Shown one piece after another: positions 1 to 64,000 of a stretch of 64,000 bases of DNA (position 1 is its first letter; every line of letters starts with the position of its first letter). A model generated the notes under the pieces. It worked only from the letters and a program-made list of their open reading frames with translations. It searched no databases and was not told the origin of the DNA. The position numbers were made by a program, and so were the translations under genes. The stretch is from Planoprotostelium fungivorum. Taxonomy: Eukaryota > Evosea > Variosea > Cavosteliida > Cavosteliaceae. The stretch spans positions 62,001 to 126,000 of the forward strand of contig MDYQ01000022.1 of assembly GCA_003024175.1 (NCBI GenBank), written 5' to 3'.

Positions 1-1789
1 TGGCTGAGACCTCTATATCACCTCCCACTCTATTCTCCTTCAACGAAGGCTCCGCTGTCCGTGTGGCCCAATTCATCGTGCAGATCTTCCAGAATGATCC
101 ATCCGCACTGTCATCCAGTGGAATCACCATCGTATCGAGTGTGTCTCCCACACCTTCCACTCCTTCATCCGACAACTTGTCCAAATCGACCATCATCGGC
201 ATCGTAGTGGGATGCACGGCAGCAGTGATGATCATTCTCATCGTGGGACTGATCGTCCTCTTTGTGTACAGAAGGAAGCTGAGTCTGAGGAGCCACGATT
301 TCTCTGACATCGATCTGTCATCCATCAATCTCGGAGCAGCAAAGAAGAGCGTCATCAACCACGAAGAGCTGACTGATCTTCACATGATCGGATCTGGAGC
401 GTGAGTCATCGTTGTAGATGGACCATCTCGTGCTGATGAGAGTACAGGTTCGGAGTGGTATACAAGGCGAGCTGGAGAGACATCACTGTGGCCGTCAAAC
501 AGGTAGGAGATTGTAGTGAGAGACACGAGCTGATGACATCAGATCAAATCGGAGCACATCAACGAAGAGCAGCTCAAGTCATTTCTCAAAGAAGTCGCCA
601 TTCTGCAAAGTCTCAGAGCTCATCCTGTTCGTGACTCATCAATCTCATGATTCATCACTGATGTATATGACAGAACGTCGTGATGTTCATGGGAGTGACA
701 TTTCCACCTCAGCCACTGAGTCTAATCACTGAGTTCTGTGAAGGTGGTTGTCTCTACACATTCATGAGAGAGACACATGTTTCATGGGATCAACGTCTCT
801 CTTTCATGCAAGGCATCGGTATGTGACTCATTGCCATTCGATTTCTCATTTCACTCACAGCTCTTGGAATGTATCACCTGCATATGGAAAAGGTCATCCA
901 TCGAGGTATGGATCTCTTCATCTAACATGATCTGATGTTTGTGGTAGATCTGGCGATGCGTAACATACTGCTGACAAAGAACATGGAACCGAAGGTGGCT
1001 GATTTCGGTATGTCACGTGAGCAGGAGAACGAGAGCGCTGGAGTGACCAACGTGAGTCATTTGAATTTTGAATCGTACAAACGAACGAGAGAATGAATTG
1101 TCGCAGTCGAATGTGGGACCTCTCAAATGGATGGCACCGGAAGGTAATATTTACCACTCGATGTTGCTGAATGCACCGCAGCCATACAGCATCAGATGTA
1201 TTCCACGAAATCAGACGTATTCAGTTTCGCCGTCACCATGTGGGAGATATTAACGGGTGAGATCATCAGTTCATCCTCATCACTCACGCTCACTCTCGTA
1301 CCTGCAGTCGAAGAGCCTTGGTCTCAGAAATCGGGTCTGGAGGCTGCCATCTGTGTGGCCACACGAGAAGAAAGAATGCCCATACCTTCATCGTGCGAGC
1401 CTGCTATCTCCGCTCTCATCACGCGTAAGTCCTCTCCTCCTCTTCGTCATCTTCATCTTCATCGTCATCTTCATCATCGTCATCTCGGTTGTCCACTGTA
1501 CTGAAAATCATCAGAATGTTGGAGCCACGATCCAGAGAAGAGACCCGACTTCAAAGAGATCACGCAGTACTTGGGCTGCAGACAGATCAACGAAGCCACC
1601 TTTCAGCACGTCAAGGGCAGCAACAGCGACAATTCGAGATCATCCGTGAGAAAGAGCAGAGCCATCGAGAGTACCACACCGACAACCTCCTCTCTATCCG
1701 AGAGTGGCTCGAACCCAACTATCCCGAACACATTCCATCACAAGAGTGTCTACAGTGGACTCTCCCCTCGTTCTTCTGTGCAAGTGTGA
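1..1789 (+). CDS. Receptor-like TKL protein kinase, 3' part of gene
   Basis: The open frame enters the window from the left, so the N-terminus is missing. What remains is a Ser/Thr/Pro-rich stalk, one transmembrane helix (about nt 200-275, rich in I/V/G/L, followed by the basic stop VYRRK), a juxtamembrane segment and a kinase domain spread over about nine exons. Visible kinase marks are the glycine loop IGSGAFGVVY (split by the intron at 403-447), VAVKQ with the ATP-binding lysine, HRDLAMRN, ADFGMSR and KWMAPE. HRDLAxRN with a KWMAPE segment is typical of tyrosine-kinase-like (TKL) kinases of amoebae. The last exon carries a Ser-rich tail ending at the stop at 1787-1789. It probably sits in the plasma membrane and signals through Ser/Thr (possibly Tyr) phosphorylation. 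The ligand cannot be guessed from what is visible. Confidence 0.88.
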
Positions 1790-1835
1790 AGCCAATGCAG
1801 TAAAAAGAATGTTGAATATTCAGTTGTAGATGGGT

Positions 1836-2876
1836 TTATACCGGTCGCTCTCCGTTGTGAGAGGACAAGAGGGATTCGGATGCATTTGCCTTCTTCTTGT
1901 TTGGAAGTAACAACCAACCGAAGGCGACGATGAATCTGAGACGTTCAGATGATCATCTCCATCACCGCGTGTACCTGATGATGGCCGCAAATAGGAGAGC
2001 CGTGCCCACATCGATGAAGACGATGAGCGAGTGTCCGACGACAACTCCCACGAACAGACAGAGGATGGAAGCGGCCCTCTTGTCTCGAGTTGGATTCTTC
2101 CACTTGAAGAGATCTCCATCTGCCATGAAATCCATCGTGGTGGATGTCAGAACGGCCGTCGTATATTCTGCCACCTGTAGAGAGGTGAGTCGGAGATGGG
2201 GGATGAGATGCAAAGACCTTGAACCTACGGGCTGCGATCATCTGCATTCCGGAGGCGATACCGAGGAGGCCGATGGGGATGAGGACCATGTGACCCTCTG
2301 GTTCTAATGTCATAGTGAAGGACATGATGCAACATAGGATCCCGATGAAACCTGATGGACTTGAGAGACAGCCGATCGAGAACGTATGTACCTTGGAAAC
2401 AGAAAGTGGAGAACAACCAGACTCTCTTGGTGTCACCGCAAATTGAGCCTAATCTTCCACCGATCATGGATCCTACTCCGAAAGAGACCAGGGCCACGAT
2501 GGAATGGACAGGAACGTCCATTAATGTGCCTTCTGCACTGAACAGACTGATACCCAGGAAGACATAATTGCCCGTCTGCAGGAAGATGAGAGGACGAGCG
2601 AAATGATTGTGATCCCACTTGATTGCAGACGAAGGTATGACCTGCAGAATGTGTGTCGGATGGATGACAAGATCACCAATATGATCAATGATCCATCACA
2701 AAAAGAGATCTCTCACCGAGGGATTCCACTGTGACTGCATCGATCACTCCAGACTCGAATGTCATCAGAGGCAACAGCCATAAGACCCACAACTTTCGAA
2801 CATCTTCGTTGAGATAACTCGAGAGCCCTCTCTTCGGCGCCTCTTCCTCTTCTATGGGGGACATCATGTCATCCAA
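1836..2876 (-). CDS. DUF1275 (YoaK-like) multi-pass membrane protein
   Basis: Starts MDDMMSPIEEEE. The first membrane segment contains LMTFESGVIDAVT, the family hallmark at which bacterial YoaK/DUF1275 proteins read close to M-T-F-x-S-G-x-x-D-A. Later segments include NYVFLGISLFSAEG, ALVSFGVGSMIGGRL and LIPIGLLGIASGMQM. These follow the usual six-helix order with the conserved GGRLGS after helix 3. The intron 3' of IIR (donor GTACAC) leads to a last exon with a further hydrophobic run (FIVAFGWLLL) and the stop at 1836-1838. Without that intron the protein would end 126 bp earlier. The function of the family is not established; membrane transport is only a guess. The family is mainly bacterial and fungal, so an old transfer is possible. 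The gene is convergent with the TKL kinase (47 bp between stops). Confidence 0.8.
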
Positions 2877-3074
2877 ATAATGATTGCTGCGATCGTAACG
2901 CCCCCGAACCGGAAAATTTCAAATTCAAAGAATGTCTGCAGCGAGAAGCCCTCATGCATCAATGCCGATCCCACTGATAAAGCGACTTCTCATACGTTCT
3001 CTTCTTTCCTTTGTCTCCCTTCTTGAAGGAATGTCAAAGTGATGATGACATGAGGGTTTGAAGATGAACACTGT

Positions 3075-5327
3075 TTATTGGTCCAAAGACTTTCCCCAGT
3101 CGGGAGAGATAATCTTGTCAAACAACTGAGTGAATTGTCTGTGCTCAATCAACTTGTAATCCTCCACAGTGTAGGCGTACGCCCCTTCCAGTCCAAACAT
3201 CTTCAGCGATCTACAACCGGTCAGATTCTTCCCGCCAAAAATTATACCTCGTCAAATCCAACCATCCTGGCAGGTTGTAGTACGATGGAACTCGGTTTGC
3301 GGCCAGGGCGTCGACCAGCTCTTTCTGCAGCTGCAACATGAGGGAGGTGATCTGCACTCCTCCGTCGATCATGAAGCGTCCGTACTTTTCCAAGGGGAAG
3401 ACGGTGTCGAAATCAGAGATGTATTCGTGTGGAAGAGATTGCACAGAGTTACCCGTTGCACTCTCGTAACAGGCCAAGTGGGCGTACATGCTAAGGGAGA
3501 TCAGATGAAATAAAATGAAATAAATTCACCGAGTGGTGCGGCCGTTGTAGTCTTCGTAAGGATGGATCGAGACAAACTCCACCATGAACTTGGCGATCTA
3601 TCCCTTTCAATCTCCATCTACAACGATGTAGACGGTCACCTCTTGGACGTCGATGATCTTACGTCCATGCCACCTCTCGAATAAGTTCTGCATGAGGTCC
3701 TCTAACAGGATCTTGTTCCACTTGGCCTGCAGAGCCGTATCGTTTCGAAATAGAGTCTGGAGTGCCAACAACTTGGCAGAAGTGGTCAGGGAGAGGTAGC
3801 CCGCCTTGGCAACACCTGGACCAATTCGATGAGCCGGCACGAATCTTCGTACCGTTGTAGACGCTCACCGTGGAAGTTGAATACGTCCGGATAATAGTAG
3901 AAGACTTCGTAGTCTCCATCGTCGGTCAGTGTGGCGTTCACGGTCAAGTATGGATTCTTCTTCATGGCCTTCACTTCTGCCTCCGTACACTTGAATGTGT
4001 GATCCGGTAGATCACTACCACCCGCTCTGACCTAGTATGACGTCATCACACGTCACGGTGACGTCACGGAGGGGTCTCACCTGGCCTCCTCGGATGGAAA
4101 CCTGCTGTACGGTTGTGCCGGCAATCATGCTCCACAGTTGTGGAATGACGACGTCAGTTTGATTCTTGGCCCAAGCCTTCTTCTCTTGTCCGTTACCGAA
4201 GACTCCTCCGTCGCTGACGAAGACCTGTTTGACATTCGAACGGTGGAAAATGGCGGGAAATCCTCACGTGTTTCCTTCCCGCCATCACTTCGAGGAGGAA
4301 TTTCCTGGCGATGTGAAAGTTCTCGAAATGTTCTGGCTCGAATTCATGCCAAGGGTTGGTGGGGTTGACTACTACAGCTCGTGAGAGGGCGATGCTGCGA
4401 AGAATAAATGAGATTAAATGTTTGCGTTTGTGTCGAACTCACGAATCCATGTAGTAGAAGAGGGAGTAGAAGCTGGACAACCAAGAGACAGAGTCTTTGA
4501 ACGACTGAGAGTCACTCTGAGAGGCCGCCTGTGGAGGTCAGACACATCGCATGAGGTTTTAAAGAAGGTGACCTGGGCTAGATCATCCATGTTCTTCCAC
4601 ATCTGCTCCTCCGAACCGGCCAGTTGTGTCTATCACGTTCAGTCGAATCGCCCATGTGGCATGATCCTCTCACGTCGATACCCTGTGAAGCACCAGCAAC
4701 CAAGTGGCTCAACACTTTGGCGTTGTGGGTGACCCACCAATTGGAAGAGTAATCATCGAATTGATGGATGAAGGGCACCTTCAGTCCCAGAAGAGACTTC
4801 ATGACGGGAGTGATAAAGTCTCTTCCTATTGAGAGGTCAGAACTCGGGTCGAAGGTGGAAGTGATCACCCAGAATGGTGAGATTGTCCGGGCGATAGATG
4901 GGAGTGCCTACGGGGACGATTGCGATGGTACAGAAGGGACCGTAGGACTTGGTGTCGTATCGATCTTGGGACATGTAGAAACCACCTCCGGACATTTGTA
5001 TCGTTTGTTGTTTCACCATCCTATACACGATTAGAGACTGCATTGGTGACGTAACGATGGAAGAGTCACCAATCCATATAACCTTCATCCATGTGGCCCG
5101 CCTGAGTTAATCTACGTAGAGATTATTGAAGTAGGGTCAGCATTGAATCACCTCAGTCCATCGGTGATGGAACCCCAATGAAAGAACCAGAGCTCTTTGT
5201 CCGTCTTTGGAAGAGTGGCGGTCCATTGATCCAATTGGTCTTGAGTCACGTCCCAATCCGAAGAGATGTGGATCGATTGCGAGAGGCATATGGCCACACA
5301 GGCGAGGAGGAGGGCCGCTGCCTTCAT
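3075..5327 (-). CDS. Secreted protein with Fic-like motif
   Basis: The start at 5327 gives a clear signal peptide (MKAAALLLACVAICLSQS). About nine exons follow, joined by introns of 36-55 bp. Near the C-terminus the spliced product reads IAKFMVEFVSIHPYEDYNGRTTRM (coded at about 3530-3600). HPYEDYNGRTTR matches the Fic consensus HxFx(D/E)GNGRxxR at H, D, N, G and both R positions, with Phe to Tyr and the first Gly to Tyr. The preceding FVxIHP stretch is also Fic-like. Fic enzymes transfer AMP or other phosphate-containing groups to hydroxyl side chains. The ~350 residues before the motif are not recognised; they are rich in W and Y and include an N-glycosylation sequon at NLT. The product should enter the secretory pathway, as animal FICD does. 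The stop is at 3075-3077. It could instead be a secreted fold that only resembles Fic, but the match of motif plus flank makes this less likely. Confidence 0.72.
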
Positions 5328-5727
5328 CGCTGTGAAACGGAGAATGATCTCGGTCCGTTGAGAATGTCGGAAGTTTAATTATTCGCGAAGAATCAACAAA
5401 CCGTTCTCTCTAGTGTTGTGTAAGGACGATCAAGCATAATTGAGTCACTAGATAGCCGCCTAATAGAGACAACAGGTGTGGTACACCACGATCGTCCTTG
5501 TCGACATGTATTGATAGGTATACGTTCCCACAGTCCTCCGCAAGGTCAACCCGGCCAAACAAATGACAAACTAACAACAGCATTTTGTTGTCAACATCGT
5601 CACTGTTGTTGGCACATCCGTCCGTTGGTGTCTCTTGAAGAAAATGTCAAGAGAAAAAAGGAGGTTTCGTCTACAATCCTCAATTTCACGAACAGGATCA
5701 CAAGACCAACAGTTACATTAGAAGGAC
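5328..5727. promoter_or_regulatory. Divergent promoter region, Fic-like gene / XRN2
   Basis: 400 bp lie between the two divergent start codons (5327 and 5728). The stretch holds no convincing ORF or RNA gene. It presumably carries both promoters and 5' UTRs, but no TATA or Inr element can be assigned with confidence. Confidence 0.4.
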
Positions 5728-8700
5728 ATGGGAGTACCTGCTTTCTACCGTTGGTTGACGGAAAAATTCCCTCAGACGGTAGTCAATGCTCAGGAGATCA
5801 GAGAGTTGGATGATAGAGGGCAATACAAGCAAGTGAGTGTGGAGCCGAACCCAAACGGAGAGGAGTATGACAACCTCTATCTGGACATGAATGGTATCAT
5901 CCATCCCTGCACGCATAATGACGACGGGGTAACTTCTGCAATCGAATGACGATTATTCATTCCTTCAGGCTCTTCCTCTGTCAGAAGATGAGATGATGGA
6001 GGCCATCTTCCGCGTCGTCGAACGTCTCTTCAACATTGCCAGACCCAGACGTCTCCTCTTTATGGCCATCGGTAAATCATCCTCTTCGTTTCCGCTTCTG
6101 ACCTCCATTTCAGATGGTGTCGCCCCTCGTGCTAAAATGAACCAACAACGCTCCAGACGTTTCAAGGCCGATCAAGAGAAGAAGGATGCCCTGGCTAAAC
6201 TCATCAAAGAGGCAGAAGAGAAGGGAACTGTCTTCGATGCCGCTAAAAAGGCAGCCGAGTTCAACTCCAACTGCATCACACCTGGTACAGTCTTCATGGA
6301 CAGAGTGGCCATCTCCCTTCAATTTTTCGCCGAGTTGAAGGTGAGAAAACGAAACACGACGATGGGCACATACAATTGTGCGGCCGTCGATGATGTGACA
6401 TTGATGGAAAAAGGTCAATACGGATCCTGGTTGGAAGAACATCAAAGTGTTATTCTCCGATTCAAACGCTCCAGGAGAAGGTGAGATGATGTTCACAATC
6501 ACCCATCATCACATCACCATCATATCCATGACCATCACACAGGAGAGCACAAGATCATGGAATACGTCAGGAAACAGAGAAGTCTTCCCGACTACGACCC
6601 CAACATCAGACATGTCATCAGTGGACTGGATGCCGATCTCATCATGTTGGGTCTATCCACACACGAGGCTCACTTCCACATCCTCAGAGAAGAAGTCACC
6701 CCCACTCCCTACGGAGTGAGTGGCTCGTTGTAGTCCGCCAAAATTAACCCTCCCAGGTCTGCTCTCGCTGCAAGAGGAAGGGACATCGATCGGATGAATG
6801 TCAAGAGGACCCACCCGAGCCACTGTACCAGTTCTTACGTCTTCACGTCTTGAGAGAGTACCTCGCCTTCTACTTAGAGGTGAGACATCCCTCTACAACG
6901 AGCCACAGGAATACAGATTGAAAGAGATAGGTACCCAACTATGCAGATTGGAATTTAGACAGAGCCATCGACGATTGGATCTTCATGTGTTTCTTCGTTG
7001 GAAACGATTTCTTACCCCACATGCCCGCCCTCGGTATCCACGATGGTGGTTTAGACTTACTCGTCAACTTGTGGAAGGAGACTGTACCCGTCTTAGGGTG
7101 ACTCTCTCCTCTTCTTCTCCTCTTCTTCCTTCTCATCCTCTTCTTCTCCTCTTCTTTCTCATCCTCTTCTTCTCCTCTTCCTTCTCATCCTCTTCTTCTC
7201 CTCTTCCTTCTCCTCCTCTTCTTTCTCATCCTCCTCTTCTCCTCTTCTTTCTCATCCTCTTCTTCCTCTCATCTCTCTCATCTTCTTCTTCCTCTCATCT
7301 CTCTCAGTTGGTTGACTCACGATTCAAAAATCCACCTCCCCGCAGTCGAGCAGCTCTTCAAACGCGTCGCAGAGAGAGAAGACGATCTCCTCCAGAAGAA
7401 ACAGAGATCCGATGCAAATCGAGAGGCAAAGTTCAAGAGAAACGACGTTGCGAAGGCCGAGAGGTATTTGGCTCAGAAGGGTATCCGCCCTTCCTCTTAT
7501 GTCGCTCCTGCCCCCATCAGGGTGGTCGATAACAATAATGTGGCGGCTAGTTTGAGAGCAGCCATCATGTCTCAGGCTGGTGGAGGCTTGGGTGGAGCTG
7601 CTGGTATGACGGCCGTGGGGGAGAAGAGAAAAGTCCAGGAGATCTCGCAACCCACGAACAATGTGTGGGAGCCACTCAAATTGCTGTCTGCGGAGGAGAA
7701 GAAGAAACTGAGAATCAACGATACCGCTGAGGTGAAAACCGGGTGAAATTTCGATGGTTGACGTGTGATAGGTAGAGGACGAGATCATGTTGGGTATGAG
7801 CGGATGGAAGGAGAGATATTACACTCAGAAATTCAAGGTGGGTCGTCCGTCTACAACTTGCCACTCAATATCGTCAGGTCGATCGCCTGCTGGACACGAC
7901 GTTCATGCACAAGTTGAAGCAAGACTATTTAGAGGGACTGCAGTGGGTCTTATTGTATTATACGAAGGGTTGTCCTTCATGGGGTTGGTATTTTCCTTAC
8001 CACTACGCACCTGCCGCGGCAGATCTGGTGAATCTGTCCGATGTACAGATCAATCTGGAGCTGGGAACACCCTTCAACCCACTCGCTCAACTCATGAGTG
8101 TTCTCCCGCCATCGAGGTGAGTTTGAATTTCGAAACGTGGTGGTTGACGGACCCACAGTAAACAGTTTGTACCGGAAGCTTACCAAAAGTTGATGACCGA
8201 TCCCAATTCATCCATCATCGATTTCTACCCCACCCACTTCAAACAAGACCTCAACGGTGCCGTGAGTCCATCTACAACGCCCTCGAAAACTTATCGAAAT
8301 TTCGCAGACGCAGTTGTGGAAGGCGATCGCCCTCCTTCCGTTCATCGACGAAGAGAGATTGCTCCACGCATTGGAAAGTCAAGAGAGCAAATTGACGCCG
8401 GCAGAGAAGGAGAGAAACACGAGGAGAGAGCACTTGCTGTACACTTCGAGTGAGACAGAAGAGGGATCTGTGTTGATGAAGAACTACAAGTCGGAGGAGT
8501 GGGTGGACATCAGCATGCCCACCAACGATATGAGAGGACAGGTCTCCCGATTCCCATCGAGTGAGTCTACAACCTGCCATCTCTTCATCGACAATCTGCA
8601 CAACTTCATCTACAACGAACTGACCCCATTAGGTGTAGATCCGGGAGAGACGTATCCGTCACCACTTCCCAACTACCAACCGATCAAGAACACAAAGGTC

Positions 8701-9429
8701 GTCTGCGTTCAATACCGTTTCCCAGAGCCCACGAAGATGATCCGAGGTATCCTGCCGCAGGCTCAGGTTCCCCAGCCCGTTGTAGATCGACACGATTTCC
8801 TCAGCCGACAGAGAGGAGAGGACAGAGTGCAGAACCACGCGGCCAATCGAATGGTCAACCACTACACCGAGAGCAACCAATACAAACCTGGCCACGACGT
8901 CAACGGACAGAGGTTCCACCCCTACGGAGGCAGGGGAGGCCATAGAGGGCCCAGGGAAGACCAATACAGCGACAAGATACAGAGAGACGACGTCGGAGGC
9001 CAAGCTGATTTTGGCGGAGGCAGAGGAGGCAGGGGAGGCTACAGTGAATACACCAGCCGAGGCCGAGGAGGAGGTGGTTACCATGACGGTGGGAGGGGTA
9101 GAGGCAGGGGAGGCTACAACAACTTTGGCGGCCGCGATCAGAATAGAGACTACAACGGAATGGATCAAGAGAGAGGAGGCTATAACGGTGGTGGAGGCTA
9201 TAACAACGGAGGAGGCTATAACAACGGAGGAGGCTATAACAACGGAGGAGGCTATAACGGTGGTGGAGGCCACAACAGAGGAGGCTATCAAGGCCGAGGA
9301 GGCTTTGGAGACAGAGGAGGCTATAACAGGGGAGGAAGAGGAGGATTCAACAACAGAGGTGGACCAGGACCACGGGGAGGAGATGCCAACTACAATTCAA
9401 GAGGATGGGGAGAAAACCAGAGTTACTAA
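5728..9429 (+). CDS. XRN2: 5'-3' exoribonuclease 2 (XRN2/Rat1)
   Basis: The start at 5728 gives [15 protein letters not shown], the invariant XRN N-terminus. [51 protein letters not shown] and [18 protein letters not shown] follow, which together form the acidic metal-binding nuclease core. A CCHC zinc knuckle ([14 protein letters not shown], about 6757-6800) and the helix-rich [19 protein letters not shown] segment place it with nuclear XRN2/Rat1 rather than cytoplasmic XRN1, which lacks the knuckle. The C-terminal ~200 residues are an [10 protein letters not shown]-rich tail (8930-9420) typical of RNA binding and phase separation. In other eukaryotes XRN2 degrades uncapped nuclear RNA and ends Pol II transcription (torpedo mechanism). 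Introns are about 40-50 bp except one of about 200 bp at 7099-7313 made of pyrimidine repeats. Confidence 0.96.
7099..7313 (+). repeat. XRN2: CTTCTT/CTCCT pyrimidine microsatellite filling one XRN2 intron
   Basis: This intron starts GTGACTCTCTCC and is four to five times longer than its neighbours. Nearly all of it is CTTCTTCTC-type pyrimidine repeat, so it has probably grown by slippage inside what was a short intron with a polypyrimidine tract. Confidence 0.85.
9180..9300 (+). repeat. XRN2: In-frame GGYNNGG-type coding repeat in XRN2 tail
   Basis: The unit GGAGGAGGCTATAACAAC recurs several times in a row, giving repeated GGGYNN. It lies within the RG/GY-rich tail and is part of the coding sequence. 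Confidence 0.9.
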
Positions 9430-9848
9430 TACAGTACCCCTCTTTTTGATTCATCTCTTCTGTTTTTGTGTAGATGTGACCTCAATCAGTGATCACTGTA
9501 TGATTGTGTCTCTTTGCCACAATGATGATCCCAACTCTTTGAAATAAAATACTATTTTACCATTTCAATGGTGAACAAACCTAATACAGAGTGCATTTGA
9601 ATTGTATGTATGGAAGGGCCACACTGGTGGACAGTCAATCGGACAAAAACCCTTCTGATCATATCACTATCATGCCTAGCCAATTTTTTGGAATGATAAA
9701 ATATAAAGTGAAGTTATGTATGATAGATTATTTCTTCTGTGATATAACAACACATACTTAAGATTTGCACAAACAATGAAGGACGCATGGTATGTTGAGA
9801 TGATAGTGAAACAACTACAAGATGATATAACCTACAAAGAGGCACAAA
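9430..9848. other. Gene-free stretch after XRN2
   Basis: AT-richer than the surrounding genes. It holds the XRN2 3' UTR (AATAAA-like AAATAAAATAC near 9541) and no supported ORF or RNA gene. Confidence 0.5.
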
Positions 9849-9970
9849 CGCAAAAATAGGAGAAAAGTCAGACATGAAATGACTAAGTGACTTGTGAATG
9901 ATGTGCATTTATGCACATCATCATAAGTCATCTTAGGAATGGAATGTCTGACTTTTCTCCTATTTTGGCG
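9849..9970. ncRNA. Long near-perfect inverted repeat; pre-miRNA-like or MITE-like hairpin
   Basis: The outer 23 bp at 9853-9875 and 9944-9966 are perfectly complementary. The stem continues with a few mismatches and single bulges to a tight loop at about 9908-9912 between GATGTGCAT and its complement, giving a stem of about 57 bp. Shape and length are those of a miRNA precursor or of a short inverted-repeat (MITE-like) element. No clear target-site duplication is seen at the edges, but the neighbouring DNA is itself repetitive. Which strand is transcribed, if either, cannot be told. Confidence 0.6.
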
Positions 9971-9978
9971 AAATTAGG

Positions 9979-10650
9979 GCATCTGGTGCATCTGACTGAG
10001 TCAGGATGATGTGGGTCAGAAAGGGTCTGACCCCCTGGTTCCATGGAGTCCCAAAAGTTATGACCAGAGGGGCATGTCAAATCTTAGGGAGGGTAGCAGG
10101 TCAGTTTTCACACTTTTTCCAGGTAGAGAGACACATGGCCTACACGCTGGTGCCATACATTTTTTCGTCCGGACGTTTGTATCAGAGTAAAGTGAGAATT
10201 ACGCTAAATATTAGTAAATTTTAGCGTAATATGCACTTTGCTCAAGTCGGGCATCGTTTTTGTGACCAGTGTGATATACCATTGGAATCAGCGCGTCTCA
10301 TAGAGTCAGGATCAGGCCAGTTGAAATCGGTCTGATACCAAATGTATGCATGAGAAACATGGTCACGTCTGACCTTAGGGATGGTGTCAGGTCGAGTCTG
10401 ACACCATGACCATGTAGAACAACACCTGGCCTACCCAGGAGTGGTATCTGTTTTCACCTCCGACCGTTTGCATCAGAGATGAATGCAAATTACGCTAAGG
10501 TCTGGCGTCCGTACGCTAAGGCTTAGCGTAAAAATGGCTTTATCTCTGTTGGGAACCACTTTCACCACTTTTCTCTTTCACCGTTGTAATCAGTGCATCT
10601 GTCCAAGTCAGAATGATGTATTCTGGTGTATCTGACTCCCTCTTCCTCCA
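9979..10650. repeat. Diverged ~300 bp direct repeats (two copies plus a partial third) with internal hairpins
   Basis: Copies begin near 9979, 10287 and 10589. Shared blocks, in the same order, are: (A/G)TCAG(T/C)GC(A/G)TCT...GTCAGGATGAT, a TCTGACC...CTTAGGGA block, ATGGCCTAC/CTGGCCTACC, CCG(A/G)CGTTTG(T/C)ATCAGAG, and a GAATTACGCTAA...TTAGCGTAA stem-loop. Hairpins are at 10185-10243, 10357-10415 and 10474-10548. No ORF of note runs through the copies. The array could be a degraded repeat element or a cluster of structured non-coding RNAs. Confidence 0.65.
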
Positions 10651-10996
10651 GTGTTGTCTGTATTCATCACATCAGTTCATGTTTATTGTTTTTCAAGATT
10701 ATTGTTACAGGTCCAACAGCAAAGATTAGCAGGCAGCATTCTAATACAGAACTCAAATCTTTAATATGTGTTCAACAATTATCAGGAACAGCTTGCCACT
10801 ATGACTCACTGCTAATGCTCTCTCATGTTGATCTTCTTGCGCTGTTGTGAACTTGTCAGTCCCACTTTTGTTCCTGCCTGTGAAGGAGTCAGATAACAGA
10901 TTAAACTGAAGCTCAAGAATGTCGACCAGAGGGAAGACAACATAAGCATGAATCTACACATGTCTGGTGCACCCAAACTGAATTCATTTTTTATTT
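10651..10996. other. Gene-free stretch before the MT-A70/ZZ gene 3' end
   Basis: Nothing convincing is seen here. It is slightly AT-rich, with no splice-linked ORF. Confidence 0.4.
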
Positions 10997-13653
10997 TCAG
11001 TTGCTGAATCTCTTCCGTGATTTGTTTGGTCTCTTTGGCCTTTCATCATCCTCGTCCTCTAAAAATTCTCCTCTGATCTTGTTAAACTTGTGAAACGACT
11101 TGTGACCAATGACTGAAAAAGGTATGGGAGCTTTGGTCACGTGGCACTTTTCGCAGACGTCAAATTTGAAGCAGTCGGCACACTTGTATCGAAGCCCGTT
11201 GAAACACTTGGCCAGACAGATGTCACTAGATCTCGTCAGCAGAGAGACGAGGAAGGATAGACTCACCACTTGACCGATGGATGGCTCAGATCTTCGTCCA
11301 TCACCATGTCCATCATGTGATCGTGACGGTGAGTTCTCGGTTCTTTCTTCAAGAAGAAGCACTTTTGACCTTTCGATCGCGTCAGGTGATATCCTCCTTG
11401 TATGTATCTCACATAGATCCATCTGTTTGCATTCGACACAGCGGAATCGATTACCGATGATCGGATGAGTCAGACATCCCTGACATCTGATCTGATGGAC
11501 TTGAAATCCTCCCGCCAATTCTGGTTTCTGTCGATATTGAGTGATGTTCATCTACAACGAGACACTCTTGTACCTCCACCAGGTCCCAGTGGTGCTCCTC
11601 GCTGTGGTTAGGGGCGAAATCTGGATTTCTGAACTTCTTGTTGTCGTAACACTCTTCACAGATGTCTAAATCAGGACAGTCGTCACAGTGAAATCGTATA
11701 CCCCAAATGGGCTCGTAATTACAGCAGTTACCTGTCACCCCCTCAGTCCCAGTGAAATTTCCTCCAAATCTCACATTTGTACCACTCGTGAAATACCATC
11801 TCGTTTACAATGTTCTCGATTCGGAAATATTGTTCGTGGGGGTCCTTTGATTCGATGAGACAGGCTTCACAGAGATCTCTGTTCTTCTCTTCCTTGTGCT
11901 TGAATCTGATGACGTCAGATGACGTCATCCAAATAGATTCACCTTGGAGTGCCAACGGCAATGTCGTTGCTACACACGTCACAGGATATCACGTCGTGAT
12001 TCCAATCGAAATATTCTCCCAATTGGTTGCCTAGCGACAGCCAGCCCCTCCTGATGTTGTGGTTCCTCGCAAACAACTCGATCTTCCTTCCACCTGTTTT
12101 CGGTCATCTACAACCCGCCATCGTCTCGTTGTAGAACTCACCCGGTACCATCTGCTCGATGATTTCGTACAATTCTTTTGGCTTCTGTGAGTTCTTGCCG
12201 GTCTTTGCAAAGAGTACGTCGTTGGTCACCTTCGTGACGAATTCAATGTTCCTTCCCTGATTGGCCTTCACACCAACCAGACACGTCTCAGTGCTGTGGA
12301 GGAAGTAGAAGCCTTGGGTGACGGACAGATTCTCGTTGACCGTCTTCTTTACCCAGGTGATCTACGTTGACCAGTCAGATCTAACGGATCTAATATATCT
12401 AATCTATAGTTGTATCTGATGTATCTGATAAATCTGTCTACTGTATCTGATGGATCTGATGGATCTACCTTGTCTACATAAGTGTAACCCCAACGGTTGA
12501 GACACTCGTAAGCCAGAGGCTGCTGACCGTTGATGGCCCACAAGAAGAGGAAACCAGAGGTGGAGAGAGATCCCACGTCGATGTCTAAGATCTCGTTGTT
12601 GGCGAGGGTGTTGTAAGCGAGAGCGAAATTATCTGAAGACGATCAGACTCGTTGTAGATGGAAGATTCAAAGAAGATTCACTGTTGGAGAACATGGTACG
12701 CTCGTTCGAGCCGTGTTCGGTGCCCTTCACTTTCCTGGAAAAATGAGAATGATGACGTCATCGATCTACAACGCACCAGGGAGGGTCGATGAGTACGACG
12801 TCAAAGTCGTAGTTGAGAGATTTCAGGGAAAAGTAGCGCAGATCGCAGTTGATGAAAGTGCCCTCGGTCCACTTCCACTGGTTCTCTAAGAGGTCCTGTT
12901 GATGCTTCTCTCTCTCTTTGTCGTACTTCTCTTCTCTCTCTTTCGATGTCTTCTTCTTCTTTGTCCTCTCTCTTCGGATGAAGTAGTTCTGAAAGTTACG
13001 AATGAGAACCTCATTTCTGTCTGATGTGAGTCTCATCCGTTTGAATTTCGCTTCTCAGAGATCACAACTCACGGTTTGTTCATGTACTCCGGGGTGATGT
13101 CTTCGAAATCGGCATCATCGATGATCAGATCTGTGTCTAATGTCTCTGTCGTGGATGGATCTGCGGGCTCTTTCGAGTCGATGGCAGGAAGCTCTTTGGC
13201 GTACAGTGGCGGTCTACCATTTAACCCGTGTTCGAATGCTTCCTCTTCCGCAAGCGGAACAGGATATCTCTGTTCGGGTTGTAATTTTTGCAATTCTGGC
13301 CATGCAGTTGCCTCTATGGCTTTGGTCAATCGAATCATCCCACACATTCGTGGGGTTAACTCACTGGCTATCGTGATGGCATTATCTGGCAGGTTATGGG
13401 GTGTCAGGGAGGGTATCATATGATCCGTCTTTGGTGCAGCATAATCATTCGTATCATCGTCCGAGTCGTCCTCCTTGCTCCTGCGGTTCTTCTTATAACT
13501 GTAATCCTCCCCTTCTTCGTCCTCCTCATTGTAATTGACCACCTGACACGATTAACCATCATCATCCTAAACACCCACTTTTGTAGATCTCTTCGAGGTC
13601 CTCGGTGGTGGTGGAGGAGACGGAGGTATTAGACTGAGATCTGCTTCATTCAT
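10997..13653 (-). CDS. MT-A70 adenine methyltransferase fused to ZZ-type zinc fingers
   Basis: Starts MNEADLSLIPPSPPPP at 13653. An acidic N-terminus is followed by a highly basic coiled region (EREKHQQDLLENQWKW) and the MT-A70 catalytic motif DVVLIDPPW (about 12775-12800). The methyltransferase continues with NFALAYNTLANNEILD, GFLFLWAINGQQPLAYEC, LNRWGYTYVDKITWVKKT, HSTETCLVGVKA and KIELFARNHNIRRGWLSLGNQLG. This series resembles the MTA1-type clade (ciliate and early-fungal DNA N6-adenine methyltransferases) more than METTL3 or METTL14. The C-terminal third carries four Cys-rich units of ZZ type: CDVCSNDI...DLCEACL, YKCNCCNYEPIWGIRFHCDDCPDLDICEECY, CQGCLTHPIIGNRFRCVECKQMDLCE and CFNGLRYKCADCFKFDVCEKC. 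A basic tail (RPKRPNKSRKR) may be a nuclear signal. The likely product is nuclear and methylates adenine in DNA or RNA. ZZ fingers often read histone tails. Confidence 0.85.
12094..12141 (-). repeat. Intron carrying inverted copies of the TCTACAAC motif (MT-A70/ZZ gene)
   Basis: On the coding strand the intron begins GTGAGTTCTACAACGAG and later contains GTTGTAGATG, so the two copies face each other about 10 bp apart. Confidence 0.88.
12366..12478 (-). repeat. TATCTGATG-type tandem repeat inside an intron
   Basis: Imperfect 9-12 bp units around ATCTGATGG/ATCTAATATA fill the intron that separates WGYTYVDK from ITWVKK. On the minus strand this intron begins GTAGATCC and is much longer than its neighbours. 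Confidence 0.8.
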
Positions 13654-14090
13654 TTGATTGTTTTCTGTCCGGTGAAAGACTGACCCGGATTTCTTCTCCG
13701 ATTGATTATCAGTCGGGCAAGGCCACCAGTTTTGAGCTGATCTTCTCTCTGATGGTCAGTAAGATATACCGTGCCATATGGTTGGCATGGTGATCGTCAC
13801 ACTTGACGGCATTTGTGGCACTGACCGAGATCTATACAGCCGGAGAATGGTTCTCAGAAGGGGGCAGTCTCTACCGATCAAGTGGGCAGTCTACAGACGA
13901 AGAGAGAGGTTGCCCAAATGCGCGAAGCTGTCGAGTCTTCATCTCTGTCTTTGACTCTGAAATTCAGCGTGTTGTTGTGAAAACACGATAAAATTCGTTC
14001 CGCTCGTGTAAATGACCCGCATTCACACACCCTCCACAGGGTAGCAAGAGTAGAACAAAGTCTGGTACACACGGATGTTTATTTCCTTGC
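13654..14090. other. Gap with possible small unrecognised gene
   Basis: On the plus strand an open frame at 13803-13991 (MTAFVALTEIYTAGEWF...) and an alternative frame ending KREVAQMREAVESSSLSLTLKFSVLL could be exons of a small coiled-coil protein. No splice model joins them cleanly and no family is recognised, so I leave it as a possibility. Confidence 0.25.
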
Positions 14091-16070
14091 TTATTCTTCA
14101 TCAATTGTGAACGAAGCTTTCCTATCATCATTTTAGCCACCGGTCGATGCGAGTAGATGACAATGACCATGATGATGAAACGTCATGCAGAATGCACATC
14201 ACTCACGATTCATCTCCATCTGGATGCTTCCTTCCCTCCTCGTTCGTTTGTGTCGGTTTTCTCAGCGACACACCGGGAGAGAAGGTGGACAACACGACCT
14301 GCTGCACGTCCGCCTCCACGTCATCATCCAGTGCAGGATCCATTTCACTGTAAGCATAACGCGTGTTATTCTCCATGGGCCTCCAAATGATCACGATGGT
14401 AAGAAGGACGGCCAGGTACAACACCTGTGGGTGTCACGTGACTTGTAATTTTCCACGAGATTTCACCTCGAAGAAGGCGTTCCAGATCCAAGAGATCTTC
14501 CACGTGTCCTTCTCTTCTGTCGTCAAGAGGACGATGCTGGTGGGGTCAGTCTGGCAGGTCACGTGACGTCACACTCACGTGTAGCTGAAGACGATGATGA
14601 TCAAGGCGCATCCCAAGGCGAGGAGAGTGAGGAAGAAAGATTTGTACATGGACAATTTGATGGTCTGTCTCCTCTCTTGTAATAGGGTGATGGTTCTCAT
14701 GAGAGAAGTGATGGTCTCCCTCGTCAAGGAAAAAAGAATAAAATGAAATAAAAGGAGTAAAAGGATACCCACCAATAGAACCAAGTGTTGAGGAAAGCGG
14801 TAGGAAGGACGACGAGTAACGAGGCGGCGTCAGAAATGTAGACACTGCCGCTCCTGTGAACCAGATCGGAGATGTAGTTGGCCGAAGAGAAGATGAAGTA
14901 GACCAATCCCAACAGGGCAACTCGGTAACTGGTGGTACCCAGAGTGGGTCTGTCGCCGTCAGATATTTCCAAGATATTTCTGAGAAACTTCTCACTTGAC
15001 GACACCGTATCCCATGCATACGACCAGAATGAGAACACGAGAGAGAGTGCCCTTCAGTGAGCTGACCACTGTTCCAACGATCATAGCACCGATGTAATTC
15101 TTTCCGATGTTGTTGTAACCCAAATACGCGAAATAGATGGAGGCATTCTCCACGACACCACACAGGACGACCAGACCGATCCAGTTCTACGGAGCGTCGG
15201 TGGATTTTTGGCGGGAACGGCCTCACCTGGAGCATGAGGAGGGTCTTGCGGTATTTGACGGAGATTCCGATCCAGTACAAGAAGACGAGGAAATACACCA
15301 ACATGACCGACAAGAAGAACTGAGAAGATGAATATGATCGGTGATGGAGGGTAGACGCACCGGCATGTAGTACCACTGATCGCCGCTAAGGTTGCCGAAG
15401 GGGTTCATGAAGTAGAGGGCACCCGTGATGTGCACGGTCTGTCTCGTCTCATCTGTCGGACAATTGACGAAGAACGTGTAATACAGACCCGTCTCGGTCA
15501 CATTGTGAACCTGTATGAAAATCAGATGACATTTTCGAGAGGTGATGCAACCTCAAAAATGGTGTTGTTAATGAACTCGTCGACGAACATGTTATCGGAC
15601 AGGCCGATCGCCAGAGAGCCTAGTTCTTTATCTTGGCATCTGGCCTTGCTGGAGAGAAGCGTGCTACTCTCGCAACAGTAGACTTCTTCCTGGAGGTAAG
15701 TTTAGAGATGGATGCCGATGGCGCCTGCCGGCTCTCACATTGGTCTGTTGGATTTTCAGCCCAAACTCGGGTAGATGGGCGGACATGAGACTGACTACAT
15801 AGACGCGATTGGTTCCTTGATTCTTAATTGTGACTGAGATGGGATCAGTGGGCAATCAATTGGAGATGATTTCGGCTCACAATCGTGCGTAATGGTTGAT
15901 ATACCATTTCCTGGCCATGTTTTAGATGGCGCGTCTTGTCTGTTGAACATGGCAAACTTTCTATGGAACGGGACGAGCGAGATAGCATCTTGGTCCACCA
16001 AGTTTCTACCCGCAAGAACGCATGAGAGACCTATGATAAAGAGGACGAAGAGGTTGGTTCGTCTTCCCAT
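14091..16070 (-). CDS. GOST-family seven-transmembrane protein (TMEM87/GPR107-like)
   Basis: The start at 16070 gives a signal peptide (MGRRTNLFVLFIIGLSCVLA). A lumenal or extracellular beta-rich domain follows with several cysteines (ETGLYYTFFVNCPTDET). Seven hydrophobic helices come next, starting after DQWYYMPFFLSVMLVYFLVFLYW. Characteristic stretches are RKTLLMLQNWIGLVVLCGVVENASIYFAY, VGTVVSSLKGTLSRVLILVVCMGYGVVKPTLG and IFSSANYISDLVH, as in the lung-7TM/GOST superfamily (TMEM87, GPR107/108, TMEM145). These proteins sit in Golgi and endosomal membranes and act in transport between them. The last intron donor lies where a naive reading would stop (HPDGDES); splicing adds GKASFTIDEE and the stop at 14091-14093. 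A divergent partner (BIVM) starts only about 95 bp away, so the two probably share a promoter. Confidence 0.85.
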
Positions 16071-16165
16071 GTTAAGGAATTGTTGTATGTGCGTTGATGA
16101 CTCAGTTTGTGTCTGTTCACGGAAAATTTTCTCGCCGCTGCGACCAAGGGCAGGAAGGTGATGTG

Positions 16166-17635
16166 ATGATGGAAGGAAAGAAGCCTAAGACAAGGAAATG
16201 GATCACTGTGAATGGACAACCGTTTTGGTCTTTCCCGCTCTCAAGCTATCAGCGCATCTTTGGTTCGAATTGGGCTACATCTGGTCGCCTGGAGGAGCGA
16301 AGCATAATATTACAGAAATCTACCAAAGAGGACGTGAGATCTCGACGAAAATGATTGCACGAAGTGATCCACCTCCCAGTCTAATGAAGAGGAGGCCGTG
16401 AAATCTTCTTTCCCAACTGTAAGTAGCAATCGTCAACGATCATAACATTTTGACGACATCACCGCCAGTTGGAGAGATCAGGTGGCGTCAGTTTCTGTAT
16501 TGATCTCGAGCACGCCAGCGTCGAGGAGAAGAACATTCCCAGAAGATTCATGAACCAAAAACGATGGGATTGTATAGTGAGACCACAGTGAGCGGTCGAG
16601 CATTCATTTCCTCCAGCCACTGACGATAACAGATACAAGTACGCTTGTGGTATTGCCTCACTCGTTGGATGCTGGAATTATCTGTATTCCACCAATGGAA
16701 CCGGAGGTGTCATGCGTCACATGATGAGCGTGCAATTGATCACCCGTCAGAACTTCCACCACTCAATCAAGAAGAGGCCATGCAGATCCTAGGATTTTAT
16801 CCTCCCTACGCTGACATACGATTCGGACCGTTCACTGGTAATATGACTCTCATCAAATGGTTCAACACATTGAACTCCCATTTCAAAGTCGATGGAGGCG
16901 TGAGGATTGAGAACGGGGAGCTATAGAGTCTGACGACCGAAGGCAGACTACTGGTGGGGACCACCGAATCGTCACAAGTTTTGGAGCAAAACTGGAGAAC
17001 AGATGAGAGATCAGTTTGCTATGGGCCTGCAGACAGATGACGTGAGTCCAAGTGGGAATGTCTCTCATCGTGGATAAGATGTCTTTCATCTATCACTGCT
17101 GGAATCACTACATCGTTCCGGTGGGATTCGAATTCACTCACAAGGGGCATGAAGGTAACTATTCTTCAAGACTTCTGATGATCATCATTCACAATACGGC
17201 TGACGCAGGTGCAGAGGCAGGTCGACTGACGTCCTCTGATGAAGACGAAATGTGGGTGTATCTGGCCGACAGCAGCGGTACGAATCCTCCGATCACATTG
17301 ACCAAATTCGAACACATCCACATGGACATCCTCTGCCAAAAGCCTTTCCTTCTCAACATGTATGTGAACCACTCGAGCACCGTGACGTCATCGTGATCAT
17401 TCATGTGCACAGAAGACATTTAGAGAGAGGAATATTATTCAAAAAGAAGAATGGAGATCTAGAAGAGGAGGATGTAGAACCGACAGAGATAGAGACGAAT
17501 CACGTAGACCCACAGATGGCAGAGTTTCACGAAGACGGTACCGGGAAGAGTGCACCTCCTATGAAGGGATATCGAAATCATTGCATCCTTGTGTTTCGTA
17601 AGAGGATCTCTAAACCAGAATGCAACAGAAGATAA
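16166..17635 (+). CDS. BIVM: BIVM-family protein (basic, immunoglobulin-like variable motif-containing)
   Basis: The spliced product begins MMEGKKPKTRKWITVNG. The in-frame ATG at 16094 is also possible but would leave only 23 bp to the divergent gene. Diagnostic stretches in order are RYKYACGIASLVGCWNYLYST, LNQEEAMQILGF, DIRFGPFTGNMTLIKWFN, FIYHCWNHYIVPVGFE, ADSSGTNPPITLTKFEHIHMD, NIRHLERGILFKKKNGD and NHCILVFRKR. They line up with vertebrate BIVM over its whole core. The C, H, N pattern in LVGCWNYLYS and YHCWNHY looks like a papain-like or peptidase-like fold, but no activity is established. One donor (after WD) is GTATAG rather than the common GTGAG. The stop is at 17633-17635. The cellular role is unknown; vertebrate BIVM is broadly expressed. 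Confidence 0.88.
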
Positions 17636-17905
17636 ACTGTTCGAATGTATTCGACCGTGTCGAGATATACAACCAGCCGAGTGCCAACTAAACGCGAACT
17701 CTGTCGATGTTCTATTGATCTTGTCTGAAGGCGGGTCGAGCCGTATGAGTATAGTCCAACAGAGGCAATTTACCACGTTCTACGAGCAGCTAGCTTAACC
17801 CAGAGGTGAAAACTTCCGAAGCTCCGGAGGTTCGGCGAAAGGCCAGAATACAACCAGTGAATTGAATACTATCAACATCATCAGCACGAGAGGGTAGAGA
17901 GGATA

Positions 17906-20900
17906 ATGGGTGCTTCTTCTTCTGCAGCTGTGGGATCCTACAAAGCAGAAGATGATCTCTCTCCCTTCGCACTCTCGCAAACGTATATAGACGATAAGAC
18001 TTGGTTGGGTGTCAATGAGGCGAATTTATTGAACGACTCATTCGCCAACGAGAAATATAGAATCCTCCATACGGCAGGGAGGTCTTCATACAGTAAGAGG
18101 TGTGATATATCATCATCACTTTGACCACCGAATCACAAACACATCTTCACACCATACATGTTCCTCTGAGTGAAATATCGTTCGCACATATCTCATAGCC
18201 TTTGCCGATAATTGACGTAGGAGATCACGGAAGGAGGAAGAGGAGAGCGACAACGAAGGAGAAGAGGCCAAGAAGAGATCTCACGAATTGATCAATGTCG
18301 TCAGCGGCACATTTCCAGAAAAGAGGAGGAGATTGATCGAGAGATTGGGCGCTCAAGCCATGGAGGGAACTCATGTCAAGAACACATATTACGAAACCGT
18401 CTTGCAACCCAAGATTTCCGTTTTAAAGAGGATCTTCTTGGCATTCAGCCGAGAGAAAGCCAGGGCCAAAGTGAGTCCATAACACATCGCCCCACCCTCC
18501 ATCACGTCTCCGTTCTCATGTGAAGACGATCGTGTCTGCCCCCGATGATCATCCCGATGACGTCAACTCATCCAACACAGCTGATGAGCCCCACCGATTA
18601 TCCGAGAGATAAGAATCAAACTCCAGTACCCGCCGTCCTCCGCATGACCGTGCGTCTCTTCCTTGCCACACTCAGGGACCGCAGGGACCCTGCCTCTCTG
18701 TCCGCGTTCAGCCTCATCCTGCAAGACATGCCCCTCCTCTCTCTCAGAGACGAACCTCAAGATTGTCTCGATGCATTCACCGAATGGTTGTTGTCCGTTC
18801 TACGACATTCAGGAGTCAATCAAGAGGAAAGGAGGACGGCTCTAGAGTCGATGCTGAGGTTCTCTCTGTGTACGGGATCTCTCAGACATCTATTGACCAC
18901 GGCAGAGGTGAGAGTGATGACGTGTGATGACGTGTGATGACGTGATGATAGGTGGTCCTATCGCAGTATCACGGATCGATGGATGTGATCACCGGAAATG
19001 AGAAAGGTGAGCGTTGTAGATGATCGATGTCAGAGGAGATCGCGGTTGATGTTATGTTCAGCCACACAGCCGGAATATGTGACTGAAGAAGATGGATATA
19101 AGTTGGCGAATATTCGAGGAGTTGTAGAGGAACTCGACCGATGGGAGGTCGATCTAACGCTCAGCCCTCTACTCAGCGATCGACTGTCAGGTACGTATCG
19201 TACGCATCGAATTTTCTCTGACCGATCAGGTTCATGGAACGTTCTGTGGAACGAAGTGAAGGAGTCTGTCTCCATCGTGTCCACGAATGGAGATACGGCG
19301 ACCATCTGTGCCTCTTCTTATCTCTACCTCCACGATCACTGTGGTCTGACGAAACTCGGAACGGGTCTCACATCTTCCCTCATCGGCAGAGATGTCAGAG
19401 ACCATCTGTCACAGATCCAAGCCACGAACGGTGATCCTCCCTTCACCTCTTCGTTTGAATGACTCGCCGCAGCCGGTTTCATGAACACGCTGCCCGGACG
19501 AGTTTACGCGAGGAATCCGTCTTGGAGGCCGAGTGAGAAGGGGTGGATCGCTTGTCTCCATGATCGATTGTACTACCGCTCACCTTCTATCGAGCCCGCT
19601 TCCATCGTCGTGTTCGATGCCGATACGCTGAGTGAGATCGGGAGGATCTACCAGGTGAAAATTCGACGAGATTTCGGAAATTTACGGAGATGTCAGGATG
19701 GACAGGGTACGATCCCCACGGAAGATAACAAGTCTCATCCGTTTGGACCGGAGAAACCGTACGGAGGTGTGGGAGGTACAAATCGTAGCCCCATGATCAG
19801 TGATGGTCGCTACTTGTACATCATCGTACAGGGTAGATCGAGACGATTTGGAAGTCTCAAATATCACGTCGACGTATATGATCCCATGGCACGCATGTCA
19901 CACCTCCGCAAGATTCGGTTGGGTTACAAAGAGTCCAGTGAGTGGAGAATTCGTGGGAAGATTCGTGACGGAATCTCGCAGAAAACTCAGTGACACCGGT
20001 TTTGAACCCCGAAGTACTGGAGAAGGGGTCGTTCTATACGAATGGGAGGTACCTCGTCATCACGATACCTCCACCCTTGGCAACCGATTACGCATTCGAT
20101 ACGAAGACCTTCCTCTGTCGGAGTTTCTCCCTGGGAAACGGAACATTGGTCGGAAATTTTCCGCTGGACGTCGGAGCCGTCGGAGTTACGTCTTGTTACG
20201 ATTCCCTCAACAACCTCATCTGGAATTATTCCGGATCGGGATCGGAATTCCGAAGCTTCTACAACGAGGGTTTGGCACCAAAATTTCGACGATTTCCCAC
20301 CACGAGAGATCGTTCTCAATCACTCCGCGATTCGAGCGAAGGAGAAGTCGATGCCGCTGAAACCATGACAACCATTCTCAGAATCGTCGGAGGCCTGGCC
20401 GAGGAGTCCATGCCTTCACCATTCGAGAGTAAGATCGCTGCCAGATCGATCCACCATCCATGTCATCTCAAGGTAAGGCTCGTTGTAGTTTCAAATTATC
20501 TTCATTCATCATCGTATCACACAGTATATGATGTAACATTGTATTGAGAGAAGATAGGAACCTTTCTGTGTGGAACCCACGGAAGAGACATTTTCACTAA
20601 TATCGAGTATCATGCATCGATCTATATCTGCACTGAAGACGAGTAGTGGCACCATGCCCCTCAAAACAGGTCAACAATTCGCCGAAATCTCCATCGGTTG
20701 CCTGCAGATCCTCAAGGTGATTTATCCATCTACAACGCGCCCGTCTCAATCTTCCCAGGTCAATCTGTACCGCCTGAGTACATCTGGACAGATCTTCACC
20801 CCCGAATTGTACAAGACATTGGGTGGCATACGAGAGATCCTATTGGACATCATCCGTTATGATAACAAACAGATCGAGACCGAGTTCTTCGGAACGGACA

Positions 20901-23900
20901 GATTCTCTGCAGATCGAGCTCTGTCTCACCTCCAGAGTGAATCTTGCGAGTCACTGACCGTGGGAATCAATGGATTCTACCCGAAATTTCAGCAGAGAAC
21001 ACAGCTGGTACTCAAGCTACTGGAGGGTCCTCACGATCGTGCAGGTGAGGTCACGTGATCGGTGAAACTGATCTGTATGAAAGGACCGAAAATGTTACTG
21101 AATGCATTATTGAATTTATTTGCTTCACTTCCTAATGCATCTCACCTGGTCTTACCTCCCTCAGATCTTCCCACAGATTCTCCACAGGTGACATTTCGTA
21201 TCGAAATCTCCACGAGATTCACTTGAGATAAGATCTTCGACACCGACATGCAGAAGGCTTTCGTTCCTATCATCGGATATTTAGCAGAAGAATCTCTATC
21301 CAACACGTCACTCTTTGATGGATCTTCCTTTGGTCATTCTTCCGCTTACGTTAGATTGCTCCTGGCCGTACAGAGAGATCTATTGATACGCACTGCATCC
21401 CTGTGCAACGTAGGAAAGAATGCCACCACCAAAGTGATTTCACTGAACTTTCGTGAAATCCTCACGAAATTTCCAGGCCTCCTCCATCGAGAGAAATTAC
21501 ACTCTGCAAGCACTCGCCACATACTGCAATCTCATGTTCAATCACAGTCGAAACGTTCTCATCTCTTTATCTTCCCACAACATCTACTCGGAAGTCATCC
21601 AAGAGGACTGTCCTTCTACCGTGTTGGGTGTACTCATCCCTTCTCTCATCTCTTCTCTCTTCCTCTTTCACAACCAGATCTGGCTCGTCAAGCAAGTCAT
21701 TCCACAGATGATCAAACTGGTGACAACCATCGACAAGCTGAACACGACCATGTACAGAGACATCGCGAATTCTTTCGATGCGGCGCAGGTGCGTTGTAGA
21801 TGGAACTTTCGTGGAATGATATCGACAGGATCGATCGGAATTCGTGGAAGGACCGACGAGAACCATCGACAGTAGTCATCCTTACTTACGTCAATCTACA
21901 ATCAGACAAGACATCAATATCCCTGGTGCAGTTTTCCTCTACATTTCATTTGACGAGAGGTGCTGCACGAGACCAGGAGATACCCTCACTCTCTATCGTG
22001 ATTCAGATTGCTCTCTGCAGATCGGAGAGAAGATATCAGGTGCGACGTCACGGCTCGTTGTAGATTGACGTAATCAGGTGATCGTTGGCCGAAAAATCGG
22101 ATTCTAGTCCCGGGGGACAGTGTGACGCTACACTTTGAGTGTTCTCAGAATGTAGATTCCGTGGAGAATCTGTGGGGCTACAGCGTATCGATCGTGGGAA
22201 ATCTTCCCAACTGGGAGAGGGAGAGAGTGCCTTGGTCATTTCACCTGCAGAAGAGTCTCTGCTGCTTGATTGGACAGTACGCCGCATCACTCGTATCGTT
22301 CAACGATGACGTCATGAACGACAAATCGAATTTCAAAAGTTTACTTTTGGAGGGAAAACTGTTGAGTGGCGGGGGAATTCCAGAGGAAGACGTGGAGGAG
22401 GTGATCATTGTAGATGATATGCATATCCACTCTCTCAGGTATTATTAAAGAGCAACGGAGGACAAGAACTATTAGAAATCTCGTGGAAAGACATCAAACT
22501 CAACTGGACGGAGCTGAGAGGTACACCCTCATCGAAATTTCACTCATTCTCAACAGATCCACCCACGAGCCATACCCCAGACGCCAACCTCCATCTACAA
22601 TTCTGTCACGATCTCGCTGAATCGACCAACGACAACAGTCCCAGCCATCGATTCGTACAGATGATGGAGCGACAGACCGCAAGTGTCGTGGGTAGAACAC
22701 CTCACATCGAACAAGCACACCGCCACGTCATGGCCGCCTTCTTACATCACACGGGAAATGCCAGGGAAGCATTACGCCTCGCCCAGACCGACGGAATTTC
22801 GACGGAATTTCGCGATCTCTCCGGCTTGTGGGCAAGAGCAGCTCGAGTGAGGCAGGGCATCATACAGAGACATCAAGAGATGGTCTTCGATTCATCCATT
22901 CAAGCCGAAATCGACGCTGTGACACAGAGAAGGGCATCGATCCAACTCCACAGCAAGGAGAGAGAGGAGTCCTACCGGTGAGATTCCCGTGAAATTTCCA
23001 AGTTGATGTCGACAGGACGATCTGTGGGAATGTCATGGAGAAGTGTCGGTTCCTCTTGCACTTGAAGCCTTGTCATTCAACGATGGATACGGAAGCCATC
23101 ATTACTTCCATCATTTCATTCGTGTTGTCACCTGTCACCCTAGAGGCTGAGAAGAAGTTTATCTGCATGAAGAGAGCGGCAGCTTTCTCGAGAATGTTGG
23201 GATTTCAATCGTTTAAGAAGGTGCTGCGGTCGGTACAGTACCCTTCGATGAGAAAAGAGGTGAGAATTCCGGGAGATTTCGAATTGGGACTGAGAGATAT
23301 AGACGATCGGATATTTGGGACCCGCCCTCCGGAAGATTCTCCCCGATTCTTCCGAACACCACTATCTGGACAACTTGGAGGTAAGACATCACCCCTACGA
23401 CATCATATATCCACTCCATCTGATGACGTGTCCTTCTGTACGTCGAGTCTAACACGATGACAGGGAGCAGGTCTCATCCCTTGGAGAGGCTGCAGGGACA
23501 CGTACCGCTCTCTCATGGACGAGATCGCCTTCACTATGCGAGACAGCAGCGAACCCAGCCTCGTTCTCGTTTCCCTCGACGCGTGGCTGCTCCACTTCCG
23601 AAACGAAGATCACGATTTCCTTCACAACACCCAACTACTCACCGTTCTATCTGAATTGACGGATCGTTCTAAGAATGGAAAGATGGAGGTAGGTTGTAGA
23701 TGGATGACGTCACGTGACGTCACGCAGATTTCACCCGAAGATGATCCGATGTGGGAGAGGGTGTCGATATCGGCCAACCTTGTCTTCCACTACATCGGTG
23801 CCACATGTCTGTCTTTGCAATCAGAGGAGGGAGAGGGTAGTGAGGCTGGTCATCTACAATCGACCTTTCTGCAATTATTATCGGGACAATATCGAGAATA

Positions 23901-26900
23901 TTTCGATCTACCGGACAGTGATGGAGAAGGGGAGGGAGAAGAGACGAAGAGAGGGAACAGCGTCAGCAGTGGCAGCTCCAGCGGAAGTGCTTCGTTGGTG
24001 CAAATCAGCGACGTGTTCGGTGCGTAACTCGAAATCTACCGATACGTATCGTCCGCACATGATGACAATGACGGACACGTGATTGACATGTCATGATAGG
24101 TAGAGAATCGATGTCTGTGTCACGTGATCGAAGGAGGGTGAGAACACTATTGACGAGGAGGAATGAGAAGGAGTGGTTCCAAACACTGTCATACTTTCTG
24201 ATGCTCTCTGGTTCTCCTCACATGCGTTACGTTCTGTCCAGGACGAGGTTTCTCCGACTTTTCTTCTCGTTGCTACAGATTGTACAGAGTAGCAGACTAC
24301 AACTCCTCATCCTCCGTCTACTGAGGTGATATTCTTCCTTTTGACAAGCATATTGACTCGTTGTAGACGTATATTACCCTCTCAATCACCAGAGACATTA
24401 GTCGGGTCACGTGACGGCAGAAATCTCGTAGAAATGTTGTTCGAAATGATCGGCTCCATCAGCCACATCACGCGGGAATGCGACACCATCACCCACGAGG
24501 TACCATTGTCTCATTCAGATGAAACTGACTCGTTGTAGATGCCCGTCGTCCGTTCTTTCATCCGCAGTGGTAGCGGCAATCGATCGTCAATTCAACTCGA
24601 TAATCGATTCAAGACATCTCATCCATTCTCTCCTTGTCTAGATCCTTCTTCCGTTGTCTTGCCAACCGGCTGGGACAATTCAGCTTCTCATTCCTATGCA
24701 ACTTTTTCTTCCGACTCCAGGACGGTTTCGATGTGAGTGATGGTGTTGACGGTCACGTGACCCTCTGTAGTGTGGGGTCACATCAGAATGAAACGGTGAG
24801 GGCAGATGCAGCCATTCCGGACCATTCGAGGATGTTCTATTTCGAGATCCGAATTGAAGAAGCCGACGAGAATTCGCTGCTGGCCATCGGTATCTTACCC
24901 CTCGAAGAGAAGCAGAAGGTCATGCCAGGCTGTACGATCAAATCGTACGGTTACCATAGCGATGCTACCAAGAGCGTTCGTAGAACGGAAGGTACGTACG
25001 TACGTACAACCGTGGTTTCTGATGAAATCTCAGGGAAGGGAGAGCCTTACGGCAGTCGATTCGGTAGAGAAGATGTGGTGGGCTGTGGTATGAACATCAA
25101 GAAGGGAATCTTGTTCTTCACGAAAAACGGTGAATATCTCGGCGTCGCCAGCAAGAACGTTCGCGGAAGATTCATCCCCACCGTGGGGGTCCTATCGAAC
25201 ACCACGGTCACCCTACAGGTATGACGTCATCATACATCTACAACTCACCAGTTCAGGTCAATTTCGGTCAGATGCCCTTCTTGTACGATACTTCTCAGCT
25301 TCCCAGCACGGTCATGGACCAAGAAGAAGTTGAAGTCCACAGCTCCAGTCGCACCGCCTTCTCTTTCGCATCTGAATCGGTCTCGCTGCTGAGACATCTA
25401 CTGGGTAAGAAGAATTGGCGGGAACACATGCTGCAGATCATGACGAACGTCATCAATTCGACGCCATCGGTTGTCAGGACGATGGCTCTGCCCATACCCT
25501 TACCTATTACCACGTGAGAACGGCTCGTTGTAGATGGATGTTGAGTGTCATACAGGCCCAAACCGACCACGGTGCCTATCTCGGGCGTAAATTACGGACA
25601 ATTGTGTTCTCTGTTGGGTGTGTTGGATGTGATAGGAGGTCATTACGAGTCCTTGAGAAACGGTTCTAGGGTGGAGGTCAGTCTACAACGAGACATTTCG
25701 ATGTGACGAGAGGCAGGTGATAGAGGAAGGGAGGGAAGAGAAGAAGATCGGAATCGTGACGGATTATACGAGGAGCAGTCTGACAGCTATGGTTGCCATG
25801 GAAGATTCCACGGAAATTCCAAAGAGCTACAACGTGTCAGCCTTATCGGTCATACCTGATGTGAGTCATCATTGTATGACGTGTGATGACGTGATCAGAT
25901 TCCCGTACAATTTTCGGACTTGAATTTCCCGCCACAAGCGGTGTACAATTTGGCCACATTTTTGGGACCTTCACCGGCCGGCGAAACCGTGCTGAAGAGC
26001 ACATTGTCCGTCTACAATCAGATGAAATCGAAAATCAACAAGATATTCCGTCTGTGGATGCAAGATCAATCCGTGGTAGAAATCTTCCTCGAACAAGGTG
26101 AAATCTCACGCAAACTTCGTCATCACTCACGCGTTGTAGATCTCCTATCGAGATTGAGCCAATTGGGACTCGAGAGCGTCAGCGAAGTCAACATGGACAT
26201 CCAAGAGGTAAGGATATTTCACCTAAATCCACGTCTCATCCCATCAGATGGAGCGACGCATCCTTCTATTGAGAGAGAGACAGTTCGATCTCGCCTCTTC
26301 TGTCATCCGTGGAGACGTCAGCGAGAACCAACAAGACATCGACAGGAGAAGCAAAGCGAGGCACATTTTGGGCCAGGCCATCAAGAAGGTCCCCGATGCT
26401 TCCAGGAAATACCACATCTTACGCTGGCGGTTGGGTGAAGCGACCAAGTGAGTTGTCGACGTTGTTGAAATGTCGACCGCTGCAGTGATCACGAGGACCA
26501 CGAAGAGCAAGATCAGTTCAGTGCTTCACCGGAAGAAGAAGAAGACAAGAACGTCAAATCGGAAGGATCTACCGGTAGTAAACCGTCCACGCAGACTTTT
26601 CGAGTGGGCTGTACGGTCACCGTCGTCAGGAAATCTCTGGGAAAACTCCCGTGCAATTGGGTGCCTCAGATGGATGAGACCGTGGGAAGGGTGGGAGTCG
26701 TGAGAGGGATCGACGCGGGGGCAAAACAGGTGAAGTTTCGATGACGATTCGAATGCTGAACGGTCAGGTTTACGTGAGATTCTACAATTGGAGGTACGGA
26801 ATTCCAGAGAATTGGTGGTACCACCACACTGCACTGCAAGTCGTTGAAAAACCGCAGAAAGATCCTTATCACTCGGTGACAGATCGAGAGATTCCAGCGA

Positions 26901-29900
26901 AAATTCATTTATGACAGATCATCGATGCCAATCCGGAAGATCTGTTCGATATCTCAGCGAAAATGTACGGAGAGGCCGCCGTACTGTACGCAAGGAGAGC
27001 GATATCTGCTCTCCTCAGCTCTACACCCAGCAGTATCGTCTCCATATCCGCCCTGGGTGGACCACAGAATCTCGGTGAAATTTCGATGGAATCTCATCTC
27101 TTATTGACTCTTACAGTCAATCTCATCAAATTGACCGTCATCGACATCACGTCACCTCTCGTTGTAGATAAGTTGACTCTGGGAAGTGGAAAGAACAGAC
27201 CAGAAATAAGGAGGCAGCTGTCAAAATTGACGACAATCATACGACAAGAAGCCGTCTCTGCTCTCATGTCCAGAGCTCCGTCCCAAAGAGATCTTCCCGC
27301 CAAAAATAGTCCGGTGAGAGGCTTCATCTACAACTAGCCGATGACCCGTTGTAGAATGCACCCGTGAAAGGATATCTCGCCCTTCAGGAGAAACTGTTCA
27401 TCTCTAGAGGATGGAAGCAGCAGTGGTTCGTGCTGCACGATCATTACATGTCTTACTTTAAGAACTCACAAGCCACGGCTCCTCTGGGAATGATCGATCT
27501 CCACGATCTCATCCAATCTGATCTAGTCGATGTGAGATCCATCTACAATGCCCATACATCCATCTACAACGCTCATACATCCATCTACAACGCTCATCCA
27601 TTCAGGTTGACCTTCCCAAAACGAAGATGAAGAACGGAGCTTACTTCCAATTGACTACAGCGAGGAGAACGTTCATCTTCAGGGCACAAACTGAAGAAGA
27701 GAGGGACATGTGGATCAACGCCATATCCTCCGCCAGAGCCGTTCTGGTGAACCGTGACGTCACGTGACGTCATCTCACCCTTGCCAGAGTGTTCCCAGCC
27801 CCTTAACCTCCTCTGCACCCATCAAAGGTCTCTCACGTGATGGTGACAAACCTCTCGCTTGGACTCTGAAGAAGGAGTGCGTCAAATCGTTGATGGATGC
27901 AATCCATCCAGAAGGCGAGCACGGTGCTTCTCTGGTAGAAGAGACGAGCAGACCTTACCCCAACGTGGATACGAAGAGGATCGTGTGCGTACCAGGTGAT
28001 GACGTGTGATGATGTCATGGAGAATTGATGGGAATTTCAGGTGCCAGTCGATTACTCATCACCTTCGATAAAGATTCGGAGTTATTGAAGACGGACGTCC
28101 TCCGTTTCTACCGCGACGTACATTGCACAGAATTTATCGCCAGGTGAATCTACAACGAGCCGACGGAAATTTATTGTGACAGTTTTTCCGGTAGAGGTCC
28201 GGCGGGATTTCCACCCGTCGTTGTAGAGGGAGATCGATTTTGGGCCGTTTTGAAATGTCAGACTTCCGTACAATTGTCCCAATCCAACAGCAATTCTTCC
28301 ATCGTGTCTTCTAGCACCTCCACTCCTCCATCTACAACCGTAAGCACGTACGTGACTCGTCCCACTGACCGTTGTAGACGACCACACCCTCCACCCTCTA
28401 CGCCACCTCTTCCGTGAATGTAGTTACGCATGGCTCGGGGCAGAACATTGCGAGCAAGAGGGGATATCGATTCTACGTCACAGCTCTCTCTACGAGAAAT
28501 CCAGACGAGAGGGTGAACCGTGAGAATTCGTTTGAATTTGGTATTGCGCTGGCAGATTGGATGCTCAACCTTGTCCCTGTCTGGGTCAAAGACTTTTACG
28601 CTCAGGTGATCATCAAATCATCGATGCATCACACATATAGATATGGTCCGCACATCCATACAAGAAACTCACCATCAGCATGATGATGAGACCATGGGAA
28701 TCTAATAATAGAACAGGACGTCTACAACGCGCTGATTGCGCACGTGCCACCGGAATATCATCCACAGGGTCTCCACAGGAGAGTCAAAGTGTTCGGTTGT
28801 ATAATGAGATTACTGCGGAGATACCGCGAATTCTCCGAGGATTCTCCACCGGACGTTGGGAAATTGAAGCACTTACGCAACGAAATGTTCGATTTGTATC
28901 AGAAAGAGGCGGGAGATGTCGTTCACTCCGTCTATCTGCAGAGGTGACCATCGTTTGAAATTTGAATTCGGCGGGAATAACGGGCGACAGATTGGTGGAA
29001 CTGATGCTCCAAGTCGAACTGATGGAAAACTCGCAGAAAATCAGTGGAGGTGGTAACGGCTCCACATCTCCCAGCATCCCCAGGGACAAGACCGAAGACG
29101 CTGATATTTCCACGAAAACCGAGCTGAAAGACAGGTGAGCTCCCCTCCACGTCCATCACCCCTCCCTGACATCTCGCAGAAAACTCATGCAGCACAACCG
29201 TACGCTATCCAAGGGAAGCATCCGTGAAGAATCAAAGAAGAAGGAGAAGAAACCAAACAACACGACGTCACTGCGAGATAAGAGGAGGAGAAATTCTGAG
29301 ACGACGAATGCTGGGTGGTTCCAGAGGGCCGTCACTCTGGTCAGGGTGCTCCATCATCTCGTAAGGGGGGAGAATTTTCCGCAAAGTTTCATTAGGGAAG
29401 CGACGCGGGAAACGTTGAAGCAGCACGTCGTACAAGAGAGCCCTCACCCGTGAGTCCATCTACAACGCGATGATGAAATTGACTCGTTGTAGATACCCGC
29501 AGGGGGTAAGAGTGACATCCACCGTTCACATCAGTGGAGCTGCATCGATGATCATCACCTTCGATCCACGCAGCCACACAGAGACGAACAAAGACTATCT
29601 CATGTTCTCCCGCTCCACCGCCGGTGGAGACGATCTGGGACTGTTCTCCGGAACGGTGAGATCGTGGAGAATCTGTGGGAAGATCTGACGTGTTCAGTTC
29701 CCAAAGGATGACATCGTCGTACCAGGAGACAGACTCGTCTGGTCTTTCTTGTCTGACTCACAAGCACAAGGCCTGTGGGGTTTCCGTTTCACAGTGTTAG
29801 CTCTCTTCAACGAAGATCACACCCGAGAGCTAGAGCAGCAGGTGAAGTCAAATCGAATGAAATCTCGCGGAGAATTCATGGAGAATAGGTGGAGAACGAA

Positions 29901-31858
29901 TCGTACGAGATGATACTGTCATCGGAAGAATGGACGCCCAGTATGGATCTCGAATTGATCCGGCTGGTCAATTCTCACTGCGAAAAATCTGGGGAACTTT
30001 CTCAGAATTTCTCCGTGGAGTCTCTGAATCTGGTGGGACCTCTGGCAAATTCTCAGAAATTTCAACTGCAAGGAGGGGAGTCCACCATCCTCGCCAATCT
30101 GGCAGGTGAGAAATCTCGATGAAATTTCGAGTCACGTGACCCTCCACAGGCTATCGTGCCTTGTACGGTATCGCACCTTCTTCTGTTGAGAGGCGTCTCA
30201 AAATATTACAATATTTAAATTCCCGCCTGACCGAGTTCATCCCCGTTGTAGACATGTCCCTCTCCAGTGAAGATTGGTCCCTCTCCTTCCTCCTCGCCAC
30301 CCTCCGAGGTATCTCATTTTATTCTATTTTATTCTCTCCATCTCACTTCTCTCAGGCTTCATGTTCTACGATGTCAAATCGAGCGTGTTGAACTCCACTT
30401 TGGATAGAACCAAGTCATGGATATCTCCACCGAAAATCTCTCTCAAGAGAAGGAGCGTCCAATCAGAAGCCACCGACAGAGAAGACACCCTCTTCATGCA
30501 AGCGTTCCGTCAGCTGGAGCAGGTGAGATTCGCAGATCGCAGATCCGTCGCAGATCTGATCGGGACGTCAGATCGAACCAGATCGCCTGCGTCAAGCTGA
30601 TCGAGCGTTCGAAGTCATCTTAGAAGCAGAGGGTGCACAAGATGCCGGTGGTCCATATAGGGACGTCATCACTCAACTGTGTCAAGATGTCCAATCTGGC
30701 ACGACCTCGGAGTCTCAATTGTTCGTGCCCTGTCCCAATGCCAAGGAGGAGGTGAGGGAGGAGCGGGGAAGAAAATTCACGGAAAACAGGTGGGATTCAA
30801 CCAGGATAAATTGCTGCCGAACCCCTCCCAAAATTCCGCCGCAGCCTTGAAGAAATTTGAATTCGTCGGAAAATTGATCGGCATCGCCGTACGTACCGGA
30901 AACGTACTCGACGTAAACTTCCCCTCGCTGCTATGGAAACCCATGACGGGCAGCCGTGTGGACAGGAGCGACATCGAGGCAGTGGACAAGGGTTGTCAAT
31001 TCTTAGATTCCATCAGAAACATGCACAAGGAAGGAATGACAGAAGAAATGTTTGACAACTACATATTCGAGACCTTCACGACACAATCTACCGACGGAAG
31101 GAAGATCGAACTCAAGGTGAAGGATGACGTGGCGTGACGTCATCGCTGATCTACAACCAGCCAGGAGGAGGTGACATCCCAGTGACGTGGCACAATCGAA
31201 TGGAATTCGCCTCGCTCGTGGAGCAGTACAGGCTGAGCGAATTCCAAGAACAGACAGATGCTATCATCCGTGGAATCTCTTGTATCGTTCCACTCCCCCT
31301 CTTGTGTCTCTTCTCTTGGCAGGAGATCGAGTATAGAGTCTGCGGCAGGCCCGGCATCGATCTCACGGCACTGAAGGTGGATGGATAGAGGGAGGAGAAA
31401 ACTGAAGGAAATTTCAGGCACACACGGAATACGCGGGAATCCGGGAAGACGACCCCCACGTCGCATTCTTTTGGGACGCTCTACAATCGTTCGCGCCGGA
31501 GGAGCAGGCCTTATTCCTGCGATTCGTGTCCGGTCGATCGAGGCTACCACCAGAGGGGCACTTTAGGCTGCAGGCGTTCAATCGAGGTCTCCACGGCAAC
31601 CAGAATCGATTCCTACCGGAGGCTCAGACTTGCTTCTTCAGTCTGTCGCTGCCGTTCTACTCATCGGTGGAGGTGATGGAAGTGATGGAGGTGATGACTG
31701 ATGCGAGATAGATCATGAAGGAGAGGTTGTTGTATGCCATTCACACGTGCAAAGAGATCGATAACGATTTCATTGTGGGGGATACGTTTGGTGATGATGA
31801 GATGCCCTCGTCGATACAAGAGGAGACGGAGGAATCTTCTGTGTGCACCACACAATAA
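17906..31858 (+). CDS. Giant HECT E3 ubiquitin ligase with SPRY, PH, MIB-like and CUB-like domains (HECTD4-like)
   Basis: One gene of nearly 14 kb with dozens of ~40 bp introns; the junctions I checked keep one frame. The N-terminus MGASSS suggests myristoylation. Order seen: helical region; a beta-propeller-like part with repeated W/Y-rich strands (about 19470-20400, GWIACLHDRLYYRSP, YLYIIVQG); CUB-like domain 1 (21850-22200, INIPGAVFLYISFDERC ... LWGYSVSI); a SPRY/B30.2 domain (24740-25290, FYFEIRIEEAD ... GILFFTKNGEYLG); an MIB/SH3-like piece (26590-26850, ending WWYHHTAL); a PH domain (27360-27750, RGWKQQWFVL ... EERDMWINAI); CUB-like domains 2 and 3 (27950-28500; 29440-29810, LWGFRFTV); and a C-terminal HECT domain (30550-31840) with FEFVGKLIGIAVRTG and the catalytic-cysteine segment EAQTCFFSLSLP. 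The HECT cysteine accepts ubiquitin and passes it to the substrate. The architecture is closest to HECTD4. The PH domain suggests action at membranes. Confidence 0.85.
27532..27605 (+). repeat. Intron with three tandem copies of the CATCTACAAC motif
   Basis: The motif sits at 27540, 27561 and 27582, spaced exactly 21 bp apart within units close to CATACATCCATCTACAACGCT. The intron (GTGAGATCC...TTCAG) splits the PH domain; splicing gives SDLVD-VDLPKTK. Confidence 0.9.
29450..29492 (+). repeat. Intron bracketed by inverted copies of the TCTACAAC motif
   Basis: The donor side reads GTGAGTCCATCTACAACG and the acceptor side reads CTCGTTGTAG, with the next exon adding AT. ATCTACAACG and CGTTGTAGAT can pair over 10 bp and would fold most of the 43 bp intron into a stem-loop. 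Confidence 0.9.
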
Positions 31859-32007
31859 ATTATTGCTGTGTAACGACTGATACCATCTATGACAACACAC
31901 TCGATTGTATCACCCTCCTTATCCAAGGACTAGAAATCATTCATTTTATCAACAAAGAAGATAGTATCCTCTGGCTGAATCCACAATCTTTCAACGCTTG
32001 AAGTAGC

Positions 32008-33262
32008 TTAACCTTGGTTGTAGAATTGGAATATGGCGGCCACGGGAAGATGATCTGATGGTTCCTCTGCGTTGGGCAACCAATTTTCCCTCATGTGATC
32101 GATGTCGCTTGGATCGGCCACCTGATGGTGATCAACACAAATACAGATACTTCTTGCTTCTCTTCACCCTCATCACGGATTGCAGTTGTGTGGCCGGTGT
32201 GGAGTGAAAGATGAAGTCAATGAAAGAGTCCCCGTGATCTGATCCCATCACCAACATCATCGACACAAGTTGACTCACTCTTTCCCTTGAACGTGAAGAT
32301 CGAAACCTCATTGGCCTCTAAATAGCTGTTCTTCAATGGAAACGGGTGTCTATATTCTTTTCCGGGGTTGTGAGGTTTCTCTGATTCACCGTCCACGAAA
32401 TCGGCAGGTAGTCCACCCTCCACAAGCATCGTGTGTATTCCAGATTGGGTGCTGCAGTTGAGATCCCCCACGATGAACAGAGGTGTCTCCCTCTCTCCCT
32501 TCTTGCACTTCTTCAACTCTTTCTGGATTTGATCTAATAGAGACTTCATCTGTTGGAGATGAGGGGACAGTTTGAAGGGTTATGCTTCACCTCGCTGAAT
32601 CTCTTGTCTGTGGCGTCAGGATGTCCACTGAGATGTAAACTAGACACGATGATGAGACGATTGTTCTCCACTGTTTCCAGGCCAACTAAGAGGGCTCTGC
32701 TCCTCGAATTGGAGAATCGTAATTTAAATCTGCATTCTTCAGCAGAAGGATATGATTCTGTCGCTCACTTTTTCCGATCGAAGAAGACGGCGTTACCGTT
32801 GTAATGGACTTTGGACTGCATGACACCATCGTATCCTAATGCCTTCATTCTGTTCTCCAGACAACCTTGGTATATGACATCTTCAACTTCCTGTGTCGAG
32901 GTAAGAAGAGGATCATGATTCCGTTGCACCTGGAAACAAACTACGTCGGTATGCAACTGATCGACTCTGTCATACAATCGTTCTCTCCTATTCTCCCATA
33001 ACAGATATTCTGTCGGCACCTACATACACATCATCCATCTTTTCGCTCTCGGATCATGCTCCCACCTGCCCCTCTAACTTCGTTGGATCTGTCTCTTTCG
33101 ATCCAGAGCACAAATCTGCTAAGATGTTCCACGACCTAACAGGTCAGTGTGCTTGTGATGAAGTAGCCGATCTCACAAGACACTAAACTTCGAGTCGTCA
33201 CTCGCAGCAGAGTGGATTGCATCCTTGAAAGATGCGAGATCGAGGACAGTTGGGTTTTGCAT
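32008..33262 (-). CDS. Endonuclease/exonuclease/phosphatase protein (CCR4/Angel/nocturnin type)
   Basis: Starts MQNPTVLDLASFKDAI at 33262. Spliced marks of the EEP fold are SVLSWNILAD near the N-terminus; VVCFQEVE, with the metal-binding glutamate restored by splicing of a 36-40 bp intron; IVGDLNCSTQSG; DFIFHS; and PSDHLPVAAIF close to the C-terminus. The length (about 340 residues) and the SWNILAD start match the deadenylase-like subfamily (CCR4/CNOT6, nocturnin, Angel, PDE12). There is no leucine-rich repeat, so it is not CCR4 itself. The likely reaction is hydrolysis of phosphodiester bonds in RNA tails or 2',3'-cyclic ends. The stop TAA is at 32008-32010, about 150 bp from the convergent HECT gene. 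Confidence 0.85.
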
Positions 33263-33722
33263 CTTCTGTTGTGTTGATGATTATCTATATTCCTGCGCCG
33301 AAATTGTGATTGTCCCCTCAGCAGTAGAGTCACCCTTCTCCGAAGCGCCTTCTGGACGAAGAATACAGCTGTATTTCTGGACAGGTCCCGGACAGCTCCG
33401 GAAGGACAGTTCTCACACGAATTTGTCATCCGAAAGGCAACGATTCCATTTGTGGTATCTATCTATGATAGGAAGCAACGGGAGTGATCCATTGCGCACC
33501 GCGATGCTACCGATATGAGTGAGGACGTGAAGAACAGAGGAACTCATCAAGTCATCCACTGAACTGCAGTGTGTCGTAGTCGCCATAAGGACATTTCTCT
33601 TATACGCTGTTCGCTGTCCTCGAGGACGACAAACGGTGGACATCTACATAAAACGATTTATTGGCTGTCACGTGTAGCCTACAACGAGGTAGCTTCCTCT
33701 CCTGAAACGTTTTTTCCTCATC
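33263..33722. promoter_or_regulatory. Divergent intergenic region, EEP gene / arginine deiminase fusion
   Basis: 460 bp between two divergent starts. An ORF of 76 codons on the minus strand (33413-33643) has no splice link to the EEP gene and no recognised motif. Probably promoters and 5' UTRs. Confidence 0.35.
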
Positions 33723-36700
33723 ATGCCAAGAAACAAATCCCTCTCCGATCTGATCTTCAGAATCTCTGGTGCTAATGGTCAGTGTTCTGAAAATCAGAGG
33801 GCGAACATCATTATTGTGTGTAGACGATCGCTGTGTTGTTTGAGAAAAGCTGATGTTAAGTCAAGGTTCATGAGCCAGATATGCCTGCTTTCATGGTGAT
33901 TGGTTCCCGAATAACTTCTTCCATGTTGATGCGATGTTGACAGGGTGCATTACATCCAGACGGTTCTCTCTATGAAGGCACCGTAGACTTGTTCAAAGCA
34001 CAAAAAGAGCACAAGAACATGGTAGCTGTCTTGCAGAAGAACGGTGTCGAAGTTGTTCGTGTCAGAGACGTTCTTAAAATGGTACGCTTCTTCCTCATTA
34101 CTTGACCACAGTCACAGCCTCATACAAACATCTCATCATTTACAAACGACATCAGGATTGTGAAGAAGATCTCAGACAGAGATTGAAATTGGAACAATTG
34201 GCAGCCATGCATCTCACCTACAAACTGGACGATTCTGAAGGTTCCGTCTGATGTATTTGAAGAGTCGAATGACTCCACAACAGGAGACAAGAGTACCCTT
34301 CTATCAGAGCACGACTGGTATCTCATGAGCGACCAATACAAGGAGAAGATCATCTCCGAAATGTCCATCGATCAGATCGTCGACCTCATTCTCACGAAGC
34401 CCACCATCTCTCTCAGGTATCATCCCTTCACCTCTTCCATCACTCCGATCACCATCACCTCCATCATCCACATCTCTTCCTCACACCTATCAGGAAGGCC
34501 GATCTGAATACTGCCCTCTGTTCTACCTCCGTGTCTTTCTCTCCCCTTTCCAATCTCGTTTTCTGCAGAGATCAACAGATCACGACCAACCGTGGCGTCG
34601 TCTTAGGTCAGCTCAACTCCATCACGAGAGCCCCAGAGAGGGTCATCACTCGCTTCTGTTTCAACAAATTGGGAATGAAAATCATCGGTGAGATACCAGA
34701 AGGAGGTGCTCTGGAGGGAGGTGAGATTTCGCGGAAATTTCGTGCGTCGACACGCGTCAGGTGACTTCTTCCCCGCGGGTGAAATGTGCTTCATTGGATT
34801 GGGACTCCGTACCAATTGGGCCGCCATTCACTACTGCTTCAACAATGACCTCTTTGGTTCCTCCCTCGTGGCCGTGGTGAAAGACTGTTTCGATTGGTCC
34901 CAGGAGAGAATGCATTTGGACACCTTCTGGAACATCGTACACGACGACGCGTGCGCTGCCTTGGATACCATCCTGGGTGGGTCGTGGAGAATCGGTGGGA
35001 AACTGACCGCGATCTGACAGGTGAAGACTCGAAGATCAGGAGACTTGTGGACTTGTTCGAGAGACAGGTAGATGGTACGTACAAGTTGGTCATGCATGAC
35101 GTGGAGTTTTTGAAATTTCTCGGAATCGTCGGATACCACATCATTCCTCTCACCGAGACGGACCAACAGAGATACGGTCTCAATTTCCTCAACATCGGTG
35201 AGTGGCTCGTTGTAGATGGGGCGTAACCGTTCTCCAGGAAACGGACACCTCATCTGTCCCGACATGGAGAGCGCGAGGAAGATCGCGAAAGATTTACACG
35301 GCACGGGAAAGATCGAGGTGATCATTGCACATCATCACGATCATGATCTCACCATGACACGATCATCAGGTCATCGATTACAAACACGTCTCAGCTATGT
35401 ACGGCAGCATCCACTGCTCCACTCAAGTCGTGTCGAGAGAGAGATCTGAAGTCAACGCAAAACCCACTCCCAAGGTGAGAAAAAAGTATGAGGACCGGGA
35501 ATCGAACCCGAGACAGATCGACTACTCTGCTCTCCCTCCCCTGTGGCCCGCTTCTAGACCCAGGAGACAGACCACTGACACCATCATGATGTGTCCTCCC
35601 ACTGGTTTCTTCTACAATCATCAGGCTGCATCGGACAACACTTTCATGATCTACCCTCACTTGACTCAGAACCAAGTGCAGAGATTGGCCATGAAGGAGT
35701 ACTCCGAGTGAGTGTGATGATCATCTGATGATCGGACATCATCTGATCGTATGGTGTGATGCGGAGGCTGATGACATCATCAGGTTCCATCGCATGTTGA
35801 CCAGTGACTTTGGCATCAACGTTCACATGGCAATCAGTGACCGAATCGACACGCCCGACGCCGTCTTCTTGAAGAATTGGTTCTCCACACACGCCACCGA
35901 AGGTTTTATTTTGATTTAATCTTTCAAATTTGGGACTGAATTGGGACAGGGGGTGAGCCCACTATGGTATTGTATCCAATGAGAGCCCAGAACAGAAGAA
36001 CAGAGAGAGTACCAGAGACCATCAACCGTCTGAAGAGCCACTACACGTGAGTTTCATTTCATTGCGACCGTCTACAACCCGCCAATCCGTCACAGCAAGG
36101 TGATCGATTTGACCTCGCACGAGACTGCAGAGTCCCCTCTCTTCTTGGAGGGTAACGGAGTTCTCGTTTTAGACAGACAGAACATGGTTGCCTACGTCTG
36201 CCAATCCTCGCGTGCTTCCGTTCAGCTGGCCAAAGAGTGGTGCCAGCTGATGGGCTACACCTTCTTCTCCCTTGGAAAGACGAAGGACTCTCACTCGAAG
36301 GAAGTTCACCACACGGACTTTGTCATGAGGTAATCATCTGAACGTGAGGGATGATAGAGGTGACGGATGTACAGTATCACCACCACTCTCGCCGTCGTTT
36401 GCTTCGAGGCCATTCAGGATGTGGAGATTGCCAGACAGTTGAGGGAGAAATTGTCGGCCACTCATTCTGTGTTGGAGATCTCTTTGGCTCAGATGCACAA
36501 GTTCTGCGCGAATCTCATCGAACTGGACAGGTGATAGACATCATCATCATCATCCATCACCATGGCTAACGATGAGATCAGCCCACGTACCGGAAAACCT
36601 GTCTTGGTCATGTCAGAGAAGGCTCATCAGAACTACAGCCCCGAGCAGTTGGCCATATTCGAGCAGCACTATCCACAGGCCATAGGAAAGGCAGACATTC

Positions 36701-36759
36701 CCGTCATAGAGAACTATGGAGGTGGTGGTGTCAGATGTTGTATCGCCGAGCTGTTTTGA
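33723..36759 (+). CDS. Arginine deiminase fused to CtlX-like citrulline hydrolase
   Basis: The N-terminal half is an arginine deiminase: SNLVFCRDQQITTNRGVVLGQ, EGGDFFPAGEMCFIGLGLRTN, MHLDTFWNIV and the final active-site segment YGSIHCSTQVV (Cys at about 35416). Without a stop the frame runs on to MMCPPTGFFYNHQAASDNTF, DTPDAVFLKNWFSTHA, EPTMVLYPMRAQNRRTER, FLEGNGVLVLDR, EVHHTDFVM, SLAQMHKFCANLIEL, LVMSEKAH and IENYGGGGVRCCIAELF. This second half matches the CtlX family (guanidino-group-modifying superfamily), whose Francisella member hydrolyses citrulline. Asp, His and Cys (RCC) catalytic residues are visible in both halves. Together the halves would turn arginine to citrulline + ammonia, then citrulline to ornithine + CO2 + ammonia. 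The reading frame stays open even across the 96 bp intron between them, so the fusion does not depend on that splice. The N-terminus is short (MPRNKSLSDLIFR) and lacks the usual first strand. Confidence 0.85.
35475..35570 (-). other. tRNA-like Pol III B box with oligo-T, antisense in the intron joining the two deiminase domains
   Basis: Read on the minus strand, the intron holds GGTTCGATTCCCGG, a perfect internal-promoter B box and T-loop. It is followed about 10 bp later by CTTTTTTC, a Pol III terminator. An A-box-like TGGGTCTAGAAG lies about 54 bp upstream. The acceptor ends do not pair, so it is not a clean tRNA. It may be a tRNA-derived SINE remnant or a degenerate tRNA gene. Confidence 0.5.
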
Positions 36760-36854
36760 ATAAATCTCGACACGATAATCCAAACTTGCACAAGATGGAG
36801 AGAGTTTGTATAGACGATCGACATCATGATGGGTGGAAGATACATCTATTCCAT

Positions 36855-37620
36855 TCAGTAACATCCGTTGATGTTGTTGTTTTCAGGCAGGAAGACTCCT
36901 CCTACGAGCTGTCTGGTGCCGGGGAATTGGCAGCTGGCCACAGACCAAGTGTAGCTGATGGGGAAGTAGCGGATTCCGTTCACCACTGGCTGTTGAATGT
37001 TCACACCTTGGGCGATTCCGTTGGCATAAAACTGCATCACGTCAGAAACAATCACCGATGGCGAACGCATGTCTCTCACGTAAGTCTGCTCGATGTTGCT
37101 AATTCCAAACATGTGGGTCAAGTATCGAACGGTGACACTGACTGCCTTGTTGGGTTGAGTGCCAACGGCTTTGAGAGAGCATCCATTTCCGGTGATGTTG
37201 ACGTCGGCAGGGCGAACGGGCTGATCGATGAAACCCAGTCGGTAATCCTGACGGCTCTGTTGTCTCTTTCCAACGCTCACAAAGAAAACACCCAAGGTAC
37301 TGCCGGTTACGATGACATTGACTGGAGTGGAAGATGAGACGACCGTTCCAAAGTCAGTGTTTGCGAAGCCTCTGCCGAGCTCAGACGTCTACGTCCTCAG
37401 AGTCAGAATGCAGCTGCCCGACTGCTATCACCTGAATGATGGGGTATCCAGAATCAGAGAAGTTACCCGAGCAGGTGATGCGGACAATCTGAGGTTCTCC
37501 ATAAGGGAGGGTGGTAACCTTGCTGTCAAACTTGCCACTGATGTCAGCTACGGCATAGTTACACTTGAGATCTTGGGCCAAAGCAGCTGCGACGAGAAAG
37601 AGGACAACGGCGGCTCTCAT
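36855..37620 (-). CDS. Secreted protein of unknown function
   Basis: The start at 37620 gives a classic signal peptide (MRAAVVLFLVAAALAQ), followed by a mature chain of about 210 residues with DLKCNYAVADISG, VRITCSGNFSDSGYP, VNITGNGCSLKAVG and an end rich in Asn (ENNNINGCY). Four or more cysteines and at least two N-glycosylation sequons (NFS, NIT) fit an extracellular beta-sandwich domain. I do not recognise the family. One intron ending TGAG (rather than CAG) must be assumed to keep the frame between YPIIQ and LGRGFANTDF. It is convergent with the deiminase fusion, with 95 bp between stops. Confidence 0.65.
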
Positions 37621-38074
37621 CTTGCGGTTGGAGCTCGGAATGAAAGAACTTGTCCACACAAAAAGGAGTAAAAACTGTCAGCGGTCAGCAAAAAGGAGCA
37701 CAGAGAAATTTCGGACAGCTTGTCAGTAGAGTAACCCTGTCGTATTCGGTGCACCGCATCAGCTGCTTGTTAGAACTCCGACAGATTCTTGCAGTAGTGG
37801 AGTCTGAACGGATTTGTACTGGTGTATGTCACACAACCAACTCACTATTATCAGCGATATCATATAGTATGACATTGATCGATGGTGCTTGACGGTGAGG
37901 AGACGCTCCGGCAACAACTGTGAGTGAAAAATAATAACATTATCTACAACGATATTATCTGTTTCACATTTCCGAGAAGGGCGAGAGAAAGAGGAAAGGT
38001 TGCCATCTTGTCCAACATATCGAAGAGGCTCTCGCATCTTTCCATCATCTTCCAAGAACACAACATCTGACACC
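37621..38074. promoter_or_regulatory. Divergent intergenic region, secreted protein / K-E-rich protein
   Basis: 454 bp between divergent starts. One copy of the TCTACAAC motif lies at about 37944 (TTATCTACAACGATATTATC). Nothing else is identifiable. Confidence 0.35.
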
Positions 38075-39667
38075 ATGGAGGACGAAAAATTAGTCGAACT
38101 CATCTCCACACTCAAGAAGGGAGGACCTGGTGAGAGAGGTTTCATCGAACATATGTCACCTGATCACTGGGGATGATATAGATTCGCCATTACAATACAC
38201 AGCGAATATCACATCACCTTCGAAGAGAGATTGACCCAATCCGACAGCCTACTCGAAGGGAGGCAAGAAAGTTGGAGGTCTCGGCTTCGATTCGAAGGAA
38301 TCCAAGAGAGCACACAAGAGCAATGTCGACATGAGAGATAGAGACTACGTCCACGAGTTTGCCAGCGACTCCCAATCGACAACAATCAATCATAGATATG
38401 GACCCCTCAAGAATTATTTTGTGCAATCAGAAGAGTCTCTGGGATCAAGCCAAGTGTTACAGCCACAAGAGGAAGAGGAAGAGGTGGGTCATCATCACCA
38501 CGCCACGGAGGTGATGTCAGATGATTGAGTGTCATGCAGGAAGAAGAAGAGGAGGAGGAAGACATCATTCCACAAGGAAATCCACTGCTGATGGGAGACA
38601 TCAAGGACAAGAAGCACATGACCTTCAACAGCGATGGTGAAGAGGAAGAGTTAGAAGAGGAAAAGAAGGAGAAGAAGGAGAAAAAGTCCAAAAAGTCCAA
38701 GAAGCAAGACAGCGACGACGAAGAAGAGACGAAGAGCAAGAAGAAGGATAAGAAGTCGAAGAAGAGCAAGAAGAAGGATAAGAAGTCGAAGAAGAGCAAG
38801 AAGGAAGAAGACAGCGATGAAGAGGAAGAGAAGAAGAGCAAGAAGGACAAGAAGAAGAGCAAGAAGGAGGATAGTGATGAAGAGAAGAAGAGCAAGAAGA
38901 AGGAGAAGAAGAGTAAGAAGGATGACAGCGAAGAGGAAGAGAAGAGCAAGAAGGAAAAGAAGAAATCGAGCAAGAAGTCGACTGAGGAGGACAGCGACGA
39001 TGAGAAGAAGAAGAGAAAGGCTGTGGAGAGTGAGGAAGAGAAGCCAAAGAAGAGAGAAGAGAGCAGAAAGAAGAGCAAGAAGGAAGACACTGAGGACGAA
39101 GAGGAAGAGAAGAAGGAGAAGAAGAGCAAGAAGGAAGAGGAGAGCAAGAGCAAGAAGAAGGACAAGAAGAAGGAAGACAGCGATGAGGAGGAAGAGAAGA
39201 AGAGCAAGAAGGAGAAGAAATCGAAGAAGAGCAAGAAGGAGGAGAGTGACGAAGAGGAAGAGAAGAAGAGTAAGAAGTCAAAGAAGGACAAGAAGCAAGA
39301 AGACAGCGACGAGGAGGAAGAGAAGAGCAAGAAGGAGAAGAAGGAGAAGAGTAAGAAGCAAGAAGATAGCGACGAAGAGGAGGAAAAGAGCAAGAAGGAC
39401 AAGAAGAGTAAGAAGTCAAAGAAGAGCAAGAAGGAAGAAGATAGCGACGAAGAGGAAGAGAAGAAGAGCAAGAAGGACAAGAAGAAGAAGAAGGAAGAAG
39501 ATAGCGAAGACGAGAAACCAAAGAAGTCGAAGAAGAGCAAGAAGGAAGAAGAGAGCGAAGAAGAGAAACCAAAGAAGAAGAGGAAGGAGAGAGAAGAGAG
39601 CGAAGAAGAGAAGCGAGAGAAGAAGAGAAAATCGAAGAAGAGCAAGAGAGAGGAAGACTCTGAATAG
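38075..39667 (+). CDS. Lys/Glu-rich, KKxKK-SDEEEE repeat protein
   Basis: Exon 1 starts MEDEKLVELISTLKKGGP. Splicing to CCTACTCG gives AYSKGGKKVGGLGFDSKESKRAHKSNVDMRDRDY, a short ordered-looking part. The last exon (from 38540) is about 370 residues of alternating lysine blocks and SDEEEE blocks, ending REEDSE. SDEEE units are casein kinase 2 sites, and the basic blocks act as nuclear or nucleolar signals in other proteins of this kind (Nopp140, dyskerin tails). A nucleolar or RNA/chromatin-associated role is therefore plausible, but no named family is recognised. The stop lies only 18 bp from the stop of the convergent phosphatase gene. Confidence 0.8.
38640..39660 (+). repeat. GAAGAAGAG/AAGAAG trinucleotide-rich coding low-complexity tract
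   Basis: More than 1 kb of almost pure purine on the coding strand, made of repeats such as AAGAAGAGCAAGAAGGAGGA. It opens long false ORFs in the other frames (Arg-rich on plus, Ser/Phe/Leu-rich on minus). Confidence 0.95.
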
Positions 39668-39685
39668 AACAATTTTACCATCTCT

Positions 39686-41929
39686 TTATACTGTAGATTT
39701 CGTCACCGAATCGAAGATGGTGCCGTCGTGCTCGATGGTCGTCAGAGTCGCATTCATCGGCCTCAGATCCACCCTCACAACGAAACTATTCATCATCAGC
39801 TCCTCCATCATCATCATCATCGTCTTCCATCACTCACTTGATCGAAGCGCTGACGTTGAGATAGAACCTTCCGGCAGCTGCGGCCAGGGAGGGTCGGACG
39901 GGCACACCCCAAGCACCGTCACCGATGTAGATGGTGCCCTCTGGATCGTAAGCCGAATTCTTCATGGGAATCGTTCTCTTGTAGGCGTGATCGTGATTCT
40001 CGAAGCCAAAGGTCATGTTGTGTCTGTCAAAGACTGGAATCCAGCTGTCTCTCATTCCCTTCATGGGAGAGCCATCGAAGGGACGGAAGGAAGGATACAT
40101 GGGCACGTGGTAGACTGGACGAGTCAGTCGAGAATTTTGGCGGGAAGATTTTGGCGGGAAATGTTCACCTGCGAATTTCTTGCTGCGGCCTGCGTAAGAG
40201 GAGGAGGATAGAGTGACATCCATCCACTGGTCTTGCGTCTGTCCGCTGAGTGTCGTGATGCTCGAGTCCAGGCACAGGAGAACACCATCTCTTCCCACTT
40301 GGTGAGGATGGAAAGTCAATCTCTCCTCTAACGTCTGATTCAGTTGCTGTGGAAACCAAGACAAAAAGTGCGGGATGTCTCTGTAGTCCGTACCGAATCC
40401 TCCGGCTGGTTGTAGATTGAGACATCTCACTCTCATTCATCTTCACCTTCGTGGTTACCAATAGCCAGAATCTGACCGATGGATCTTCCATCGGGTGCTA
40501 CCATGTAACTCTCCCACCAATCCAAGTATTCGTCCCACAGTCGATAGCAAGAGGACTGCCGCCACGTCAGTCGCGAAATTTCACTCGAATTTCTCCGACG
40601 TCTCACCATGGCGTTGGCGTACGCTACGTCTCCTCCGATGAGCGCGAAGGCGGGATCCTGCGCGGCGGCACGGATCATGAGTGTCTTTGTCATCTCGGAT
40701 AAACCTAAATCCCCTCCGGTGATGAAAGTGATGTTACCCGTATCCAGGGGTAACGTCTTGAAATTCTTCTCTCTGGAATAGAGTGTCGCATCGCTGCCGT
40801 AACCCGCTCTGAAGTAGTACACTGGTACGGTGAGAAATTTCGATGAAAATTGAGGTTACGTACCGGTGTTGGGGGTGAGGTTACTGAGATCGATCCAGTG
40901 GATGCCTCGTTGTAGACCGTCGCAGTTGGTTTCGATCCAGCTGCGGCCGGAAGCTCGATTTGCGTAAGAGGCGAGGGAGGCGTTGCCGTGGGACACGGTG
41001 TCAAAGAAGACAGTGGGAAGAATTCCATTCGTGGGCAGCTGTGTGGTTGAGAAGGTCTATCGACATGATGCATGGGATCACCTCGTGAGTGTGGATGTTG
41101 ATGATGGCCTCGGTCGATGGGTCTTCTGGCAATGTGATGTGAGTGTGGCAGACACCGGGTGTGACTGTGGAGTTGAGTTGAAATGAAATCGTTAGAGGAA
41201 TTACCGCAGTACTGATGGAGTCTGGATCTGGAATACTTGGTGGTTACGTTTACGGGGTCTAAGCTGACGCAGACGCCATAGCCGAAATAAACTGGAATAA
41301 ATACGAAGAGGAATAATCCGATCAGTACCGAGACGAACAGGAGGGGTTGCATGGTGATCTGATGATGGAATGAACATTCGAGGGGAGTGATGGAGGGTCT
41401 CTCACCTTCTTTGGAATTAATTTGAAGTGTTGAACGAAGCGATCTCCTAGTGTATGGGTGCGCGGCACTCTGATGGTAGCAGGTGTTGGAATGAGAATGA
41501 CCCAGGCAGTCCAAACGAACAAGAGAGTGACGGGGATACCTGCTCCAATGGGCCAAGCCCTCCATACACAGAGCATCATCAGAACCCAGGCCACCCTGAA
41601 CCCATCAAAGACAGTCTCTTAACTCTACGAACTCACGCGAAAACGGCCACCCAGACGAGATAGAAGATGATGAAACCTCTCCAGTTAAATCCGGTCGAGC
41701 GGGTTGGAGGATCATCGTCAAACTTCTTGTCGTCCGATCCATTCATCGTTTCTAAGCGGGCTGAGTCTTCCCCAGTTGATACACCCAGGCATTTGAGGCG
41801 GAGGGCTATGAAGATGCCCAGAATGATTAGAAGAGATATGATTACAATGGCTAGCCCGATGGCGCAGGCGGCCAAGAAGAAGTATGCGGAATACTGCCCG
41901 ATGAACGGGGCGTTCGGTCCCATTACCAT
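39686..41929 (-). CDS. Purple acid phosphatase with multi-pass membrane N-terminus
   Basis: Starts MVMGPNAPFIGQY at 41929. Four hydrophobic helices come first: YFFLAACAIGLAIVIISLLI, FIIFYLVWVAVFAVAW, VTLLFVWTAWVILIP and, after the splice KLIPKK-ITMQPL, LLFVSVLIGLFLFVFIPVYF. The soluble part has the five metallophosphoesterase blocks of purple acid phosphatases: ITGGDLG, IGGDVAY, IGNHE, a His-containing VYHVPMY and ENHDHAYKR. A fibronectin-like N-domain with NGILPTVFFDTVSHGNASL precedes them. The last exon adds VDLRPMNATLTTIEHDG; the stop is at 39686-39688. The enzyme would hydrolyse phosphate monoesters at a di-metal centre, here on the lumenal or outer face of a membrane. Typical plant and animal purple acid phosphatases have only a signal peptide, so the four-helix anchor is unusual. 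Confidence 0.83.
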
Positions 41930-42133
41930 CGTGGTCGCTGATTGGCCGTTGCCGATAAAATGCAGTGACTCCGGTGACGTTTACCTTTTTTGTGAAACGA
42001 GAAACACACAACGTGGAAGCTCTCATCATGAAAGGTCTCTCTCACCGAACCGATAGACGATGCAGCTCTCTCGTCCTCATGAGACGAAAACATGAAGAGA
42101 GAAAGAGGCGAATAAAAAGATTCAATAGATTTA

Positions 42134-42999
42134 TCAAGAGACAAGGCGGTAAGTGACATATCTTCCGGCCGTTTCTGAGGGTCTGGTGATCTTTACCACC
42201 TCTCCTCTCTCCAAACCATAATAGCGGGCCACTGGGTCTGAGCTCTGCATGCGCGGCAGTTGTGACTCCTTCAGCTTGCTGCATGAGCGTCAGTGCCATC
42301 GTTGTATATGATTATACGGCGCGTTGTAGATGAGTTAGGTGGTGATATCTAGGTGGATAGCGAACGATGGACACTCACTATCGCTCGAGAAGGGCCTTCT
42401 TCTCAGGCTTGGTGAGTCTGACATGCTCAGGGACAAGTTGATGTTCGGTGATGTTCACCAACAATTCCTATGGTACCCAATCAATCTTCGTTCGATGAGG
42501 GGAGATGAGAGCTCACCGTCTCTGTGAATTGCTCGAACTTGTATTTGGGCTGAATTTCGGCCAGCGCTTGCTTTGCAAATGGAGACATACCTTGTCTAAC
42601 GACAACGATGGCTCGGCTCACTTGTGATTCTTTCATCTTTGTCACGTAACTAAACGCTCTTCGATTAGACAACGGTGATATAATATGATGTTCTAAAGGG
42701 GTAATAACTCACGTTCTGAGGGATTTGACACCAACCTTCTCCTCGTCAGGGAAGAAGACATATATCTGATCGGATGGATCTGATTTCTTTCGTTGTAGGA
42801 GAGTCAAAACTTCTCGGCTGAAAGCACATCAATGATAAGATACGAGATCAATCCAGAATAGCCACCTCTCTCCGTCATATCTGCTCTTGAAATCTTCCAG
42901 CTGTTCTTCCTTCTTGGTGGCATCGACCAGATACTCCCTATCGAGTAACATCTGAATGAGTGTCTTTCTGATGAAGAAGAGCTTAGTAGCTGCGTCCAT
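42134..42999 (-). CDS. RPB5: RNA polymerase subunit RPB5 (RPABC1)
   Basis: Starts [25 protein letters not shown]. An upstream in-frame ATG at 43095 would add 32 residues that look unlike the family. Then [24 protein letters not shown] and the highly conserved C-terminal assembly domain: [67 protein letters not shown]. Length of about 210 residues equals the usual RPB5. It is shared by RNA polymerases I, II and III and binds near the incoming DNA. Five exons with ~50 bp introns. Stop TGA at 42134-42136. Confidence 0.97.
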
Positions 43000-43250
43000 C
43001 TTCAGGTGATGTGATGCGGGTGAATGAGATCGCCGTAAGGAAAAGTCTAGTTGTAGTCCATCGAATTTCTCACTTCTTTTTTCTGGTTTTTCCAATCCGG
43101 TCAGACGGACACCGCCATCATGTCGATACGCAACCTCTTAAGTCGTAAACGAAATCGAACACAACGAGTCGCACCAATCACGATCTCGTAAATAATAAAT
43201 GGGTACTTCGGTGATTATGCACTCGTCTGAAGTATGACGATGATTTATGT

Positions 43251-43566
43251 CTACTTCTTCTCTTCCTTGTGCTTCTCCTCCTTGTGCTTTCCTTCCTTAT
43301 CCTTTCCCTCCTTTCCCTTCTTGGCTTTCTTCTCAGCCTTGGCCTTCTTCTCCTCCTCGGTCAGGCCGGCCTCCTTCTTGGCCTTCTTCTCGGCCTTAGC
43401 CTTCTTCTCGTCCTCAGTCAGATCCTTCTTGTCCTTCTTGTCCTTCTTGTGCTCCTTCTCCTCCTTCTTGTGCTCGTCCTTGTGCTTCTCTTCCTATAGA
43501 GGGTGTCAGACCGTGATGTGACGTCACCATCACGATGATCTTCTTTACCTTGGCGTGGTCGCTCAT
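43251..43566 (-). CDS. Small highly charged K/E protein (86 aa)
   Basis: Two exons: MSDHAK, then EEKHKDEHKKEEKEHKKDKK onward to a stop at 43251-43253. A repeated unit LTEDEKKAKAEKKAKK / LTEEEKKAKAEKKAKK occurs twice in the middle. The whole chain is Lys, Glu, Asp, His and Ala and should form a single charged helix or stay disordered. No family is recognised. Such proteins are often ribosome- or stress-associated, but that is not shown here. The clear intron (GTAAAG...ATAG) and ATG context support a real gene despite low complexity. Confidence 0.7.
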
Positions 43567-43872
43567 CTTGCTGTTTTGTTGTTGTTTTGTTGTGTTGTGT
43601 TGTCTGACTAAAAATGAGGTTTCCGTCCACGTGTACGTGACGAGAAGGAGCTTCTGCTTAAGGTCTAAAGATTCGACGGGTCACAAGCACAACCAAGCAC
43701 AAAATCACAAAACACCCCGACATGTCTATGCACCACGAGGTCTCCCTTAGATTTACCATTTACGCCAGATACCAAAACCCCGCCGTGGTTGGAAGTGGCC
43801 TCAAGTGGAGATCTCGTTCGATTGCGATGATGATGATCGAAACGCGACGGTTGAATATGGACAAGTTTTATA
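43567..43872. other. Intergenic stretch
   Basis: 306 bp upstream of the small K/E gene and downstream of the F-box gene; no supported feature. Confidence 0.35.
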
Positions 43873-45742
43873 TCAGAAGATATAGAGGTTCTGATCTTGT
43901 TGGTGCCACGTGATCTCTCTGACAGACGGCCATGTGTTTGTGATCATCTCCTTGGCCGAATCGGATAATTTCCTCCCGTAATAGACGACCTTCTCTAATC
44001 CACTGAAGAGCTTCTTCCTCTGATTCACACAGGCCTCCGTCCACTCTCCCTCTTCAGGTAGTAGCACCTGATGACGTCACTGCCATCCGAAATGTGAACG
44101 AGATCTCACGGAAGGAATGCCCAGGACCCGAATCTGCCCGGGAGGAAGCAAGTCTAAGATCATCCACAGGGAAGCTTGAACTTCACCGAACCACCTGAAG
44201 GGCTATTTAGAGGAGGAGAAGGTGGTGACTCACCACTGACACAGACTGAGGTGGAATTCTTCGAGGTGCTTCATGTGGAACATGTTCGATTGGTCGAGAT
44301 TGGCCGACCACGCTTGGAAGTTGAGAACGTCGTGGATCTGTGTGTGTCAGTGGTCGCAGATGCGATTCGCGGTCTGCGAGAGATCACTCTATGAGAGTGA
44401 AGGGGTGATGATGTTCACCTGGATGGCCTGCAATGGCCGTAGATTTCCCTGGGAATTCTTCTCCACGATGCAACGGAGATCGGCTAAAGAACCAGCAAAT
44501 CGCTGACTTTCTTCAGCTGAAGAACGTCATTCATCTACAACGTACCTTTAAATTTGGAAGGCTGTCTCTTGGAATATCTTCTGTTCGATGACATCTGTAT
44601 CTCATGAGACATGAGTTGAATGCACTTCTATTTACCTTCGAATGCTCAGATCTTCTAACAACGGATGGGCAATAAGAAATTCATCAAAATCTTGCAGTTT
44701 CAACCACGTCCAAGACATCTTCCGCAGGTTTGGCCATCTACAACCGGTCAATACGCACCGTTACCTCTATCTATAACGTACCTGTTCTTCTCGAGGTCTC
44801 CCAGAGCATCGCAGGTGTCGAGGGCTATGTTCAGGACGATCTCTTCTAAATTCTTCATCTCTGATATTCGGGAGAGAATATTCTGTGCCCCTTCTGAGCT
44901 GGGTCGATTTAACATGTAGTCGGCATGATCTGAAGATGAGATCAGATGGGACACGGACATCAGCCCACTACGCGTAGTGGATGTCTTAACTTACCGGCGG
45001 GGTTGGAGATGCGGATGATGCGGAGTGTGTCTGCGAACAGTGCATCGACATCTGATTTACGTTCCATCCACAACAGATCGTCGATGATCAGCTCCAGTTC
45101 GGTGAGCATGCTGATGATGAAGTAAGATGATGTGAGACGCCAGGTGGGATCTTACCTGTTGTGAGAGAGGATGTTGATAATGGGAGGAGTCAGACATCGT
45201 GTGCCTTCTAAGATGAGACTTTTGATCTGCGTACAATGACAGAGTCCTTTCTTCAAATCTTCATATGGCCTCTCAGGAATGACCATGCGATCTTCTCGTT
45301 CTCCCTCCTCATCCTCCGTTTCTTCGACTCTACCACCTTCTCTGTCTATTTCCATTGGTACCTCTGGAAGTTGTTCGGCTGCTTCCCTCTCTTCTTCGTA
45401 TTGTTCCATCAGATCTTCACTGATGTGACATCTGATGGTCAAATGGGTGATGAGTTGACCCTTGTCGGGCTGATTATTTAAAGTAGTCCATAAGACACTA
45501 TCTGCTGGTACATCGATGTGTCTGTGAGTATGCTGTGAGTTATTAAGTGACAACGAACGACACTGACCTGTAGAAAAATCCCAGTGCCAGATTGTGCAGT
45601 CTCTTAGACGTCAAGAGCAGAGAGAAGAGGTCCCTGACCATCAGGTCTGGAATGACGTGATGAAACAGAACCTCATCAGGTATTTCATCGAAACAACACA
45701 GTATATTCGCTGTCTCACATTCGTCAGACGTGTTTATCGTCA
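43873..45742 (-). CDS. F-box protein
   Basis: The likely start at 45742 (MTINTSDECETANIL) is followed at once by an F-box: FDEIPDEVLFHHVIPDLMVRDLFSLLLTSKRLHNLALGFFYR. The remaining exons give regularly spaced leucine-rich lines such as LITHLTIRCHI, IKSLILEGTRCLTPPIINILSHN and PSVREITWHQQDQNLYIF, which suggests divergent leucine-rich repeats as the substrate-binding part. An acidic loop (EIDREGGRVEETEDEEGERED) interrupts them. The F-box would bind Skp1 in an SCF ubiquitin ligase. Upstream in-frame ATGs (up to 45905) would overlap the divergent kinase start and are less likely. Exon borders in the central part are not all certain. Confidence 0.75.
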
Positions 45743-45903
45743 TTGCGATGTGGTGTGCTGTACTAAAAGGAATTGAGATCGATATCTTCACAGAATCCAC
45801 CGAACTACAACTCGCTCGCAGCAGATGGAAGCCCATGCGTTTCGCAAACTGACATCGCGGACGGTCTGCGGCAGAGCCGCGAAGTCTCTTTAAAACAGGC
45901 AAC

Positions 45904-48900
45904 ATGAGCCGTCCTCTATTCGATGTACAGCTACTGATGACAGATGAGAGGATCTTGGAGTTGATTCACGAGTTTCTGGAGTCTAGGAATCTGTCACAGA
46001 CGGCTAAATTACTCGAGACGGAATCTTTGGGTGAGAGTGAATCGATTCAGCATATTGAGAGATGTCGTCATCGACTTTTGCATCATCGACTAAAGACACG
46101 CATTTGATTAGAGCAAGATACGTTCAGATCGAAAAATCGGCTCATCCATCTTGCGATTTACGATGATGAATTTTAATCGTAACATGTCTCAGGACCTCTG
46201 GAACACACGGAAGGATTTGAATTGAAACCAAAGGAGGAACCAAGAATGACGGAATTAGAAGGTGGATGCGTGCCTTTCATCATAACCTGATTTACCCAGA
46301 ACTACTACTGCAGGCAAAAGTGAGTTCGCCGAACATAAGAAAGCCCAGAGTAGTCCGAGTGCCCGAACCATTTTCACCAGATGTGATTTGATCATCGCGA
46401 ATCGTGATTGATGATTCCAGATCGCGAGTTTGAGGGGGTCTTTAGATGAAGCCACGGCAACGAATCTCATAGAGGAGTCAATTCATGCAGAGAAGGAGTC
46501 GGAAGACGAGCACGATGTGAGATCCCCGACACTTTTCTCTCTGACTGAGAGCAGAGGAAGCACCACGTACATATAGAAGAGAACCCCGTCGTATTGGGTG
46601 AGTCGTTCATCTACAACGATGTAGATCTGACACATACAGATACACCAGACATCAAGAGCCCACGTGAACCATCCCTTCATATTTGAATGAACTGAACGCA
46701 TCAGATCTAACACAATCCCTTCCCCAACGGTCCAATTTAATGTACAAATCACTTCGTCCGTCTACATCTACAGATTCCATCTACCAGACCAACTTCAGTG
46801 AGTCCGATCGCGGTAGTTACCGCGAATCTCCTCGTTAACGAACGTACCCAGAGATCGATCCCGCCATGCTGAAGAGCCCCGTCTTGTCACGACACACCCG
46901 GTCCAAATCTTTGGAACACCACAGCAGTATCAAGGTATCCATCTACAACGCGCATCTCGTGATTACGATTCGTATGGATTAACTCCTCTCAGCGCAGTGA
47001 AATGCCGAATCCGTGGGGTTTACGTATCGACCCCGAAAATGATTTCAGGAACACACCCCTCTCCTCTCCACCACCTCCACCGCGTGACGTCACACCTCGA
47101 CCCAAGTGACTTTTATTGTTCGTCTACAACGTGACATCGGTCAGGAGTCTATCGAAATCTCACTCACCCGCCCGTGGACTTTCGTTCAGTGAACGGACGG
47201 TGGAAGTCATATTGGAGCCAGTGGTAGATGAGCCAACGGCAGAGGAGGTCGTTGTAGATCAACCTTCTATTCATCTATCCATACCCTCTCCCAGGTCAGT
47301 CATCCTTTTCCTTCTTTTGTTTTGACTCGTTGTAGTCTGAGGTTACTCTCGCGATCGGCATCGGCGTCGTCTATTTTTAAAACGGGTAGAAGCTCTTCTG
47401 CAGGTTCACTTCGTTCGAACAAATCGAGAGTCAGCTTCGTTTCTGGATCAGATGGAGGTGATACCCCACATCATCATCACGAATAATACAATTTTTAAAT
47501 GATTTATATTGACGATCTACAGAGGACGATGTGAAGGAGGAAATCTCATCGGACGATGATGATTACGAGGACGATTGGTCTGAGGATGAGGTGATTTGGC
47601 TGGTTGTAGATGGAGATCTGATGAAACATTCAGTTGGGGTACTATAAGGAATTTTTGGAGGGAGCGACGCCGGATGATGAGGATGACGTGAGTGATTTGA
47701 AAATCGAATTTCTGAAATGGCGGGAAGGACCTCGATGTATCACCACCGAGTGAAGAGGAAGAACCGGAACTATCCGTGAGTTTTCAACCGTATTTCCCAA
47801 ATAACATTATTTAGGTGGCCGACTTATCTACAACGGCCATCGTCCCCACTTCCATCCCTCTATCCCCCATTGCCGGTGATTCCAAACATTTCGACGAAAT
47901 TTCACATGATATTCACCAAAATTCCACAGAAGAGAAGGAGGTAGAAGAGAGAGACATCACCCCCCTCAGTCAAGCCTCCGGTACCACGGTCACTCCTCCA
48001 TCAGAAAAATACGAAGTGTCCGAGGTGCGTTGTAGATGGACGTTATCCTCCTCATTCAGAAAAAGAGTGAAGACAGTGGACTCTTTGGAGAGAAGGAGGA
48101 CGAAGAGAAAGACGTAACTCGAACTCCTTCAGGGACTCTTGTAAATATATTCCGATTTCTATCCGGGGGTAAGTCGAGTGGAATCGGATGAAAACTCAGA
48201 TTACGTAAGGGATCGGTACTAAGGTCACTCCGTTACCTGAAGCGGGAGAAGACACCCAAGAGGAAGATTCAGAGGAAAATTCATTCATCCAGAACGGTAT
48301 GTTCATCTATAATCCTCTATACTCATCTACAACTAGGCAATTACGTTTACGAAACTTTTTCACTGCCGGTGAGTTACCATCTATACGATGACGTCATAAT
48401 ACGTCACCAAATGACATCACGCAGGTCATTCGAGCCAAACGGACTACCGGACTGGAGGAAGCGAAAGATTTTCCCATCATACCCAACAGCATCATCGCTT
48501 CACGGTCTGTCTCGTTGTAGTATTCCGACTTTCTGACTTTCCAACAGGTACCGCATCATGGACGTCCTCGGCTCGGCCGCCTTCTCCACCGCCGTTCGAT
48601 GTGAAGACCTCAAGACAGGGAAACAGATCTGTGTCAAGATCATCAAAAACAACAAAGAGTTTTTCGACCAAAGTTTAGATGAGATCAGATTACTACAACA
48701 CATCAATTCACACGGAGACCCCGACAGCAACAACGTCTTGAGGATGCACGGTAAGGAGACACATTTCACGGTACATGACGTGTCGACAGATTTCTTCTAC
48801 CACAAGGAGCACCTGTTCATCGTGACGGAGCTGCTGGACAGAAATCTGTACGAGTTCTACAAGTTCAACCGAGAGACGGGGGATGACAATTGGTTCAATT

Positions 48901-49670
48901 TGACACGCATTCGAATCATCGCGAGGCAATTGCTGCAATCTCTCAATTTCATTCACTCCCTTGGAATCATGCACTGTGATCTCAAGCCGGAAAACGTGAG
49001 GAACGTCAAACTACAACGAGACTGACTGCGACAGATCCTCATCAAAGATTACGACAGGTCGAGTGGATTTCGTGGAGATTGCGACTTACGTACGTACAGC
49101 GTGCAGGTGAAGATGATCGATTTCGGCTCGAGCTGTTTCACGACGGATCACATGTCGAGTTATGTACAATCGAGAAGCTACAGAGCACCCGAAGTTGTCT
49201 TAGGTCTCTCTTATGGCCAGAAGATAGACATCTGGTCACTCGGTTGTATATTGGCCGAATTGTACACTGGAAAGGTGATCTACAACCTGCCAACAGCGTG
49301 ACTCACCCAACCAGGTTCTCTTCCAGAACGAATCCGTCGTCACTCTATTAGGTGAGAGCGTAATTCGAAATCTCCCTGACACACCACAGCGAGGATGGTG
49401 GGGGTGTTGGGAACCTTCGACGAAAAGTTGCTCAAGGCCGCTCGCTACCGCAATCGTTTCTTCTTACGGGATGGAAATCTATTCGAAGAGACGAAGAAGG
49501 GGATGTGGGTCATACGGCCAAAGAGCACGAGTCTATCGGCCAGGCTCAAGTGCAGCGACGAAGGTTTCGTTGACTTCATCGGGAAGCTGCTTACGGTGAA
49601 GCAAGAAGAGAGACCGAACGCGGAAGAAGCTCTGAGACATCCATGGCTGCAGACTGAGGCGGGACAATAG
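45904..49670 (+). CDS. LisH-domain DYRK-family protein kinase (plant DYRKP-like)
   Basis: The N-terminus MSRPLFDVQLLMTDERILELIHEFLESRNLSQTAKLLETES is a LisH motif. A long, Ser- and Glu-rich, poorly conserved middle follows in many small exons (46200-48480). The C-terminal kinase (48550-49670) has VLGSAAFSTAVRCED, CVKIIKNNKEFFDQSLDEIRLLQHIN, LFIVTELLDRNLYEFYKFN, IMHCDLKPEN, IDFGSSCF, SSYVQSRSYRAPEVVLG and the terminal HPWLQT. SAAFS in place of a glycine loop and YVQSRSYRAPE (activation Tyr) closely match the DYRKP subclass, which I know best from plants, where a LisH-like N-terminus also occurs. DYRKs autophosphorylate on Tyr and then phosphorylate Ser/Thr substrates. LisH suggests dimerisation. 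Stop at 49668-49670. Confidence 0.88.
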
Positions 49671-49870
49671 ATGCACGAGTGTGGAGTGTTTCTGTGTGAT
49701 GAAGAGGACGATCGCTTTTGACGAGGAATGATGATGTAAATTGTGTCGATTTGAGATGTGTTGTAAAGGGAGGTGTTGATGGGATGTGATGTAGTCACGT
49801 GAACAGATCCATGAGAACACACGACTCTACGTCCTTCATCTTCTTTCAGTGAGTCACGTGTACCTTCAAC

Positions 49871-52800
49871 ATGCCGAGACATCTCGCAAAGAAGCACAGG
49901 GCATCCGTATCTGTATCACCTGCATCCATGGCTGCCTCTCTCGCAGAGAAAGAAGAAAGGGAAAACTCCTCTGTCAGCTCTTCTCCCAACGTCGTTGACC
50001 TCATTGATGTGGACGATGCTCAGTTGATTGCCAGGTGTGTTAATGTCTTTCGACCATCGATAATTAATACTAGTATTCAGCTCAGATAAGGAGAACAAGA
50101 AGAACATGAGTGTCACCCCATCAGGTGATTTACCACCTTGATACAATCTGATCATTATTTCTAGACAATTCGAGAAAGAGGAAATCACCAGCACCTCTAC
50201 GCAAAGCGAATTCAGATCCACCACCGAATCGTAAGAGCATGTGGGAAGCGATGGGATTCAAACCGATCAAACCCAACACATCAGTGAGCATCGTGTTGAA
50301 ATGACATCACCTGACAAAGGGTAGGATGTAGTTGCACCGGTGACACCTATGGCTGCGAGGCAGAAGGTGAAAGAGGAAGTCGTGAGTGTCTATGTCACAT
50401 ATCCTAGATTGACATAAGGCAAACAGGTTATAGACATTACTCTGTCACCGGACACCCATGTGGTCAGGTGTCTCTCTTCCTCAACCGATTGCATCGTCCC
50501 AGCAAAAGAGGAGATGGTACAGAAGGAAGAGAAGGAAGAGAAGGAAGAGAAGGAAGAGAAGGGAGAGAAGGGAGAGAAGGTAGAGACACAACCCGATGTG
50601 TCCATCACTCAGAAATCGATCGAAACACCAGAACCCTCACAGACAGAAGAGTGAGTGCATTCCCATATCATCTTTTCGTTTCTCATCACCGAAAAACGGA
50701 TGACATCATCAGATCTCAAAACTCATCACTCGATGATGAAGCGATCGCCATGGCTTTGCAACGCGAAGAGTATTCCAGAGGGGCCATCGAGACGATACGA
50801 GAGAAAGCGGAGACGGAGGCAGAAGAATACGTTCCCAGTTATTATCTTAAAGACTTCTTCTCTGTGCTGGACTCTTGTACCGTCCAACACAAACACCTCT
50901 TCCTACCCCAAGAAGAACAATTGATCGAAAAATTTCGGTAATTTCGTTCTATCGCGTTGTAGATGACATCGTTCAGCCACGGTATCACAGAGAACCAGCA
51001 GAGGCTATTCATACGGCTGTATCACAGGAAGGGCCCATGGTTCAGAATCGCGTCCCTGAAATACAGAGAACTCGCGGAGATTCCAAAAGAGTGCAAGGGA
51101 TTGACGGAGAGTGGATTCGCCGTCACCCTTGGCAACGGAAATTTCTCCGAATTTCCAGATAGTACACTGGACATCTTGATGGAGCTCCTTACCGTTGTAG
51201 AGCTTAAGAATCTCCTCAAAATGGGAAATTGGAAGATTCCCAACACCGGCTCCACCAGATCCAAGTGAGGTCGCTCTACATCGTTGTAGATTGACCGTTC
51301 CAGGAAACAATCTCCCTCCATGGGACAGAACAATGGAACGAGGGATCAGATCATCAAGACGATCTTGTCTCACCGTCAGCAAAGAGGCCTCGACGGAAAT
51401 TTAATTGTTCCGAAATTATTCTGGAAGGCTCTGGGCCCGGGAGCCTCCCTCATCTCCCTATCTACAACGTCCATCCAAGTGAAATCTCATCGACTATTCC
51501 GTCTCACGTATCTCAGCTGTTCGATCGAGTCAAACGACTCTTCTTCCTCAACGAACACGACGATCACTCTCTCTTGGTTCTGTCTGCCATGGGCAAGATG
51601 ATCTATCCATCCTATGATATAAGTAAGGGGAGACCCGTTTTCGTACATCGAGACGATCTCGTGGCTTGGGAGCAAGCGAAGACGATGGAGAAGGAAGTAT
51701 ACACGCTATCTGACGCGGGCGAGGTTGCCACGGCGACGAGCGTGAGTCATCGTGATGGAATGAATGTGAAGAAATCACCAGATCATCAACGCTGCGGCCA
51801 AATGGTTGTTAGATACTACGGACGAGAGCAAAGATCCTTACTTTCTCGCTTACTTGAGGAGTCAACAATTGCGCGGCGAGAAGACAGAATCTCGAAGTGA
51901 GTTGGTTGCGCAGATAGATCGTCGCATTTACGACGCACGGCAGAGGAAGAGAAGGAGTTAGATGAAGAATTGGAGGAGAACGTATTCCTCAAAAGAGAGT
52001 TTTTCGAAAAAGTGAAGAATTTCTATCCCGATGATAAGCCGTCGACCGTTTTTCCGGATATCTCTGAAGAAAATCCCCTCAAGTGCTTTCGTAATCCCAT
52101 CACACACGAACAGGTGAGATACGACCGTCTTTTATCTCTTGTAGATCGATCACATAAATCTCATTTCATTCAAATAGGCCGAAGAGTTGATCAAAGATCG
52201 ACCTTATCTCGCACGATTCAGTGTCGGTTGGGTTCTGGCCAAGTTATTATGGCACGGTGTAGACACTGCAGAGAAATCACGCGATTACGAGTCCGCGGTA
52301 TTGTACTTGCGTATCCTCCTGTCCACTCCTTATTGTCCGGGGAGGCGTGGTTCCTGGTGGAATCGTCTCGCCTTAGACGTGGATCACATGAAGAATAAGA
52401 AGAACAAATCTCTACTCATCGCAGAGGTGAAGTGCATCATGATCTCTCACATCGTCATCTCATGATCATCATCTTGAAGAAGATCGAATGTGAAACAGGT
52501 GGGATTAGAGGACGTGAAAGTGAAGAGAGCAGAGAAACAATCGCTGCAGAAGAGAATAATCAGATTAGCCAAACCGCCGAGGAGGTGGAACCCACCGAAA
52601 TTTCAAGACGAAGGGCTGCGCGAGCCATCCGAGGCGAGATTTCGACGATTTCTCGCATCTGAACGATTCAACAGAAGACGATCTATGGAACGTTACTCAA
52701 TTATCAAACTGGAACAAAGTCAAAGTTCTTATCCATCACGGGTGAACCGATTTCAGTAGAGAATCTCGCGTTAGAATATTACGCACAACAAGAAGGTTGG

Positions 52801-53554
52801 ACAGGTACAGTAGTGCATGGTAGGGGGACGAGATTTTCATTCTTTCACAGGGATTCACAGCGAGAACGAGATGTTTAAAACCTTGTTTGGTATTTTTATG
52901 TGGGACGTTCTATTTGCAGATGTTCCGGACGTATTTCAGACACCCTTTCAATGTAAGGTTCGATCCAAACGATCTTCCTCTCATTTCTGACAACAGCTGC
53001 ACCTCTGGATCTCTTCACTGATGCATTCTATGTATCGAGAGCACAGATCATTGAACAACGATTGGACGAGATCAAGAATTGTAGTCCAGAGTCTCTACGC
53101 TCTTCATTCAAGGTGTCACACGAATCACATTACGATATCATATGTCAGGGCGTACAGTGGGACGTGCATGATGTAGAGGTGAAGGTCGATTCACTTTCGA
53201 TCAAACTGATGCGTGCGTAGACTCTCTGTGACATCATCGATTGTGTGGGCGGACAGGTGATTCTTCACATCAAGAGAGACGATCACTATCCATCGATTTT
53301 ATACCCTTCATCCTGTCTAATCATCGTAGGCTTTGGCTGGTATATTTCGTCTCTTGTGTGAGGATTACAGAGGATGGTCTTCTGGTTTTCCGGACCTTCT
53401 CTTGTGGAATCACGAAGAGATGAAGGCTAAGATCGCTGAAGTGAAGGGACCACGCGATCGCCTATCTGAGAAGCAGCGAGTGTGGATGGACGGCCTCCTG
53501 TCCGTTGGTATGGAGGTGGAAGTCATCTACGTCAAAGAGAAGGAGAGAGAATAG
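49871..53554 (+). CDS. FAN1: FAN1 structure-specific nuclease (VRR-NUC)
   Basis: Starts MPRHLAKKHRASVSV. The N-terminal third is disordered with KEEKEEKEEK repeats (50520-50585) and shows no clear UBZ zinc finger, unlike human FAN1. The core begins YVPSYYLKDFFSVLDS and continues with a helical DNA-binding part (ENQQRLFIRLYHRKGPWFRI). The TPR-like middle has LARFSVGWVLAKLLWHG, and TAPLDLFTDAFYVSR leads to the nuclease. The VRR-NUC domain ends the protein: GIFRLLCEDYRGWSSGFPDLLLWN, then AEVKGPRDRLSEKQRVWMDGLLSVGMEVEVIYVKE, with the PD...EVK metal-binding residues intact. FAN1 cuts 5' flaps and acts in interstrand-crosslink repair. Loss of UBZ would mean recruitment not dependent on ubiquitinated FANCD2. 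Confidence 0.93.
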
Positions 53555-54223
53555 AGGATGTCTGTAGAGTGTTCTTATGAAGCTGTTCTGAGGATCATCT
53601 GAAACGAATCTTATGGTTGACACCGTGCAGAGCGTGACCCTTCTCGATTTTTCTGAGAATTGGCGTACCAGACAGGCGCCTTCCCTTACGTCAGCGATCT
53701 GTGACAACATGCCCATTAATCGTCTAAGGGAGATGGTAACGACACCTTCGTGTGGAATAATAGAGATATCACTGATTATGGTCCTCATAGAGACTGTGTG
53801 GCGAACGTCAGACTGACATCTGTATATCAAAGGATAGAACTCTACTCGTTGAATATGGCTCTGCACGATGCCACCTGCGGTCAAGATGGAGAGATCTATC
53901 GTCAAGGACAACACTTACCTGCGAGATGATAAGGGGATCGCTTTCTTCAGTATTCATCCAAGGATTCACCCCCAATTCTCTTCATGGCGAGATTTCCCGA
54001 CTCGTTCCTGGGAAATGAGACTTTCAAATGGAGCATAAAACTGCGGTAATTTGAACGTACAGTATTATACTAGGATCTGGTGTCACACAACAGACCCGTT
54101 CTGTGAAAAATGTAAAGGGAAATTCGTTGTAGAGCTTCGGTTGCCGAACGGAGGAACGGAGGAACTTCGGCGAGATAGCCCGAGATCCCCCGACTCAAAC
54201 AAATAGTAGCACCCCACAATCCT
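53555..54223. other. Gap between FAN1 and P450; possible unrecognised exon
   Basis: A protein-like plus-strand stretch at about 53659-53929 can be read after a 40 bp intron (GTCAGC...TAAG) as AFPY-GDGNDTFVWNNRDITDY, ending QGQHLPAR and a stop. No start codon or upstream exon fits well. It may be the end of a small gene or a remnant. The rest holds nothing I can support apart from the P450 promoter. Confidence 0.3.
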
Positions 54224-56078
54224 ATGAGCACGATTCTCATCACGGCTGCGATCGCAGTAGTCATTCCTCCTCTCTTCCTCCTCTATAGTCTGTGGAATTC
54301 CCCCCTGAGAGCTATCCCTCTGGCACCAGATGCAGACATCCTCTTAGGCCATCTGCCAAAAGTTGAAGCAGATACGGGTGTATGGCCTAGAAAATGGAGT
54401 CAGATGCTTCCATTTGGAGTCTTTCGAACACGATTCATCTTTTCGTGGAGAGTCTGGGTCACTGATCCAAAAGCCTTGACGAAGGTGATAGTTTACCTCT
54501 GGACGAAGAGACTGATCTTGTTCGTTAGATCTTGGTGACATCAGCGTACGATTACCCCAAACCCCCATCACTCATCGATTTCTTGTCCATCCTCTTAGGA
54601 AGGGGAGTCCTTGTTGCTGAAGGTAAGCTATATAGCCATCGACCAAACATGATCTCACCATCATCATCAGGAGTGGAGCACAAGAAGCAGAGAAGAGCCC
54701 TAGATTCTGCATTCTCTCTGCAGCAGATCAAAGACCTATCCGACATGTTCTGGAGCCCAGGAAGAATCTTGTCTGAGAAATGGAAAGAGGCTGTGAGTCA
54801 TCTTCCCCCGAGGATCATCTAACGGACTTCAGGTACCATCTCAAACCGAGTCAACCCGTTTAGACATCTGTCCTCTGCTCAGTCGCTGTACCTTAGACAT
54901 CATCGGCCTGGCAGGTCAGCGTCACCTCATCGTTGCTCTCGTTCTCATGACAAACAGGTTTCGACTACAACTTCGACTCGATGAACAGAGAAGACGATCC
55001 GTTAGCTAAAGCGTACAACATTCTATTCGGTCATCCCGAAAATGCTCCCATCATCGTTCACATCGTGTCACTGTTGGCTGAAACCTTCCCCCGACTCGTA
55101 TCTCTTCGCAACGGAACCAAATTCATCAAGAACATCGTACAGGTGAGACCAATGGCAGGTTGTAGACCGACGTAACCGAACGCACAGCAAAGAGAGATCG
55201 TAGAGAAGATCACACAGTCTCTACTCGACAAGAAGAGGAGAGAGCTGAAGGAAGCTATCGACAACAACACGCCACACACGAAGAAAGACATTCTGAGTCT
55301 GCTCGTTCGAGACAATCTCGGGCTGGAAGATCCACTGACAGACAAGGAGATCACAGACCAATGTCTCACCTTCCTCGCCGCCGGTCACGAAACAACGTCG
55401 ACAGCTCTGACGTGGACACTGCAACGGTTGGCTGACAACCCTACCGTGCAGGAGAAATTGAGAAAGGAGATCTTGGAGGTGTGTCTTTCATCATGATCGT
55501 GATGACATGATGCTGATCGACGAGTAGAAATACCCCGAAGACAGAAATCTGACGTACGATGAGCTGAACAACAGCCTGCCTTACCTCAACGCCGTCGTCA
55601 GAGAAGTCCTCCGAATCGACTCACCTGTTCCCATGACGATCCGACAATCTGCCAAGGATGACGTCATCTGCGGCTACACCATCCCCAAGAATTCGGTCAT
55701 CATGGTGGCACCCGCCGTCATTCACTTTCACCCGGACATCTGGGGACCTGATGCTGCAGAGTTCAAGCCAGAGAGGTTCTTGGACAACAACGCCATACCA
55801 GATACTGCCAGGAGTGAGGCAGACTGAGCATAGGAATGAGAAGGACTGACGGAAGGACAGCGCCGTTTGCCAACTTGACATTCTTGGCGGGACCCAGAAA
55901 CTGCATCGGACAAAAGTTTGCGCTGGCTGAGATGAAGGCACTTCTCATCTGCATCCTCAGAAGCTTTTCCTTCGAGCCGGATGTCATCGGACAACACGTG
56001 GAGAGGAACAGTCTGTTGGTCATGAGGCCGAAGTCGGGACAGCTACACTTGAGAGTGAAGAGGATCGAAGGAAAATAA
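54224..56078 (+). CDS. Cytochrome P450 (CYP4-like clan)
   Basis: The start at 54224 gives an N-terminal membrane anchor (ILITAAIAVVIPPLFLLYSLW). In order: the VAEGVEHKKQRRALDSAFS helix C region, DIIGLAGFDYNFDSMN, helix I AAGHETTSTALTW, helix K EVLRID (ExxR), FKPERFLD, and the haem loop FLAGPRNCIGQKFAL with the axial cysteine. All residues needed for a working monooxygenase are present. The TPFANLTF junction just before the haem loop needs a ~60 bp intron (GTGAGGCAG...GGACAG). Family level is CYP4-like by the GPRNCIGQ signature; the substrate is unknown. It sits in the ER membrane. A decayed tandem copy lies downstream. Confidence 0.92.
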
Positions 56079-56705
56079 AGATATCATAGTTATTCTATCT
56101 CACTGGTTATTTGTATGTAAACACACGAAAATTGAAGGACGCACAACAACATAGTGGATACTGAGATTGAAGACTCACCACAGTGATGTTTCCCTTCGAA
56201 TCTCTCATTGGTATGGTGATGTCCAGAGCAGTTGTGGTTGCAATCCCGGATTGACTAGTTGTAGAATGACTAGTAGAGGTCTGATTAGTTGTTGACTGGC
56301 TGATGGTGGACTTGGTGGTCGTTGCATGACTGGTTGTAGATTCACTTGTAGACGAATCATCGTGAGGCGGACAACACGAGCGAGTATGTTGTCATGAGAG
56401 GAGGCATAAGAGGAGAAACGTCCAAATCGTCTTGCCTGAGATATTGGCGATGCCGCTAGATGCCGTTGCGCTTCCTCTTGCGGTCAATTCCGAAATAAAA
56501 TCGATGTTAAATTGACTAGAATTTGGTGTGCACAATTTCTTCATCTGCCCATCCGTGGCATTCGGAACACTGTAATGATACCAAGTCGAGCTCGTCATAT
56601 CAATACCTCTTCATTGTTGTCATGTCAATTTCTTTGTCGTTCACGACGTTCCGTTGGTTCATTCGTTTGAAAAAACACGGAATTCACAGAGGTCGCAACC
56701 ACGGG
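56079..56705. other. Gap with Ser/Thr-rich minus-strand reading frame
   Basis: On the minus strand about 56190-56350 reads DDSSTSESTTSHATTTK and continues Ser/Thr-rich to DSKGNITV before a GTGAGT donor, like a mucin-type stalk. Upstream of it (56392-56598) lies a frame with a hydrophobic run TIWTFLLLCLL. They may be exons of one small secreted or surface protein, but I cannot join them convincingly. Repeats of TCTACAAC here come from Ser-Thr-Thr codons. Confidence 0.3.
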
Positions 56706-57593
56706 ATGTTGAGCACGATCCTCATTACGGCTGCTTACGTCACCAACAATCTATTCTCATGACAAACAGGTTTCGACTACAACTTCGACTCGATGAACAG
56801 AGAAGACGATCCATTGTCGAAGGCGTACAACATTCTATTCGGTCTCCCCAAAAATACTCCCATCTTTGTTCAAATGATTGGACTGTTAGGAGACACTTTC
56901 CCGCCCATCAGACACCTCCGCAACATGACTCAATACATCCGAACCATCAATGAGTTGAGAACGATGGCAGGTTGTAGACAGTCCTAGCTGAACGCACAGC
57001 AAAGGCAGATCGTAGAGAAGATCACTCAGTCTCTGCTCGACAAGAACAGGAGAGAGCTGAAGGACAACAACACGCCACACACGAAGAAAGACATTCTCAG
57101 CTTGATCGTTCGAGACGATCTGGGACTGGAAGATCCACTGACAGACAAGGAGATCACAGACCAATGTCTCACTTTCCTCGCCGCCAGTCACGAAACAACG
57201 TCGACGTCATTAACGTGGACACTTTTAAGATCAGCAGAGAATCCACGAGTACAAGAGAAATTGAGAAGAGCGATCTTTGAGGTATGTTTTTTTCTCCCTT
57301 GAATATCATCAAGTCTGTCACAAGGTTAATCGACGAGTAGAAATACCCCGAAGACAGAAATCTGATGCTGCAGAGTTCAAGCCAGAGAGGTTCTTGGACA
57401 ACAACGCCATACCAGATACTGCCAGGAGTGAGCAGACAGAGCACAGGAATAAGAAGGACTGATGGAAGGACAGCGCCGTTTGCCAACTTGACGTTCCTGG
57501 CAGGACCCAGAAACTGCATCGAGAGATGCAGCCCGGTCGTCACGAGGCCGAAGTCGGGACAGCTACACTTGAGAGTGAAGAGGACCGAATAAA
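56706..57593 (+). pseudogene. Decayed tandem duplicate of the P450 gene
   Basis: Sequence from 56706 (MLSTILITAAY) to 57593 follows the upstream P450 at high identity but with large pieces missing. The first exon jumps directly to the intron before GFDYNFDSMN, losing the helix A-C exons. After KYPEDRNL the copy jumps to the AAEFKPERFLD region, losing helix K and its ExxR motif. After AGPRNCI it jumps to the C-terminal RPKSGQLHLRVKR. Helix I reads AASHETTSTSLTW, with Gly changed to Ser. Four residues are also missing after RRELK (EAID in the parent). It cannot fold as a P450, though it may still be transcribed. High identity of the kept parts suggests a fairly recent duplication. Confidence 0.88.
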
Positions 57594-57686
57594 GAGAATA
57601 GAGAGTAGAGAGTGAAATAGACAGTGGACAGAAGAACAGAAGAGATGAGAAGACAAAACGAGAGGGAATTGTAGAGGCGAGAGATT

Positions 57687-59494
57687 TTATTCTTTCAGTG
57701 CACTTCTGGAGATGATGATTCTCATGACGGCATCGGATCCCTCCAAGATCCTGTGCACTCGAACATCTCTCAGGAAACGCTCTACGGGATAGTCTTTCAG
57801 ATAACCGTAACCTCCGTGCATCTGTAATGCGTCGTCCACTACCTGTAAACATAGATGAGCTTCGTGATGTGATGGGTGGATGCAACAGTGATGCATGACG
57901 ATGATGGTGGTGATCTCACCTTGTAAGCGGAGTCACAAGTGTAAAGCTTGGCCATGGCACATGCTGCGGAAGCAAAGGGATCTTTCGCATCTAAGAGTTG
58001 AGCTGCGTTTCTGACCATCAGACGTGATGCATAGACTTCCTTTGACATGTCTGCCAATTGAAATTGGAGACTCTGTGTACGCCATCAGATGAACCATCGC
58101 ATGATCGTCATCATGATGATCGATCACCTGATTTGAAGCGAGAGGCTTTCCAAATTGCTTTCTACCTTTGATGTATTCCTTTGATATATCAGTGCATCTC
58201 TGTGCAGCTCCCAGACTACAAGCGGCTACACACATCAATTCTCCATCTACAACGACCACCTGTACGAGTGAAATCTCACCGATATTCACACGACCACCAT
58301 CCAGTGCCTTCATTGCAATCTTGAAACCGTCTCCTTCTTTTCCAATGAGATTCTTCACGGGCACCTAACAAAGTTGAGAGAGGGTATAGGATCGCATTTC
58401 AATGAAACCCCTACCTCACAGTCTTCGAATATGACTGCCCTCGTTGGCTGTGAATTCCATCCCATCTTCTTCTCTTTCCCGCCAAAACTGAGACCGGGTG
58501 CTCCCTTCTCCACCAACAGACAAGATATACCGGCGGGCGCTGTTCCATCAGTTTCGTCTCAATAAAAGTCCTCTCACTGTTGTCTCCCGTTCTGACCATG
58601 ACCATGTAGATATCACTCGAGCCACCACCGCTGATGAATGCCTTCGATCCGTTCAAGATGTACTTGTCTCCCTTCTTCACGGCCTTTGTTGTCAGGGAAG
58701 CCGCGTCAGATCCACTGCCGGGCTCGGTGAGACAGTAAGAGGCCAGATGCTGGTGCGTTATAGATACGAGAGTGAGATAGGCTTACCTCCATGGTAGTCA
58801 ATTTGGGTAGAAATTCTTCACGCTGAGCTTGTGTTCCGTATTGGTCGATGAGTCCTGCACACATGCTGATGATCATCAGATTTGGATGAGGGGATGAGAT
58901 CAATCACTTGTGGATGCTGATGTAAGCGGTGGTGCTGACACACGCGGATGACAGAGCCTCGAAGACGATGGCGGCTTCGATTCTTCCCATGCCAGATCCT
59001 CCAACGTCTTCAGGTACGTAGATACCTTGTCGATGTGTCAGATGAAAGATGGAGGCAGAGGGATGTCTTGTCGTTGGAAAGGATGTCGGTAATTCGATGA
59101 AAGACTGACCTCCAAAACCCATCTGAGCTGCCTCTCTCAGTGTGTCGACGGGAAATATTTCCTTCTCATCCCATTCCTTCGCAAAAGGCTCCATGCGATC
59201 TTGAGCGAACTTGAGAGCGGCTTCCCTCAACATGATCTAAAAGATGTCAATCGACACGGACATCAATTGTTGAAGATTATAGTCGATTGAGATGATGATG
59301 ATGAACTAACTTGTTCTTCGGATAGACCGAGATTGGCTGCGTCTGTCAGTGTTGTTCGAGATCATATGGGACTCACGATCCGGAAAGGAGGAGAAACATC
59401 TCCTCGGAGTTGTAATACACGTTGGTATTCTCGCCTTAGGTGTTGTGCTCGATACCCCTCTGAATGACAATCGCGATACGGTCTTCAACATCAT
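57687..59494 (-). CDS. ACAD8: Isobutyryl-CoA dehydrogenase (acyl-CoA dehydrogenase, ACAD8-like), mitochondrial
   Basis: The start at 59494 gives a basic, Ser/Arg-rich presequence ([20 protein letters not shown]). Then [104 protein letters not shown] and the C-terminal [39 protein letters not shown]. The catalytic glutamate is in ILEGS, and the C-terminal ending ISRSALKE matches ACAD8 (isobutyryl-CoA dehydrogenase) better than SCAD or IVD. It oxidises isobutyryl-CoA to methacrylyl-CoA in valine breakdown, passing electrons to ETF. Six or more introns of 40-70 bp. Stop at 57687. Confidence 0.92.
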
Positions 59495-59629
59495 GATTAT
59501 CGGAAACTCGGAAAAGAATACAATTTACAAACCGATATGTTCATCTACAATCTACCAATCTATACTTTCATTTCACTTTTGTACAACACACATACACCAC
59601 TCCGAGTCTATCTATTTATATCGTCTTAA

Positions 59630-60619
59630 TCATCTCCAACTCTGCCTCGAATATCTACATCTCTCAGCCGTGTCATCCATCATCGTCATCACCTCGGAAA
59701 ACTTTCTCGTGAGTACTCTTTCCACCTCTTCGACTTCCTTTCTCTTTCCCATCTCTTCTGATATGGACGTCACCGTCTTATCCTTTATCCCACAAGGTAC
59801 AACGGCTTGAAAAGGTGCCAGATCGTTACAGACATTGAGTGCCAGTCCATGCATCGTCACCGCATTCGACGCGGTCACTCCGATGGCGGCAATCTGTAGG
59901 GGGTGAGAAGTGAAGAGTGGCGGGTTGTAGACTGACCTTCCTCTTTCCATCGATCCATACACCGACGTCTTGTGTCGTACTGCCTTGGATGTCGAAATCT
60001 TGCAGAGTAGAGATGACAACATTTTGAAGATTGCCGATGTATGATCTGATGTGATGTGAGATGGAAGACCACCCATCAACAACAACGTCTTCACCTCAGA
60101 CCTCGAGATCCTCCCTCAATTCCGTCTTTTCCTTGCTTCAACTTTGAGAGATCGATGATGGGGTAAGCAACAAGCTGTCCCGGTCCATGCCATGTCACTG
60201 GTGAATGTGAGACAGAAGAAGAGATGATCGATGCACCTGCGCCTCCTCTACTTGTCTTTACGATTTTGAATCCGTTCTTCTCTTCGGGGATCTATTGTTC
60301 ATCACCTCGACACGAAATGAGATAGATGATTCTGTACGTCACCGCCTTCTGTCAGCAGATCGGCTGTCGTATCTCTGCGTCCCATCGTATATACACCTGG
60401 ATTATGTTCGACCAATAACAGTGCACCGGCCCAATTTGGATCTGACATCCTTGGGTGTAGAGTAGACACCTCTCCATAGACTGACTCAGTGGGTAATGTC
60501 ACGACGCCTGTTCTATGTCTCGTTCGCATGATTTGGAAGAGCTGTTGTTGAAGCTGATAGGTTGGAAGGTATTCCCTCCGTCCCAATCGTAAGACGGAGA
60601 TCAGTCTCCTGTTGATCAT
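59630..60619 (-). CDS. LIPT2: Lipoyl(octanoyl) transferase (LIPT2/LipB), mitochondrial
   Basis: The start at 60619 (MINRRLISVLRLGRREYL) looks like a mitochondrial presequence; an in-frame ATG at 60664 would add 15 residues. Then LLLVEHNPGVYTMGRR, VTWHGPGQLVAYPIIDLSKL, DVGVWIDGKRKIAAIGVTAS, VTMHGLALNVCNDLAPFQAVVPCGI. The catalytic pair is visible: Lys in RKIAAIG and Cys in VPCGI. The enzyme moves octanoate from acyl carrier protein to the glycine-cleavage H protein, the first step of lipoate synthesis for mitochondrial dehydrogenases. It lies just 135 bp upstream-to-downstream from ACAD8 on the same strand. Stop at 59630-59632. Confidence 0.93.
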
Positions 60620-60664
60620 GGTGTTGTGATGTGGCACGTGAGCAAGCCTTTCGTTGTAGTTCAT

Positions 60665-60927
60665 GTGAAATTCGGGTTCAATTTGGTTAGCAGAAACAAT
60701 TTTCCCATCACTTGCAAGGGGCGAGCATTGATTGTCAAGTTTAAACGAGCATAACAGTGTAGATAGAGGTATGTGTTCATCTTACCCCTCTTTTCTTGAA
60801 AGTGATCGTCTGATCTACCATTGCTTCCATTTTGTCTTCGAATTTTCATTCCTCTCTCTTTATCTCTCGCTCACATTCACGAGAAGACACTGATGTAAAA
60901 TTCTAGTTTTTGAATCATTGACCTCAG
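60665..60927. promoter_or_regulatory. Divergent region between LIPT2 and the ZZEF1-like gene
   Basis: About 260 bp; presumably the two promoters. No element can be named. Confidence 0.35.
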
Positions 60928-63900
60928 ATGGGAAATGCGGAGTCCGTGGCCAAACCGTACAGGCCGGAACAACTTCAACAATTAGAACAAGTAGATAACA
61001 ACAACATCGCTCTCTTGAAGTCCAATCACGACAATGCTGCCTTCATTCAGAAGGTGATAATCTCACACCATTCTTCCTTCTCACCTTCCGAAGGCATTGA
61101 ACATTTTACAACAAAATCCTCGCCAGTATGTTTACGACGACGAGTGCTTCACCACTTCTCAATCAGATCGAGACAAGAGACGGCACGTGGAGGTCGCTCT
61201 CTCTTGTTTAGACAAAGACGAGCATGGCTTTCTCACTCGAGATATCAAATACAAACTGAGAGCCATCCGTAAGATGTCCACACCCCTCCCATTTCACGAT
61301 GTCACGAAAGAAGTCACATACCACGCCACTATCCAGAAGATATTCGATTCTCTCATTCGACGCCGACGACGCAGAGCTCTCCACCCCCGAGATGAAGGAT
61401 CTGATAATCAGAGGAAGGCCGATTACGTCATGTCCATCTTCTCGAAGGTCTCGGAGCCCACTCTGGACATTGTCCTCATGGAGCTCAACGGTCTGCCCCA
61501 CATCGATGAACTCTGTCTCTTTGATGATCGCGCAGAAGAGACGAGCATGACCGGAAGTCTATTTGAAGAGATGGAAATCGAGGACACCGCACACAGAGAG
61601 GGAGAACCACAAGAACAAGGAACCAACCAAGGCAGCCTGCCCGAACAGAGAGAAGCGAGAGAAGACTTGATCGATCGCCTGCTGTCGTGGTCACTCGAGG
61701 ACTCGAAGAAGAAATTGGACGCTACCACCGGTGATGCTCCATCGTTCGACCCATCTGACGTATTCCAGCCGAAATTTCGGAGGTAGAAGTCAACCCTTCT
61801 CCCACTCTGACGCTCCTCCGTCACATCCAGCGATGTCTGTTTGTTGATTTGGCTGCGGAAGATACGAACGAGATCTATCGTGAAAAGTTGAGCCGTTGGA
61901 TTCACCAACTCGTGACGTCATCGAATCAACTCATCGATCACGCTCTATTGAAGAACGACCTCTTGGCTCCAGAGGCCGGCGGCACGAAAAATGTAAACGG
62001 CAACATTGAAAAGGTAAAGACATTTGAAATGACGTGTTCTCATCCATGCAGGTTTTACGCAATTCGATGGTCAACGAATTGTTGTGCGATTTATTTCTGT
62101 GCATGCCTCCTCTCTTCTCGAGAAATTCTCTCTCCAGTGACGTCATCACGTTCGCAAGGCCAGTACTCCACCTTCTACAACGCTTGGACCGATTGAACCG
62201 TTTCATATCAGAGAACGTCGCCATGGACAAGACTTTTCTCGATCTACAACTCGCCAACTCTCGCTCCCGCGACCCCGAATCAGGCAGTGGAGACGAAGTG
62301 TACGTCATCGAAACGGCTCACCACTACTCTCCCAATACCGTGGACGATCGCCACGTCATCGTCCCAGGAGCTTCCCACCTCTGCCTGACTTTCGATCCGA
62401 GATGCTCCACGGAGGCCAATCAAGATCTGCTCGTGGTGACCGACAGCAAGGGTGAGCCCGTCACACGACCTCTCAGCGGAAAGCCGGAAACGTGGCCGAG
62501 GGGGCCAATCGTGGTCGCGGGAGACAGTCTGTCCTTTCACTTCCAGGCCAATGGCTTCAGCACATACTGGGGATACCGTTGTACTGTTTCTCCCGTTTTT
62601 CTGTGGACTTTGGACCCTACGAACGGTAATGCATTCGGATGGCTTTACGATAGGGAGGTGTCCGCCAGCTTTCTCCTGAGAACTTGCTTGGAGCAATCGA
62701 TGAAGGTGGTGAAAGACAGAGAGGAGACGGACAACGAGGCCTGGCTCGATTCTCCACTGTTTCGTGGAGGATTAGCTCCGCAGAGTCCGCACGAGGGCAC
62801 CACCTTTGTACAAGAGTTCACGTCGGGAAAGAAGGACAGCAGTGCGAGGCAATTGATCGACCGCATCGAGAAGAAACTTCCCCACATCAACCCTGTCGTG
62901 AACAAAATGGGTGGAGAGGTGAACATCCTTTATCTACGTTCCTTATCTCTAATACAAACAGCCGATCGATATCGCCGTCAGATCTTACATCATCACTCTC
63001 ATCAAACACTCTGGTCTGTTACCATCCATTCTATCGGGTTCGATCACAGCTTCAGAAGAGGAGACGCTCTGCAGATTGTTTTTGGAGGGAAGGAAATTGA
63101 GACAGTGGGTGGCAGCAGAAAGGCGGGAACGATTCCAAAGACAAGAGGAGAACAACAACAACAACGCCGAGGCAGCTCCCGAGGACAATTCGTACGAGAA
63201 ATTCGGTCGAGATATCCTCGAGAAGACGGACCTCCTTCTACAACTCACCACGTGCATCAGCCCACCCGAGGAAGACAATCGATCCCACGCCGTGTCCAAC
63301 TTGTCGGGGAAGAAGAGACAATTCAACAACCTCAATCCAGGTCTCCGATCTTCTATGGATGATCCTTCTATACAAGCTTGGATCGAAATGTTTTCAACTT
63401 GGAAGAAACTGCAGGGACCGACTCGAGTGAATCCATCACCATCGGGTGAGTCGAATTTTATTATCGTTCGATCTACAACGATCACGTGATACTGAAGGAC
63501 GACAGGTGGAAAGACGGTCACGGAGATCATCACTGCCCTGATCAAGGGCTCGGACGTGAAAACTCTGAGAAAACTCGTGGAGAAGAGGATGTCCAGGGCG
63601 AAGGCCAGGATCACCGTTTGCAAGCTTCTCATCGAATCTATCTTTGGACAAGATTCTTCTTCGAACCATTCGGCCATCACCATGACAACCATCAGAGCAG
63701 ATCTAATCTCTGTCATCGGACCCTCCGTACGTAAGATGAAGGAGAAGGAGAGCAGGGGACATTACGCTTCCGGCCTGAGATCCAGTGGAAATTCCCTGGA
63801 AAACTCGACAAAAGAGGCGTTCCAGCAGTTGTACACGAGATTGGTTCGGTTGCTGAGGGATTCGAACACGCTGGCTACTCTGTCTCTCGCTGCCATCGAT

Positions 63901-64000
63901 GCTCTTTCTATCAACTGGAACAACAACGAGGATTATGATATCTTACTCAAGGTCTTCCCCGTACTACGCAATCTATTTTTAGGTGATGACGTCATCACTA
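60928..64000 (+). CDS. Giant EF-hand/CUB-like protein, N-terminal part (ZZEF1/HECTD4-like)
   Basis: Starts MGNAESVAKPYRPEQL, a likely N-myristoylation site, as in ZZEF1 (MGNAPS). An EF-hand-like loop LSCLDKDEHGFLTRDIKYKL follows (about 61190-61260). Splicing at GTGATGCTCC...TTCCAG removes an in-frame stop and gives DATTAEISEVEVNPSPTL. A CUB-like domain follows: ETAHHYSPNTVDDRHVIVPG, ASHLCLTFDPRCSTEANQDLL, ending FSTYWGYRCTVSPV (62300-62600). It is the same domain type as the three in the HECT gene upstream. After it comes helical repeat sequence (TLATLSLAAIDALSINWNNN). The gene runs out of the window, so ZZ fingers or a HECT domain cannot be checked. The role is unknown; membrane attachment through myristate and calcium sensing are inferences. 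Confidence 0.8.

Follow-up and report, generated by a model that had tools for sequence, protein, structure and literature searches.

Why does one short sequence recur, on either strand, in the introns of unrelated genes? In the window, the whole 64-kb stretch of DNA analysed here, we identified 76 copies of the core TCTACAAC, 38 on the plus strand and 38 on the minus strand, compared to a mean of 1.44 and a maximum of 5 in 100 dinucleotide shuffles. The original prediction, of dozens of copies where about two are expected for an 8-base core, is borne out, and all ten positions named in it are cores to within 2 bp, nine of them held by predicted introns. Its motif length of ~15 bp stands only in part: the 8-base core is real, whereas the full 15-mer TCCATCTACAACGAG was overstated, being present only twice in the window (477 copies genome-wide vs. 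0 for the reversed control). Across the genome, CATCTACAAC occurs 6,181 times, compared to 280 for its reversed control.

The 8-base core is the conserved unit, and its flanks are looser: the consensus of 168 sites of all classes from the window and 20 loci is GTCCATCTACAACGAGCCA, which flank positions match in 40–69% of the sites. The core was observed 128 times vs. 1.5 expected, and all 24 single mutants, pooled, 90 times vs. 44, an excess from which we estimate a per-site change of ~4.5%. Core density ranges from 0 to 16 per 10 kb across 20 loci. A literature search for TCTACAAC together with introns returned nothing bearing on the motif among the matches listed, Rfam and a tRNA scan gave 0 matches in the window, and viral contigs contained 0 exact matches to CATCTACAACGTTGTAGA.

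Introns as the location of the motif

Introns were predicted with a purpose-written ab initio gene finder trained on the sequence itself; the models cover 314 kb of the 36.86-Mb genome and contain 1,202 introns (median 44 nt). As a check, the score of a HECT domain rose from 48.8 bits for the unspliced frame to 219.6 bits after splicing as predicted, which excises several introns, including motif intron 31117–31160 (+), located within the domain and carrying a forward motif at its 3' end. The sample comprised 26 sequences, the window and 25 loci (8 motif-rich, 12 motif-poor and 6 unlabelled). The 25 loci came from contigs in the match lists of genome pattern searches, at places picked without regard to motif positions, except for L038, which was chosen as a neighbour of L020; rich and poor labels were set after motif counts were known, and the other words discussed below played no part in the choice. 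The motif-selected loci L001–L008 and the 5S gene loci L029–L036 were used only in the flank-similarity comparison, apart from L035, which entered one further analysis.

In the 314 kb, 99 cores lie in introns, 29 across an intron end, 62 in exons and 14 in intergenic DNA. The claim that most copies are intronic and in both orientations agrees with the placement of the 76 window cores (45 in introns, 8 spanning an intron 3' end, 18 in exons and 5 in intergenic DNA). Because 49 of its 254 introns (19%) carry the motif, the window is motif-rich; the share per locus varies from 0 to 24%. Raw cores exceed chance 47-fold in introns, 9.8-fold in exons and 12.2-fold in intergenic DNA, and the exonic and intergenic cores have poorer flanks than the intronic ones. 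Within the 8 motif-rich sequences, the density of sites with matching flanks is 3.00 per kb for introns vs. 0.17 for exons and 0.08 for intergenic DNA, so that the equal density proposed earlier as a test against an intronic motif was not found in the sample.

Forward motifs are located in predicted plus-strand introns at 6880–6930 (XRN gene), 7838–7877, 8262–8307 (directly 3' of the donor), 8561–8632 (two copies), 20717–20758 (HECT gene), 25219–25256 (together with TGACGTCA), 25677–25716, 27532–27605 (two exact copies with a 21-bp period), 28144–28182, 36047–36095, 47106–47144 (DYRK/CLK-like kinase gene), 48297–48336 (at the 3' end), 49275–49314 (adjoining the donor) and 63446–63505, and in minus-strand introns at 3816–3868, 12633–12681, 40406–40446 (at the 3' end), 42279–42378 and 59894–59936. 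A forward core at 46942–46949 (+) falls in a predicted exon that probably hides a missed intron. Reverse motifs occupy predicted plus-strand introns at 401–447 (core at 411), 19007–19061, 21789–21828, 22040–22120 and 23689–23727 (these four in the HECT gene, the last with TGACGTCA), 25514–25555, 35198–35237, 47591–47633, 48025–48059 (adjoining the donor), 50938–50976, 55143–55187, in a gene that we take to be P450-like, and 56971–57015, in its tandem paralogue, where the predicted 5' end is probably wrong; on the minus strand they are found at 11528–11573, 12735–12776, 44503–44545 and 58226–58279. Comparison of the tandem P450-like paralogues, made to look for conservation of the motif, involved one motif intron.

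Both orientations are combined in the intron at 12094–12141 (−), which holds a forward and a reverse copy separated by a 13-bp spacer, and imperfect palindromes are present in introns 3598–3639 (−), 46598–46639 (+) and 51265–51303 (+). In a further class, the reverse motif forms the predicted 3' end of the intron: 3211–3247 (−) has the acceptor GTTGTAG followed by A, and an A likewise follows TTGACTCGTTGTAG at 24326–24366 (+), CTGACTCGTTGTAG at 24500–24538 (+), GCGTTGTAG at 26098–26139 (+), CCGTTGTAG at 28340–28377 (+) and CGGTTGTAG at 44738–44781 (−), while the intron at 47295–47335 (+) ends in CTCGTTGTAG followed by T, the eighth core base being different. Introns 27314–27354 (+) and 29450–29492 (+) carry a forward motif and use a reverse motif as acceptor.

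The motif is nearly absent close to gene starts. In motif-rich loci, it is carried by 2 of the 99 introns that lie no more than 500 bp from the ATG, compared to 81 of 378 others (p = 3.6 × 10−7); for all loci, the corresponding numbers are 3 of 254 and 97 of 816. The first three introns of genes include 8 motif introns vs. 23.8 in within-gene permutations, and the motif share increases with the length of the coding sequence (rho = 0.27, p = 0.005). Codon bias, a proxy for expression, showed no significant correlation with the motif (rho = −0.17, p = 0.10), and motif introns were not clustered within the sample (19 adjacent pairs vs. 18.2 permuted). We rejected a promoter element, given the 0.08 well-flanked intergenic sites per kb in rich loci and the 2 of 99 introns near the ATG. 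Intergenic DNA in this genome is short.

Orientation, paired sites and splicing

Relative to the gene, 55 intronic sites run with the direction of transcription and 44 against it, with 29 more against it at acceptors, and one ~19-bp consensus is common to both orientations. A branch-point signal, which requires a fixed orientation, was therefore rejected, as had been argued from the orientation independence in the window. Other RNA-level splicing elements, such as an enhancer, a branch-point variant or a hairpin formed by paired copies, seem highly improbable to us. Reverse motifs at the 3' end do serve as acceptors, with GTTGTAG ending 32 of the 1,202 introns; the base at +11 is T in 19 of 29 acceptor sites compared to 11 of 99 sites elsewhere, which produces TGAC, a branch-point-like word, and in the other motif introns the donor score is slightly higher (5.88 vs. 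5.39, p = 0.057). However, the position of the motif within introns is free except for the splice signals, motif introns do not differ significantly from other introns in acceptor score (p = 0.59) or phase (p = 0.40), branch-point-like words are equally frequent in the two groups (0.36 and 0.39), and the motif is switched on and off regionally despite similar splice signals. The suggestion of an intronic splicing enhancer is thus unsupported, because the two orientations are equal in consensus and neither splice strength nor length (p = 0.76) is clearly different.

The arrangement of neighbouring copies points instead to a site read in double-stranded DNA. Among pairs within 30 bp in the whole genome, 828 are convergent and 33 divergent, compared to 2 and 3 for the reversed controls. 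The inverted dimer TCTACAACGTTGTAGA, in which two copies abut, is very common: spacing was tallied for the 50 of the 828 convergent pairs listed first in the genome, and 44 of these have zero spacer. Tandem pairs number 507 genome-wide vs. 35 for the controls; among the 100 listed, a set that includes arrays and coding repeats, 60 are spaced at 22–24 bp. Strand-symmetric use and a fixed inverted-dimer geometry, the two features that we took to characterise a homodimer site, are both present, and of the readings put forward earlier (a DNA-level protein site, an introner remnant or a splicing enhancer), it is the protein site that this geometry, including the tandem spacing, favours.

Regional distribution and possible traces of copying

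Motif density changes abruptly along chromosomes. On contig C1, profiled from the first 100 of the 6,181 genome matches, which are complete to 473 kb of the contig, 5 matches over 141 kb are followed by 90 over 293 kb, and 3 of 47 copies of ATGACGTCAT fall within the same motif-poor 141 kb. Splice signals are similar in rich and poor loci, as are intron length and codon use, on which grounds we rejected an assembly mixing two organisms. An alveolate host was also rejected, as an alveolin-family search run exon by exon gave no match. Taken together, TGACGTCA, GAAATTTC and TTCCCGCC are distributed like the main motif: of the 254 introns up to 500 bp from the ATG, 6 carry them, compared to 67 of 816 others; for GAAATTTC alone, the shortage in the first three introns was not significant (3 vs. 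5.6, p = 0.15). The strand-neutral words include some that we take to be bZIP-like, heat-shock-like and E2F-like.

Such a distribution could reflect tolerance rather than function, if the words were sites of ordinary regulators or products of local mutation that are purged near initiation and tolerated in some gene-body introns. That several unrelated strand-neutral words have one common distribution is consistent with this explanation, as is the scarcity of well-flanked sites in the short intergenic DNA, and the boundary at ~500 bp from the ATG may resemble a zone of promoter influence. Nevertheless, we regard it as unlikely: the words are missing from the introns of poor stretches, which otherwise look the same, and the 47-fold excess of the core in introns calls for a source or for positive selection.

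One conceivable source is a mobile or copied element (an introner, a miniature inverted-repeat transposon or filler DNA left by break repair) whose ends bore the motif and which seeded introns or was received by them, leaving the core alone, now perhaps bound by a domesticated transposase. Inverted repeats at element ends would yield the observed predominance of convergent pairs, and purging of insertions fits the motif-free promoters and gene starts. Introns have short modules in common, mostly 18–25 nt and in both orientations, a few motif-less intron pairs are similar over nearly their full length, and intron turnover is fast (of the 10 introns in one of two kinase paralogues at 43% identity, 3 are placed exactly as in the other). 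Site pairs in which 10 or more of 13 flank positions match are also in excess both upstream (20 vs. 4.7 expected) and downstream (26 vs. 5.4 expected), part of this excess being repeats and paralogues.

Comparison of the introns themselves speaks against such an origin, to which we assign a low probability. In 116 motif introns, in-register runs of at least 5 matches, as left by a target-site duplication, have a frequency of 0.052 vs. 0.068 expected, and across 17 shifts (−8 to +8) the largest z was 2.7, at +6, so that no consistent duplication was found at their ends and an introner with target-site duplications was rejected. Among introns of up to 60 nt, mean length is 42.7 nt with the motif inside (72 introns), 42.9 nt with the motif as acceptor (27) and 43.1 nt without it (823; p = 0.76 for 42.7 vs. 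43.1 nt), and the motif is more common in short introns (99 of 923) than in long ones (17 of 279). Insertion of a miniature inverted-repeat transposon into existing introns was rejected, as host introns are not longer. The ~4.5% change per site in the core, with far more degenerate flanks, is unlike copies of one element, and the zero spacer of most convergent pairs among the matches listed would leave no room for an element between them. In an all-against-all comparison of the 1,202 introns, similarity reaching both splice boundaries was limited to paralogous genes and the few motif-less pairs, the remainder being mostly the 18–25 nt modules. Motif introns are thus no longer than others and not clearly different from them in phase or in the strength of their splice sites, and neither target-site duplications nor full-length similarity were found, which leaves both introners and a plain splicing signal unsupported; the introner remnant proposed earlier, with its modest similarity outside a sharp core, fared no better.

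A candidate gene-body site and its known counterparts

Judged from its sequence, the motif looks more like the docking site of a putative DNA-binding protein than like a splicing signal or introner debris. The explanation that we favour, with our confidence evenly balanced, is that it would be a double-stranded site for an abundant sequence-specific DNA-binding protein, probably with a role in gene-body chromatin. The monomer would recognise ~19 bp (GTCCATCTACAACgaGCCA); two half-sites would abut head to head without a spacer, as in TCTACAACGTTGTAGA, or stand in tandem at 22–24 bp, about two helical turns, and would be placed at any intron position not taken up by the donor, branch point or acceptor. 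Sites would be confined to introns because coding sequence holds them poorly and because they are excluded from intergenic DNA and from the initial 500 bp of genes. Their presence in some stretches and near-absence in others, alongside TGACGTCA, GAAATTTC and TTCCCGCC, makes a gene-body chromatin role likelier than control of splicing or of promoters; the protein might keep gene bodies silent to inner initiation, mark a chromosomal compartment, or act in meiotic or nuclear organisation, with selection maintaining the sites. Against a binding site, gene-control sites would be expected near promoters, where the motif is rare, and the excess of shared flanks beyond chance hints at some copying.

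It has long been asked why compact genomes retain very many tiny introns. A broader proposition, which we consider possible but rather doubtful, is that strand-neutral protein sites in introns, foremost TCTACAAC and its inverted dimer without spacer, make up a chromatin code at the level of DNA. The code would be confined to certain chromosomal domains and to gene bodies more than ~500 bp from the ATG, and introns would be kept partly as protein landing pads, independently of splicing. If introns do host DNA-level sites barred from exons, promoters and gene starts, they would have a role apart from splicing, and the switch on C1 together with the 500-bp rule would offer a sequence handle on protist chromatin domains. 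If the copies are instead what is left of mobile DNA, such remains would be unusual: conservation would extend over only ~19 bp, and their spread would not have lengthened introns. What is new here is the near-absence within 500 bp of the start codon and the on/off switching over large stretches.

In Caenorhabditis elegans introns, periodic An/Tn clusters act at the DNA level and free of orientation in the gene bodies of particular chromosomal regions. The motif is likewise intronic, orientation-free, regional and located in gene bodies, but it has an 8-base core, a 19-bp consensus and a dimer geometry, and TCTACAAC is itself no A/T run. C. elegans pairing-centre sites and Drosophila dosage-compensation entry sites are short motifs that are dispersed in both orientations over large chromosomal stretches, often intronic or promoter-distal, and the motif resembles them in this; here, however, several words occupy the same stretches, and the motif is not known to mark one chromosome or chromosome end. 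With introners, as far as the cited accounts describe them, the motif has in common many short similar sequences spread over the introns of unrelated genes, as well as inverted pairs and a gene-rich protist genome (PMC9860276, Gozashti et al. 2022; Amoebophrya, PMC7789003), but its similarity extends over ~19 bp, short of the splice boundaries, without a consistent target-site duplication or added length. In contrast to the Caenorhabditis elements CERP2 and CELE2, it avoids intergenic DNA and the starts of genes, and it lies in no visible element. The likeness to these elements lies in thousands of short motif copies with preferred pair arrangements: in the account consulted, CERP2 and CELE2 contain promoter motifs bound by HIM-17 inside recognisable elements, so that a DNA-binding protein reads motifs spread by inverted-repeat elements (PMC9757741).

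Abundance and location of the motif

In the window (positions 62001–126000 of contig 149), we counted 76 copies of the core TCTACAAC, 38 on each strand, where 100 dinucleotide shuffles averaged 1.44, bearing out the original prediction that the motif occurs dozens of times, far above chance. Across the genome (36.86 Mb in 471 contigs), the 15-mer TCCATCTACAACGAG has 477 matches vs. 0 for its reversed control, and CATCTACAAC has 6,181 vs. 280. The consensus built from 168 sites is GTCCATCTACAACGAGCCA, with 40–69% agreement in the flanks and an invariant core that is a by-product of how the sites were selected.

Genes were predicted with our own hidden-Markov model, for which the window plus 25 loci of 10 kb each from elsewhere in the genome (314 kb in total) served as training sequence; it yielded 117 genes and 1,202 introns with a median length of 44 nt, AG/GTGAG donors and, in 908 of the 1,202, a CAG acceptor. 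In a check of the gene models, the gene at 16169–31858 had a HECT domain that scored 48.8 bits in the bare frame and 219.6 bits after predicted splicing, which drops several introns, including the motif-bearing 31117–31160. Filamin-type actin-binding, P2X-receptor and arrestin domains are found among the proteins predicted in the sampled loci, as is an aspartate transcarbamoylase with CAD as its top solved match; an exon-by-exon search found no match to the alveolin family. These findings suggest that the organism belongs to Amorphea and may be an amoebozoan. A predicted protein at 38075–39667 of the window carries a long lysine/glutamate-rich repeat and has just 2 predicted introns. A further locus, L035 (C327:154107–161180), contains a tandem array of 5S rRNA genes, with many copies 351 bp apart; 5S genes are dispersed elsewhere too, and 47 matches were scored in all.

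By these gene models, the 204 cores in the 314 kb comprise 99 intronic, 29 across an intron 3′ end, 62 exonic (45 of them on the coding strand) and 14 intergenic. Raw core counts exceed chance outside introns too (9.8-fold in exons and 12.2-fold in intergenic DNA), but the consensus flanks are missing from most of the exonic and intergenic cores. In loci labelled motif-rich after the counts had been seen, flank-matched sites occur at 3.00 per kb in introns (n = 91), 0.17 in exons (n = 15) and 0.08 in intergenic DNA (n = 1). A softened profile reached at least 12 bits in 103 of 917 short introns, compared to 1.5 in shuffles, with few intermediates.

Orientation, splicing and pair geometry

Of the intronic cores, 55 run along the gene and 44 against it, and a further 29 run against it at the acceptor; the extended consensus is identical for both orientations. 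Motif position within the intron is free, except close to the donor, branch point and acceptor. At the 3′ end, the reverse motif is the acceptor itself: GTTGTAG ends 32 of the 1,202 introns and is the second commonest ending. The base at +11 is T, making TGAC, in 19 of 29 acceptor sites vs. 11 of 99 sites elsewhere, and acceptor-located copies seem tuned to splicing. Motif introns did not differ clearly from other introns in length (p = 0.76), phase (p = 0.40) or acceptor (p = 0.59), and their donors were slightly stronger (p = 0.057). The use of either orientation with the same consensus, together with these similar splice features, speaks against the proposed intronic splicing enhancer; the best account of the sequence is that the motif would be read as DNA, not RNA.

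Motif pairs no more than 80 bp apart in the 314 kb were convergent in 14 cases, tandem in 11 and divergent in 0. Genome-wide, with spacers of 0–30, there were 828 convergent pairs (2 in the control), 507 tandem pairs (35) and 33 divergent pairs (3). Among the matches listed, the zero-spaced form TCTACAACGTTGTAGA makes up 44 of 50 convergent pairs, and 60 of 100 tandem pairs have a start-to-start distance of 22–24 bp, those at other spacings including some arrays and coding-sequence repeats. One coding source of tandem matches is a predicted coding sequence in which TCTACAAC recurs every 42 nt (sampled locus L020, 3392–3476). Each of the 7 exact palindromes found in the 314 kb is inside a predicted intron. 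A DNA-binding protein would be expected to produce both the fixed dimer and tandem copies set about two helical turns apart, which, with the single consensus in both orientations, favours the earlier suggestion of a DNA-level protein site.

Copied DNA as a possible source of the motif

An alternative is that the motif derives from copied DNA, for instance as the remnant of an introner, as originally proposed. In 116 motif introns, we found no consistent target-site duplication (largest z of 2.7 among 17 shifts), and no length was added to motif introns (p = 0.76). Flank pairs matching at 10 or more of 13 positions numbered 20 upstream (4.7 expected) and 26 downstream (5.4 expected), a modest excess that stems partly from repeats and paralogues; these three results weaken the introner reading. 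In distinct introns, we counted the core 128 times (1.5 expected) and all 24 of its single mutants together 90 times (44 expected). Under neutral decay, we estimate that this single-mutant excess corresponds to about 4.5% change per site, far below what the degenerate flanks need, which counts against a mobile-element origin. Nevertheless, comparison of introns revealed other modules, mostly of 18–25 nt, common to different introns in both orientations, and a few introns that resemble each other over almost their entire length; as intron turnover between paralogues also looks very fast, some copying is possible.

The shared modules include TTTGAAATTTGAATCGGGCGGGAA and CGTGGAGAATCGGTGGGAA, for example between loci L040 and L027 and between the window and L026. 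In contrast to these, ATTTTATT is strand-biased (24 vs. 5). The sequence GTACGATCTTAAACCCTAA, common to one intron each of L040 and L019, contains AACCCTAA, which we take to resemble the plant-type telomere repeat. Two paralogues with 43% identity (window 1–1789 and L038 5011–9998) have only 3 introns at exactly matching positions, out of 10 in the window copy. Identical introns of 48 and 43 nt lie about 5.5 kb apart on contig C47 (near the end of L020 and in L038), a recent duplication, and Tubulin-family matches with the same scores and spacing at C185:11310–12045 and C187:31283–32018 represent allelic or duplicated sequence.

Gene starts, regional switching and companion words

The first three introns of genes account for only 8 motif introns; permutations gave 23.8, and 0 of 5,000 produced so few. 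In rich loci, introns no more than 500 bp from the ATG have the motif in 2 of 99 cases vs. 81 of 378 for introns further away (p = 3.6 × 10−7), and in all loci, in 3 of 254 vs. 97 of 816. The dip near the stop codon is weaker (10 of 201 within 500 bp vs. 96 of 781). Motif load is higher in longer genes (rho = 0.27). It is also uneven from gene to gene: the 57 genes with 8 or more introns give a chi-square of 120.8 at 56 degrees of freedom. Some loci have motif introns in 0 of 59, 0 of 51 or 0 of 40 cases, others in 9 of 38 or 10 of 49, and the first 141 kb of contig C1 contain 5 matches to CATCTACAAC vs. 90 in the next 293 kb. Start-codon distance and regional switching are two rules absent from the original prediction. 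Splice signals, intron length and codon use are alike in rich and poor loci, which therefore look like one organism.

The words TGACGTCA and GAAATTTC, both palindromic, and TTCCCGCC, about equally frequent on both strands, are likewise intron-enriched. Their density in introns is 4.5 to 22 times higher in rich than in poor loci, a sorting made without them; the simple repeat ATCATCATC is nearly even (0.63 vs. 0.58 per kb). Pooled, the three words occur in 6 of 254 introns up to 500 bp from the ATG vs. 67 of 816 beyond. Taken one by one over introns 1–3, TGACGTCA is depleted (2 vs. 6.7, p = 0.016), and GAAATTTC has no significant shortage (3 vs. 5.6, p = 0.15). Genome-wide, ATGACGTCAT has 1,603 matches vs. 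30 in the control; on C1 up to 434 kb, 3 of its 47 places are inside the poor 141 kb.

The best account of these patterns is that, in certain chromosomal stretches, the introns of gene bodies hold putative DNA-level protein sites. Such sites might serve gene-body chromatin control or control of inner initiation, mark chromosomal compartments, or contribute to meiotic or nuclear organisation. Alongside copied DNA, the main alternative is tolerance, whereby sites are purged from the vicinity of promoters and drift into other regions. In the titles and abstract openings of the first-listed open-licence papers on introners, on Protostelium and on intron motifs, palindromic ones included, in compact, protist and amoebozoan genomes, we recognised no account of this motif. 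The companion words look like putative bZIP, heat-shock-factor and E2F sites.
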